Positions 1-64,000 of a stretch of DNA of 64,000 nt are shown here, piece after piece. This DNA is from Ilex aquifolium (Eukaryota > Streptophyta > Magnoliopsida > Aquifoliales > Aquifoliaceae), in assembly GCA_951799425.1 (NCBI GenBank), contig OX637407.1, positions 875,501 through 939,500 on the forward strand, written 5' to 3'. The notes under the pieces are model-generated. The model searched no databases. It saw nothing but the letters and a program-made list of their open reading frames with translations, and was not told the DNA's origin. The position numbers and the translations under genes were made by a program. Position 1 is the first letter of the stretch. Every line of letters begins with the position of its first letter.

Positions 1-260
1 CTGCTTCATGTTTAGCATTTTAATCTTATATTTGCTCACGGGTGTTCTTCTCTTGTTCGCACTCACACACAAGGATTTTCAGCCTACCCGAAATCCAGAT
101 CTGCGCACAGATTAGTAATTTTTGGTGTTTTTATTTGTAGGTCTCAGTGGTGAACAGATCTCTACCAGTCAACCTCGTCTCCACACTCCATAAACCGGTA
201 AATTCGAAACATTGGGGACAATGTTCAGTTTAGGTTGGGGGGTATGATCAGTTCATCAGT
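1..260 (+). promoter_or_regulatory. Leader of accessory ORF: splice acceptor, hairpin, PPT-like tract
   Basis: A T-rich tract ends in an AG at 139-140, a good candidate 3' splice site. Equivalent sites lie at 56101-56102 and 57615-57616 in C, each followed by related sequence containing GAACAGATCT. Athila-type elements are known to express downstream ORFs from spliced RNA. At 209-224 an inverted repeat (ACATTG, loop GGGA, CAATGT) precedes a purine-rich tract at 229-244 that closely resembles this element's terminal polypurine tract at 4574-4589. The same pair occurs at 56172-56206 in C. The splice and priming roles are inferred. Confidence 0.5.
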
Positions 261-415
261 TCATTTTCGTTCATAGTTCATAATTTTCGCAATTTTTTAA
301 TTTCGTTGTTGATCATGTTTTGTATAAATTGATTGTGCTTATGAATCAGCCTCAATCGTCTTTGTGACTGGCAGACGTTAAAGAACCAGATAGTGAGTCT
401 TAACATTTAGCAATC

Positions 416-826
416 ATGGATGTAAATCTTTTTTGGTTTAGCCTAGGAGTCCAACGTACTTTTTCATCTGATGTACATACCATGATCATGAGAAAAACAA
501 GATTAGTAAGGAAGGCTGAAATCAAAGAAAAACAAGCGAAACCCCTCTGTGGCAGAAGTAGCTTTGCCAAACGCCGTCGTGCAAAAAGGCTTGGTGCCTG
601 TAAACAGTGTGGCAGATACTTTCACGAAAAAAGGTACAACCGGTGTTCTGAACTAATTTCCGGTCGCGCACTTGATCGATTAGACTGGATAGTGAATGGG
701 CTGAGTAAGGATTACCCTGATACGCCATGCTATTCCGGTACTGTGCTTAACCAATTTGTAAGAGAGGAAGTTAGGAGAGTTACTGGTTGTCCCTTTTACA
801 CAGACACAGAGGGAGACTCAGATTAG
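416..826 (+). CDS. Small basic accessory protein with C-x2-C-x4-H-x6-C motif (A copy)
   Basis: This 136-residue ORF is intact and starts at the ATG at 416. I do not recognise a named family. The N-terminus (residues 4-12) is hydrophobic and aromatic. Residues 25-58 are strongly basic. Cys62, Cys65, His70 and Cys77 form a C-x2-C-x4-H-x6-C pattern, two residues longer in the last gap than the gag CCHC knuckle, and Cys45 is also conserved. A GRALDRLDW segment and an acidic tail ending EGDSD follow. Two relatives, about 85% and 65% identical by eye, sit at 56423-56833 and 58154-58555 in element C with every Cys and His kept. The open frames in three diverged copies argue for a real protein. Nucleic-acid binding is a reasonable guess from the basic zinc-finger-like core; no function is shown. 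Confidence 0.8.
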   Translation: MDVNLFWFSLGVQRTFSSDVHTMIMRKTRLVRKAEIKEKQAKPLCGRSSFAKRRRAKRLGACKQCGRYFHEKRYNRCSELISGRALDRLDWIVNGLSKDYPDTPCYSGTVLNQFVREEVRRVTGCPFYTDTEGDSD

Positions 827-943
827 AAAATTTCTGTAGGAAATGTGTATTTTTGTTGGGGGAGTGAAGGCCAAAGGTCCGAATTTGTTGTAAAAATTGT
901 AAAAATCTTTTTGTATAAATTTCTTTTTGACTAAAATGAAAAT

Positions 944-1075
944 ATGGGCCGAGTAAGGAATGCCCCAAAATACCAACCTGAAGCGTGGGTAGGGGTTCAT
1001 CTTGAGACGCCTTAGTTTTTGAATTAAATTTGTGTGTTTTATCTTCTTTGATTGTATATAGTGCAATAGGAAAAA
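944..1075 (+). repeat. Post-ORF repeat block (GGGCCGAGTAAGGA type)
   Basis: A non-coding block of about 130 bp lies just after the small ORF. It carries GGGCCGAGTAAGGA near its start and GAGACGCC further on. The same block occurs twice in tandem in C (58669-58932, period 132 bp). The leading 14-mer is also found, with one change, inside the small ORF itself (698-711). Confidence 0.7.
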
Positions 1076-1094
1076 ATTTGAATTTTTGGTTCAA

Positions 1095-1414
1095 CGTTCG
1101 AACGCCAAGTAACGTTCGAACGTTGAATGCTTACAGTACTCAGCCTCTGATGAAGCTTCTGCAGAAACTTGAAAGTACTGGGAGCTCAGTCCGTTCGAAC
1201 GCCAATAGACCGTTCGAACGAGATTAACGTTCGAACGCCAATAGACCGTTCGAACGAAGAGTACTTACAGTACTATAGGCTCTGACAGAACACAAAAGTA
1301 CTGGGAGCTCACAACGTTCGAACGCCAGACCACGTTCGAACGATCTTTTTAAATTTCTTCTACCCACGTTCGAACGTCACCAACGTTCGAACGTCACAAC
1401 TCAGGCTATAAAAG
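1095..1414 (+). promoter_or_regulatory. Internal promoter of A: ten CGTTCGAACG palindromes plus TATA box
   Basis: Ten perfect copies of the 10-bp palindrome CGTTCGAACG start at 1095, 1113, 1192, 1211, 1228, 1247, 1315, 1333, 1367 and 1384. The copy at 1111-1124 extends to a 14-bp perfect palindrome. Fourteen bases after the last copy is TATAAAAG (1407-1414) in a GC-rich context, then a leader rich in A and pyrimidine tracts, then the ATG at 1652. The layout is that of a plant core promoter with start near 1438. The same palindrome precedes the TATA box of this element's LTR (4775-5140). The palindromes and TATA are seen; promoter activity is inferred. Confidence 0.7.
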
Positions 1415-1651
1415 CCCAGCTCGTCTTCTTCATTTCAAAACTCTCCAAAGTTTTGAAAAAAAAAAAAAATCGAAAAAAAAAAAAAATAATACTTGGAAAC
1501 CCTGCACTACCCAGACCCCAAAACCCCAACCATTCTCCATCTTTACCAAAAATCAACTCTCCCAAGACATTTGCCACTTCAAGAAGATCTATCTTCACAA
1601 AGAAATCAAATTTTTTTTTTTTCAAAACCCTCCAGCTCAAGAACCAAAACA

Positions 1652-2752
1652 ATGCCAAGAGTTAAGCTTCCTGCCAGAAAGAATCCAAACACCCAAGAAC
1701 CAAATTTTGTCGAAGAAGTGGTGGAGGTGAGAGAAGGAATGCCACCACTCACAAGGAGATACGACAAAACTCGGTTTCTCACAGCTCTAAAAGCAGACAG
1801 GTATGAAAATTTCTACCAAAACAAAGCCATTGTTTGTGAAAGAGATGTGATTTTGGCTGATTTTGCGGAGTTGGGAATCTTTGCGGAAATGGAAAGGAGG
1901 GGATGGTTGTTTTATTTGAGGAACGACGGTGATGCCGTAGTCGACTTGGTGCGGGAGTTTTACTCCAACGCCGAGATTGTCGACGGGGAAATTCGAACTT
2001 ATGTAAGGGGAGTCCATGTGGACGTTGATAAGGACTACATTTGGGGGGTAAGGCAAGAAGTGCCTCGGGTCCCAAATCCCGCTTACCCCCCAAGGAAGAA
2101 TGTGGCGATGAACGAGGTGGGGAGAGAACTAACAGGAGTACCCAACTTTTCATGGGCAGGGAAGAAATTTTTTAGACAAGGGGAGCTAAGTGACAAATAT
2201 AAAATGTTAAATTTGATTGCGGTGTCAAACTTTGCCCCGATTGGAAGAAAAAATGAAATTCTACCCGACATGGCCCGATTATTGTATGCTATTGGAAAAG
2301 GGCATAGCATTGACATCCCCTCCTTAGTGTTGACCGAGATGAAGAAAGGGTGTGATGTGAAGAGGAACTCTCTTCCATTCGGCACCCTCGTGACTGAAAT
2401 ATGCAAGGAGCATGGGGTGAGGATAAAACCTGAAATGGAGATCCAGAAGCCAATAGGGCCACTGAACAAGGCTTCCTTCCGGAGGAGCCAAAGTCATAGT
2501 GGTATCCCGGCGGCAAGGCAAGAAGGACCCCCAGCCCAAGGAGTGGATGAAGTGCAAGAAGAGTTGGATGAGATGGAGAGAGAGATGGGAAGAGAAGGAG
2601 ATCAGCCAGGAGAGGCTGGACCTAGCACCAGCACCCGACGTTCTTTGATGGACGTCATGCTTAGCATCGAAGCTAAGCAGGACGAGATCCTTAGGTATTT
2701 GAGGGGTGGACATGGTGGACATGGTGGTGCTAGTGAGCAGGGAGGAGAGTGA
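1652..2752 (+). CDS. Putative plant transposon protein (Athila 3' ORF)
   Basis: This is a 366-residue open frame. I chose the ATG at 1652 because it is the first one after the TATA box at 1407 and has A at -3; an upstream extension of the frame lacks a good start. The N-terminal 250 residues resemble the putative plant transposon protein domain often found downstream of pol in Athila-type elements. Examples are a KADRYENFYQNK segment, an ERRGW segment followed by LVREFYSNAE, and a VRGVHVDVD strand. Residues from about 285 on are charged and Glu-rich (a possible coiled coil), followed by a Gly/His tail. The molecular function of the domain is unknown to me. It is not an obvious envelope protein: I see no signal peptide or membrane segment. 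Element C lacks this ORF in its first internal copy. Confidence 0.75.
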   Translation: MPRVKLPARKNPNTQEPNFVEEVVEVREGMPPLTRRYDKTRFLTALKADRYENFYQNKAIVCERDVILADFAELGIFAEMERRGWLFYLRNDGDAVVDLVREFYSNAEIVDGEIRTYVRGVHVDVDKDYIWGVRQEVPRVPNPAYPPRKNVAMNEVGRELTGVPNFSWAGKKFFRQGELSDKYKMLNLIAVSNFAPIGRKNEILPDMARLLYAIGKGHSIDIPSLVLTEMKKGCDVKRNSLPFGTLVTEICKEHGVRIKPEMEIQKPIGPLNKASFRRSQSHSGIPAARQEGPPAQGVDEVQEELDEMEREMGREGDQPGEAGPSTSTRRSLMDVMLSIEAKQDEILRYLRGGHGGHGGASEQGGE

Positions 2753-4573
2753 GAGTGAGAGACTTCTATTTCTGTTCTTGTCCCCATGTTGTTTTTATGT
2801 TTGTTTAAAGTGCTTCTTTGTATGAATTTCTTCTTTTATAGTTGTAAGTTTTTGTGTGGTTGTGAAAGAATGGAACTGTTGATGTAGAAGATAAAATTGT
2901 GAAATGAATGGTTCCATTTATCACTTTTATTTGGTTTTATGCATTTGTAGATTTAGCATAGAAATTAAAAAGGTAATGGAACAAATGTGGATATTAAGAA
3001 TGCTTGCTGGAGTAAATATGCACATGATCGGTTTGACACCTCCATTTATCAACCGAGACTTAAAACCACATTTCTTGAAAACATGGATGTTCTCTCTATA
3101 CTTAAATTGTCATTTGTACATCGATATTTGTTATTTTAAAAGTACAGGAGGATCTAACTCGCAAATGGAATTGGTATATAACCGATACTCCCTGGAAAAC
3201 CTGACATACACAGTGGAGATAACAAAGAACACCAGGGTGAGTTTCGAACCTAACGATGCTTTCGAGAGACAATCAATGTTTACTCAAGTGAATTCTTTTC
3301 AAATCTCCATTTTTGAATGATCTCATTAACCTTGCTTTGATTGACGCATTTAAAAGTGATCTATTGACATATCCCACACGGAACCATCACATACGACACA
3401 TACATGTGCATATGCTTGAGAAATGATCTTAGGCCATCTTTGATATAATATTGAGCCTTAGACCTTTCTTTGAAATTTTTTTTTTTTTATCCCTCGTTAG
3501 CCATGTTTGAGCCATCAATGTTTAAAGTTTTCTTTGATAAACCTACATGATTACCAATCCACAGGAAAACATCCTTGACATACCTTGGCTATCTAATTTT
3601 CTTACATCCTCTTTGTAAGATGATACAGAAAAAGGAAAAGAAAAAGGAGCATTCGAGATTATCATCCAAGAAGAGTTGATTGGAACAATTGAAACAAAAC
3701 AGAAGCAAAAAGGCAAGAACTTGCCAAGAAAGTGAAAAATGAGAAAAATGAAAGAAAGAAATGTCATCTTTCGGCAAAATATCAAGAAGTTAGAAAGAGG
3801 TGTGCTACAAAAACGCAAACAACAGATAGCTTTTGAAAATCCCTGACGTCGTTTCGTTAGCCACTGACCTTTGGCCACGCTACAACCCATGCAAAGCCCT
3901 AATTGATCTCAAGTATGTTGCATGCATGAGTTGTTAATCACAATTGGGATATGGTAAATAGCATTCCTTTTAATTGTGTTGATATTCTTTCATGAGTTAT
4001 GCCAAACATAAGTAGTTGCTTATTTAAAATTTCACTCCTTTCTTAAAAAGTGCATGTGATTTTTCGACTGGCCATCTTCTGATCACATGATCTGTGAGAA
4101 ACAAGTCACTATAATCAGAGTGAATCTTTGCTGAGAGTATACTACATGAGGTTTGTGAAATCGAAACTATCCATGGAAGGTGAAAAAAAGGAAGTATTTG
4201 TTACATAACAATTCTTGTTGCTTGAATGATCATTCCTATTGCATTGAGAATTTCAAATACCAATGTAACAAATGATATTTTTTGCATAGATTGAATACCT
4301 GTGGAATAAGGACGTGTGAGACATAAGTCAAGGTTGAGAATCTGGTGTCTCAACGACCATGATGCTAATTTACTTTAGACATCATTATTCTATGCACATT
4401 TGTTCGACTGAAGTTTGTGGGTAGCTTCTCTGGAAACCCTCACGAGACAACACTCGTCCGCTAGGGTAAACCTAGTGGTTCAACGGCTTGTTGCATAAGC
4501 TAAATGCAACCGGATGACCTACGAAAATGGCATTAGGAGTAGAATTTTCTTTTATTACTAGAGACTAGCAATA
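2753..4573 (+). other. Conserved long 3' UTR of Athila-like element A
   Basis: This 1.8-kb stretch has no convincing ORF. Blocks from about 3100 on match 59030-60422 of C, and blocks from about 3400 on match 18131-19440 of B. Shared landmarks are CGGTATATAACCGA (3173 region), the CCATCTTTGATATAATATTGAGCC block near 3434, the CCACTGACC...GCCACGCTACAACC block near 3860, the CACTATAATC-GAGTGAAT block near 4108, and CTCGTCC...CTAGG near 4453. Conservation of non-coding sequence over 1.4 kb in three diverged elements points to RNA or DNA function, but the role is unknown. Confidence 0.7.
4490..4510 (+). promoter_or_regulatory. Conserved 3' UTR hairpin (A)
   Basis: Arms GTTGCAT (4490-4496) and ATGCAAC (4504-4510) pair perfectly around a 7-base loop, about 65 bases before the polypurine tract. 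In C (60343-60363) the outer pair is A-T instead of G-C, a compensatory change. B carries the same site with one mismatch. Confidence 0.65.
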
Positions 4574-4589
4574 TTTAGGTTGGGGAGTG
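4574..4589 (+). promoter_or_regulatory. Polypurine tract of A
   Basis: A purine-rich tract, TTTAGGTTGGGGAGTG, lies immediately before the TG that opens the 3' LTR. This is the expected plus-strand primer site and matches C at 60423-60438. Confidence 0.85.
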
Positions 4590-4774
4590 TGATTAGTACT
4601 TAAACTTGACATATTATTATGACATTTTAAGACTAATTGTACTTTAATGGAGTTTAAGTGATGTCATTTCAGGCCCTAAACTGAACAAGGACCCAAAAAC
4701 AACAAGTACCACACTTGGATGCAGTGCCAGTACATTATAGCCCAAAATTGGAGAAGCTTGGAACACTGTCACCA

Positions 4775-5240
4775 CGTTCGAACGGCAGCTCACGTTCGAA
4801 TGTCAACCAAAACACTGTAGCAGACTCAGATGCTGAAGAGATGGCGTGTGGCAGTTAGGAAAGAAGACTGGAGCTCTAAAGTACTTGAGTGTCACGTTCG
4901 AACGCCAACTCACGTTCGAACGTGCACTTGAGTTGATGGAAGACCAGACCACTGCAGAGAGTTGGTACTGCACTTCACAGGGACCAACAGATCACTCGAG
5001 TGAAAAGGGGTCAGAGCAAGATCTGGCGTTCGAACGCCTTCAGTGCAAAAACAGAAGAAACGGTCGAACGGCATTCAACGTTCGAACGCCCTCAGTGCAA
5101 AAACAGAAAGAACGTTCGAACGCCAACTCACGTTCGAACGTAAACCACAGACTGGCAGCAGAGTTGTTGACTGTTCACTTGGACTTGAGCAGCAAACACT
5201 ATTCTTTCACCCCCCCTGCCTCCTCCTCTTGCCTATAAAT
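4775..5240 (+). promoter_or_regulatory. LTR promoter of A: CGTTCGAACG array plus TATA box
   Basis: Seven perfect CGTTCGAACG palindromes start at 4775, 4895, 4913, 5027, 5079, 5113 and 5131, with two near copies at 4793 and 5061. TATAAAT lies at 5234-5240, about 95 bp downstream of the last copy. This is the likely U3 promoter, and it shares its motif with the internal promoter at 1095-1414. Confidence 0.75.
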
Positions 5241-5602
5241 ACTCCCCTTGTTGGAGAGTGAAAGGAGGAAGAGGAGAAAGCATTGTAGGTAGTAGCATAG
5301 TGATGGAGGCTTAGACTCCCACTTTCATTGTAGTTAGTTCATTTTCCTTATGAAGTCTTTATTTTAGAGATTAGTTTGGCTTTAGTCCAACATCTCTTGC
5401 TTGTTATAACAATAGTTTTATGCTTATGTTTATGTTTATGCTTTCATTTCTCATGCATAGAAGAGAGATATCTCCCATCTTGGTTGAGGAAGCAACCCTC
5501 CAATCTTTGGTTGAGGAAGCCACCCTCCAAATGTGACTAGCTTTCTTCTACTTTAATTGTTCATGCATTTCATTTCCATTGCTTGAGCTTCCTTCTTTCT
5601 TA

Positions 5603-5804
5603 GAAGAGTGAAACTCTTCCACTTTTCTAGAGCTTGATTAAGGCCGTGAAGGGTGGAATGTGATTCACCCATTCTTTGGGGAAGATTCGCTCCACGTTTG
5701 TTGTTACTTTATCTTTTAAAGTTCTCCACTTGGAGGGATGAACATCACTCACTTTTCTAGCTTTAACCAGGCCATGAAGAGTGAGTAGTTTCTCATTCAC
5801 TCTT
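5603..5804 (+). other. Duplicated hairpin domain in R/U5 of A
   Basis: The first hairpin, GAAGAGT-GAA-ACTCTTC (5603-5619), is followed by CACTTTTCTAGAGCTT and a second inverted repeat. A diverged repeat of the whole block follows, with AAGAGTGA (5777-5784) pairing with TCACTCTT (5797-5804). The same plan is seen in C (49231-49460), where changes keep G-U pairing, and in D (41748-41765). It probably folds in the genomic RNA leader; the role (packaging, dimerisation or translation) is unknown. Confidence 0.55.
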
Positions 5805-6556
5805 TAGTGAGAGGAGAAGGGCATGTAATAGCTATCCGGAAATCATATTTGTGCAAAGTTCTTCTATGCTTAACGTTTATATCCTCTTGTTATCGGATGA
5901 TTGATTGCATCTAGCAAAGCTAAGGTACTTTGTATAATTGAGAGCTCTTTCTATGACATGGATGACTCCTGCATAGAAAGACTCATCAGTTCAAGACAAG
6001 TACCCCGGCTAGATCCTCATGACTACCCTTCAATCTCCCCCTTACTGTACTTCACTAAAAAGAATGGACTATTAATATCATGATTGGATGTCTTGTAGAA
6101 CCACTTGCTTGTTTGTAGACGGGTTAAGTCTCGGCACAGGCAATTCTTGTACATTTCTAGAAAGACATCGGAATCATGGTCTTAATCCTCAAATCCATCT
6201 TTATCTTCCGATTAACTTGCTGTTGACACGGGAGTTAATTGAGTTATCAAGCACAAATATGACAAACTGGATAACTAACTACATGTCCAGATCCTTGCAC
6301 TAAAGGGTGACTCTTTTTATTTAGCATTCATCTCCTATTTTGTTCAGAAAATCCCTCTGGAAAGAATCTTATATTCTATCCAGCAAAACCCATATCTCAC
6401 AGCAAATCAAAAAGGTTACCATCAAAAGGTCTCTACCACTGCTTACCTTAGAAATATCAACAAAAGTTCCATGTGGATTCGACTCCGGACTCAAACCGGA
6501 TTATTACTACAGCTTGACCGCCTGCACTTGGGTGTACATTGGATCAATCGCTGTCA

Positions 6557-9500
6557 GTAAACCCGACACGAAGTCCATGGTGATGTGATCCCACTTCCAC
6601 TCTGGAATAGGCAAAGACTGTAGGACTCCTCCTGGCCTTTGATGCTCAATCTTCACTTGCTGGCACACCGCACATTTTGCCACATACTTGGCCACATCTC
6701 GCTTCATTCCCCTCCACCAGTATTGACGTTTCATGTCCCTAAACATCTTCGTGCTACCGGGGTGGATAGCAAACTTGGAGCGATGACACTCTCCAAGTAT
6801 TTCCTCCCTTAGGGACGAATCATTGGGAACACATAGCTTCTCCCCATATCTCAACTCTCCATTCTTCCAAGACCATCCTTCCATCACTTCTCCATTCTCT
6901 AATCGGGCTCTAATCAAATCGAGTTCCGAATCCAGGCATTGCAACTCCACCACTCGTTGCAGAAGCGTCGGTTGAGCTATAAGGTTGAATATAGAGGGTT
7001 GATACTCTGGTCCATCCACCCATAGATCGTACTCCTTTAATGCATCAATCATTTTCCACCTATTTACCGCAAGAGAATTGATTTCACCCCGAGACTTCCT
7101 GCTAAGAGCGTCGACAACTACATTGGCCTTCCCCGGATGGTAGTTGAGCGTGAACTCATAATCTTCCAAGTACTCAATCCACCTTCTCTGCCGGAGATTC
7201 AAGTCTTTCTGTGTGAAGATATACTTGAGGCTTTTATGGTCCGAGAACACTTGAAATTTCTCCCTGTATAAATAACATCTCCACAACTTAAGAGCAAACA
7301 CCACAGCGGCAAGCTCTAAGTCATGGGTGGGGTAATTCTGCTCATGAACCTTGAGTTGCCTCGAGCCATAAGCGACCACCTTCCCTCCTTGCATCAACAC
7401 ACATCCCAAACCTCATAGCGAAGCATTGGTGTACACATCGTATCCTTCCCCACTACTCGGAATAATGAGGACATGAGCCGTCGTCAACCTCTCCTTCAAG
7501 GTGCGAAAGGCTAGCTCACACGCTTGAGTCCACATGAATTTTTCTCCCTTCTTTGTAAGGCGAGTCATCGGCATCGCAAGCTTGGAGAATCCTTCCACAA
7601 ACCTACGATAATAGCCGGCTAACCCCAAGAAACTCCGTACTTCTGTCACATTCTTCGGTGGTTCCCATTTCATCACGGCCTCAATCTTTGCGGGATCAAC
7701 CGCTACTCCTTGCTCGGACACAACATGGCCAAGGAACTTCACTTCCTTCATCCAAGACTCACACTTGCTCATCTTCGCATATAACTTATGTTCTCTCAAT
7801 GTTTGTAGCACCTTAGAGAGATGACGAGCATGTTCCTCCTGAGTCTGGGAGTAAATCAATATGTCATCAATAAACACAATGACAAATTGATCGAGGTAAG
7901 GCCGGAAGACTCTGTGCATCAAATCCATGAAGGCTACGGGGGCATTAGTCAATCCGAACGGCATCACCGTATACTCGAAGTGACCATACCGGGTACGGAA
8001 AGCAGTCTTAGGAATATCCTCCTCCTTAATCCGCAGCTGATGATACCCCGTGCGAAGATCAATCTTGGAGTAATACTTTGAACCCTTCAACTGATCAAAT
8101 AAGTCATCAATTCTCGGCAACGGATACTTATTCTTCACGGTAACCCGATTCAACCTCCGGTAATCCGTGCACAACCGTAGAGTCTCATCCGTTTTCTTCA
8201 CAAAGAGGACCGGGGCTCCCCAGGGTGAAGTGCTTAGACGGATAAACCCAATCGCCAACAAATGATCCAACTGCTTCCTTAGCTCCTTCAACTCCAAAGG
8301 TGCCATCCGGTAGGGAGCAATGGATATGGGTTCGGTTCCCGGATAGAGATCGATCTTGAACTCAATTTCCCTATGGGGCGGTAATCCGGGTAATTCCTCG
8401 GGAAAAACATCTGAAAACTCCGATACAATTAAAACCACATCCGTATGGAGTTTATCCCTGTCATCTCCCATCAAGCTAGCTAAGAAATTCAATTGACTTC
8501 CCGCTTTCGCTTTTAAAAATCTACTACCCGTAGTAGGAAATTGATGGAAAGAATCTCGGTTATTCACAAAACTAAAAACGACTCCTCCCGGTAACTGAAA
8601 TGTAATCCGTTTGCGGAAACAATCCATTACCGCCCGGAAAGCGGACAACAAGTTCATCCCAAAAATCACATCATACCCCTTTATCTCTAAAGCAATCAAA
8701 TCCACAATCAATTCGTGCTCCCCAATGCGAAGCACGCAATCCTTGCAGACTCGGCTAGTATCTAACCGTTCTCCCGTGGGCAAGCTAATGTTCATAACAT
8801 GCTCTAACTTCGCGAAACTCAATCCCAAATCAAGTGCGTATGTCGTGCGTACAAATGAGTGTGTTGCACCGGGGTCAAATAATATGCGGGCCCAAGAATT
8901 ATAAATAAGGACGATACCTTCCACAACGACGTTGGCAATGTCCTCCTCCGGCTGAGTCAAAGCAAATACTCGCCCTTGGTTGGCGCCGCCGGGGGCGTGA
9001 GCTTGTATCGGTCGCTGCGGTGCGGGCCTCGGTAGTGGTGGTTGGGCTGCTGGTACCTGTCTGGCGGTCTGGATCGGCCCCTGAGGTGGATAGACTGGGC
9101 AATGCATCCGAAGATGTCCACCACCTTCGCATGCAAAGCAGGATCGTGGGATAAAACCGGCTCTAGTCTGAGTGTCTCCCTCTCCTCGGGCTGTCAAAGG
9201 TCGCTGTCCCCCTGTCTGGTCTGGGCGACTGTATGGTGTCGGTCTCTGTGCCCCACTAGTGCTAGCACCCGTCCAGATCGGACCTCCTCTCGAGAAGCCC
9301 TGACGTCGCTGGCTATCCTCTATGTCTCTCTCTACCAGTGCCGCTCTGTCCACCAGGTCCCCTAAATCACGGATCCTAAGAGCTACCAACTTCTCCCTAA
9401 TGATCGGCCTCAGACCCTGCTCGAAGCGCTTGGCCCTGTCGGCCTCAGTAGATATAAATCCCGTAGCATAACGGGAGAGCTCGTCGAACCGCCTCTCATA

Positions 9501-10049
9501 CTCAGCCACGGTCATACTACCCTGTCGTAGTGCAAGAAAATCCGCCTTCATTCGGTCTCTGACCGATTCAGGGAAGTATTTATCTTGGAAGAGTTGATCG
9601 AATTCTTCCCAAGTGAGTGTGTCGGTGTCCCTTCTCCTCTTTATGGCATCCCACCAATAGTCGGCCTCCCCCTCAAACAGGTAGGTCGCCAAACCCACTC
9701 TCAACTCCTCGGCAACTCCCATGCCGTCATAGATCTTCTTCACTCGGCGGATCCATCTATCCGCCTCCAAAGGATTGGAGCTCCCTTGGAAGTTGGGTGG
9801 TCGTTGTCGTAAGAATTCCCGAAGAGCTATCATCCATCGGTCTCCGTTCTCATTGCCCGGTACTTGAGCGAGAGGATGAGCTCCACCATTGTGGTGGTTG
9901 TTACCATTTTGGCTTTGTACCAAAGTGGTGAGCTCCCTCAAGCATTGGTAAATGCCTTACATGGCATCCGGAGGTGGTGGTGGTGGTGGATTGGCTTGAC
10001 CTCCACGGCCACGCCCACGTCCGCGTCCCCGTCCTTGTTCGCCGCTCAT
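6557..10049 (-). pseudogene. gag-pol region of T1 (fossil)
   Basis: Parts, right to left: an Arg/Gly-rich and Pro-rich gag N-terminus near 10049; the gag core ([23 protein letters not shown]) at about 9400-9800; a CCHC knuckle, [14 protein letters not shown], near 9130; protease near 8850; reverse transcriptase at about 7700-8400 with [11 protein letters not shown] and the FIDDILIYS active-site block; RNase H at about 7000-7450 with [12 protein letters not shown]; and the integrase zinc-binding part with [17 protein letters not shown] at about 6650-6780. The integrase core and tail are absent because A sits there. It belongs to the same subgroup as T2. It is decayed and not expected to be functional. 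Confidence 0.85.
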
Positions 10050-10228
10050 CCTGCATATCAATTTACAACTTAGTTTCCTTGATGTGCAAGATATAACTAA
10101 AGTGCTATGTAGGATGTCTTAATTTAAATACAAGGCATATACAAAATTTAACTTAGCAATTTCCTTCACCCTAACCCTACATCTCTAGTGGTAATCCATA
10201 ACCTACAGCTCCCATGTAAGACCTAAAG

Positions 10229-10245
10229 CCTAGGCTCTGATACCA
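10229..10245 (-). promoter_or_regulatory. Primer-binding site of T1 (initiator Met tRNA)
   Basis: The minus strand reads TGGTATCAGAGCCTAGG, complementary to the 3' end of plant initiator-Met tRNA apart from about one base. It lies five bases inside the LTR border at 10250. Confidence 0.85.
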
Positions 10246-10859
10246 ACTTTGTAACACCCCAAAACACACCCTGGACGACATTACATTCTAAAACATTCAT
10301 ATCATGAGAGCACTAAAATAATCCATCAATAAATAAGACTTCATAAAGTCATCCATAAAATTTACAGCATTATCCCAAAAGAATAGACCCATTTTGGGCC
10401 TTTACATCCCAAAAATCCACTAATGTAGCGCAGCGGAAATAACAAAATAAAACTAAACTTTACAAGGTTCAAAATGAATATCCTAGTCTAGAACAAAAGG
10501 AAGTGTCGCTCTAGGCGTCCACCTCGGGATCCACGCTCCCGTCTATCGGAGTCTCCCCGTGTGCGGGCTCCTCGACTCCCAGCTCTTCCTCGAGAGGGTA
10601 ATCTGAAAAATGTTAGCGGTAGGGGGTGAGCACGAAGCTCTGTAGAAAAATTCTCTCAAACCCAAACAAGGTTTAGAAACGTATTTAAAATGGCCGGTCT
10701 CATTTTTAACATAACATAGATACATAATTTGAAATAAGGCAGTGACATTTCAACAAGGATCTCAAGTTTAGATAGCAATAGTACTAGAAATGAACCATGA
10801 TAACCCATTTTAATAAACATCCATTTTCAAAATATAAACCATTTCCCACACATTATATA

Positions 10860-13150
10860 ATATTGTCCTCTTTTGGCATGAGCATCCTTATAAGGAACCT
10901 CTCACCCTCAAGGCTTGGTTACTCAAGCATCCTTATAAGGAACCTCTTGAGGAAAATCGCATACTGTCCTCTTTTGGCATGAGCATCCTTATAAGGAACC
11001 TCTCACCCTCAAGGCTTGGTTACTCAAGCATCCTTATAAGGAACCTCTTGAGGAAAATCACATACTGTCCTCTTTTGGCATGAGCATCCTTATAAGGAAC
11101 CTTTCACCCTCAAGGCATCACAAACTCAAGCATCCTTATAAGGAACCTGATGAGCACATAATATTGCATATTTGAAGGGCTCATTACATGCATTTTAACT
11201 CAACTTTTGCATTTAAGTACTTAGAGTTAGCCGAAATTATGAATAATGTTGATATTTTGATGTTGCAAGTTTTTATTGCTTAAATCATGTATTTTAGGAA
11301 ATTGCAACTATGTTGGATGTGTGGTGAAGGCATGGACACAATACATGAAGAATTGGAGGCTTAAAAGTGAAGAAATCAAGAAGGCATTGGTGCTTGGGAA
11401 CAAGGGCACCAGCTGCAGCAACAATTGGAAGCACTGCCTCGGAATTCCTCCATTTTGACCATGATCTACTCATAATTTGGAAAAGTTTAAAACATGAAAG
11501 TTGTAGATATGGGTGTCTTCTGTTTGGTTTCAAAATTTCAGCCCAATCCAACGGTTAGATCAAGAGTTATTATAATTCTACCGAAGGTGGTCCAGTGCAG
11601 AAAAACAGTACCGGTACCTAGTACCGGTACTCCGGACCTTCTGGTCGCGAAAACAGCCTGTAACTCAACTTTGAGGCTTGGGGGTCCCACCTACACTTCT
11701 CCCACGCCTATCCCAACATTTCCTTACACATTTGCAGGCCTCCTACACTCAAGTGGAAGACTTTAAAGGCCAATGCATTAAAGGAGGAATGGGGGGAAGT
11801 GGGCTGCCCAGGCTATGATCTCCTAGCCTGTCAAGGCCATCCATTCAGCCCTCTCTTGATGGGAGCTCGTTCACACAGCTAGGGGGGGAGCCTTTTCGAC
11901 GTTTTGGCAAGTCTCCACACTCAATATATTCAACATTCAACACACAATGTAAAAGTTGTTGGCTACCTAAGCTTAGAGTAGTTTTAGTGAGGAAGAAGAT
12001 GAATAGTAAAGTTGTGATTTTTACATGTTCTTCCATCCATTTCTCTTGTAACCTCTTGTAAGGATATTGTAAGCTTCCTTTACTGTCTTTAATGCCATTT
12101 ATTAGAAGTACATTTCAAGTTTAGCCTTGCACTTTACATTTCACCATTGTTATGCTTTCAAGTTCTTCATTTTCATGCTTTAAATTGGGTATTGTATTTC
12201 CTTCTTCTTACTTTAAGATTTATTGCATCTAGTTAAGTTTTAATCTTCTTTTCCTTTACTTGTCTATTTACATTATGTTTGGCTTTATTTTATGAATGAG
12301 TAGTTAGATTTAAGTTGGGTAATCCAAGGGAGACCTTCTCTTGGGGATTCCATTTCAACTCTTCTCCTTCCTCCTCTCGGTGTACGGTGGTTCAGTTTGA
12401 CGGGGTTGAGAGTGGACGAGTTAGTGAGCCTTTGATATTCCATAGGCCTAGTCACGGTTTATGCTTAGATACTCACTAATCTTGTCTCTAGCTTCCCCCG
12501 AATCAATCGTTCACCTATGCACCATTGGAAGAAGATTTCGAGTTGAGTTGGAATTCCCATTAGAATGACCTCTTTGGATTAGCCAACACTTGTTTTATTG
12601 CATTTTCATTTTCAATCACAACCACAAAACTCAAACAAAGATTTTACATTTTTCTCTTTTGTTCACCAAAATCACTTTCACACAACTCCCTTTCCTTCCC
12701 TGAGGAGACGACCTTGGAATATTTTCCAAGTAAAACACACGACCACAAAAGACTCCTTTCGATTGGGGAGCACTTTTGTTCACCACACACGCATTCCATT
12801 TCATAACATTTTGTTCATTCCATTCATTTCTATCACCATTCCATTGTTGCCTAATCTTTTGCATCATTCCGAGTGAGAGTGACACTCACCCATTCCTATA
12901 AGCCATACACACATTTAGGGATGATGTTTAGAGGTTAGGATACAACACCGCATTTCCAATCAATCAGAACCTCTTGAGGGAAATCACATACTCTCCTCTC
13001 TTGGCATGAGCATCCTTATAAGGAACCTCTCACCCTCAAGGCATCACAAACTCAAGCATCCTTATAAGGAACCTCTTGAGGGAAATCACATACTCTCCTC
13101 TCTTGGCATGAGCATCCTTATAAGGAACCTCTCACCCTCAAGGCATCACA
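10860..13150 (-). repeat. About 101-bp tandem repeat with TCCTTATAAGGA palindromes in T1 LTR
   Basis: The unit is about 101 bp, with two copies per unit of the 12-bp perfect palindrome TCCTTATAAGGA. Copies start at 10885, 10930, 10986, 11031, 11087 and 11133, then after S at 13013, 13059 and 13115. Units alternate CTCACCCTCAAGGC and CTCTTGAGG contexts. The array lies downstream of the putative TATA box on the minus strand, so it would be part of the RNA leader. Confidence 0.8.
11148..12966 (+). mobile_element. Solo LTR S (Athila/Tat-like) with target duplication GAACC
   Basis: An 1819-bp LTR with no internal region, opening TGATGAGCACATAATATTGC and closing CCAATCAATCA. It is flanked by perfect 5-bp duplications GAACC (11143-11147 and 12967-12971) inside the T1 LTR. 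It is homologous to the LTR of E at both ends (E opens TGATTAGCAC; both share ATAAGCCATACACA and AGGGATGATGT near the 3' end) and around GGGGTCCCAC (11681 region). It carries two GTACCGGTAC palindromes (11608-11617, 11621-11630) where E carries a different palindrome. A solo LTR is the usual product of recombination between the two LTRs of a full element. Confidence 0.9.
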
Positions 13151-13692
13151 AACAACCCAACCAAGCATACCATTCCAATATTTATATCATTTTACAAGCA
13201 TCTCTCCAAAATCCCCAAGATATATTATGTAACAATTCCCCAACCAACAAGGAAAATACATGAGATCACAATAACATCATTTTTCTACCCCACACAAACA
13301 ACTACGGTTTTCGAAGTTCATAATAAAGAAACATTTAAGAAGAAATACATCACTCTCCCAAAAACTAGGGTTTTAAAGCTAGAAAAGAGATTTAATGGGT
13401 ATTAAACCCTAACAATGTAATCTTTGCAAAAAGCCTAAGAGATGATGATTCTATAGCATATATATACCATTGATAGCAAAAACATACATATATAAACACC
13501 CTAGCCTCAATGTAAGTGAGTGAGAGAAAACCCCTACCTTAATGTTCTTGGAAAAATTAGGGCTTTGATCTTGAATCAACCCTTCAATCTCTTGTTTTCT
13601 CTTGATCTTGTGTTTCTCTCTTTCTCTCTTCCTCTCTTATGTTTTCTAGGGTTTGGAGTGGTGTAATGAAGGCTAAGGAGGTGACAAAATGT

Positions 13693-13807
13693 ATTTATAG
13701 TGGAAGAAATGGAGAAAGACCCGCAGTCGGATCGGGCTGGCTTTGTCGGGCGTACCGGTACGGTGTAGCTACTGGAGTTCGGCGTACCGGTACGCGTACC
13801 AGTACGG
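13693..13807 (-). promoter_or_regulatory. LTR promoter of T1: CGTACCGGTACG palindromes plus TATA box
   Basis: On the minus strand, perfect 12-bp palindromes CGTACCGGTACG (13783-13794 and 13751-13762) and one near copy (13795-13807) lie upstream of TATAAAT (13699-13693). The order matches the LTR promoters of A, B and T2, with a different palindrome. Confidence 0.65.
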
Positions 13808-14353
13808 TTTGACTGCCAGATTTTTGTTTCAACTTCCAATGCAGTTTTGACCCATTTAGAGGTCGAATTGGAAAATTTTCATGAGACATACTTTTGTAGC
13901 CCTAGATGTCTACTATCTACTGGAAAAATTTCAGATCAATTGGACTTAAGGATAAAACGTTATGGCCAAAACACTAAGTAGTGTTCAATACCCATTTTTA
14001 CCCAAATTCTCGCTAAAGTGTATTTTAACTCCGAGACACTTCCTAACTTCCAATACATCCATATTACCACTCCCAATGTTTTTTGACCTTCCGGATTCAA
14101 TGGAATCATTATTTTGACCTACAAACTTTTAGAAACTTGTCTAATCACCCTTTCCAAGTTTAAACATCTTCGACACGTAACTTCCCAATCAAATTGTCTC
14201 AATAGCATTTATTCCTACGGTTTATTCTTATGTCACTACATATATCTACATCTTTACAAATATTATTTACTATATATATATCTCTATAAATATATAAAAG
14301 AAAATTCGGGGTGTTACATCTTTAAACTTTGGTGGGGTGTTCGTCTTCAGGAT

Positions 14354-16382
14354 TTAGCTCACTTGCTCAGTGAGGAATGCCTTCTTGTGGACATTGAGTT
14401 TCCTCTTCACTGTGCACAAGTCCTTTAAGATCTTTTCACATGATGAAATTTGCTTTATTGCGTCAAGGAGTGGAATATTGATCTTTACCTGCTTGAACAT
14501 TTCAATGATATCAGAATAGTTAGCCACCTTTACGGGTGACTTTAAACGATTAGGAAAAGGAGTAGGCATGGGGGAAACAAGCACACTTTCATCAACTAAT
14601 TTTTCTTTCTCACCCACCTCATCACTCACCTCACCCCCCTCGGTGTCACCCTTGGTCTCTTTTTATTTTGGCAATGTGGCCTTGGGTGAGACCTTTGGCA
14701 CAATGGTCTTATCAATTTGTTTGCCACTACAAAGGGTGGTGACCGCCTTGAGTTGCTCACAACTCTCTTTGGTGGGCTCGGATGACTCAATCACATGTTG
14801 GCCCTTAGGGTTCTCTTGGGGTTGAGCGGGGAATTTCCCTTTCTCTTGTTGTGATAACCCTATGTGATCGGTAATTTTTGTGAGTTGAGCCAAAATGTTG
14901 TTGTTAAAGGCGGTTTGGCTTTAGATGAAATTGTAAAGCACATCCTCCAAGTTTCTCTTATGGGGAGGTTGGTAGATGGGAGGATTGGATGGCCCTTGTT
15001 GGGAAAAAACTTGGGGAGGTGGGCTTGGTGAAAAATTATATGGTGGTGGGTTTAGTGAATACCCTTGTGGATTGGACCGGGGGTATTGGGAGCTAGACGC
15101 TTGGCCTTGGCCTTGATATTGATTTTGGTTAGGAGGCACGGGAGGTGAATATGCATTTGAACCATGAGAAGTGGGGTTCTCATTTCTCCAACTAAAATTT
15201 GGGTGATTGCTCCAACCTAGATTCTAAGTATTTGAGTGTGGAGAGAATGATTGCCTCGTTTGATTAAAGGCATTGACTTGATCGTGATATACTTCCTTAA
15301 GTACCGGAATGTTAGGGCACTCCGATATTGAATGATCTACACTCTCACAAATTGAGCAGCCCTCCTCAGTCTTTGAAACATTAGACACCTCGTGTCTCCT
15401 ATTTACCTCAAGACTTTCAACTTTCCTTGACAACTTGGTAATTTTGGAAAGCAAGTCTTCCCGGTCTCTCAAATCATACATCCCTCCCCCTTGTGGTTGA
15501 TTACTACCCGGGGATGACTTAGGTGGGATCTGTAATGTCCCATGATTGTGCATTTTGGGCCAATGTACTAAAGTAGTCTAGGGCCTCATCGGGGTCCTTG
15601 TTTAAGAACTCGCCATTACACATCATGTCAATGAATTGTCTATGGCCCAGTGTGATTCCTTCATAGAAGAAACTTACCAATTGCCAAGATTCAAAATCAT
15701 GATGTGGTACGGATTGGAGCAATTCCTTGTAGCGATCCCAACAGTGATAAAATTGTTCATTGGGCTTTTCAAAAAAGTTTTGAATTTTCTTTTTAAAAGT
15801 GGTGGTTCTATGCACAGGGAAACATTTATTCAAAAACTCAGAAAGTATTTGAGCCCAAGAGGTGATGGATCGAGGCCGCAAGGAATTCAACCATGTTTTG
15901 GCTTTGTCCTTAAGGGAGAAGGGGAACAATTTTAAGCGAGCTATGTCTTACATAGCATAGTTAGCATTGAAGGTTGCAACTATATCCTCAAATTCTTTGA
16001 TGTGCAAATAAGAGTTCTCCTTTTCAATTCTGTGAAATGTAGGAAGTAGTTGCAACATCCCTAGCTTAACTAGGAAGAGTTGAGCTTGAACCGGTAAGAG
16101 GATGCATGAGGGTGTGGTGCTACGGGTTGGTTGAAGGAAATCCTTCATTGACTTAGCCAGAGGATCAAGTTGGATGTTGTTCCCTTCATTCATAGGAGGG
16201 GGGAATTGCATTCGTGGATTAGGCATTCTAGGTTCTTGTACTCCCCCACCCCTTTGCATGTTTGGATTGACACCTACATTCTCAAAATTATCACCCGCAT
16301 CCTCGGGTGGGTCTTGGTCAATGTTCAGGTTGGGGCCTAAGGGTTGTCTAACCAATTGATTTTGTTCGTCCCGTCCCCACAT
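14354..16382 (-). pseudogene. gag region of E (fossil)
   Basis: The gag opens near 16382 (MWGRDEQNQLVRQ). Parts: a segment LLPTFHRIEKENSYLHIKEF similar to C gag residues 50-75; the gag core at about 15519-15929 with KAKTWLNSLRP, FPVHRT and FYEGI; a CCHC knuckle, CSICESVDHSISEC, at about 15310-15360; a Pro/Gln-rich linker near 15000; and the conserved KDLCTVKR...KKAFLTEQ block just before protease. It is related to the gags of C and D. It is decayed, with several breaks. Confidence 0.8.
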
Positions 16383-16514
16383 GCAATAAACTATCTATAA
16401 ATAGAAATGTAAACAAACAAAAGTATATACCAGGAGCAACGTAACTCAGCCCATGATGAACATCACATGACTTACCTCCGTTGTCCGAAAATCACCTTGA
16501 TTCAACACTTGCCC

Positions 16515-16532
16515 TCCCTGACAACGGTGCCA
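16515..16532 (-). promoter_or_regulatory. Primer-binding site of E (Asp tRNA type, altered)
   Basis: The minus strand reads TGGCACCGTTGTCAGGGA. It differs from the site of C (TGGCGCCGTTGCCGGGGA) at three bases, all transitions of the kind left by decay of methylated cytosine. Confidence 0.75.
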
Positions 16533-16540
16533 AAAATGCT

Positions 16541-18130
16541 TGGTTTATTCCACTGCATTCCGAATCTCCGGACATCATCCCTCAATATGTGTATGGCTTA
16601 TCGGGATAGGGAAGTGTCCATTTCCCTCGGAATGATGCAAGAAATGGGAAAACAGAATAATAGTGGGTGAATGAAATGTGTGTGTGTGTTTGAAGAAAAG
16701 TGCTCCCCAAGCACAGGGAGACTTTTGAGAGTCTTGTTTTACTTGGAAAAGTATTCCAAGGTCGTCTCTCGGGGAAGGAGGTGAATCGTGTTGAAAGTGA
16801 TTTTGGTGAAAAAAGGTAAAGTGTAAAAATCTTTTGTTGTTTGAGTTTGGTTTGTGATTGTATCTGGATGGAATTGAAGTGGAAACAAGTGTTGGCTAAT
16901 TCGAAGGGGTCATTCCAATGGGAATGCCAAGTCAACTTGAGACCTTCCTCCAATGGTGTCTAGATGTTCGATTGATTCGTAGGAAGCACGAGACCAAAAT
17001 GGAGGTCAGGATTCAAGCATACCCCGTGACAATGCCTACGGTGTATCAAGAACTCACAACCACGTCCACACTCAACCTAGTCAAACCGAATCAACATACA
17101 CTACGAGGAGGAAAGAAAATGAGTTGAAATGGCATACCCAAGAGGAGTTCTCCTTTGGATTAGCCAACTATAAGCTTAGCTACTCATGTTTAAAGCAATA
17201 ACATAAATGAAATGAAGAGACATTGTAAGAAATGAAGCTTGAAACTTAAACTATGTAAGAAAACACAAACTACAGGAAAATGCATTTAATACCCATTTAA
17301 AGCTTGAAATGTAGAAAACCCAAATACATTAATGGTAGAAGTTAATATATTCAACTAAACTTGAAATGTACTGGAAATAAATGGCATTAAAGACAATAAA
17401 GGAAGTTTACAATAGATTACAAGAGAAATGGATGGAAGAAATGTAAAAATTCAAGCTTTCTGTCTCTAACTATGTCTTCTACCTAGAGCTTCTCTCTCTA
17501 CTATGCAATATGATCTTAATAATGTGTAATGAATGCTGCATTTTCATCCATGGAGAGCTCCTTAGGCGTGTGACAGGCTTCCCATCAAGAGGGGGGCTGA
17601 TTGGATGGGATCTTTTAGGCTAGGACATGCCTAGCCTTCCTTTCTTGCATTGCCTCTTCTCTCTCCTCCTCATAAATGCACAAGCCTTCAAAGTCCAAGT
17701 AGAGGTGAGGGGAGGCCTGTAGATGTGTAAGGGATGTCAGGGGACAAGATGGAGATGTGTATGTGGGACCCCCAAATGACAGAGCTTGAGTAAGCAAAAC
17801 CTTCCGGAAGGTTTCTGGCAGTGAATATGCAGACAAAGTATAAACCTTCCGGAAGGTTTCTAGCCAAACCTTCCGGAAGGTTTTCTTCCAAAATGCATTT
17901 TTTCTTGGTTTCTTCACCCTCCAAGCCTTCCTTTAAGCCATCCCCTCGTCTTCATTGATTTCAAACACTTCATTGGGGGTATAACTCCAACCATTTATGC
18001 CTTTTCATGTACATTTACACAAAACTTCCATTAAAGCTAAGATTAAACACATTTCTCCCCAGTTTCACAGCAAAAACAAGTATAAGAGGGCATAATAACA
18101 TAGAATATATGCAATGTTTTGTGCTAATCA
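16541..18130 (-). repeat. 5' LTR of E
   Basis: The minus strand opens TGATTAGCACAAAACATTGC at 18130 and ends near 16541, about 1590 bp; the inner border may shift by a few bases. It is homologous to solo LTR S along most of its length. Only one LTR is visible, so its age cannot be estimated. Confidence 0.75.
17797..17883 (-). promoter_or_regulatory. Three perfect 18-bp palindromes in E LTR
   Basis: AAACCTTCCGGAAGGTTT occurs at 17797-17814, 17842-17859 and 17866-17883, each a perfect 18-bp palindrome. They sit at the position relative to GGGGTCCCAC where S has GTACCGGTAC. I see no strong TATA box close downstream. Confidence 0.8.
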
Positions 18131-20348
18131 TGAATGATTTCTTAAATCTGAATTATTTGACTATGAAGTGTGTTACCAAGAACTCTTGAGATATAATTTT
18201 AGGCAATCTTTGATATAATTTTAGCCTTATCCTTATTCTTTGTATATATTTTATCCCTAAAAGTTGTGATTGAGCCTTTTTTGAATTATATTTGTTTCGT
18301 ATATGACATATTATAACCAAGCCAAGCATATATATAATTTCCCTTACCTTGGTTCTCTTGAAATTGAGCATTATTGTTTATATAAATGGGATAATGATTG
18401 GTTGAGAGATGTTGCAGAAAAAGGTGGAATTTTGCTTATTTGTGAATACTTATATTGGTGACTTGCTAGTAAAAAAAAGTACAGATATTCATCTAATAAG
18501 AAAAGAAAAGAAAGCTAAAAAAAAAAGATAAATAAAAAAAGGTATGTCTAGCATTGGGAAAAAAATGAAAAGAAGTATGAGCAAGTATTATGAATAGTGT
18601 TTCTAAAGGATGGTGAGAAGAAGTTTATGAAAAGGAGTATGGTTGAGTAATGTATTGTTTTCTTGGGATTGGATTTTGAATCCTGAATATCCTTTTGTTT
18701 CAAAACCATAATACCAATGCCTCATTACAACCTTAGAAAAAGAACTATCTGATCTCAAGAGTGTATTGGATGATGCATGACATGTGTGAAAGAGGAGGGG
18801 GATGGTGATTTTTTTTGCTTATTATGTATTAATTTCTATTCATGAGACTATGTCAGATCCTTTTTATTGTTATAGTGGTTATTGATTATGAGATACATGT
18901 GAGTTTTATTTTTCTTTGATTTACATTAAATCTACTTACATATGATACTCTAAGAATACATAATCACTATAATCTGAGTGAATTTATTATTGAGGGTATA
19001 CCTTTTGGTGAGGAGTGAATTAAAGATAATGGAAGGGATGAGTTATTCTTGACTGGTTATCTGATCATGAATAGTTATTTACACACCACACACAAGGTTT
19101 AATGGGGATTCAATATGTGAATACTATTGTATAGCCTTTAATTCTATAAATTGACTTGGTAAGAACTTATTCGTGTTTTTTATCAAAGACATTGCTACTT
19201 TTTATCTAGTTAAAGTTATATGCTAAATACAAAGTATTGACAGATTAATGGATGTTTGTATGTACCTTCATTGGAAACCTTCACAAGACTATACTCGTCC
19301 ACTAGGGGTAACCTAGGGGTTTAAAGGCTTATTGCATATGCTAAATTCAATCGTGAGACTGAAGAAAGTGGATTAGCTATTAATTTTTTTATTTTATTTT
19401 TAATTTTTGATCTAAGTATTACTTGGGATTAGTAATATTCAGGTTGGGAGTGTGATTAACCATTAAAAGTAGTATTTTATTATATTTCATACATGACTAA
19501 TTGCATATTATTTGAGCTTATATATAATTATTTGTGAGATTTTTAGTGTATCTATTATTTTTAGTGATTGATTTCTTTCCTAGGTAACATAGGTTAATTG
19601 GACTAAAATTGGATATATTTGATGAATCAGTTGCTGTGGAAGAGTAAATTGGACCCAGGAGGGCAAAACAGTAATTTAGAGCATGGGTCAAGATTTGAAG
19701 TAGAGTGGATACCCATGGAGGATCCGAACCCATTCCCAGAACATTGGAGTATAGAATCTGAGAGGACCTTGATACATAGGATTCTCCGGACGCAAAGATT
19801 GAAGTCAGCAAGTCAAAATTATTGACTTAACAAGCCAAAGTCAGAATCGAAGATGAAATAGCATCGTTCGAATGCAACATCAACTGTTTGGACGCAAGTG
19901 TTAAGGCTCAAATTCTAGAGAATTTTAATTGTTCGAACACTATGTGTACCGTCCGGACCCAACTTGACAAAATGGACTTGAACACGACTTGATTTTTGAA
20001 AATTCCAGTGAATCTTCACTGTTCGAACACAAGGAGTGTCGTTCGAACTGCCTTTCTCAAATTCGATGCCCAAGTTTCATCAGAGTTCTAAGATTATTGA
20101 CAAGCCTAGTCGTTGACCTATACCTAGTTTATTTGTATAAATAGGGGCTCTCATATGTTGAGAGAGCATCTTGGATCATAGTCTTTTATTTTATTTTTTC
20201 TTTGATGTTTTCTTATGGCTAGTGAGTAATTTTTTGTTGTACTCTTTAGTTAGGGTATAGATCTTAGATTGTGAATTAATTATGTTATGTTTTCTGCAAT
20301 TATTTTTCATATGCTTTAATGTTTTATTTTTCCTAAAATTCTAGATCA
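18131..20348 (+). mobile_element. Athila-like element B, 3' end
   Basis: Fossil remnant: a 3' UTR (18131-19440) homologous to those of A and C, a polypurine tract AGGTTGGGAGTG ending at 19452, and a 3' LTR (19453-20348). The LTR ends in GATCA, like those of A and D, and abuts pol of T2, so B inserted into T2. No coding region is visible because E interrupts it on the left. The 3' UTR hairpin (19331-19351) has one mismatch, which fits an older copy than A or C. Confidence 0.75.
19453..20348 (+). repeat. 3' LTR of B, with decayed TTCGAA array and TATA box
   Basis: An 896-bp LTR opening TGATTAACCATTAAAAG. TTCGAA cores lie at 19867, 19932, 20022 and 20042 within decayed versions of the A motif, and an 8-bp palindrome GTCCGGAC lies at 19951-19958. 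TATAAATAG is at 20136-20144. The LTR is much shorter than those of A and C and lacks their R/U5 hairpin domain. Confidence 0.7.
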
Positions 20349-23005
20349 ATTTGAATGATAATTGGTGGTCTCAAATTTTCTAGATGTTTTTCTGGATGAA
20401 TTACTGGAATTACCTCCATTGAGAAAGATCGAGTTTGCAATTGATCTCTATCTGGTTATTGAACCCATATCCATTGCTCCTTATCGTATGGCACCTTTGG
20501 AGTTGAAGGAGCTAAGGAAAAAATTAGATGAACTGCTAGCTATTGGATTTATTTGTTCGAGTACTTCACCTTGGGGAGCACCAACCCTTTTTGTGAAGAA
20601 ACAAGATAATACACTCAGATTATGTACGGATTACCAAAAGTTGCATCAGGTAACAATGTAGGATAGGTATCCTCCACCTAGAATTTATGACTTATTTGAC
20701 CAGTTAAGGGTAGGTACCACTAGTTGAGGATAAAGGAAGAGGATATTTTTAAGTCTGCTTTTCTCACAAGGTATGGTTATTTTGAGTATGTCGTAATGTC
20801 ATTTGGGTTGACGAATGCTCTGACAGTTTTCATGGGCTTAATGTATAGGGTGTTTAAACCTTATTTGGATCAATTCTTCATCGTTTTTATTGATGATAGT
20901 CTAATCTATTCAAAGACATAGGAGGGGCATACACAGCATATCCGGTTGGTGCTACAGATGTTACGAGAGCATAATTTCTATCCACAGATGAGCAAATGTG
21001 AGTTTTGGATGAAGAAAGTGAAGTTCCTTGGGCTTGTAGTGTTGGAATAGGGAGTAGTAGTAAATCCTGCCAAGATTGAGGCAATTATTAAGTGGGACTT
21101 CCCCAAGAATGTAACAAAGATTCAGAGCTTCTTGGGTCTAGCAGGTAATTACGGGAGGTTTGTAGAAGGGTATCTTGGTTAGCTATATCGATGACTCATC
21201 TCACAAAGAAAGGGGAGAAGTTTCTATGGAATGAAGTTTGTGAACAATCTTTTATCACTTTGAAGGAGAAGTTGTCCATAACACTGATGCTTGTTGTTCC
21301 AAATAGTGGTGAAGGTTATGATGTGTACACAGATGCCTCATTATAGGGTTTGGGTTGTGTGTTAATGTAGAATAGGAAAGTAGTAGTTTATGGCTCAAGG
21401 CAGTTGAAGATCCACGAGAAAAATTATCCGACTCATGACTTAGAGCTTGCAGAGGTGGTGTTTGCTCTTAAGTTATGGAGGTGTTATTTTTTTGGAGAGA
21501 AATTTTAGGTTTATTTATATCATAAGAGCTAGAAGTACATTTTCACTTAGAAGGACATCAATCTTAGACAACGGCATTGGGTTGAGTATTTGGAGGATTA
21601 TGAGTTTACTTGAAATTATTATTTGGGTAAGGCCAATGTGGTACCCGATGCACTCACTAGAAATTCTAGGGGTGTAGTAAATTCCCTTGTAGTGTGCACA
21701 TGGAAGATGATCGAGACTTTAGAATATTTTGACCTGTTGGTGGATAAATAGGGAAGTCGGCCATGTTTATTTAATTTTGTGGCTCAACTTGTCCTACGAA
21801 AAAGGGTAGTAGAGTTGCAACAGTTAGATCAACAATTGGAGGAGATTCAGGGTCGATTGGAGAGAGGTGAGATGGTTGAACATTGGTTATTGCATAACAA
21901 GGAGGTACGTTTCCCCGGGGGGGGGGGGGGAGATATTATGTATACCAAATTATGCCCAACTGAAAGAAGAGGTTTTAGATGAAATCCATCATTTGAGACA
22001 TACTATCCATCCAGGTAGTACAAAAATGTATAGAGATATGAAACTCCAGTATTGGTGGAAGGGTATGAATAAAGATATAGCTAAGTTTATAGCTAAATGC
22101 ACAATTTGCCAATAAGTGAAGATTGAACATCATAAACTAGGAGGAACATTGCAATCTTTACCTATACTCGAGTGGAAGTAAGATCATATCACTATGGACT
22201 TTGTGTCTGGATTGCCAAGAAACACCAAAGGACATAATGCTCTCTGGGTGAATGTAGATAGACTTACTAAGATGGCTCATTTCTTGCCCATAAAGATGAT
22301 AGATACATTATTGAGATTGAGTCAACTATACATTTGGGAGGTAATGAAACTTCATGGGGTACATTTATCTATTGTGTCCGGCTGAGATAATAACATTTGC
22401 CAAGCTAGTATTGGAATGGCTTCTTAGAAAGCATTGTATGGGAGGCCATATAGAGCACCGACGTGTTGGGTAGAAGATTGGAACTAATGAGAGAGACTAC
22501 CAAGCAAATACAATTGATTCATGAAAGATTGTTTACTGCTCAAAGTTGACAACAGAGTTATGCAGATAGGAGAAGAAGACCTTTGGAGTTTAAAGTGGAT
22601 GATTATATATTCTTAAAGGTGTCTCCTAAAAAGGGAGTGATGCGGTTTGGCAAGAAAGGAAAGCTAGCCACTAGGTACACAGAACCCTTCAAAGTTATTT
22701 GAGTTGTAGGGAAAGTGGCATATGAACTCAACTTTCCCGCTCAATTATCCAGAGTACACGATGTATTTCACTTGTCAATGCTACGTAAATGTGAACCTAA
22801 TACATCACATGTAGTGGACTTATAAGGAGAAACCAATAAAGATTCTAGATACCAAGGAGAAGGTGTTACACAACAAAGTGATCTTGCTTGTGAAAGTATT
22901 ATGGTAACATCATGGAGTGGAGGAATCCACATGGGAAGCATAATTGGAGATGCGAGAGAAGTATCCTCCTTGTTCTCTACTTGAGGTAAGTTAGAGGAAA
23001 AAACT
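20349..23005 (+). pseudogene. pol region of T2 (fossil)
   Basis: Recognisable parts: the RT N-terminus with [14 protein letters not shown] and [12 protein letters not shown] near 20490-20600; the RT active-site block around 20890; RNase H around 21300-21650; the integrase zinc-binding part with HPGSTKMYRDMKLQYWWKGM near 22005-22070; the integrase core start MDFVSGLPRNTKGHNALWV near 22194; and a tail with HPGF/chromodomain-like remnants up to about 22980. It is closest to T1. A 14-base G run lies at 21917-21930. It is very decayed. Confidence 0.8.
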
Positions 23006-23024
23006 TTCTCTTAAAGGGGTGGAT

Positions 23025-23699
23025 TGTAAACCCTCAGGTATTTATAATGATACATAGTAACTATCATGTGTTGCACATATAATTAATGATTTATGAATCA
23101 AATGTATAGGTTGTATTAGAAGATAATAAATGTATTAGATCTTAAACTCATCTTTGGGAGGAATTAGGAAAAGAATAACTAGATACTGCTTTGGTATTTT
23201 ACACATAACATTTTCTTTTGACATTGGATTGACATGATTTTTTTATAATAGAAACTAGATTCCAAGATCTACAAATGTGTATTTCACAAAAATTTCTTGA
23301 ATCGACTTCTAAGTAGGTCAAAACTGTATTGAAAGTTCTGATAGCAAATGGGAGTTACATTCGAACACCAAATCTTATTCCAACGGAGCATAGCTAACCA
23401 TACTTTGGTGTCTGATAGAAATTAAGATACTAGGAGTAAGGAATGTTCGAACACCAGACACATTCGAAGATACATTCTAACGCAAATCTCCGTTCGAATA
23501 TAAGTGTGATTTTTACAGCAATCAAACTCGCACCGACTGTTTAGATCTGGCCCTATAAATACTTAAGGACGTTCCCTTTAGCCATATTTCATCAATTTTC
23601 ACCCCTAGACAACCCTAGAGAGTGAGTGGAAATGAGAAAATGCAAGATTCGAAGGGATTTTTATGTCGGGAAACGATTGAAAATGCTTGGATTACGTAT
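23025..23699 (+). repeat. LTR start of T2, with TTCGAA cores and TATA box
   Basis: The LTR opens TGTAAACCCTCAGG after the purine tract AAAGGGGTGGAT; 675 bp are visible before D begins. TTCGAA cores lie at 23360, 23446, 23463 and 23493, and TATAAAT at 23554-23560. The motif resembles that of Athila-like A and B, not that of its pol relative T1. Confidence 0.7.
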
Positions 23700-23826
23700 T
23701 GATTAACCCTAAATAATGCGTAAATGAATTAAGTTTTAAAGTTCATTGTGTGTGTAAATTAGGTTAAAACAATTAAGTTATAGAGTATTAAGGTTAACGC
23801 GTAAATTGGACATTTTGCAGGGTTTC

Positions 23827-26291
23827 TGTAAAACCCGAGAAAATTTGAACTTTTGTGAAAAAGGGCAAAATGGTAAATTGCCACTATGGTACAGGTTGTA
23901 AACCTGAAATTTTCTAGAAATTGGATGACGAAATGAACCTCACCGTTGGATTCGTCTCGCGAAAACTAGTTACCCTGTCAAATTTCATTAAATTCCGAGT
24001 TAGTCGGATTTTTCGCGTTTTACGAGGCGGTCGAGCCTCGGGAGACCCAAAAACAAGATTCTGATTTAAAATTTTAAATTTTGGGAAATAAATGACGGCA
24101 AGTTAAAATAAAAATATTTTGAACTTGAACCGGAGCGAAATTTAATCGTTTCGGGGTTAAAACGGACCCGGGAAATAAGGGCCGTGTGGGCCAAGCATTT
24201 AAAGAGTATTTAAAGGGGAGAAAATCAGATTTCTCTCCCCATTTGCTCAGCCGGTTTTAACGTGAGAGGAAGAGAGGGAAAGAGCAAGTCTTCTCCACCT
24301 TCTCTCTACGATCTACACCCATTGAGAGCTCAAATCCACTCGGGCCAAGAACAAAAGTTGTTCTCCTCGCCAAGGGCTACAAAACCATACCAAGGAGGTC
24401 GGGTTTTGGAGAGAATCCAAGGACGGGATTTTTGGAGGCTAGGGCTTTGGGATAGGATCGGGTTTTGGAGGCTTCCTACGGTTATTCTACACGCTACAAG
24501 AGGTAGGGTTTCCTCCTACTAAGGTTCATTCCAAACCTAGAATGTTTTAATGAAATGGGTAGGATGATTGGTTGTGTATCTCTTGCCCCTTTTGTTTGAT
24601 TTGGGTAAAATTGGGTATATGAAATTGTTCCAATGTGATTCTTGGATTATGTGAATTGTGGGCATGCTATGTGCTTACATTATGCCATGAGATTTGAAGT
24701 ATGTTATTACTTGATTATGTGATGACATGTTTGGGTGTTGTCCAAGATAAAATGTTGATATATATATACGTGTTTGTAATATATTGACATTGTAGGGAAT
24801 AATGGGAATTATATGCTTATGATATAAATTGCCATGAAATATGTGAAATATGATTAGAATGTTCAAGTGTTACTCATAGCATATTGAACATGATAATATT
24901 GTTGAAATGAGACATCACATTTCATATGCACGGGAGCATTGCACTTAGTGGGTGTGTGTGCATGGTGGTTGTCTTCACCACGCTTGGTGGATGACGAGTG
25001 GGCTCGGGTAAGACGGGTCGATGACCTAGTCGAGTCGCACGGTTTGCATGGTTGTTAGGGTTGGGGTAGCAAGAAGGGCTAGACTATCCCTCGGGTGAGA
25101 GACCCGGTGATTGGATACGCACTCCGTTGGTATAAGAGTCCATAAAGTGTGTCGGTATACGCGGAACCGTTGGTGGAAGTCCATGAATTCCGTGTCGGTT
25201 GGGTGCCGTTGGTGTAAGTCCATAAATATCCACCCCAAGAAAGACCCTAGAATGAAAAATCATTTGATGTGCAACATCAATGACAGATTAGTACACATTG
25301 GCACTTGCATGTGTAGAGGAGCCGGGAAGGGCTCGGTTGATATGCATGAGTGAGTCTCACCTCATTCCATAGCATGACATTGCAATTTCCATCATTGAAT
25401 ATATTTCCTTGCTTGGAATGTTATGAATTGTGGTTTTGTGGCATGTGAACATTTCATATGCATATAGGTTGGGGAGTAGCCTCATTAGGAAATACCCTAT
25501 TGAGCGTGGCTCACCCTTTGTGGGAAAAACATTTCAGGTGCGGGGTTCACACCGGCGGACGGCTCCCATTTCGAGCCCCAAGGTTGAAGAAAGCCGACTT
25601 GTGGCTTTTATTGTTGTTTTGTAAAAGCTTTTGAAAAGAATTCCATTTTGATATGTAAATGTATGGAATCAATTGTAATAGAACTTGTATAAACCATGTT
25701 TTATATGGAAATCCTTGTCAAACATGTATTTGATGAGTTGGGAAGGGTTTTGAATGGATTGGAAAGGAAAAATGGTTGAAAATGGCAAAACTGGGCAGAG
25801 AGTACCGGTACTGAATGGTACCGGTACTGGGTACCGGTACGGAATGGTACCGGTACTGGACACCGGTACCCTCTTTCCAGTGGGTTGACAGTACCGGTAC
25901 CGGGTACCGGTACTGAATGGTACCGGTACTGGATACCGGTACCCCCTTTCCAGTGGGTTGATAGTACCGGTACCGGGTACCGGTACTGAATGGTACCGGT
26001 ACTGGGTACCGGTACTCTCTTCAAAATTTTCAGATTTTCACACTGCTTCGCCCTATTTTCAATCTACGTTTCCTTTCCCTCCAATGATGTAAATGAAGTA
26101 TAAATCATGGTATATCGAATATTGGTTGAACCCAAATGAATAATCGAATCCGGTTAACAATGGTGAATTAAGATCCCGGTTAAGGGGATGCTACTACCGT
26201 GGTGTTAGGTTGAGTGACATCCATGGTTATTTCCGCGGGTTGACGGGTGGTAAACGGTTAATATAGGACCCCCGGAGATTGGGGCGTCACA
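23827..26291 (+). repeat. LTR1 of G
   Basis: A 2465-bp LTR, TGTAAAACCCG to GGGGCGTCACA. A TATTTAAAG box (24207-24215) precedes a pyrimidine-rich leader. Far downstream, at 25802-26020, are eleven GTACCGGTAC palindromes in a higher-order repeat. It lacks a 10-bp stretch present in LTR2 and LTR3 near the TATA-like box. Short frames in the leader are the same in all three LTRs only because the LTRs are near-identical. Confidence 0.9.
25802..26020 (+). repeat. GTACCGGTAC palindrome array in LTR1 of G
   Basis: There are eleven perfect GTACCGGTAC copies plus two CCGGTACC partials, in blocks spaced by CTTTCCAGTGGGTTGA. LTR2 has the identical array (33321-33539). LTR3 has ten copies with a different block order (40839-41050). 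On the current reading it lies in R/U5, unlike the arrays of A, B, T1 and T2. Confidence 0.85.
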
Positions 26292-26294
26292 GCT

Positions 26295-26311
26295 TGGTAT
26301 CAGAGCATAGG
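26295..26311 (+). promoter_or_regulatory. Primer-binding site of G, first internal copy
   Basis: TGGTATCAGAGCATAGG is complementary to initiator-Met tRNA and lies three bases after LTR1. An identical site is at 33814-33830. Confidence 0.92.
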
Positions 26312-26647
26312 TATGCGATTTACCTAGGGCTTGATGGGGCATGGGTTTAGACCATTGCATTCATTGTACATTACATGTTATGTGCTTAAATTGCTACATG
26401 TTATGTGATATGTGGTATGTGTATTATATGCATGGTAAAATGTGTATGGAAATGGACACACTAGGGTTAGAGAACTTAACCTTGGGAGTGGGAAAGCAAA
26501 TGAACGGGAAAGTTCAAAGCGTAAGGGTCCACTATTGGAGGCATACGCTCTACTAGTGAGACAATGAGAAAGATTTAAATGTTTTAACTTTGGTCCCTAC
26601 TTCGGGATACTAAGTTAGTGTGCCATTGCCATTTGACGTGTGTGTAG

Positions 26648-29600
26648 ATGGCAAGTGGAAGAAGAGGACATCGAGGCGGTGGGCGGAACAATAACCAACC
26701 ACCACCGGTCTTCGATCAACAAGCGTTTACGGAAACCATAGGCATGATGGCGGCTACTGTTGCACAAGCTAGTGCAAATGCCGGACATGGAGGCACGAGT
26801 AACCTCCAACAGTTTAAAGCACACAAACCTCCAGTCTTCATGGGAGGGGCGGACCCGATGGTGGCCGACCATTGGTTCCGGCAAGTCAACAAGATCTTAG
26901 GGGCGATGGAGGTCACCTCAGACGCTACTAAGATAAGGCTAGCTGCATTCCAGCTAGAAGGAGAAGCCCAATTGTGGTGGGATTGGGTGACGGCCTCGAA
27001 GAACTTAGAGGCCATGACATGGGGAGAGTTCAAGGAGCTCTTCATGGGTAAATATTTCCCAACGGCCGTTCGACATGCAAAGGCCCGCGAGTTTCTAGAT
27101 TTGAAGCAAGGGTCAATGACGGTGATGGAGTATGTGGCTAAGTTCACCGAATTAGCCCGATTTGCTGATGATTACGTGGCCACGGATATGGCCAAGGTAA
27201 GAAGGTTCGAGGATGGGTTGAAGCTATCCATCCGGGGAAAGATTGTGGGCCTCCGCCTGCAAGACTTGGACTCTATGGTCGAGACAGCTATGGCCATTGA
27301 GAGGGAGGTTGACGATGCCCGAAGCATCCGTGAGGCGGGTGCTAAGGATAAGAAGAAGGAGGGCCAATCCTCTTCTTCTAGTTCGGGGAAGAAGCAGAGA
27401 ACTTCTACTCCACAAGGACAACAAGGACAGGGCCGTGGCTATCAAGGCCAAGGCCAAGGTCAATTTTCCCAGGGCGGGAGAAACTACAGGACTACCCACC
27501 AGGCAGGCCAGAAGACATGTTTCCATTGCCACCAACCGGGGCATATGAAGCGGGATTGTCCGCAGAGGCAAGGATCCCAGAGCTATGGGACACCTCAGTC
27601 CCAGTCATCAGTGGGACAGTCACAGACACACCTTGTTCCTCCCTACCCCACCATGGGCCAGGGAAACCAGTATCAGTTCCAGGGCACTACTCAGGCCCCT
27701 ACCACCTTTCAAGCGGGGACTCCGCAGTCGGGCCAGATGGGCCAAGGCATGGGTCGAGGCCGAGGACAGGGCATGCAGGCCGGGACTTCGGGGACCCAGG
27801 GGCGTGTCTACGCCATTACACCTCAGGCTGAGCCGGTGGACCAGTCGGTCATTCAGGGTACATTTCTACTTTCTCGTTTATGGGCTAAAGTATTATTTGA
27901 CTCTGGTGCATCACATTCATTCATTTCTGCATCATGTGTGAGGGATTTGGGCTTAGAGGTTGATACCTTGGAGGAGCCGTTATATGTGAATTCACCCCTA
28001 GGAGCTAGGGTGTGTGTGAATCAGATATGTCGGGGTTGTGAGCTAGAGATCTCGGGGATTCTACTCACCGTGGACCTTAGGGTTATGGACATGTCGGAAT
28101 TCGATGTCATCCTTGGGATGGACTGGTTGGCGGCGTATCGGGTCGTTATTGATTGTGACAGGAAGAGGGTCACCGCCTATACACCAGACGGTGTTTGTTT
28201 CAAGTTTCAGGGGGAAAAGCATGATGCTTTGCCTCAAGTCGTGTATGATTCGCGATGGCATGGGAAATTGATGGGTTGGCTTGCGAGCCTTACCCTGGAG
28301 GACGAGGCAAGACAAGAATTGGGTCTACCTCGGGTGGTGTGCGAATATGAGGACGTTTTTCCGGACGAGTTACCGGGATTACCTCCCCATAGGAATGTGG
28401 ACTTTAGCATTGAGTTACATCCGGGAACTTCGCCCATTTCTATGACTCCACATAGGATGGCGCCAGCTGAGTTGCAAGAACTCAAGGTCCAATTACAAGA
28501 ATTATTGGACAAGGGCTTTATTAGACCGAGTACCTCACCTTGGGGCGCTCCGGTGCTGTTTGCCAAGAAGAAGGATAAGACCCTTTGATTGTGTATAGAC
28601 TATCGGCAGTTGAATCGGGTCACCATCAAGAATAGGTACCCTTTGCCGAGGATCGATGATCTGTTTGATCAGCTGAGGGGAGCGCGGGTCTATTCAAAGA
28701 TAGATCTCCGCACGGGCTACCATCAGTTGAGGATTAGGGAGTCAGATATCCCTAAGACGGCGTTCAGAACGCGGTACGGGCATTTCGAGTTCACGGTGAT
28801 GCCATTTAGGTTGACGAATGCCCCAGCGGCATTCATGGATCTCATGCATAGGGTGTTCCAGCCCTATTTAGATCAGTTTGTCGTAGTGTTTGTTGATGAC
28901 ATCCTGATCTACTCCAAGACAGAGGAGGAGCATGAGGGTCACTTGAGGATTGTTCTCCAGACCTTGAGGGACCATTAATTGTACGCCAAGTTCAGCAAGT
29001 GTGAATTTTGGCTCACGGAGGTGAAATTCTTGGGACACGTGGTGTCAGCTTCGGGGGTGTCAGTTGACCCGGAGAAGGTTGAGGCAGTTATGAGTTGGGA
29101 GAGGCCAAAGTCAGTCTTCGAGATACGTAGTTTCTTGGGATTGGCAGGGTATTACCGGAGGTTCATCGAGGACTTCTCCTGACTAGCCGCACCTATGACT
29201 AGATTGACCCGGAAGGAGGTCAAGTTCGAGTGGAATAATTCGTGTGAGAAGGCATTCCAAGAACTAAAGAGGAGACTCACTTCAGCTCATATCTTGATTG
29301 TTCCAGAAAGGGGACAAAACTACACGGTATATTGCGATGCCTCCAAAGACGGACTGGGTTGTGTCTTGATGCAGTCCGGGAGAGTGGTGGCTTATGGTTC
29401 TCGACAGTTGAAGAATCACGAGCAGAATTACCCCACGCATGACATGGAATTGGCGGCCATAGTCTTTGCCTTGAAGGCTTGGCGCCACTATTTGTATGGT
29501 GAACGATTTGAAGTGTTTTCGGACCACAAAAGTCTGAAGTACATCTTCACTCAGCGGGACCTCAACATGAGGCAGCGTAGGTGGATGGAGTACCTAGAAG

Positions 29601-31243
29601 ACTATGACTTCACTTTGCATTACCACCCTGGTAAGGCAAATGTGGTGGCTGACGCACTTAGTCGGAAGTCACGGGGTGTCTTAGCTAGTGTGGCTTCCCG
29701 GGAGTGGCGGATGCTTGAGGCCGTGGGCCAATTTGGGCTGCATTATCGGGGTCGGACTCAGGGTGTTTTAGGGAGTTTGGTGGCTACGCCTTCCCTACTG
29801 AGCAGAGTGATTGAGTCACAGAGACAGGACTCAGAGTTATCATCCATCAGGGACCGAGTGCAGGCGGGTACTGGTGACGAGGGCTGGGCCATTCACTCGG
29901 ATGACAGTCTTCGGTTTAGGGGAAGGGTTGTGGTTCCCCAGTCGGCGGAGCTGAGAGAGGAGATCCTCAGGGAGTTCCATTGCTCTCGTTTTGCGGTGCA
30001 CCCAGGCGGCACGAAGATGTATCATGATCTTCGTCGCCAGTATTATTGGAGTGGAATGAAGAGGCAAATTGGCGACTTTGTCAGAAGATGCCTCACATGT
30101 CAACAGATTAAAGCCGAGCACCAGAGACCAGCAGGGTTGCTCTAGCCCTTGGAAGTGGCTGAGTGGAAGTGGGAGCACGTCACAATGGACTTTGTGACCC
30201 ACTTGCCACGGACATCGCGGGGACATGATGCGGTGTGGGTGATAGTGGACCGGCTTACGAAGTCGGCACACTTTTTGGCGGTGCGGATGACCTTCACTCT
30301 GGAGGAATTCTGCAGGTTGTACATAAGGGAGATAGTCCGGTTGCATGGGGTACCCGTATCTATAGTATCGGATCGGGATCCCAGGTTTACGGCTCACTTT
30401 TGGGAGAGTTTCCAGCGAGCCATGGGGACTCAGTTGAGGATGAGCACAGCCTTTCATCCCCAGACAGATGGTCAGTCAGAGAGGACCATTCAGACGTTAG
30501 AGGACATGCTACGAGCATGTGTCCTAGACCTCAAGGGTAGTTGGGAAGAGCATTTACCCTTAGTGGAATTCGCCTATAATAACAGCTATCAGGCGAGCAT
30601 ACGGATGGCACCCTATGAGGCGCTTTATGGGAGGCCTTGTCGTTCTCCGGTTTGTTGGACTGAGGTTGGAGAAAGACCCTCTACTGGCCCAGAATTAATA
30701 AGAGACACCTCGGAGAAGGTGGACCTAATAAAGAAACGTCTTCTCACGGCTCAAAGCCGGCAGAAGAGTTACGCCGATAGAAGGCGGCGACCTCTGGAGT
30801 TTGAGGTGGGAGATCATGTCTTCTTAAAGGTGATGCCCAAGAGAGGAGTGGTCAGATTCGGCAAGCGAGGAAAGCTGTCGCCGAGATATAATGGGCCCTT
30901 CGAGATACTTGAGAGAGTTGGCACTGTGGCCTATAGGTTGGCGTTGCCACCAGGTTTATCGAGTGTTCATGCTGTATTCCATGTCTCTATGCTCCGGAAG
31001 TATACTCCAGATCCGACGCATGTTGTGGATTGGGGAGAACTCGTTGTTGATGCAGATGGGACCTTTGAGGAGGGACCGGTGCGTGTCATGGATAGCCGGG
31101 AGCAGGTTTTGCGAGGCAAGACCGTGAGGCTTGTGAAGGTGTTGTGGCGACACCGAGGGGTGGAAGAGGCAACATGGGAGCGAGAGGACACCATACGTGC
31201 CAATTATCCTTTCTTGTTCGAGGATGGAGGTATATTCTTATAG
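26648..31243 (+). pseudogene. gag-pol region of G, first copy (fossil)
   Basis: Parts in order: a gag start rich in Gly/Arg at 26648; the gag core with AEGEAQLWWDWV-like sequence at about 26860-27240; a Gln/Gly-rich linker; a CCHC knuckle, CFHCHQPGHMKRDC, near 27520-27560; protease with LFDSGASHSF near 27895; RT with [12 protein letters not shown] and the FVDDILIYS block at about 28430-29050; RNase H with [13 protein letters not shown] and [12 protein letters not shown] at about 29250-29680; integrase with an HHCC part near 30000-30115 and a D-D-E core at 30190-30560; then a GPF block and a chromodomain-like tail ([18 protein letters not shown]) near 31130-31190. It is broken, with about four breaks. 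A purine tract ends at 31335. Confidence 0.9.
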
Positions 31244-31335
31244 TCATTTAGTGTTATATGACTGTGGCATATGCATGTGGTAGTGTGCATGAGTGTGTGA
31301 ATTTCGGGGACGAAATTCTTTTAAGGGGGGAAGAA

Positions 31336-33810
31336 TGTAAAACCCGAGAAAATTTGAACTTTTGTGAAAAAGGGCAAAATGGTAAATTGCCACTATGGTA
31401 CAGGTTGTAAACCTGAAATTTTCTAGAAATTGGATGACGAAATGAACCTCACCGTTGGATTCGTCTCGCGAAAACTAGTTACCCTGTCAAATTTCATTAA
31501 ATTCCGAGTTAGTCGGATTTTTCGCGTTTTACGAGGCGGTCGAGCCTCGGGAGACCCAAAAACGAGATTCTGATTTAAAATTTTAAATTTTGGGAAATAA
31601 ATGACGGCAAGTTAAAATAAAAATATTTTGAACTTGAACCGGAGCGAAATTTAATCGTTTCGGGGTTAAAACGGACCCGGGAAATAAGGGCCGTGTGGCG
31701 CATTGTGGGCCAAGCATTTAAAGAGTATTTAAAGGGGAGAAAATCAGATTTCTCTCCCCATTTGCTCAGCCGGTTTTAACGTGAGAGGAAGAGAGGGAAA
31801 GAGCAAGTCTTCTCCACCTTCTCTCTACGATCTACACCCATTGAGAGCTCAAATCCACTCGGGCCAAGAACAAAAGTCGTTCTCCTCGCCAAGGGCTACA
31901 AAACCATACCAAGGAGGTCGGGTTTTGGAGAGAATCCAAGGACGGGATTTTTGGAGGCTAGGGCTTTGGGATAGGATCGGGTTTTGGAGGCTTCCTACGG
32001 TTATTCTACACGCTACAAGAGGTAGGGTTTCCTCCTACTAAGGTTCATTCCAAACCTAGAATGTTTTAATGAAATGGGTAGGATGATTGGTTGTGTATCT
32101 CTTTCCCCTTTTGTTTGATTTGGGTAAAATTGGGTATATGAAATTGTTCCAATGTGATTCTTGGATTATGTGAATTGTGGGCATGCTATGTGCTTACATT
32201 ATGCCATGAGATTTGAAGTATGTTATTACTTGATTATGTGATGACATGTTTGGGTGTTGTCCAAGATAAAATGTTGATATATATATACGTGTTTGTAATA
32301 TATTGACATTGTAGGGAATAATGGGAATTATATGCTTATGATATAAATTGCCATGAAATATGTGAAATATGATTAGAATGTTCAAGTGTTACTCATAGCA
32401 TATTGAACATGATAATATTGTTGAAATGAGACATCACATTTCATATGCACGGGAGCATTGCACTTAGTGGGTGTGTGTGCATGGTGGTTGTCTTCACCAC
32501 GCTTGGTGGATGACGAGTGGGCTCGGGTAAGACGGGTCGATGACCTAGTCGAGTCGCACGGTTTGCATGGTTGTTAGGGTTGGGGTAGCAAGAAGGGCTA
32601 GACTATCCCTCGGGTGAGAGACCCGGTGATTGGATACGCACTCCGTTGGTATAAGAGTCCATAAAGTGTGTCGGTGTACGCGGAACCGTTGGTGGAAGTC
32701 CATGAATTCCGTGTCGGTTGGGTGCCGTTGGTGTAAGTCCATAAATATCCACCCCAAGAAAGACCCTAGAATGAAAAATCATTTGATGTGCAACATCAAT
32801 GACAGATTAGTACACATTGGCACTTGCATGTGTAGAGGAGCCGGGAAGGGCTCGGTTGATATGCATGAGTGAGTCTCACCTCATTCCATAGCATGACATT
32901 GCAATTTCCATCATTGAATATATTTCCTTGCTTGGAATGTTATGAATTGTGGTTTTGTGGCATGTGAACATTTCATATGCATATAGGTTGGGGAGTAGCC
33001 TCATTAGGAAATACCCTATTGAGCGTGGCTCACCCTTTGTGGGAAAAACATTTCAGGTGCGGGGTTCACACCGGCGGACGGCTCCCATTTCGAGCCCCAA
33101 GGTTGAAGAAAGCCGACTTGTGGCTTTTATTGTTGTTTTGTAAAAGCTTTTGAAAAGAATTCCATTTTGATATGTAAATGTATGGAATCAATTGTAATAG
33201 AACTTGTATAAACCATGTTTTATATGGAAATCCTTGTCAAACATGTATTTGATGAGTTGGGAAGGGTTTTGAATGGATTGGAAAGGAAAAATGGTTGAAA
33301 ATGGCAAAACTGGGCAGAGAGTACCGGTACTGAATGGTACCGGTACTGGGTACCGGTACGGAATGGTACCGGTACTGGACACCGGTACCCTCTTTCCAGT
33401 GGGTTGACAGTACCGGTACCGGGTACCGGTACTGAATGGTACCGGTACTGGATACCGGTACCCCCTTTCCAGTGGGTTGATAGTACCGGTACCGGGTACC
33501 GGTACTGAATGGTACCGGTACTGGGTACCGGTACTCTCTTCAAAATTTTCAGATTTTCACACTGCTTCGCCCTATTTTCAATCTACGTTTCCTTTCCCTC
33601 CAATGATGTAAATGAAGTATAAATCATGGTATATCGAATATTGGTTGAACCCAAATGAATAATCGAATCCGGTTAACAATGGTGAATTAAGATCCCGGTT
33701 AAGGGGATGCTACTACCGTGGTGTTAGGTTGAGTGACATCCATGGTTATTTCCGCAGGTTGACGGGTGGTAAACGGTTAATATAGGACCCCCGGAGATTG
33801 GGGCGTCACA
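31336..33810 (+). repeat. LTR2 of G, a mosaic of LTR3-like and LTR1-like parts
   Basis: A 2475-bp LTR. Its left part shares five diagnostic differences with LTR3, the last at 32676. From the palindrome array on (about 33360) it matches LTR1. This is the expected middle product of an unequal crossover between a 3' LTR and a 5' LTR. The private base in the GTTGACGGGTGG region near 33757 is unique to LTR2. Confidence 0.88.
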
Positions 33811-33813
33811 GCT

Positions 33814-33830
33814 TGGTATCAGAGCATAGG
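33814..33830 (+). promoter_or_regulatory. Primer-binding site of G, second internal copy
   Basis: Identical to the site at 26295-26311 and in the same position relative to the LTR border. Confidence 0.92.
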
Positions 33831-34166
33831 TATGCGATTTACCTAGGGCTTGATGGGGCATGGGTTTAGACCATTGCATTCATTGTACATTACATGTTAT
33901 GTGCTTAAATTGCTACATGTTATGTGATATGTGGTATGTGTATTATATGCATGGTAAAATGTGTATGGAAATGGACACACTAGGGTTAGAGAACTTAACC
34001 TTGGGAGTGGGAAAGCAAATGAACGGGAAAGTTCAAAGCGTAAGGGTCCACTATTGGAGGCATACGCTCTACTAGTGAGACAATGAGAAAGATTTAAATG
34101 TTTTAACTTTGGTCCCTACTTCGGGATACTAAGTTAGTGTGCCATTGCCATTTGACGTGTGTGTAG

Positions 34167-37100
34167 ATGGCAAGTGGAAGAAGAGGACATCGAGGCGGTG
34201 GGCGGAACAATAACCAACCACCACCGGTCTTCGATCAACAAGCGTTTACGGAAACCATAGGCATGATGGCGGCTACTGTTGCACAAGCTAGTGCAAATGC
34301 CGGACATGGAGGCACGAGTAACCTCCAACAGTTTAAAGCACACAAACCTCCAGTCTTCATGGGAGGGGCGGACCCGATGGTGGCCGACCATTGGTTCCGG
34401 CAAGTCAACAAGATCTTAGGGGCGATGGAGGTCACCTCAGACGCTACTAAGATAAGGCTAGCTGCATTCCAGCTAGAAGGAGAAGCCCAATTGTGGTGGG
34501 ATTGGGTGACGGCCTCGAAGAACTTAGAGGCCATGACATGGGGAGAGTTCAAGGAGCTCTTCATGGGTAAATATTTCCCAACGGCCGTTCGACATGCAAA
34601 GGCCCGCGAGTTTCTAGATTTGAAGCAAGGGTCAATGACGGTGATGGAGTATGTGGCTAAGTTCACCGAATTAGCCCGATTTGCTGATGATTACGTGGCC
34701 ACGGATATGGCCAAGGTAAGAAGGTTCGAGGATGGGTTGAAGCTATCCATCCGGGGAAAGATTGTGGGCCTCCGCCTGCAAGACTTGGACTCTATGGTCG
34801 AGACAGCTATGGCCATTGAGAGGGAGGTTGACGATGCCCGAAGCATCCGTGAGGCGGGTGCTAAGGATAAGAAGAAGGAGGGCCAATCCTCTTCTTCTAG
34901 TTCGGGGAAGAAGCAGAGAACTTCTACTCCACAAGGACAACAAGGACAGGGCCGTGGCTATCAAGGCCAAGGCCAAGGTCAATTTTCCCAGGGCGGGAGA
35001 AACTACAGGACTACCCACCAGGCAGGCCAGAAGACATGTTTCCATTGCCACCAACCGGGGCATATGAAGCGGGATTGTCCGCAGAGGCAAGGATCCCAGA
35101 GCTATGGGACACCTCAATCCCAGTCATCAGTGGGACAGTCACAGACACACCTTGTTCCTCCCTACCCCACCATGGGCCAGGGAAACCAGTATCAGTTCCA
35201 GGGCACTACTCAGGCCCCTACCACCTTTCAAGCGGGGACTCCGCAGTCGGGCCAGATGGGCCAAGGCATGGGTCGAGGCCGAGGACAGGGCATGCAGGCC
35301 GGGACTTCGGGGACCCAGGGGCGTGTCTACGCCATTACACCTCAGGCTGAGCCGGTGGACCAGTCGGTCATTCAGGGTACATTTCTACTTTCTCGTTTAT
35401 GGGCTAAAGTATTATTTGACTCTGGTGCATCACATTCATTCATTTCTGCATCATGTGTGAGGGATTTGGGCTTAGAGGTTGATACCTTGGAGGAGCCGTT
35501 ATATGTGAATTCACCCCTAGGAGCTAGGGTGTGTGTGAATCAGATATGTCGGGGTTGTGAGCTAGAGATCTCGGGGATTCTACTCACCGTGGACCTTAGG
35601 GTTATGGACATGTCGGAATTCGATGTCATCCTTGGGATGGACTGGTTGGCGGCGTATCGGGTCGTTATTGATTGTGACAGGAAGAGGGTCACCGCCTATA
35701 CACCAGACGGTGTTTGTTTCAAGTTTCAGGGGGAAAAGCATGATGCTTTGCCTCAAGTCGTGTATGATTCGCGATGGCATGGGAAATTGATGGGTTGGCT
35801 TGCGAGCCTTACCCTGGAGGACGAGGCAAGACAAGAATTGGGTCTACCTCGGGTGGTGTGCGAATATGAGGACGTTTTTCCGGACGAGTTACCGGGATTA
35901 CCTCCCCATAGGAATGTGGACTTTAGCATTGAGTTACATCCGGGAACTTCGCCCATTTCTATGACTCCACATAGGATGGCGCCAGCTGAGTTGCAAGAAC
36001 TCAAGGTCCAATTACAAGAATTATTGGACAAGGGCTTTATTAGACCGAGTACCTCACCTTGGGGCGCTCCGGTGCTGTTTGCCAAGAAGAAGGATAAGAC
36101 CCTTTGATTGTGTATAGACTATCGGCAGTTGAATCGGGTCACCATCAAGAATAGGTACCCTTTGCCGAGGATCGATGATCTGTTTGATCAGCTGAGGGGA
36201 GCGCGGGTCTATTCAAAGATAGATCTCCGCACGGGCTACCATCAGTTGAGGATTAGGGAGTCAGATATCCCTAAGACGGCGTTCAGAACGCGGTACGGGC
36301 ATTTCGAGTTCACGGTGATGCCATTTAGGTTGACGAATGCCCCAGCGGCATTCATGGATCTCATGCATAGGGTGTTCCAGCCCTATTTAGATCAGTTTGT
36401 CGTAGTGTTTGTTGATGACATCCTGATCTACTCCAAGACAGAGGAGGAGCATGAGGGTCACTTGAGGATTGTTCTCCAGACCTTGAGGGACCATTAATTG
36501 TACGCCAAGTTCAGCAAGTGTGAATTTTGGCTCACGGAGGTGAAATTCTTGGGACACGTGGTGTCAGCTTCGGGGGTGTCAGTTGACCCGGAGAAGGTTG
36601 AGGCAGTTATGAGTTGGGAGAGGCCAAAGTCAGTCTTCGAGATACGTAGTTTCTTGGGATTGGCAGGGTATTACCGGAGGTTCATCGAGGACTTCTCCTG
36701 ACTAGCCGCACCTATGACTAGATTGACCCGGAAGGAGGTCAAGTTCGAGTGGAATAATTCGTGTGAGAAGGCATTCCAAGAACTAAAGAGGAGACTCACT
36801 TCAGCTCATATCTTGATTGTTCCAGAAAGGGGACAAAACTACACGGTATATTGCGATGCCTCCAAAGACGGACTGGGTTGTGTCTTGATGCAGTCCGGGA
36901 GAGTGGTGGCTTATGGTTCTCGACAGTTGAAGAATCACGAGCAGAATTACCCCACGCATGACATGGAATTGGCGGCCATAGTCTTTGCCTTGAAGGCTTG
37001 GCGCCACTATTTGTATGGTGAACGATTTGAAGTGTTTTCGGACCACAAAAGTCTGAAGTACATCTTCACTCAGCGGGACCTCAACATGAGGCAGCGTAGG

Positions 37101-38762
37101 TGGATGGAGTACCTAGAAGACTATGACTTCACTTTGCATTACCACCCTGGTAAGGCAAATGTGGTGGCTGACGCACTTAGTCGGAAGTCACGGGGTGTCT
37201 TAGCTAGTGTGGCTTCCCGGGAGTGGCGGATGCTTGAGGCCGTGGGCCAATTTGGGCTGCATTATCGGGGTCGGACTCAGGGTGTTTTAGGGAGTTTGGT
37301 GGCTACGCCTTCCCTACTGAGCAGAGTGATTGAGTCACAGAGACAGGACTCAGAGTTATCATCCATCAGGGACCGAGTGCAGGCGGGTACTGGTGACGAG
37401 GGCTGGGCCATTCACTCGGATGACAGTCTTCGGTTTAGGGGAAGGGTTGTGGTTCCCCAGTCGGCGGAGCTGAGAGAGGAGATCCTCAGGGAGTTCCATT
37501 GCTCTCGTTTTGCGGTGCACCCAGGCGGCACGAAGATGTATCATGATCTTCGTCGCCAGTATTATTGGAGTGGAATGAAGAGGCAAATTGGCGACTTTGT
37601 CAGAAGATGCCTCACATGTCAACAGATTAAAGCCGAGCACCAGAGACCAGCAGGGTTGCTCTAGCCCTTGGAAGTGGCTGAGTGGAAGTGGGAGCACGTC
37701 ACAATGGACTTTGTGACCCACTTGCCACGGACATCGCGGGGACATGATGCGGTGTGGGTGATAGTGGACCGGCTTACGAAGTCGGCACACTTTTTGGCGG
37801 TGCGGATGACCTTCACTCTGGAGGAATTCTGCAGGTTGTACATAAGGGAGATAGTCCGGTTGCATGGGGTACCCGTATCTATAGTATCGGATCGGGATCC
37901 CAGGTTTACGGCTCACTTTTGGGAGAGTTTCCAGCGAGCCATGGGGACTCAGTTGAGGATGAGCACAGCCTTTCATCCCCAGACAGATGGTCAGTCAGAG
38001 AGGACCATTCAGACGTTAGAGGACATGCTACGAGCATGTGTCCTAGACCTCAAGGGTAGTTGGGAAGAGCATTTACCCTTAGTGGAATTCGCCTATAATA
38101 ACAGCTATCAGGCGAGCATACGGATGGCACCCTATGAGGCGCTTTATGGGAGGCCTTGTCGTTCTCCGGTTTGTTGGACTGAGGTTGGAGAAAGACCCTC
38201 TACTGGCCCAGAATTAATAAGAGACACCTCGGAGAAGGTGGACCTAATAAAGAAACGTCTTCTCACGGCTCAAAGCCGGCAGAAGAGTTACGCCGATAGA
38301 AGGCGGCGACCTCTGGAGTTTGAGGTGGGAGATCATGTCTTCTTAAAGGTGATGCCCAAGAGAGGAGTGGTCAGATTCGGCAAGCGAGGAAAGCTGTCGC
38401 CGAGATATAATGGGCCCTTCGAGATACTTGAGAGAGTTGGCACTGTGGCCTATAGGTTGGCGTTGCCACCAGGTTTATCGAGTGTTCATGCTGTATTCCA
38501 TGTCTCTATGCTCCGGAAGTATACTCCAGATCCGACGCATGTTGTGGATTGGGGAGAACTCGTTGTTGATGCAGATGGGACCTTTGAGGAGGGACCGGTG
38601 CGTGTCATGGATAGCCGGGAGCAGGTTTTGCGAGGCAAGACCGTGAGGCTTGTGAAGGTGTTGTGGCGACACCGAGGGGTGGAAGAGGCAACATGGGAGC
38701 GAGAGGACACCATACGTGCCAATTATCCTTTCTTGTTCGAGGATGGAGGTATATTCTTATAG
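34167..38762 (+). pseudogene. gag-pol region of G, second copy (fossil)
   Basis: A near-exact repeat of 26648-31243 displaced by 7519 bp, with the same domain order and the same breaks. The one coding-region difference I noticed by eye is a single base in the Gln-rich linker after the CCHC knuckle. That degree of identity means the duplication is very recent, or that the copies are being homogenised. A collapse or expansion artefact in assembly is the other explanation to exclude. Confidence 0.9.
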
Positions 38763-38854
38763 TCATTTAGTGTTATATGACTGTGGCATATGCATGTGGT
38801 AGTGTGCATGAGTGTGTGAATTTCGGGGACGAAATTCTTTTAAGGGGGGAAGAA

Positions 38855-41325
38855 TGTAAAACCCGAGAAAATTTGAACTTTTGTGAAAAAGGGCAAAATG
38901 GTAAATTGCCACTATGGTACAGGTTGTAAACCTGAAATTTTCTAGAAATTGGATGACGAAATGAACCTCACCGTTGGATTCGTCTCGCGAAAACTAGTTA
39001 CCCTGTCAAATTTCATTAAATTCCGAGTTAGTCGGATTTTTCGCGTTTTACGAGGCGGTCGAGCCTCGGGAGACCCAAAAACGAGATTCTGATTTAAAAT
39101 TTTAAATTTTGGGAAATAAATGACGGCAAGTTAAAATAAAAATATTTTGAACTTGAACCGGAGCGAAATTTAATCGTTTCGGGGTTAAAACGGACCCGGG
39201 AAATAAGGGCCGTGTGGCGCATTGTGGGCCAAGCATTTAAAGAGTATTTAAAGGGGAGAAAATCAGATTTCTCTCCCCATTTGCTCAGCCGGTTTTAACG
39301 TGAGAGGAAGAGAGGGAAAGAGCAAGTCTTCTCCACCTTCTCTCTACGATCTACACCCATTGAGAGCTCAAATCCACTCGGGCCAAGAACAAAAGTCGTT
39401 CTCCTCGCCAAGGGCTACAAAACCATACCAAGGAGGTCGGGTTTTGGAGAGAATCCAAGGACGGGATTTTTGGAGGCTAGGGCTTTGGGATAGGATCGGG
39501 TTTTGGAGGCTTCCTACGGTTATTCTACACGCTACAAGAGGTAGGGTTTCCTCCTACTAAGGTTCATTCCAAACCTAGAATGTTTTAATGAAATGGGTAG
39601 GATGATTGGTTGTGTATCTCTTTCCCCTTTTGTTTGATTTGGGTAAAATTGGGTATATGAAATTGTTCCAATGTGATTCTTGGATTATGTGAATTGTGGG
39701 CATGCTATGTGCTTACATTATGCCATGAGATTTGAAGTATGTTATTACTTGATTATGTGATGACATGTTTGGGTGTTGTCCAAGATAAAATGTTGATATA
39801 TATATACGTGTTTGTAATATATTGACATTGTAGGGAATAATGGGAATTATATGCTTATGATATAAATTGCCATGAAATATGTGAAATATGATTAGAATGT
39901 TCAAGTGTTACTCATAGCATATTGAACATGATAATATTGTTGAAATGAGACATCACATTTCATATGCACGGGAGCATTGCACTTAGTGGGTGTGTGTGCA
40001 TGGTGGTTGTCTTCACCACGCTTGGTGGATGACGAGTGGGCTCGGGTAAGACGGGTCGATGACCTAGTCGAGTCGCACGGTTTGCATGGTTGTTAGGGTT
40101 GGGGTAGCAAGAAGGGCTAGACTATCCCTCGGGTGAGAGACCCGGTGATTGGATACGCACTCCGTTGGTATAAGAGTCCATAAAGTGTGTCGGTGTACGC
40201 GGAACCGTTGGTGGAAGTCCATGAATTCCGTGTCGGTTGGGTGCCGTTGGTGTAAGTCCATAAATATCCACCCCAAGAAAGACCCTAGAATGAAAAATCA
40301 TTTGATGTGCAACATCAATGACAGATTAGTACACATTGGCACTTGCATGTGTAGAGGAGCCGGGAAGGGCTCGGTTGATATGCATGAGTGAGTCTCACCT
40401 CATTCCATAGCATGACATTGCAATTTCCATCATTGAATATATTTCCTTGCTTGGAATGTTATGAATTGTGGTTTTGTGGCATGTGAACATTTCATATGCA
40501 TATAGGTTGGGGAGTAGCCTCATTAGGAAATACCCTATTGAGCGTGGCTCACCCTTTGTGGGAAAAACATTTCAGGTGCGGGGTTCACACCGGCGGACGG
40601 CTCCCATTTCGAGCCCCAAGGTTGAAGAAAGCCGACTTGTGGCTTTTATTGTTGTTTTGTAAAAGCTTTTGAAAAGAATTCCATTTTGATATGTAAATGT
40701 ATGGAATCAATTGTAATAGAACTTGTATAAACCATGTTTTATATGGAAATCCTTGTCAAACATGTATTTGATGAGTTGGGAAGGGTTTTGAATGGATTGG
40801 AAAGGAAAAATGGTTGAAAATGGCAAAACTGGGCAGAGAGTACCGGTACTGAATGGTACCGGTACTGGGTACCGGTACTGGGTACCGGTACGGAATGGTA
40901 CCGGTACTGGACACCGGTACCCTCTTTCCAGTGGGTTGACAGTACCGGTACCGGGTACCGGTACTGAATGGTACCGGTACTGGATACCGGTACCCCCTTT
41001 CCAGTGGGTTGATAGTACCGGTACCGGGTACCGGTACTAGTACCAGTACTCTCTTCAAAATTTTCAGATTTTCACACTGCTTCGCCCTATTTTCAATCTA
41101 CGTTTCCTTTCCCTCCAATGATGTAAATGAAGTATAAATCATGGTATATCGAATATTGGTTGAACCCAAATGAATAATCGAATCCGGTTAACAATGGTGA
41201 ATTAAGATCCCGGTTAAGGGGATGCTACTACCGTGGTGTTAGGTTGAGTGACATCCATGGTTATTTCCGCGGGTTGACGGGTGGTCAACGGTTAATATAG
41301 GACCCCCGGAGATTGGGGCGTCACA
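38855..41325 (+). repeat. LTR3 of G
   Basis: A 2471-bp LTR that shares the 10-bp stretch and four base states with LTR2. It differs from both other LTRs in the palindrome array and in one base of GGTGGTCAACGG near 41287. It is followed directly by the target duplication GTTTC. Confidence 0.9.
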
Positions 41326-41330
41326 GTTTC

Positions 41331-42708
41331 GAGCAGAAATACAGAAATTCAGGAGGATTCAAGTGTACAAGTTGAATAAGGAAGGGGTGGCAAGTGCAAT
41401 GATCAAATAAATAACTAGTCAACAAGGATGCTACCAAAGCAAAAATTGAGAGAAATGCCACCGTCCGGAAGGTCCTTAAGCCACCTCAACTCTCTTTCCT
41501 CTCCTATTGGTCCAATTAAGCAACAAAGTCCTCCTATTGGCCATCCAGGGTGTCTGTCGCCTTAAAGCCCCCTACTGGTGCCTATAAATAGCTTGCTTCA
41601 GCCATTTTTTCAGAGGGAATCCAGGAGAGTTCAGTCCAGTGCAAAATGGAAGGAAAGAGAGAAAGGAAGGAAGAGCAAAGCCCTGCCAAAATCACTTCTT
41701 AGCCAGAATTTTCTTTACTTCTACATTTTTGTTTATCCTTTCTACCTGGAGGGTTGAACCTCTCCCACTTTTGTGCCCTAGCTGGTAATAAGAGTGGCAG
41801 TGTTTCAGCTATTCCTTGGGGAAGGACTTTTTTATATTTTGTTTTCAGTTGTACTGAGATTATCTCTTTCCTTTTGCTCGTCTATAACAATGAGGCATGA
41901 GTAGTCCGTTTATACTCTTTGGGGAAGGGTGAATACATGTGTAATATTATTTACATTATGGAAGTGCCGATGCTTTACTTATGCGTTAATGTTTATACCT
42001 CCCTTAATTGATGCATGGTTATATTTATAATATGCTCATGGTTATGAACACCGAACAAAGCTTAATGCTATATACCATACTATATATAATTATTATGTGC
42101 TTCATGCATTATACAGTGATGTACGTAGTTGGACTTTATGTAACAATCGGGAGATTGGTTATAGACGGGTTAAATCTCGCCATAGTAATTGCTTTTGATT
42201 CAATGAATAATTCGGAACTCCGTCTCATTGAATCATCAACCAGCCAATTGAATAGCTTGAGTAAACCTTTTGAATGGTTCACCTTCTGGCTTACTAGGGT
42301 TATTTTTATTTGATTGTTGCATGGTACAAAGACCTTCCGACTAACCTATTATGTTGTTGTGTTATGGTTCAATATACATCAAATCTACCGGTTAACTTTC
42401 CAGTAAAATGGGAGTTAATTGTTGTAAGGTGGCATTTCCATAAACAAACAATATAATGTATGTTGGATCCCCGAACTGAAGAGTACCTTTTACCATTGTC
42501 TTTCAACGTTTTAGTTAAGTGTTTATTTGATAGTTCTAAGCTTACACCACAAGCTATTCTATTAAACATTACATTCATGAAAATTTTACCATTTTTGTTT
42601 TGAAGCCTGACAGTTAGCTCCCTGTGGGTTCGACCTCGGACTTAAATCGAGAAATATTACAAGTTGACCACTTATACTTGGGTGTATGACATAAATCAGG
42701 TCAGATCA
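41331..42708 (+). repeat. 5' LTR of D, right portion
   Basis: This continues the LTR begun at 23700. A single near-palindrome CCGTCCGGAAGG (41460-41471), one base off the core of E's palindrome, lies upstream of CCTATAAATA (41581-41590). A hairpin related to the R/U5 domain of A and C is at 41748-41765. The LTR ends CAGATCA at 42708, eight bases before the primer site. Confidence 0.75.
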
Positions 42709-42715
42709 AACTTTT

Positions 42716-42733
42716 TGGCACTATTGTCGAGTA
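42716..42733 (+). promoter_or_regulatory. Decayed primer-binding site of D
   Basis: TGGCACTATTGTCGAGTA aligns with the Asp-tRNA site of C but differs at several bases. It was identified by position after the LTR and before gag. Confidence 0.6.
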
Positions 42734-42914
42734 GTTACGGTGATTTAAAAACAAACAGGGAAGTTGTCTAGATGTATTATATGTGTATACACTGTTTGTC
42801 ATATCTTCATTGTTTATGTTTGTTAATTCATCAGTAGGATCTGTAAATTAGTCTAGTACTTCATCTTCGTCATCCTCATCGTCACAAGCATCATCAGACT
42901 CTTTTGAGCTAAGC

Positions 42915-43555
42915 ATGGCTAATAATAATCAAAGGGAACATGAGATAGTTCAGAATGTCCAACCTTTAAGAGAATACTTGCACCCTACATGCACTAGTGT
43001 CCCGTCATGTTTTGTTTTTCCCACTAATGCTCCAAATTTCAACATTAAGGCAGGGACAATACAGCTTTTACCACAATTTCGTGGTCTGGAGTCTGAAAAC
43101 CACATTTGCATATGAAAGAATTTGAGGAAGTATGTGGAGCCTTGCAAGATAATTCTGAGATGGTCTGGTTGAAACTTTTTCCTTTCTCTTTGAAGGATAA
43201 TGCTAAATAGTGGCTAAATTCTTTAAAAGCTCAATCTATTCCAAGTTGGCAAGTTTTGCAAATTGAATTTTTCAAAAACTTTTTTCCTGTGCATCGCACT
43301 AATGCATTAAGACGTCAAATCATGAATTTTTCTGTAAAAGAAGGAGAAATTTTTTATCAATGTTGGGAGAGATTTAAGGATCTTCTCCAAGCTTGCCCAC
43401 ATCATGCATTTGAAAGTTGGACTTTAGTTGGTTTCTTCTATGTTGCCCTCCCATCCGCACTACGTCAATTTGTTGAAATGATGGGCCAGGGGGAATTCAT
43501 GGGTAAGAGCCCCGAGAGGCATTCGAATTTTTTGACACCATTTCTAAGAGTTTTT
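42915..43555 (+). pseudogene. gag start of D (fossil)
   Basis: It opens MANNNQREHEIVQNVQPL and aligns with C gag: LHPTCTSVPSCFVFP, then the core with FFPVHRTNALRRQIMNFSV, FYQCWERFKDLLQACPHHAF and EMMGQGEFMGKSP. It stops at about 43555, where F sequence begins. It is broken, with a few breaks. Confidence 0.75.
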
Positions 43556-45031
43556 ACATCAAATGATATTTTGAAAACTAGGGTCTTTCTTGGGATCGGA
43601 CTTCTTTATGGACTTAACCAATGGTCTTCCACACCCGTACACTTTATGGGCTCTTATACCAACGGAGTGCACCCCCCAAACACCGGGTCTTTCACCCGAG
43701 AGGTCGTCATGCCTCTTCTTGCTCATCCCGACCCAATTTATCATGCAATCAAGCGGCTTAGCTAGGTCTTCGACCCAACTTTTCCCAAGCCATACTGTCA
43801 AGCCCCAAGTGTGGTATTGACATCAACCATGCACACACACCCATGTAATGAGATGCGTATGCAATGCCATGTTCCATTGCATACAACATAATGCTCAATA
43901 TATATCCATGGCAAATCATATCAAAGCTTATAAATACCATATCCCCATGAAGCTAACACATTAGCAACATATCCAATCAACACAAGATTTAAGCATGCTA
44001 TACATAGTCATGTGTCACACACTTTAACATACAAAAGGCATTTAACAACACCTTCAAGGCAACCATCATGTTATCACATAATCATTTCATTCCTATGACA
44101 AGGCTCAATGTACACAAATAGCACCTCATCATATAAACACATAGCATATCACTATATACCAAACTTCCAAGAATGACACAAGGAACCTCTATATATCGAG
44201 TTCAAACTAGAACTTGAATTCAACCATTTTTACCTTCCTTTCCATAACCATAGGTAAGTAAACCCTATAGTTCTATACACACCTACCCACCCATATGACA
44301 CCATAGGTGAAAAATAGTCCCAAGTAGGAGAAACCCTACCTCTTGAAGCGTAATTCACCCGAAGGAAGCTTCAAGAACACTTTCCAAGCCCAAGACTAGA
44401 TTTCCCCCAAATCTCCTCTTTTGGATCTTCGGTGAAATCCCTCGTTCTTGGTGTGGTTGCGTAGCCCTCGTCGATGTGATCGACTTTAGCTCTTGGCTCG
44501 ACGGATTCCGAGCGACGGAACTCCGGGAATCGACGGAAGAAGATTGTATTTTCTCTCTTTTCTCTCCCTCTTTCTCCCACACGTTGAACCAGAAGAATAT
44601 TGAAGAAATTCTGCTTAAAATGCAGATATTTGCTCCTATTTATAGTTCTAATACTCGGCCCACGTCGCGCCACGTGTCCCTCGCTTAATCGGGTCCGATT
44701 TCGTCCCGAAACGATTCGTTTGATCCCAGTTTAAGTTCAAATTAATTTTATTTGAACTTTAACTTAATTTTAAGAAAATTTTATAAAACTTATTTATGGG
44801 GACGTTCGTAGGGTGAATCGCCACGCAGTCGCCTCGAACGACGTGCAAAATCCGACTACTTCGGAATTCGACGAAATTTGACAAGGTGACTATATTTCGC
44901 GATACGAATTCAACAGCGAACTCCGTTTCCTCATCCGAGGTCTAGAACATGAGTATTTTAAATACGCATTATAGTGGCAAATTACTATTTTGCCCTTTTT
45001 TGGAAAAAGTTCAAATTTCCCGGGTTTTACA
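43556..45031 (-). repeat. Truncated 3' LTR of F
   Basis: On the minus strand it opens TGTAAAACCCGGG at 45031 and is homologous to the first 60% of the G LTRs (the CCCCAAGAAAGACCCTAG block is the last clear match). The part that in G holds the palindrome array is missing. The left border with D gag is not a normal LTR end. Confidence 0.75.
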
Positions 45032-45126
45032 TTCTTCCCCCCTTAAAAGGAATTTCGTCCCCGAAATTCACACACACACATACACGCAGTCTGATGCACA
45101 TGCTACAGTCATGTAATAGTAAATGA

Positions 45127-48100
45127 CTATAAAAACGTACCCCTATCCTCAAACAGGAAAGGATTATTGGCACGTACGGTGTCCTCGCGCTCCCATGTCG
45201 CCTCTTCCACTCCCCGGTGCTGCCACAGCACCTTCACTAGCCTCACGGTCTTGCCTCGTAAAACCTGATCCCGGCTATCCATGATACGCACCGGTCCCTC
45301 CTCGAAGGTCCCATCCGCATCAACAACAAGCTCACCCCAATCCACCACATGAGTCGGATCTGGGGTGTATTTCCAGAGCATAGAGACATGGAACACCGCG
45401 TGAACACTCGATAAATCTGGCGGTAACGCCAACCGGTAAGCAACTGTACCCACCCTCTCAAGTACCTCAAAGGGCCCGATGTATCTCGGCGACAGTTTCC
45501 CCCGCTTACCAAACCGGACCACTCCTCTTTTAGGCATAACCTTCAAGAAGACATGATCTCCCACCTCAAACTCTAGAGGTCGCCGTCGTCTATCGGCGTA
45601 GCTCTTCTGCCGGCTCTGAGCCGTGAGAAGACGCTTCCGTATCAAGTCCACTTTCTCTGAGGTGTCTCTAACCAAATCCGGACCCGTAGCAGGTCTCTCC
45701 CCAACCTCTGTCCAACAAACTGGAGATCGACATGGCCTCCCATATAGTGCCTCATAGGGTGCCATCTGTATGCTCGCCTGATAACTATTGTTATAGGCGA
45801 ACTCCACCAAGGGTAAATGATCTTCCCAGCTACCCTTGAGATCTAGGACACATGCCCGCAGCATGTCCTCTAAGGTCTGGGTGGTCCTCTCTGACTGACC
45901 ATCCGTCTGGGGGTAAAAAACAGTGCTCATCATCAACTGTGTCCTCATGGCTCGTTGGAAACTCTCCCAAAAATGAGCCGTAAACCTGGGATCCCGATCC
46001 GATACTATAGACACGGGTACCCCATGCAACCGGACAATCTCCCGTATATATAACCTGCAGAATTCCTCCAGTGTGAAGGTCATCCGCACAGCCAAAAAGT
46101 GTGCCGACTTCGTAAGCCGGTCCACTACCACCCATACCGCGTCATGTCCCCGCGATGTCCGTGGCAAGTGAGTCACAAAATCCATTGTGATATGTTCCCA
46201 CTTCCACTCAGCTACCTCCAATGGCTGGAGTAACCCTGCTGGTCTCTGGTGTTCAGCCTTTACTTGCTGACAAGTGAGACATCTACTAACAAATTCGCCA
46301 ACCTGTCGCTTTATCCCATTCCAATAATATTGGCGACGAAGATCATGATACATCTTCGTGCCCCCTGGATGAACCGCGAAACGGGAGCAATGAAACTCCC
46401 TAAGGATTTCCTCTCTCAGATCCGCCAACTGAGGAACCACAACCCTTCCTCGATACCGAAGACTACCATCCGAGTGAATGGCCCAGCCCTCGTCACCTGT
46501 ACCTGCCTGTACACGGTCCCGGATGGACAATAGCTCCGTGTCCTGACTCTGGGACTCAACAACCCTGCTCAGTAGGGAAGGTGTAGCCACCAAACTTCCC
46601 AAAGTACCCTGAGTCTGTCCCATATAACATAGCCCGAACTGTCCCACAGTCTCGAGCATCTGCCACTCTCGGGAAGCCACACTAGCCAAGACTCCCCGTG
46701 ACTTCCGACTGAGTGCGTCAGCTACCACATTTGCCTTACCGGGATGGTAATGCAAAGTGAAGTCATAGTCCTCCAAAAACTCCATCCATCTGCGTTGCCT
46801 CATATTGAGGTCCCGCTGTGTAAAAATGTACTTCAGACTTTTATGGTCTGAAAACACCTCGAACTGCTCACCGTATAAATAGTGGCGCCAAGCCTTCAAG
46901 GCAAAGACAATGGCCGCCAACTCCATATCATGTGTAGGGTAACTCTGCTCGTGGTTCTTTAACTGCCGAGAACCATAAGCTACCACTCTCCCGGACTGCA
47001 TCAAGACGCATCCAAGTCCGTCCTTAGAGGCATCACAATACACTGTGTACCTCTGTCCCCTTTCTGGGACTATCAGTATAGGAGCTGAAGTAAGCCTCCT
47101 CTTCAACTCCTGGAATGCATTCTCGCAAGAATCATTCCATTCAAACTTAACCTCTTTCCGGGTCAACCTAGTCATAGGTGAAGCTAGTCGGGAGAAGTCC
47201 TCAATGAACCTCCTGTAATACCCTGCCAATTCCAAGAAACTACGTATCTCGAAGACTGACTTCGGCCTCTCCCAATTCATGACTGCCTCCACCTTCTCCG
47301 GGTCTACGGATACACCCGAAGTCGATACCACATGTCCCAAAAACTTTACCTCAGTCAACCAAAATTCACACTTACTGAACTTGGCATATAACTGATGGTC
47401 TCTCAAGATCTGAAGAACGATCCTCAAGTGACCCTCATGCTCCTCCTCAGACTTGGAGTAAATCAAGATGTCGTTAACAAAAACCACGATGAACTGATCA
47501 AGGTAGGGTTGGAACACCCTATGCATGAGATCCATGAATGCCGCTGGGGCGTTCGTCAATCCGAATGGCATCACTGTGAACTCGAAATGCCCATAACGCG
47601 TCCGAAACGCCGTCTTAGGGATATCTGTCTCCCTAACTCTCAACTGATGGTAACCGGTGCGGAGATCTATCTTGGAGTAGACCCGCGCCCCTCTCAGCTG
47701 ATCAAACAAGTCATCAATCCTCGGCAAAGGGTACCTATTCTTGATAGTAACCCTATTCAACTGCCGGTAGTCTATGCATAGTCGAAGGGTTTTGTCCTTC
47801 TTCTTTGCAAATAACACCGGAGCGCCCCAAGGTGAGGTACTCGGTCTAATGAAACCCCGGTCCAACAATTCCTGCAATTGGACCTTGAGTTCTTGCAACT
47901 CAGCAGGCGCCATCCTATGTGGAGTCATAGAAATGGGCGATGTACCAGGATGCAACTCTATAGTGAAATCTACATCCCTATGTGGAGGTAATCCCGGAAG
48001 TTCACCCGGAAAAACATCCTCATAATCACACACAACCCGAGGTAGACCGAACTCCTGTCTCGCCTCGTCCTCCAGGGTAAGGCTTGCTAGCCAACCCATC

Positions 48101-48230
48101 AAATGTCCGTGCCATCTAGAGTCGTACACGGCTTGAGGTAAAGCATCGTGCTTATCCCCCTGAAACCTGAAACAAACCCCATCCGATGTGTAAGCAGTAA
48201 CCCGCTTCCGGTCACAATCAATGACGACTC
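45127..48230 (-). pseudogene. pol region of F, 5' part missing (fossil)
   Basis: An open stretch of about 1000 codons ending at 45127, homologous to G pol. It contains the protease-RT linker, RT ([12 protein letters not shown] and a FVNDILIYS version of the active-site block), RNase H ([13 protein letters not shown]), the integrase HHCC part ([17 protein letters not shown]), the D-D-E core, and a chromodomain-like tail ([18 protein letters not shown]). It is close to, but clearly distinct from, G. The upstream gag-protease part is separated from it by element C, so it is no longer a complete gene. Confidence 0.85.
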
Positions 48231-48502
48231 GGTGTGCTGATTAACCCTAATTAATGTAAAATGTAATTAAATTAAAAGGTCAATTGTGTAATTAAATAAA
48301 GTTAAACTAGTCAAAATAAATCTAATTAGGGTTAATGTGTGAATTAAGGATAATGCATTGAATGTTGTTCTTTTCAGGTTTTTATGCGTCAAAACGACGG
48401 GAGCCAATTATCAAAGCATGGAGAGCAACTTATCAAAGCATAGGGTGTAAATTATTAAAGCTCAAAACAAAGGGAGATCAAAGTGTAAATCAAGATTTTC
48501 TT

Positions 48503-48684
48503 GATATTTGTAATTAAATATCTTTTAGGATAAATATCTTTTAGGATATTTGTAATTAAATATCTTTTAGGATAAATATCTTTTAGGATATTTGTAATTA
48601 AATATCTTTTAGGATAAATATCTTTTAGGATATTTGTAATTAAATATCTTTTAGGATAAATATCTTTTAGGATATTTGTAATTT
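48503..48684 (+). repeat. 42-bp AT-rich tandem repeat upstream of C LTR1 TATA
   Basis: The unit begins GATATTTGTAATTAAATATC and contains two copies of ATCTTTTAGGATA-type sequence; arms AAATATC and GATATTT form inverted repeats. There are four full units plus a partial one here, and six plus a partial in LTR2 (60704-60970). The array ends a few bases before the TATA-like box. Confidence 0.88.
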
Positions 48685-48850
48685 GGATGCCTTTAAATAC
48701 CCCCCTTGGGGGCTTGTAATGGGCATCCTTCTCTTGTTTCATTTTTCTTGTAAAGAACATTTCTTCCTAGTGGAAAACACTCCAAAGGTCTTGAATCTAT
48801 TTCTTGAATCATCTTTCAAGTATTATTGCTTTATTTACTTTCTTGAGTTA

Positions 48851-49165
48851 TTGTTTTCTTTTTATTAGATCTTGGTTGTGAATTAAACACCAAGAAGTTG
48901 TTGTTTTCTTTTTATTAGATCTTGGTTGTGAATTAAACACCAAGAAGTTGTTGTTTTCTTTTTATTAGATCTTGGTTGTGAATTAAACACCAAGAAGTTG
49001 TTGTTTTCTTTTTATTAGATCTTGGTTGTGAATTAAACACCAAGAAGTTATTGTTTTCTTTTATGTTTTTATTATATCTTGGTTGTGGATTAAACACCAA
49101 GAAGTTGTTGTTTTCTTTTATGTATTATCATCTCTTGGTTGTGGATTAAACACCAAGTATTTATT
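48851..49165 (+). repeat. Hairpin tandem repeat in R of C LTR1
   Basis: About six units, four at exactly 50 bp, each carry CTTGGT...ACCAAG arms around an A/T-rich loop. The array lies downstream of the TATA box, so the RNA leader would carry a row of similar hairpins. LTR2 has the same array at about 61136-61448. Confidence 0.8.
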
Positions 49166-50076
49166 GCTTTCTTTTAATTTAAGTATTGTTTTCTTTTACT
49201 TCCATTGTTGGAGCTTCCTTCTTCCCCTTAGAGGAGTGAAACTCTTCCACTTTTCTAGAGCTTTACCAAAGCCGTGAAGGGTGGAACGTGATTCACTCAT
49301 TCTTTGTCGAAGATCGGCTCCTTGTTTAGCTATTTTACTTTAAAGCATTTCACTTCTAGTGCTTGAGCATTTTACTTTGTAACACCTTTTGGGGATGAGT
49401 ACCATTCATCATTCTAGCTTTACCATAGCTATGAAGGGTGAGTAGTCCTCATTCACTCTTTGGGAAGGGATGATAGATATGTAAAAGATTAATCCGGACA
49501 TTATGTTTGTGTATCACCTTTATGCTTAAACGTTCTATACTCCACTTGATTTTTGGGTGATTGAATGCACCTAGCAAAGTAAAGGTACTTTGTATAATCA
49601 ACGGATCTTTCTATGATAAATGGATGACTCCTACATGGAAAGATCCATTGATTCAAGGCAAGTACCCTAACTAACTCTTCATGACAAACTTTCAATGTCC
49701 ACCATTATTGCACTTCATTCCTATCTTCCGATTAATTTGCCGTTGACACGGGAGTTAATTGAGTTATAAAGCATAAACATAATGCACCGGATAATCAACT
49801 ACATATTCTGATTCCCGAACCAAAGAGTGTTTGTTACATTTAATCATCTTATATTTTGTCTAGAAAAATACCCATTGGAAAGAATTTTACATTCTATCCA
49901 AAACTTCCCACAACTTCAAAATCATAATATTTCCAGTTACAAGTCTTTCTCACTATTTACTTCAAAGAACACCAACCATAGTTCCCTGAGGATTCGACTC
50001 TGGACTCAAACCAGATTATTACTACAACTTGACCGCCTGCACTTGGGTGTACACATTTCGGATCAAGTCAAGTTTT

Positions 50077-50094
50077 TGGCGCCGTTGCCGGGGA
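50077..50094 (+). promoter_or_regulatory. Primer-binding site of C (Asp tRNA type)
   Basis: TGGCGCCGTTGCCGGGGA, six bases after the LTR end, is complementary to the 3' end of plant Asp tRNA and typical of Athila/Tat elements. It is repeated at 62325-62342. Confidence 0.9.
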
Positions 50095-50299
50095 ATCATA
50101 AAAGGTGCTCTTTTTAGAAAAAGGTGAAAAAAAAAAAAAACCTCTCTTTTTGTTTATATTTTTGCCTTATTGTGAATAATTTTGTTTTATGACTGACACC
50201 AATCGCCTCTTTCAAAATTTGCCTGCTGAATCTTCTGGGTCTGTAAATTAACTTGAACCACCTTCACCCAAATCAGAAGCCGATTCTTGTAACTTCAAT

Positions 50300-53200
50300 A
50301 TGGCAAATATTGATAGGCAGGGTGAAGATCATGTGAGAGAGGGGGAAGTACCCAACATTCGAACATTGCGAGATTACTTACATCCCACAAGGAATAGTGT
50401 CCCCTCTTGTTTTATTTTTCCTGAAAATGCTCCCCTTTTTACTGTAAAGCCGGGGACAGTGCAGTTATTGCCCGTGTTTCATGGATTGGATGCAGAAAAT
50501 CCGTATCTGCATATCAAAGACTTCGAAGAAGTGTGTGGAACATTTCAAGACAATTCTGAATTGACAAAAATGAAATTGTTTTCTTTCTCTTTGAGGGATA
50601 AAGCCAAACAATGGTTACATTCTTTAAAATCTCTTTCAATCCCTAATTGGCAGGCTCTACAGAATGAATTTTTCAGAAAATTCTTTCCTCTGCACCGCAC
50701 TAATACACTCAAAAGACAAATCATGAATTTTTCGGTCAAAGAAGGGGAAACTTTTTATCAAAGCTGGGAGAGATTCAAAGATCTTCTCCAATCTTGTCCA
50801 CACCATGCTTTTGAAAATTGGACTTTGGCAGGTTTTTTCTATGATTCCTTGCCCACTAGGTTACGACAGTTTGTCGAAATGATGGCTCAAGGAGAGTTCA
50901 TGGGAAAAAGTCCGGAGGAGGCATTCAATTTTTTTGATACCATATCTGACAGTTCTCAAATGTGGGACTCAGCCTCTCCTACCACTGTAGAAGCCAAACC
51001 ACCTACTTTCCAAGGGGGTAAGTATGTCTTGAGAGAAGATGATGATCTTAGAGCAAAAATGTCCACTTTGTCTCGAAAGCTTGAAGCTTTAGAGATGAAA
51101 AAGGTCCATCAAGTTGATGTTGTCCCTCCCACAGAACAAGTGTGTGGGATTTGTGCGCTAACAGGGCATCCTACTGGGGAATGCCCGACCATTCCGGCAT
51201 TCAAAGAAGTTTTGTTGGAACAAACAAATGCCATTTCCAATTTCAACAAGCCTTACTCCAACCCATACTCTGAAACATACAATCCAGGGTGGCGGAACCA
51301 CCCAAATTTCAGTTGGAGAAACACACAACCAACCCCCATGAATCAGCAACAAGGTCCACAACAACCAGCTCAAGGACCTCCACAATATCCTCATCAACAA
51401 GGGCCACCACATCCACCTCAAGTACCTCCACAATATCCTCCATATCAACCACCACACAAAAGGAGCCTTGAAGATACATTGAATCAATTCATGCAAACCC
51501 AAATGAGCTATAACAATAGTTCTACTCAGGCTTTTATTGATTTCAAGGCCCAGACCACACAATCTTTTGAGGATCTCAAAGGCCACATTCAAAAGCTGAC
51601 CCAGTCCATGAGCACACATGAGAAGGGAAAATTTCCTGCCCAACCAAAGCCTCCACAAGGCCAATTTCAGGTGGGAAATCCATCAACTATGGAAACTCCA
51701 CAAGACCAAGCCAAAACTGTCACCACATTGAGAAGTGGCAAAAAGATTGACAAGTCCATCAGAAACATGCTGATTCCAGACCCAAAACCAGTCTCAATTC
51801 CAGCCAACCCATTAAGTGAGCCAGAACTTGAAAAAAAAAATGACTGTGATCCCATGATTGAACAAGAACCAGAGCCATCAAGGGAAGAAGAACCCTCGTG
51901 TTCTATTCCTGCTCCTTTCCCTCATAGACTCAAGAGCATACAGAAAGCAAACAATCAGTCTGAAATTTACGAGCTTTTCAAGCAAGTAAAAATCAACATC
52001 CCACTTCTGGATGCAATCCAACAGGTTCCAGCTTATGCCAAGTTTCTAAAAGACTTGTGCACAGTCAAAAGAAGCCAAAATGTTCAAAAAAGAGCCTTCC
52101 TCACAGAACAAGCCAGTGCCCTACTTCAACAAAAAATTCCTTCAAAGTGCGAAGATCCAGGGTGTCCCACTGTGTCATGTGTCATTGGAAATTTCAAAAT
52201 TGAGCAAGCATTGTTAGACCTTGGAGCTAGTGTCAACTTGCTTCCTTTCTCTGTCTACCAGCAGTTGGGTTTAGGTGAACTGAAACCCACTTGCACCACA
52301 CTCCAATTGGCAGATAGATCTGTAAAAATTCCTAGGGGTATTGTTGAAGATGTACTTGTCCAAGTGGATAATTTTGTCTTCCCTGTAGACTTCATTGTTC
52401 TAGATACTCATCCAGAAGTTCATTCAGAAACTCCAATTCCTGTCATTCTTGGTCGACCTTTTCTAGCAACCTCCAATGCACTAATCAATTGCAGGAATGG
52501 TATTATGAAATTGACTTTTGGGGATATGACTCTCGAAATGAACGTCTTTGACATTGCAAAACACCCAAGAGAGTACGAGGAGGTAGGAGAAATAAATTCC
52601 ATTGAGTCATTGATACAAGCACATCTGAATGACTCATTCTGTGAGGATCTTAGTGAATCAACTTTGTCAAATTCTGACTCATCTGACTCTCTGGAACAAA
52701 ACTCCATTGAGTGCCCTACCTTCAATGTGGGGACATGGGCTCCTAAATTTGAAGAAATTTCATCAAGTGGTACAAAACCACTATCTTCAAGTGACAGGCC
52801 ACCAAAGCCTGAACTGAAACCGCTCCCATCTGATCTCAAGTATGCATTTTTAGGTGAGGATAAATCTTACCCAGTGGTAATTTCTTCAAAAATCACAGAC
52901 TTGCAAGAAGCTCAATTAATTGAAGTTCTTAAAAGTCACAAAAGCACCATTGGGTGGACCATCGCTGATTTGAAAGGTATAAGCCCGTTAATTTGTAATC
53001 ATGCCATATACCTTGAAGAGGACTCAAAACCCTCTCGTCAAATGCAGCGACGATTGAATCCTCACATGAAAGAGGTTGTGAGACTGGAAGTGCTCAAACT
53101 CCTGGATGCAGGGATAATTTTTCCTATCTCCGATAGCAAATGGGTTAGTCCAACCCAAGTTGTACCAAAGAAATCTGGAGTCACAGTAGTCAAAAATGAT

Positions 53201-55790
53201 GCAAATGAACTCGTGCCAACACGAGTCGTCACAGGATGGCGAATGTGCATTGACTATCGAAAACTCAATCTGGTGACTAGAAAAGACCATTTTCCTCTTC
53301 CCTTTCTTGACCAAGTCCTCGAGAGAATAGCAGGCCATGAATTTTACTGTTTCCTGGATGGGTATTCCGGATACAATCAAATTGAGATAGCTCTGAATGA
53401 CCAAGAAAAGACCACATTCACATGTCCATTTGGCACCTTTGCATTCAAAAGGATGCCATTCGGACTTTGTAACGCTCCTGCAACATTTCAAAGATGTATG
53501 CTGAGCTTGTTCAGTGACATGGTCGAAAAATTTTTGGAAATCTTCATTGATGATTTCTCGGTATATGGTGGCTCATTTGATTTGTGTCTAGCTAACCTAG
53601 AAAAAGTTTTGACGAGATGCAAAGAGGCAAATCTGGTGCTTAACTGGGAGAAATGTCATTTCATGGTGAATCAAGGCATTGTCTTGGGTCACATTGTGTC
53701 GTCAGAAGGCATGAAAGTTGATAAAGCAAAAATTGATTTGATAAGGAATCTTCCTGCTCCTAGGGTTGTAAAGGATGTTCGATCATTCTTAGGTCATGCA
53801 GGATTCTACAGAAGGTTCATAAAAGATTTCAGCACCATAGCAAAACCTATGTGTCATCTTTTGAGTCAGGATGTCATTTTCGACTGGAATGAAGCGTGCC
53901 AAAAATCCTTTGACAAACTCAAAGGCATGTTAATTTCTGCCCCAATAATGCAACCTCCTGACTGGACTCTACCCTTTGAATTGATGTGTGATGCTAGTGA
54001 CTATGCTATAGGTGCTGTTTTGGGACAAAGAAAAGATAAGAAGCCACATGTGATTTACTATGCAAGTAAAACTTTAAATGATGCCCAAATGAATTACTCA
54101 ACAACTGAAAAAGAATTACTTGCTGTAGTATTTGCATTGGAAAAATTTCGATCTTATCTTGTTGGTTCTTCTGTTACTGTATTTACTGACCATGCAGCAC
54201 TGAAATTTTTGCTTACAAAAAAAAGATGCCAAACCAAGGCTCTTGAGATGGATCCTTTTGCTCCAAGAATTTGATTTAGTCATTAAGGACAAAAAGGGTG
54301 TGGAAAATGTGGTGGCAGATCATCTGTCAAGATTAACTTATGAATTTCATGAGGATGGACTGCCAATCAATGAAAAATTCCCCGATGAACAACTATTCAG
54401 GATTGATGAAACCCCATGGTACGCTGATATTGCTAATTTCCTTACTACCGGAACACTTCCTCCATTTTTCACTCTCATGGACAAAAAGAAGTTTCTGAGG
54501 GAGGTCCGCAATTTCTTTTGGGAAGATCCCTACGTATTCAAGTACTGTAAGGATCAGATCATAAGACGTTGCATCCCCGCTCAGGAAAGTAGACAGGTAA
54601 TAACATTTTGTCATTCAGAAGCATGCGGTGGTCATTTTTCATCTCGAAAAACCGCTGCAAAAATCTTGCAGTGTGGATTTTACTGGCCCACATTTTTCCA
54701 AGATGTCCATGCTTTTTGCGTAACTTGCGATAGATGTCAAAGGTTGGGAAACATTTCAAAAAGAAACATGATGCCCTTAAACCCAATTTTGGTGATCGAA
54801 ATTTTTGACTGTTGGGGTATCGATTTTATGGGACCATTTCCCCCCTCCTTTGGCTATCTATACATTTTAGTAGCCGTAGACTATGTATCCAAATGGGTTG
54901 AAGCAATTCCATGCCGAAATAATGATCATCAAACAGTGATCAAGTTTTTAAAAGAAAATATTTTATCTCGGTTTGGAATTCCAAAATCCATTATAAGTGA
55001 TGGGGGTTCTCATTTTTGCAATCGTCCCTTCTGGAATTTAATGAAAAAATACTTGATTTTTCACAAAATTGCAACCCCTTATCATCCACAGACCAGTGGA
55101 CAAGCTGAGTTAGCTAATCGGGAGATCAAATTAATTTTGGAAAAAACGGTGAACCCAGATCGCAAAGATTGGTCATTAAGACTAACTGATGCGCTCTGGG
55201 CATACCGAACTGCTTTTAAAACAATTTTGGGCATGTCTCCCTATCGATTAGTCTATGGAAAGCCATGTCACTTGCCTGTGGAATTGGAACATAGGGCATA
55301 CTAGGCTATTAAAGCAATGAATTTTGACTTAGACAAGGCTGGACTGTCACGGAAGCTTCAGATTAATGAATTGGAGGAATTGAGAAATGAAGCATATGAA
55401 AATGCTAAGATTGCAAAAACCAGGATGAAAATTTTTCATGACAAGAACATAGTGCGAAAATCTTTTGAACCTGATCAAAAGGTTCTACTTTTCAATTCGA
55501 GACTTCGCCTATTTCCTGGTAAGTTGAAATCAAGATGGACTGGACCATACATTGTTAAAAATGTATTTGAACATGGGGCAGTGGAAGTGGAGAACCCATC
55601 AAACGGTAACATTTTTACCGTCAATGGTCAGCGATTAAAACCCTTTGTGGAGAATTTTGTCCAAAATGTGGAGACCATTTTTTTTATTGATCCAGAAAGT
55701 ATCTCCGGAAATCACTCCGGAGATTACGCTTGCCGACACAAAAAAGGGTCGGGTCAATCAGACACCCGACACGATGGACTGCCTTTATAA
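50300..55790 (+). pseudogene. gag-pol region of C, first copy (fossil)
   Basis: Parts: the gag start MANIDRQGEDHVREGE; the gag core with LHSLKSLSIPNWQAL, FPLHRTN and FYDSLPTRLRQF at about 50530-50920; a CCHC knuckle, CGICALTGHPTGEC, near 51150; a Pro/Gln-rich linker; the KDLCTVKR...KRAFLTEQ block near 52050; protease with LLDLGASVNLLPF near 52215; RT with FLDGYSGYNQIEIA and FIDDFSVYGG at about 52950-53750; RNase H at about 53930-54350; integrase with a zinc-binding part near 54600-54750 and a core from [16 protein letters not shown] through [12 protein letters not shown] at 54820-55110; and a C-terminal part to 55790. It has about two or three breaks. Confidence 0.88.
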
Positions 55791-56401
55791 GGCTCCCATC
55801 GTTTTTTTTTCCTTTTTCTTTTCCCCACCGCCTTTACTCTTTTCTTTTCTTTTTCTTCTTCTTTTTCTTCTCTTTTCTTCTTCTTCTCCACTGCATCTGG
55901 TCTTCTGTACCACGATCCAACCCATAACAGTACCATGTCTGCATTTTTCGATGACCCTATCCTCCTTCTCATGATCTACATTTGTTTGTATTATTTACTT
56001 ATGGCTGTTCTTCTTCGGGCCGCACTGATGACCAAGGGTTTTTGTCCCAATGAAAACCCAGACCACCCCAAAGATGCTTAATCTCTGTTTTTTTTGGTAT
56101 AGGTCATCGGCGATTGAACAGATCTCCACAGTTAACTGCGTATTCAAGCTCTACAAACCGAAAAACTCGAAACATTGGGGACAATGTTCAGTCTAAGTTG
56201 GGGGGTGAGATCTACAGTTTACAGTAGTTGATCTGCAGTTTACAGTAGTTGATCTGCGCAGGTTGAACCCGTAAAATTTTCTGTAAATTTTTTTTGTTTT
56301 TATTATTGTATCTGTTCAGATTATGTACCTTGTATTAATGATAATATCTGTGAGTCAGTTTTGATCGTCTTTGTGACTGGAAGACGTAAAAGAACCAGAT
56401 A
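55727..56401 (+). promoter_or_regulatory. Putative internal promoter and leader of module a in C
   Basis: GCCTTTATAAGGC (55781-55793) looks like a TATA box and is followed by about 110 bases of almost pure pyrimidine, as in many plant 5' leaders. A T-rich tract ending in AG at 56101-56102 is a candidate 3' splice site. The ACATTG/CAATGT hairpin (56172-56187) and PPT-like tract (56193-56206) follow, as in A. Module b repeats the plan from GCCTTTATTAGGCC near 57293. This is inference from layout. Confidence 0.5.
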
Positions 56402-56422
56402 ATGGGTCATAGAGTAGCAATC

Positions 56423-56833
56423 ATGGATGTAAATCTTTTTTGGTTTAGTTTAGGAGTCCTACGTACTTTTCCATCTGATGTACATACCATGATCATGAGA
56501 AAAGCAAGATTAGTAAGGAAGGCTGAAATCAAAGAAAAACAAGCGAAACCCCTCTGTGGCCGAAGCAGTTATTCTAAACGTCGTCGTGCTACACGACTTG
56601 GTGCCTGTAAACAGTGTGGCAGATACTTTCATGAGAAAAGATACAACAAATGTTCTGAACCAATTTCCGGTCGCGCAACTGATCGATTAAACTGGATAAA
56701 ACATGGGCTGAGTAAGGATTACCCTGATACGCCATGCTATTCCGGTACTGTGCTTAACCGATTTGTGAGAGAGGAAGTTGGGAGAGTTACTGGTTGTCCA
56801 TTTTACACAGATACGGAGGGGGAATCAGATTGA
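56423..56833 (+). CDS. Small basic accessory protein, copy a of C
   Basis: An intact frame. I take the ATG at 56423 (MDVNLFWFSLGV), which aligns with the A copy and gives 136 residues; an in-frame ATG at 56402 would add seven. It is about 85% identical to the A protein by eye, with the Cys45, Cys62, Cys65, His70 and Cys77 equivalents all present, the basic stretch kept, and the acidic tail EGESD. It lies downstream of pol after its own TATA-like box, pyrimidine leader and candidate splice acceptor. The frame is open although pol of the same element is broken. No known family is recognised; a zinc-dependent RNA- or DNA-binding role is possible but unproven. Confidence 0.8.
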   Translation: MDVNLFWFSLGVLRTFPSDVHTMIMRKARLVRKAEIKEKQAKPLCGRSSYSKRRRATRLGACKQCGRYFHEKRYNKCSEPISGRATDRLNWIKHGLSKDYPDTPCYSGTVLNRFVREEVGRVTGCPFYTDTEGESD

Positions 56834-56899
56834 CCTCTGTGGAAAAGTGTACTGAGGTTGGGAATGAAAGCTGAAGGTCCGAGTCTGTAAAAATTTTTG

Positions 56900-56935
56900 A
56901 TTCGACGTTCGAACGTTACAACACGTTTGAACGTT
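56900..56935 (+). repeat. Remnant CGTTCGAACG palindromes after copy a in C
   Basis: A 12-bp perfect palindrome ACGTTCGAACGT (56905-56916) and a near copy CGTTTGAACG follow the small ORF, in the same relative place as the ten-copy array of A. No TATA box follows closely. They are probably a relic of the internal promoter now separated from any downstream ORF. Confidence 0.65.
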
Positions 56936-57189
56936 TTTGCTAAAATCCTTCTACAATAGTGTATAGTTACTTTTATTTATTAATGTTATTTTTAATGCAT
57001 GTCACTTTCTTTTGTTGTATAATTTTGTTGTTCCTAGTTTCAGATATCGGTGCATGGGTCAAAGCTCAAGTACGAGGTGTTCTCTTACCCTACTCATTTT
57101 TATTACTATGCACCATTATTGCGCCTGCTGCTATTATTGCGCCTGCCGACACTGCCGAAAGTAAAGTTAGAAAAAAAAAGGGGGGGGCC

Positions 57190-58129
57190 TCCCACTGCCT
57201 TTCTTCTTCTTTTTTTTTTCTTTTCTTCTGCCTGCCAGCTCCTGCCGACACTTTCTTATATTAAAAAAAAAAAAAAAAAAAATTCTGAGGAATGCCTTTA
57301 TTAGGCCTTCCACCTTTTTCTTTTTCTTCCACCATCACCGGTGTTGGTTCCCCCCTTTTCTCTTTCCCTTCTCTTCTTCTCTTTCTTTTTCTTCTCTTCT
57401 TCTTCGTCGTCGTTCTTTCTGTTCTCTGTAAAAACAACTCACCCCCTGTAAATCCATGACCATATACGCCGACGATCCAGTCTTTTGTTTAATAATTTGT
57501 CTTATATGTTTGTATGTGTACCTGGGTGCTCTTTGTGTTCTCACACTTAGGATGAGGAGTTTCCAGAGAAACCCAGATATTCCTTGAGTTGAGTAATTGT
57601 TGTATTTTGTTTGTAGGTTTCGGCAGATGAACAGATCTGTACCTTACAACCTTATCTCCACTAGCCCACTAGTGCTAGTGTTGTAAGTATTGCTTGTTTG
57701 TAATTTCATTTATATATATATTTGAAATTTGATATCTACAGCTTGTGATTCTCATGGCTATTTGTCTTTATAAGATTCCTTGTGAATTTGCTATGCCCTC
57801 CAATGACTATGTTGTAATTGCTGTTACAGTAAGATCTGATAATTTGCCAAATAATCCTCCTCAATCCTATGTATTCTGGGTTTATTCCTTCTTCGTTAAT
57901 TTGTTTGTTTCATCCTAAATCTTCTTCCTTCCGCTTGTATTTTGGTATACTTTCTCTAGTTTCGTATTTGTAATTTTAGTTTTAGATCTGAAAAAAAAAA
58001 AAAAAAAAAAAAAAAAATTTATTTTTTTTGGATCGCGTTTTTTTTAGTATTTGTACCTGTATTTCATGATCACATCGGATGCAGCTTCAACTGTCTTTGT
58101 GACTGGCAGACGTTAAAGAACCAGATAGA
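57190..58129 (+). promoter_or_regulatory. Leader of module b in C: simple repeats, pyrimidine tracts, candidate splice acceptor
   Basis: A runs (57261-57281 and 57989-58016) flank a TATA-like GCCTTTATTAGG (57293-57304), a long pyrimidine stretch (57310-57425), and a TTTGTTTGTAG acceptor-like site (AG at 57615-57616) followed by GAACAGATCTGTACC, related to positions 150-170 of A and 56119 of C. I see no ORF here. Confidence 0.45.
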
Positions 58130-58153
58130 ATGTCTTTAGTCTTAGCAAGCATG

Positions 58154-58555
58154 GATCCTAAACTTTTTTGGTTTAGTCTAGGAGTTCTACGCATTTTCCC
58201 ATCTGATGTGCATGCTGTGATAATGAGAAAAGCAAGGGATGTGAGAAAAATTGAGATCCGAGAGAAACAACAACAACCATTGTGTGGCAGAAGCAATTTT
58301 GCTAAACATCGTCGTTCCAAACGACTGGGTGCTTGTTACCATTGTGGCAGGATATTTCATATGAAAAAACATAATCAGTGTTCTGAACCAATTTCGGGTC
58401 GTGCAACCGATCGATTAAACTGGATAGTGTATGGGCTGAGTAAGGATTATCCTGACACGCCATCTTATGCCAGTCCAGGACTTACAAGTTATGTGCGACA
58501 AGAAGTTGGAAGGGTCACTGATAATGACATAGATCCAAGCAATGACTCGGATTAG
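58154..58555 (+). CDS. Small basic accessory protein, diverged copy b of C
   Basis: An intact frame. The ATG at 58154 gives MDPKLFWFSLGVLR and 133 residues; an in-frame ATG at 58130 would add eight. It is about 65% identical to copy a by eye. The core GACYHCGRIFHMKKHNQC keeps C-x2-C-x4-H-x6-C, the CGRS Cys is kept, and SGRATDRLNW and GLSKDYPDTP are identical to copy a. The C-terminus differs, with an acidic SNDSD end. The equal spacing of leader, acceptor and ORF shows that a whole module was duplicated, not only the gene. Divergence from copy a with an open frame suggests both were kept under selection for some time. Confidence 0.78.
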   Translation, partial: DPKLFWFSLGVLRIFPSDVHAVIMRKARDVRKIEIREKQQQPLCGRSNFAKHRRSKRLGACYHCGRIFHMKKHNQCSEPISGRATDRLNWIVYGLSKDYPDTPSYASPGLTSYVRQEVGRVTDNDIDPSNDSD

Positions 58556-58668
58556 ATTTTGACTATTAAAGACAAAGCTGTGGAAAAATATGTTTTGGAA
58601 TGAAGGTTAAGGGTCTGAACTCTTTTGTAAAATATTTTTGTACAAAGTCTGGTTGTTGAAATAAAAAT

Positions 58669-58932
58669 ATGGGCCGAGTAAGGAACGTCCCGAACTACCA
58701 ACTAACAGTGTAGGTAGGGATTTGATCCTGAGACGCCATAAATTTCCAAGTTCAATTTGTGCATTTTATCTTCTTTCAATTTTCATAGATAAATGAGTAT
58801 GTGGGCTGAGTAAGGAATGTCCTAAAATGCCAACCTGTAGTGTGGGTAGGGACTTATCCTGAGACGTCATAGTTTTTCAAGTTTAATTGGTGCATCTAGT
58901 CTTCTTTCAATTTTCATAGATAAATGAGTATG
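58669..58932 (+). repeat. Two 132-bp tandem copies of the GGGCYGAGTAAGGA block in C
   Basis: Units begin GGGCCGAGTAAGGA (58671) and GGGCTGAGTAAGGA (58803). Both carry GTAGGGA and GAGACG further on and end in ATAAATGAGTATG. A has one unit (944-1075) at the matching place after its small ORF. Confidence 0.8.
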
Positions 58933-58972
58933 TTTATAATTTTGAATTTTTTTTTTTTTTATTTTATTATTA

Positions 58973-59003
<31 letters not shown>

Positions 59004-60422
59004 AAACTCACTTCTTTGAAAAATGGTATTTTCTCTATGCTTAAATGTCAAATGTATATTGCTATTTGTTATTCTTAAGGTACAGAATGACCAGACTCAA
59101 AAATAGAATCGGTATATAACCGACATTCCATGAAAAACCTGACATTACCAGTAGAGATGATAAAGAATACCATGGTAAGTTTTGAGCCTTACCATACTTT
59201 TGAGAGATAATTAACATTTATTCAAGTAAGGTCTTTCATTCTCTATTTTTGAATAATCTCATTAAATTTGCTTTGATTGACGCAACTAAGGTAATCTGTT
59301 GACATATCCCCAAGAAATATGTTCATACGACACATACATGTTCACATACTTGAGAAAGGATTTTAGGCCATCTTTGATTTGATATTGAGCCTTAGCCATT
59401 TTTTCTGCAAAATTATTTCCCTAGTCAGCCATGTTTGAGCCCTCAATGTATGATTTCTTCTTTGATAAACCCAAATATTTACCAAGCCACAAGAAAACAT
59501 ACTGGACACACCATTGCTATCTAATTTTCTTACACACTCTTATTAATCAATATGACACAGAAATGCAAAGAAATGGGAAAACTGTGGAGATTACTTTTCG
59601 ATGATAAGGAGAATCAATGAAAAAAAAAAAAAGAAATCATTTCTGGGCAAAATGTCGAAAAGCTAGAAAGAAGTGTGCTACATTACAGAATGAAAAGATA
59701 GCTTTTGAAAACCTCTGACGTCATTTCATTAGCCACTGACCTCTGGCCACGCTACAACCTATGAAAAGCCCTAATTGATCTCAAGTCTGTTACATGTGTG
59801 TGTTGTTAATCAAAATTGGGGTATGGTAAATAGTATTTCTTTAAATTGCATCAATATTCTTTCATGAGATTATGCCAAACATGATTAGTTTGTTTCCGTA
59901 AACTTCACTTCCTTCCTAATTGTGCATGTGATTTTTCGATTGGCCACCTTCTGATCACATGCCCCGTGAGAGACAAGTCACTATAATCGGAGTGAATTTT
60001 TGCTGAGAGCATTCTACGAGAGGTTTGTGAAATCGAAGCTATCCATGGAAGGTAGTAAAGTGGAGTGTTTGTTATATAACAATTCTTGTTGCTAGAATGA
60101 TCATTCTTACTACATAGGGAATTTCAAATACCAATATAACAAGTGTTTATTTTTGCATATATTACGTACCAATGACAGAGAAGTGTTTTATTTTGCTAAA
60201 AAAAAAAAAATTCGGCGTCTCAGCTATCATGGTGCTAATGCATATACACATTTTTTTCAAATGGAGTTTGTAGGTAGCTTCACTGAAAACCTTCACGAGA
60301 CAAAACTCGTCCACTAGGAATCACCTAGGGGTTTAACGGCTTATTGCATATGCTAAATGCAATCGTGTTATCTACGAAAGTGATTTTGTTATGCTGTTAT
60401 TTATTACTAGGGACTAGTAATG
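58933..60422 (+). other. Conserved 3' UTR of C
   Basis: After a T/A homopolymer stretch (58948-59006), sequence homologous to A 3090-4570 resumes, and there is no PTP-type ORF between. Shared blocks include CGGTATATAACCGA (59112 region), CCACTGACCTCTGGCCACGCTACAACC (59732 region) and the hairpin at 60343-60363. No convincing coding region is present. Confidence 0.7.
60343..60363 (+). promoter_or_regulatory. Conserved 3' UTR hairpin (C)
   Basis: Arms ATTGCAT (60343-60349) and ATGCAAT (60357-60363) pair around a 7-base loop. The outer pair is A-T where A has G-C. It lies about 60 bases before the polypurine tract at 60423-60438. Confidence 0.65.
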
Positions 60423-60438
60423 TTTAGGTTGGGGGGTG

Positions 60439-62318
60439 TGATTAACCCTAATTAATGCAAAATGTAATTAAATTAAAAGGTCAATTGTGTAATTAAATAA
60501 AGTTAAACTAGTCAAAATAAATCTAATTAGGGTTAATGTGTGAATTAAGGATAATGCATTGAATGTTGTTCTTTTCAGGTTTTTATGCGTCAAAACGACG
60601 GGAGCCAATTATCAAAGCATGGAGAGCAACTTATCAAAGCATAGGGTGTAAATTATTAAAGCTCAAAACAAAGGGAGATCAAAGTGTAAATCAAGATTTT
60701 CTTGATATTTGTAATTAAATATCTTTTAGGATAAATATCTTTTAGGATATTTGTAATTAAATATCTTTTAGGATAAATATCTTTTAGGATATTTGTAATT
60801 AAATATCTTTTAGGATAAATATCTTTTAGGATATTTGTAATTAAATATCTTTTAGGATAAATATCTTTTAGGATATTTGTAATTAAATATCTTTTAGGAT
60901 AAATATCTTTTAGGATATTTGTAATTAAATATATTTTAGGATAAATATCTTTTAGGATATTTGTAATTTGGATGCCTATAAATACCCCCCTTGGGGGCTT
61001 GTAATGGGCATCATTCTCTTGTTTCATTTTTCTTGTAAAGAACATTTCTTCCTAGTGGAAAACACTCCAAAGGTCTTGAATCTTTTTCTTGAATCATCTT
61101 TCAAGTATTATTGCTTTATTTACTTTCTTGAGTTATTGTTTTCTTTTTATTAGATCTTGGTTGTGAATTAAACACCAAGAAGTTGTTGTTTTCTTTTTAT
61201 TAGATCTTAGTTGTGAATTAAACACCAAGAAGTTGTTGTTTTCTTTTTATTAGATCTTGGTTGTGAATTAAACACCAAGAAGTTGTTGTTTTCTTTTTAT
61301 TAGATCTTGGTTGTGAATTAAACACCAAGAAGTTATTGTTTTCTTTTATGTTTTTATTATATCTTGGTTGTGGATTAAACACCAAGAAGTTGTTGTTTTC
61401 TTTTATGTATTATCATCTCTTGGTTGTGGATTAAACACTAAGTATTTATTGCTTTCTTTTAATTTAAGTATTGTTTTCTTTTACTTCCATTGTTGGAGCT
61501 TCCTTCTTCCCCTTAGAGGAGTGAAACTCTTCCACTTTTCTAGAGCTTTACCAAAGCCGTGAAGGGTGGAACGTGATTCACTCATTCTTTGTCGAAGATC
61601 GGCTCCTTGTTTAGCTATTTTACTTTGTAACACCTTTTGGGGATGAGTACCATTCATCATTCTAGCTTTACCATAGCTATGAAGGGTGAGTAGTCCTCAT
61701 TCACTCTTTGGGAAGGGATGATAGATATGTAAAAGATTAATCCGGACATTATGTTTGTGTATCACCTTTATGCTTAAACGTTCTATACTCCACTTGATTT
61801 TTGGGTGATTGAATGCACCTAGCAAAGTAAAGGTACTTTGTATAATCAACGGATCTTTCTATGATAAATGGATGACTCCTACATGGAAAGATCCATTGAT
61901 TCAAGGCAAGTACCCTAACTAACTCTTCATGACAAACTTTCAATGTCCACCATTATTGCACTTCATTCCTATCTTCCGATTAATTTGCCGTTGACACGGG
62001 AGTTAATTGAGTTATAAAGCATAAACATAATGCACCGGATAATCAACTACATATTCTGATTCCCGAACCAAAGAGTGTTTGTTACATTTAATCATCTTAT
62101 ATTTTGTCTAGAAAAATACCCATTGGAAAGAATTTTACATTCTATCCAAAACTTCCCACAACTTCAAAATCATAATATTTCCAGTTACAAGTCTTTCTCA
62201 CTATTTACTTCAAAGAACACCAACCATAGTTCCCTGAGGATTCGACTCTGGACTCAAACCAGATTATTACTACAACTTGACCGCCTGCACTTGGGTGTAC
62301 ACATTTCGGATCAAGTCA
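60439..62318 (+). repeat. LTR2 of C (shared middle LTR)
   Basis: An 1880-bp LTR with six 42-bp units (60704-60955) and a good TATAAAT box (60977-60983). It is preceded by the polypurine tract TTTAGGTTGGGGGGTG and followed by a primer site, so it is at once the 3' LTR of the first unit and the 5' LTR of the second. Confidence 0.9.
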
Positions 62319-64000
62319 AGTTTTTGGCGCCGTTGCCGGGGAATCATAAAAGGTGTTTTTTTTAGAAAAAAGTGAAAAAAAAAAAAAAAACCTCTCTTTT
62401 TGTTTATATTTTTGCCTTATTGTGAATAATTTTGTTTTATGACTGACACCAATCGCCTCTTTCAAAATTTGCCTGCTGAATCTTCTGGGTCTGTAAATCA
62501 ACTTGAACCACCTTCACCCAAATCAGAAGCCGATTCTTGTAACTTCAATATGGCAAATATTGATAGGCAGGGTGAAGATCATGTGAGAGAGGGGGAAGTA
62601 CCCAACATTCGAACATTGCGAGATTACTTACATCCCACAAGGAATAGTGTCCCCTCTTGTTTTATTTTTCCTGAAAATGCTCCCCTCTTTACTGTAAAGC
62701 CGGGGACAGTGCAGTTATTGCCCGTGTTTCATGGATTGGATGCAGAAAATCCGTATCTGCATATCAAAGACTTCGAAGAAGTGTGTGGAACATTTCAAGA
62801 CAATTCTGAATTGACAAAAATGAAATTGTTTTCTTTCTCTTTGAGGGATAAAGCCAAACAATGGTTACATTCTTTAAAATCTCTTTCAATCCCTAATTGG
62901 CAGGCTCTACAGAATGAATTTTTCAGAAAATTCTTTCCTCTGCACCGCACTAATACACTCAAAAGACAAATCATGAATTTTTCGGTCAAAGAAGGGGAAA
63001 CTTTTTATCAAAGCTGGGAGAGATTCAAAGATCTTCTCCAATCTTGTCCACACCATGCTTTTGAAAATTGGACTTTGGCAGGTTTTTTCTATGATTCCTT
63101 GCCCACTAGGTTACGACAGTTTGTCGAAATGATGGCTCAAGGAGAGTTCATGGGAAAAAGTCCGGAGGAGGCATTCAATTTTTTTGATACCATATCTGAC
63201 AGTTCTCAAATGTGGGACTCAGCCTCTCCTACCACTGTAGAAGCCAAACCACCTACTTTCCAAGGGGGTAAGTATGTCTTGAGAGAAGATGATGATCTTA
63301 GAGCAAAAATGTCCACTTTGTCTCGAAAGCTTGAAGCTTTAGAGATGAAAATGGTCCATCAAGTTGATGTTGTCCCTCCCACAGAACAAGTGTGTGGGAT
63401 TTGTGCGCTAACAGGGCATCCTACTGGGGAATGCCCGACCATTCCGGCATTCAAAGAAGTTTTGTTGGTACAAACAAATGCCATTTCCAATTTCAACAAG
63501 CCTTACTCCAACCCATACTCTGAAACATACAATCCAGGGTGGCGGAACCACCCAAATTTCAGTTGGAGAAACACACAACCAACCCCCATGAATCAGCAAC
63601 AAGGTCCACAACAACCAGCTCAAGGACCTCCACAATATCCTCATCAACAAGGGCCACCACATCCACCTCAAGTACCTCCACAATATCCTCCATATCAACC
63701 ACCACACAAAAGGAGCCTTGAAGATACATTGAATCAATTCATGCAAACCCAAATGAGCTATAACAATAGTTCTACTCAGGCTTTTATTGATTTCAAGGCC
63801 CAGACCACACAATCTTTTGAGGATCTCAAAGGCCACATTCAAAAGCTGACCCAGTCCATGAGCACACATGAGAAGGGAAAATTTCCTGCCCAACCAAAGC
63901 CTCCACAAGGCCAATTTCAGGTGGGAAATCCATCAACTATGGAAACTCCACAAGACCAAGCCAAAACTGTCACCACATTGAGAAGTGGCAAAAAGATTGA
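62319..64000 (+). mobile_element. Second internal copy of C, start only
   Basis: It begins with the primer site (62325-62342), then gag from 62550, aligned with 50300 onward at an offset of 12,250 bp. About seven base differences from the first copy are visible in 1.7 kb. The gag core and CCHC knuckle are present, and the sequence runs off the window in the linker before protease. The unit cannot be judged whole or broken from this part. Confidence 0.88.

Follow-up and report, generated by a model that had tools for sequence, protein, structure and literature searches.

The closest described counterpart of the sequences examined here is the RM box of Sireviruses (Ty1/copia), a dyad-symmetric motif found in many copies before the LTR TATA box and before the gene in the env position (Bousios et al. 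2010, PMC2829016). RM boxes form a CpG island, their motif varies between elements, and the RM of Tnd-1 is also without the CGG-CCG signature; box I of Tnt1 is named in the same paper (PMC2829016). Since palindromes upstream of TATA and ENV had been published there, the original prediction that no named feature covers the present pattern does not hold. An internal TATA box is visible here, whereas the authors of PMC2829016 were unable to identify an internal promoter conclusively. The arrays in our window (the whole 64,000-nucleotide stretch of Ilex aquifolium DNA that was analysed) are a Ty3/gypsy counterpart of Sirevirus RM boxes, with other cores. A repeated palindromic motif is common to both, but the hosts are Ty3/gypsy elements (domain order RT, RNase H, H2C2, rve in G, G2 and C, and partly in T1) and not Ty1/copia Sireviruses, the cores are TTCGAA, ACCGGT and TTCCGGAA in place of CGG...CCG half-sites, and pairing at 17-20 bp is seen here.

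A 2016 follow-up to the RM box work, by Bousios and colleagues in Genome Research, reportedly dealt with maize palindromes. The U3 boxes of Tnt1 and Tto1 are short, repeated or symmetric, and bound by host stress factors, but they come in few copies and, unlike the sites in our Athila element A, are not known to have an internal-promoter copy. In foamy viruses the LTR and an internal promoter before an accessory gene share cis elements in the Tas loop, although these are animal viruses and in A the activator is only a candidate. The VANDAL/VANC system combines family-specific repeated short motifs, which are not known to be palindromic, with an accessory gene on a mobile element; that element is a DNA transposon, and the PF20167 and NABP-like ORFs found here are only candidates for a comparable role. 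VANDAL/VANC anti-silencing is mentioned in PMC11728184. QuinCent, in wheat Quinta LTRs, is likewise an LTR motif for which gypsy acquisition from copia was proposed, but it is a 162-bp nucleosome-positioning motif and no palindrome array (PMC11302176). One maize copia palindrome also occurs in Helitrons, again a single palindrome across unrelated transposable elements, but the elements and core are others and it was treated as RNA structure (PMC10760457). Lastly, a 2013 maize-element paper, as cited in PMC11963269, reportedly describes an antisense gene for an accessory nuclear protein that lies downstream of pol and has a promoter of its own.

With the duplicate copies of G and C taken out, the collapsed window held 109 perfect 10-bp palindromes compared with 49.8 +/- 6.9 in 200 dinucleotide shuffles, and palindrome words seen at least three times accounted for 57 copies against a shuffle mean of 0.68 (maximum 6, 200 shuffles). 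Each of the six words with recurrences inside 150 bp falls in LTRs or the internal array of A, and single-occurrence palindromes had only a slight LTR bias (15 of 38 in LTRs, 12.4 expected); the predicted clustering in LTRs is real, and concentration at LTR promoters holds for recurrent palindromes. The AT-rich inverted repeats of C are imperfect and are missed by both the palindrome-count and LTR-location tests. The palindrome arrays are confirmed at this one locus, and our recount agrees with the copy numbers given earlier for A, B, T2, T1, S, G, E, D and C. Perfect copies number 17 in A; there are 10-11 copies per LTR in G, six each in B and T2 (degenerate ones included), three in E, and two each in S and T1, several of the elements being truncated; for Sirevirus RM boxes the figure is at least 8 copies per element. 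Chance as the origin of the arrays was rejected on the dinucleotide-shuffle counts, the pairing shuffles and the LTR-location test.

The features of Athila element A are as follows.
416-826, plus strand: NABP-like basic zinc-finger ORF, 136 aa, matching PF05515 Viral_NABP / PF01623 Carla_C4 above the Pfam cut-offs
1050-3061, plus strand: cassette of array, TATA box and PF20167 ORF (alignment borders), in whose place C has 225 bp (58777-59001)
1095-1393: internal array, 10 perfect CGTTCGAACG, six of nine gaps 17-19 bp (gap simulation 3e-05)
1406-1414, plus strand: internal TATA box CTATAAAAG, TATAAA from 1407, sequence-based
1652-2752, plus strand: PF20167 ORF (Athila 3' additional ORF), 366 codons, open, Pfam E 8.8e-26
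4590-6546, plus strand: 3' LTR, TGAT...ATCA, borders by eye
4775-5140: LTR array, 7 perfect and 2 one-mismatch CGTTCGAACG, four pairs exactly 18 bp apart, TATA at 5234

The CGTTCGAACG array is duplicated in A before two TATA boxes, that of the LTR and an internal one, and the internal array ends 12 bases ahead of CTATAAAAG. The arrays had been presented as LTR features, which most are, but the array at 1095-1393 stands outside any LTR. The PF20167 ORF is in sense orientation upstream of the 3' LTR, as in Athila additional ORFs. The sites of the LTR recur ahead of this accessory gene at a putative internal promoter, recognised by its TATA box. The original prediction was silent on the two most telling features, the internal promoter and the pairing. 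Neither A nor B has pol within the window, that of A lying beyond it.

Three further Athila elements, B, C and D, contribute the following.
19453-20370, plus strand: B LTR, truncated, TATA at 20136
19865-20049: B array, three TTCGAA-type pairs, each exactly 20 bp apart (gap simulation 0.00024)
41462-41471: D U3, single CGTCCGGAAG, a near copy of the E core, 111 bases before the TATA box at 41583
48503-48683: C 5' LTR array, 4.3 units of 42 bp
55701-55724: C internal site, ATCTCCGGA-6-TCCGGAGAT before the TATA-like TTTATAAGG near 55785, upstream of an NABP ORF
56423-56833, plus strand: C first NABP-like ORF (Pfam)
56906-56933: C internal pair, CGTTCGAACG-8-CGTTTGAACG, 18 bp apart
58151-58555: C second NABP-like ORF (Pfam)
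60704-60968: C 3' LTR array, 6.3 units of 42 bp carrying the half-sites AAATATC/GATATTT; the TATA box at 60977 is 8 bases away

B has four TTCGAA cores, or six with degenerate copies included. C is without the cassette, and its LTR is also without the CGTTCGAACG palindrome; before the gene in the env position, A has ten extra copies and C one pair, at 56906. The C array is built of AAATATCT, a word with 20 copies in the window, 19 of them here; we take it to be the evening element of CCA1/LHY/RVE factors and hence a host-factor site.

The remaining arrays belong to the chromoviruses T1, T2 and G and to S and E.
10250-14318, minus strand: T1 LTR, interrupted by S, borders by eye
11148-12966, plus strand: S solo LTR, a relative of E, with a GAACC duplication on its flanks (by eye)
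11608-11630: S array, two GTACCGGTAC, 13 bp apart
13751-13794: T1 array, two CGTACCGGTACG, the nearest about 51 bases from the TATA box on the minus strand at 13692-13700
16540-18130, minus strand: E LTR, approximate ends, gag downstream
17797-17883: E array, three perfect 18-bp palindromes AAACCTTCCGGAAGGTTT
23025-23699, plus strand: T2 LTR, truncated, TATA at 23554
23358-23500: T2 array, three TTCGAA-type pairs, 17-18 bp apart, with spacers resembling those of A
25802-26015: G LTR array, 11 GTACCGGTAC in 73-bp units
33321-33534 and 40840-41037: further G LTR arrays, with 11 and 10 GTACCGGTAC

T2 has four TTCGAA upstream of its TATA box and a fifth downstream at 23648 (six counting degenerate ones). 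S and E are relatives, and within the same interval of their homologous LTRs they have different palindromes. E presumably has a Tat-like PBS, judged by eye; no tRNA genes were found in the window using bacterial settings.

TATAAA lies 8-111 bp downstream of 8 of the 10 arrays or sites, at 13 (A internal), 93 (A LTR), 86 (B), 53 (T2), 8 (C 3' LTR), 111 (D), 51 (T1) and 83 (G) bases from the near array end, with the hexamer alone being weak evidence given 36 occurrences on the plus and 24 on the minus strand of the window. It was not found after the array in S, E or the C 5' LTR, where the TATA box is TTTAAATA. The position of the G promoter is ambiguous, as is the R/U5 placement suggested earlier for its array, since CTATAAATAG of G2 is homologous in place to a degenerate TATTTAAAG of G near 24210, 1.6 kb upstream of the array, as against the TATAAA 83 bases after it. 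A cluster upstream of the LTR TATA box, the Sirevirus arrangement, is found in A, B, T2, T1 and the C 3' LTR, is ambiguous in G and is not seen in S and E. The predicted placement, mostly 15-110 bp upstream of TATA, fits the nearest copies, but whole arrays reach farther (A LTR 93-449, B 86-261, T2 53-186, T1 about 51-83).

The TTCGAA palindromes are paired 17-20 bp apart in Athila A, B and C and in chromovirus T2 (six pairs in A internal, four in A U3, three in B, three in T2 and one in C internal), and none of the six other regions scanned had such pairs. In A internal, A U3, B and T2 the observed value was matched by none of 1000 shuffles, in C internal by 20 of 1000; the motif of A and the 16-21 bp range of the scan were both chosen after seeing A, making B and T2 semi-independent and C internal weak. 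The gap simulation for T2 (0.006) is the weakest of four. T2 and A have in common the core, the 17-18 bp pairing and the spacer letters (CCAA/CCAG), a likeness with p 0.0004 against random T2-U3 segments and 0.0038 against letter shuffles. The spacers of B and C do not look like A's (p 0.2-0.6), so we argue for exchange in T2 alone; the sharing between T2 and A plausibly reflects exchange or one shared composite factor, and the spacer similarity could be descent and not function. Palindrome type was predicted to be independent of kinship, and this stands for T2 and S at a minimum. Sharing runs against kinship between T2 and A/B, between S and T1/G, and between D and E; that between T1 and G fits kinship and was rejected as evidence of exchange, as both are chromoviruses. 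The RT of T1 is 71-73% identical in amino acids to T2 (153 and 116 aa) and 64% to G2 (409 aa), with DNA identities of 68.5% to T2 and 70.4% to G.

With moderate confidence, we read the arrays as enhancer arrays for dimeric, likely host-encoded, transcription factors, common to the LTR and the accessory-gene promoter. They would be promoter-proximal clusters of sites acting on the LTR promoter and, in Athila A, on the separate internal promoter as well, and in the TTCGAA class the working unit would be a palindrome pair 17-20 bp apart, bound by two dimers or a single tetramer. Sites and CpGs would be preserved by selection for binding while flanks drift, elements may switch sites fast (S vs E, A vs C), and the same few cores may appear in different clades because the same host factors are used or U3 segments exchanged. 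We count in favour of this reading that clustered recurrent palindromes are confined to LTRs and the internal array while singles are hardly enriched, that identical sites precede two TATA boxes of A, the TATAAA placement, the 17-20 bp pairing, the confinement of CpGs, the drift of flanks, the host-factor site in the C array and the like placement in Sireviruses. Against it are the lack of TATAAA near S and E, the ambiguous promoter of G, the single near copy in D and the finding that the arrays fold better than shuffles as RNA. TCX/LIN54 (CHR) proteins have TTYGAA sites and SBP proteins a GTAC core. Protein binding, activation and the host origin of the factor are what we infer from these patterns.

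All 30 CpGs of the A internal array lie inside palindromes, with none outside compared to 8.0 expected, and the observed/expected ratio there is 1.83 compared with 0.62 for the window (A U3 array 1.21, B 0.73, T2 0.81, C LTR 0.45), the comparison covering this ratio only. As the TTCGAA, ACCGGT and TTCCGGAA cores are centred on CpG, the symmetric CpG could itself be functional, with methylation blocking binding. We regard such methylation sensors as very improbable indeed, since the C LTR and T1 CCTTATAAGG arrays are without a central CpG and CpG retention is expected of any CpG-containing binding site.

All ten palindrome columns are identical in the ten internal copies of A and the flanks are 40-70% conserved, the sites having been picked via the inner TTCGAA so that only the four outer columns are informative. 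The arrays could also be a functionless by-product of tandem duplication with satellite-like drift: those of G, C and T1 lie within 73-, 42- and 101-bp units, and parts of the A arrays were detected as short tandem repeats (52, 19 and 17 bp). Tandem duplication does account for some of the copies in G, C and T1. In its simple form it was rejected for A, B, T2 and E, as their flanks are unlike yet the dyad is kept, and with CpGs in A internal kept only within palindromes and the arrays positioned before TATA boxes, we find this account as a whole very unlikely.

Another alternative to enhancers is that the palindromes pair as RNA or single-stranded hairpins, the stems serving small-RNA silencing or RNA dimerisation and the pair spacing being the loop length. 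Compared with shuffles, folding is far stronger in the internal A array (z -10.3, 0/100), where neighbouring or nested palindromes join in 10-bp stems, and all four A U3 pairs form 9-10 bp. B (z -2.75, 2/200) and T2 (z -3.05, 0/200) also fold better than shuffles, and in each a 9-bp stem links palindromes that lie far apart. In maize, Sirevirus palindromes are hotspots of small RNAs (PMC5311732, PMC10760457). However, the pair hairpin is mostly lost in diverged arrays while the spacing is kept (0/3 in B; 1/3 in T2, with 5 bp), the arrays lie upstream of TATA boxes, one of them internal, and any inverted repeat would suffice, leaving unexplained why each half is a palindrome; we consider hairpins improbable.

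Both A and C code for a protein with matches to nucleic-acid-binding families of plant RNA viruses. All three copies of the NABP-like ORF score above the PF05515 cut-off of 23 in Pfam, at 42.1-49.3 bits, and dN/dS among them is 0.19-0.26, indicating purifying selection. The predicted structure of the NABP-like protein had a pLDDT of 59 and was compared with viral models only; a PDB sequence search gave 19 matches, nearly all ribosomal proteins, with a best E of 0.023. No NABP relatives were found in genome_contigs, and viral_contigs gave no relatives of PF20167, Athila RT, chromovirus pol or NABP. Two pattern searches for palindrome pairs in viral_contigs matched 6 and 9 contigs, which are unannotated, and no plant element was recognised from GC and motif positions in the 6/6 and 4/9 examined; in one of these contigs the repeats lie inside ORFs.

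Instead of a host factor, the PF20167 or NABP-like protein might bind the pairs at its own internal promoter and in the LTR, with T2 borrowing the sites, as a positive loop like that of foamy viruses or a VANC-like counter-silencing factor. We think this unlikely, although several observations agree with it: array, TATA box and PF20167 ORF form one cassette in A, C is without both cassette and LTR palindrome, the PF20167 frame is open, and the NABP-like protein is basic with a zinc finger and under the selection noted above. In the literature, a sunflower Athila PF20167 protein has a predicted NLS (PMC11728184), and the antisense accessory proteins of Retand elements have been put forward as DNA-binding regulators (PMC11963269). 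Among 13 RM-bearing Sireviruses, RMs lie upstream of ENV in 9/9 and linker copies occur in 0/4 without ENV, but six more ENV-bearing Sireviruses are without RM boxes (PMC2829016). Moreover, the co-variation of cassette and palindrome comes from two elements only, the sites also occur in T2, a truncated chromovirus with no such gene seen, C retains NABP while its LTR palindrome is absent, and the PF20167 model is unusable (pLDDT 39), leaving any DNA-binding fold hypothetical. Still more doubtful is a self-amplifying circuit in A, in which either accessory protein, made from the internal promoter, would read the pairs there and in the LTR, specificity and palindrome would be swapped as a cassette, and chromovirus T2 would exploit the pairs. 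If true, Sireviruses and Athila would have evolved, in parallel, a transactivation system of retrotransposons that also has its cheaters.

Whichever protein reads the sites, two superfamilies have palindromes in the same two locations, which argues that the double placement is functional. The arrays look like a shared on-switch, a type that to our knowledge has been reported so far from a different group of retrotransposons, the Sireviruses; new here are the 17-20 bp pairing, the internal array-TATA-PF20167 cassette of A and the CpG confinement. The cassette offers the debated Athila accessory ORFs a visible candidate promoter and connects them to the LTR by a regulatory link that can be tested. 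If host factors read the sites, this would explain how unrelated clades converge on and swap on-switches; reading by an element protein would mean that plant retrotransposons possess transactivators like those of viruses.

Nested plant Ty3/gypsy elements make up the window, as judged from Pfam matches and comparison of the window with itself, with element borders in part read from the sequence by eye. Four elements (A, B, C and D) look Athila-like and another four (T1, T2, G and G2) chromovirus-like, clade names assigned mainly from Pfam content rather than from a tree. Self-comparison gave 73–77% identity between A and C in stretches of the accessory region and R/U5, a 74% match between B and C ahead of the 3′ LTR, and a 76% match between D and C in gag. 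The RT protein of T1 is 71–73% identical to that of T2 and 64% to that of G2; at the DNA level, T1 is 68.5% identical to T2 and 70.4% to G. The LTRs of E and S are related (69–74%, self-comparison), and Pfam found gag in E. The insertion site of G is the LTR of D, with a GTTTC duplication read by eye. C looks multimeric, and this tandem-multimer look is found in two unrelated families (G and C) of one window.

Elements with unusual structure in the window
23827–41325: G, tandem LTR-body-LTR-body-LTR with near-identical LTRs (self-comparison)
48238–64000: C, LTR-body-LTR, then the beginning of another body, 96% across 3.6 kb (self-comparison)
11148–12966: S, solo LTR within the LTR repeat array of T1, GAACC on either side (by eye)

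With duplicate G and C copies removed, the window holds 109 perfect 10-base palindromes compared to 49.8 ± 6.9 in 200 dinucleotide shuffles, and 57 copies of words seen at least three times compared to 0.68 (maximum 6) in the same shuffles. The six words that recur within 150 bp (CGTTCGAACG, CCTTATAAGG, GTACCGGTAC, CTTCCGGAAG, TGTTCGAACA and CCGGTACCGG) all do so in LTRs, using limits that we set, or in the internal array of A, confirming the original prediction that short palindromes recur in these LTRs. Single-occurrence palindromes lie in LTRs in 15 of 38 cases (12.4 expected), and the imperfect AT-rich repeats of C are outside these counts. The predicted position upstream of a TATA box held for eight of ten arrays or sites, with TATAAA following after 8–111 bases (A internal, A LTR, B, T2, C 3′ LTR, G, D and T1), but not for S and E, where there was no TATAAA at a comparable distance past the array. 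The TATA of the C 5′ LTR is altered, and T1 has a CCTTATAAGG array downstream of its TATA box, the palindrome being 12 bp including flanks.

Arrays, sites and reading frames
10886–11145 and 13014–13125: second palindrome of T1, CCTTATAAGG, nine copies in 101-bp tandem units
56906: single pair in C internal, 18 bp apart (CGTTCGAACG scan)
60704–60968 and 48503–48683: C LTR array with AAATATCT, 19 of the window's 20 copies
55701–55790: second candidate internal promoter, in C, ATCTCCGGA-6-TCCGGAGAT, then TTTATAAGG, upstream of the NABP-like ORF
A 416–826; C 56423–56833 and 58151–58555: NABP-like ORF, conserved 136-aa basic zinc-finger protein (Pfam)

When up to three mismatches to CGTTCGAACG were allowed, a scan showed sites in pairs 17–20 bp apart: six in the A internal array (17–19), four in the A U3 array (each 18), three apiece in B (each 20) and T2 (18, 17 and 18), and one in C internal (18). 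The same scan found none in six further regions (C U3, D, E, S, T1 and G). No shuffle in 1000 matched the pair count in A internal, A U3, B or T2, and 20 did in C internal; under random site placement the gap patterns have probabilities of 3e-05, 1e-05, 0.00024 and 0.006 in A internal, A U3, B and T2, respectively. This common pairing links one Athila lineage to one chromovirus lineage beyond the six-base core. On balance, we read the arrays as putative binding sites for transcription factors that work as dimers and come mostly from the host; the arrays would act as LTR enhancers and in A also as an internal-promoter enhancer. That the palindromes instead act as hairpins seems improbable: in favour of this reading, A internal folds with a z of −10.3 against shuffles, all four A U3 pairs form stems, and B and T2 fold better than shuffles, yet the spacing is kept where the pair hairpin forms in none of three B pairs and one of three T2 pairs (5 bp). 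In the B and T2 folds, a 9-bp pairing joins distant palindromes.

The T2 spacers (CCAAATCT, CCAGACA and CAAATCTC) are similar to the spacers of A (CCAAGTAA and CCAGACCA among them), with p = 0.0038 against letter shuffles and 0.0004 against random T2 segments, whereas B and C spacers show no likeness to A's (p 0.2–0.6). T2 and A may therefore share a cassette common by descent, or one factor reading the palindrome plus CCA. Precedents for sharing between unrelated elements come from two reports, on one palindrome common to maize copia elements and Helitrons (PMC10760457) and on a wheat Quinta LTR motif with a proposed copia-family origin (PMC11302176). The S and E LTRs are alignable on both sides of an interval carrying two GTACCGGTAC in S and three AAACCTTCCGGAAGGTTT in E, and align poorly inside it.

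Conservation centres on the palindrome. In A internal, the ten CGTTCGAACG columns are invariant in 10 of 10 copies and adjoining columns drop to 40–70%; since sites were chosen by TTCGAA, the four outer columns carry the information. The 18-bp palindrome of E is invariant in its three copies. All 30 CpGs of A internal are within palindromes (0 outside, 8.0 expected), with 21 within perfect palindromes and 7 outside in A U3 (17.0 expected outside), 3 and 0 in E (2.0 expected outside), and 12 and 4 in G (7.1 expected outside). Such CpG confinement would be explained either by selection acting on the sites or by a recent origin combined with loss of CpGs elsewhere.

The last of the ten A internal copies ends 12 bases ahead of CTATAAAAG at 1406, downstream of which a frame from the ATG at 1652 is open for 366 codons and matches PF20167 (Pfam). 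Alignment of A and C is lost at A 1049 / C 58776 and regained at A 3062 / C 59002, making array, TATA and gene a 2-kb cassette missing from C. The C LTR has no CGTTCGAACG within two mismatches, its array consisting of AT-rich 42-bp units in its place. These carry AAATATCT, which we take to be evening element-like, suggesting clock-factor control of C. Cassette and LTR palindrome thus co-vary in A and C, as they would if a putative element-encoded protein read the palindromes, but T2 has the same pairs and we find this unlikely next to mostly host factors. A sunflower Athila element is reported to carry PF20167 in an additional ORF on the sense strand, which is related to Athila ORF1 and whose protein has a predicted nuclear signal (PMC11728184).

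The NABP-like ORF, which in A precedes the internal array, matches Viral_NABP (PF05515; 42.1–49.3 bits, cut-off 23) and Carla_C4 (PF01623; 24.0–26.2, cut-off 20.9) in all three copies; the two C copies share 89% and 67% identity with the A copy, and dN/dS is 0.19–0.26. The best two viral-model matches are prunevirus RNA silencing suppressors (30% identity over 137–138 columns) and the third is a red clover vein mosaic virus nucleic acid binding protein, though with a poor query model the top matches reach E 0.05 or worse and TM 0.28–0.29 or less, and none of 71 passes E 0.001. Athila elements and plant RNA viruses may have exchanged genes, in either direction. Our literature search found no paper treating at least four of retrotransposons, Athila, carlaviruses, zinc fingers and nucleic acid-binding proteins together, and none linking Viral_NABP (PF05515) to retrotransposons.

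The arrays may be like the RM boxes of Sireviruses in mode of working. As described by Bousios et al. 2010 (PMC2829016), RM boxes are palindromic and clustered upstream of the TATA box in 13 Sireviruses, 9 of which have ENV and RM boxes upstream of it, while the 4 without ENV have a linker free of them; six further ENV-bearing Sireviruses lack RMs. That paper terms the RM Sirevirus-specific, with Ty1/copia elements as the comparison set, and suggests an internal ENV promoter whose conclusive identification failed (PMC2829016). Maize Sirevirus palindromes are described as small-RNA hotspots in two reports (PMC5311732, PMC10760457). The present arrays differ in superfamily, in cores, in their paired unit and in a visible internal promoter candidate. 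We found no published Athila or chromovirus LTR arrays of such type in a search that most subscription journals fell outside. The arrays are real, functional-looking and outside the Sirevirus RM family. Dimeric factors, mostly from the host, would bind the array sites, and the bound arrays would enhance the LTR promoter and, in A, the internal gene promoter as well.
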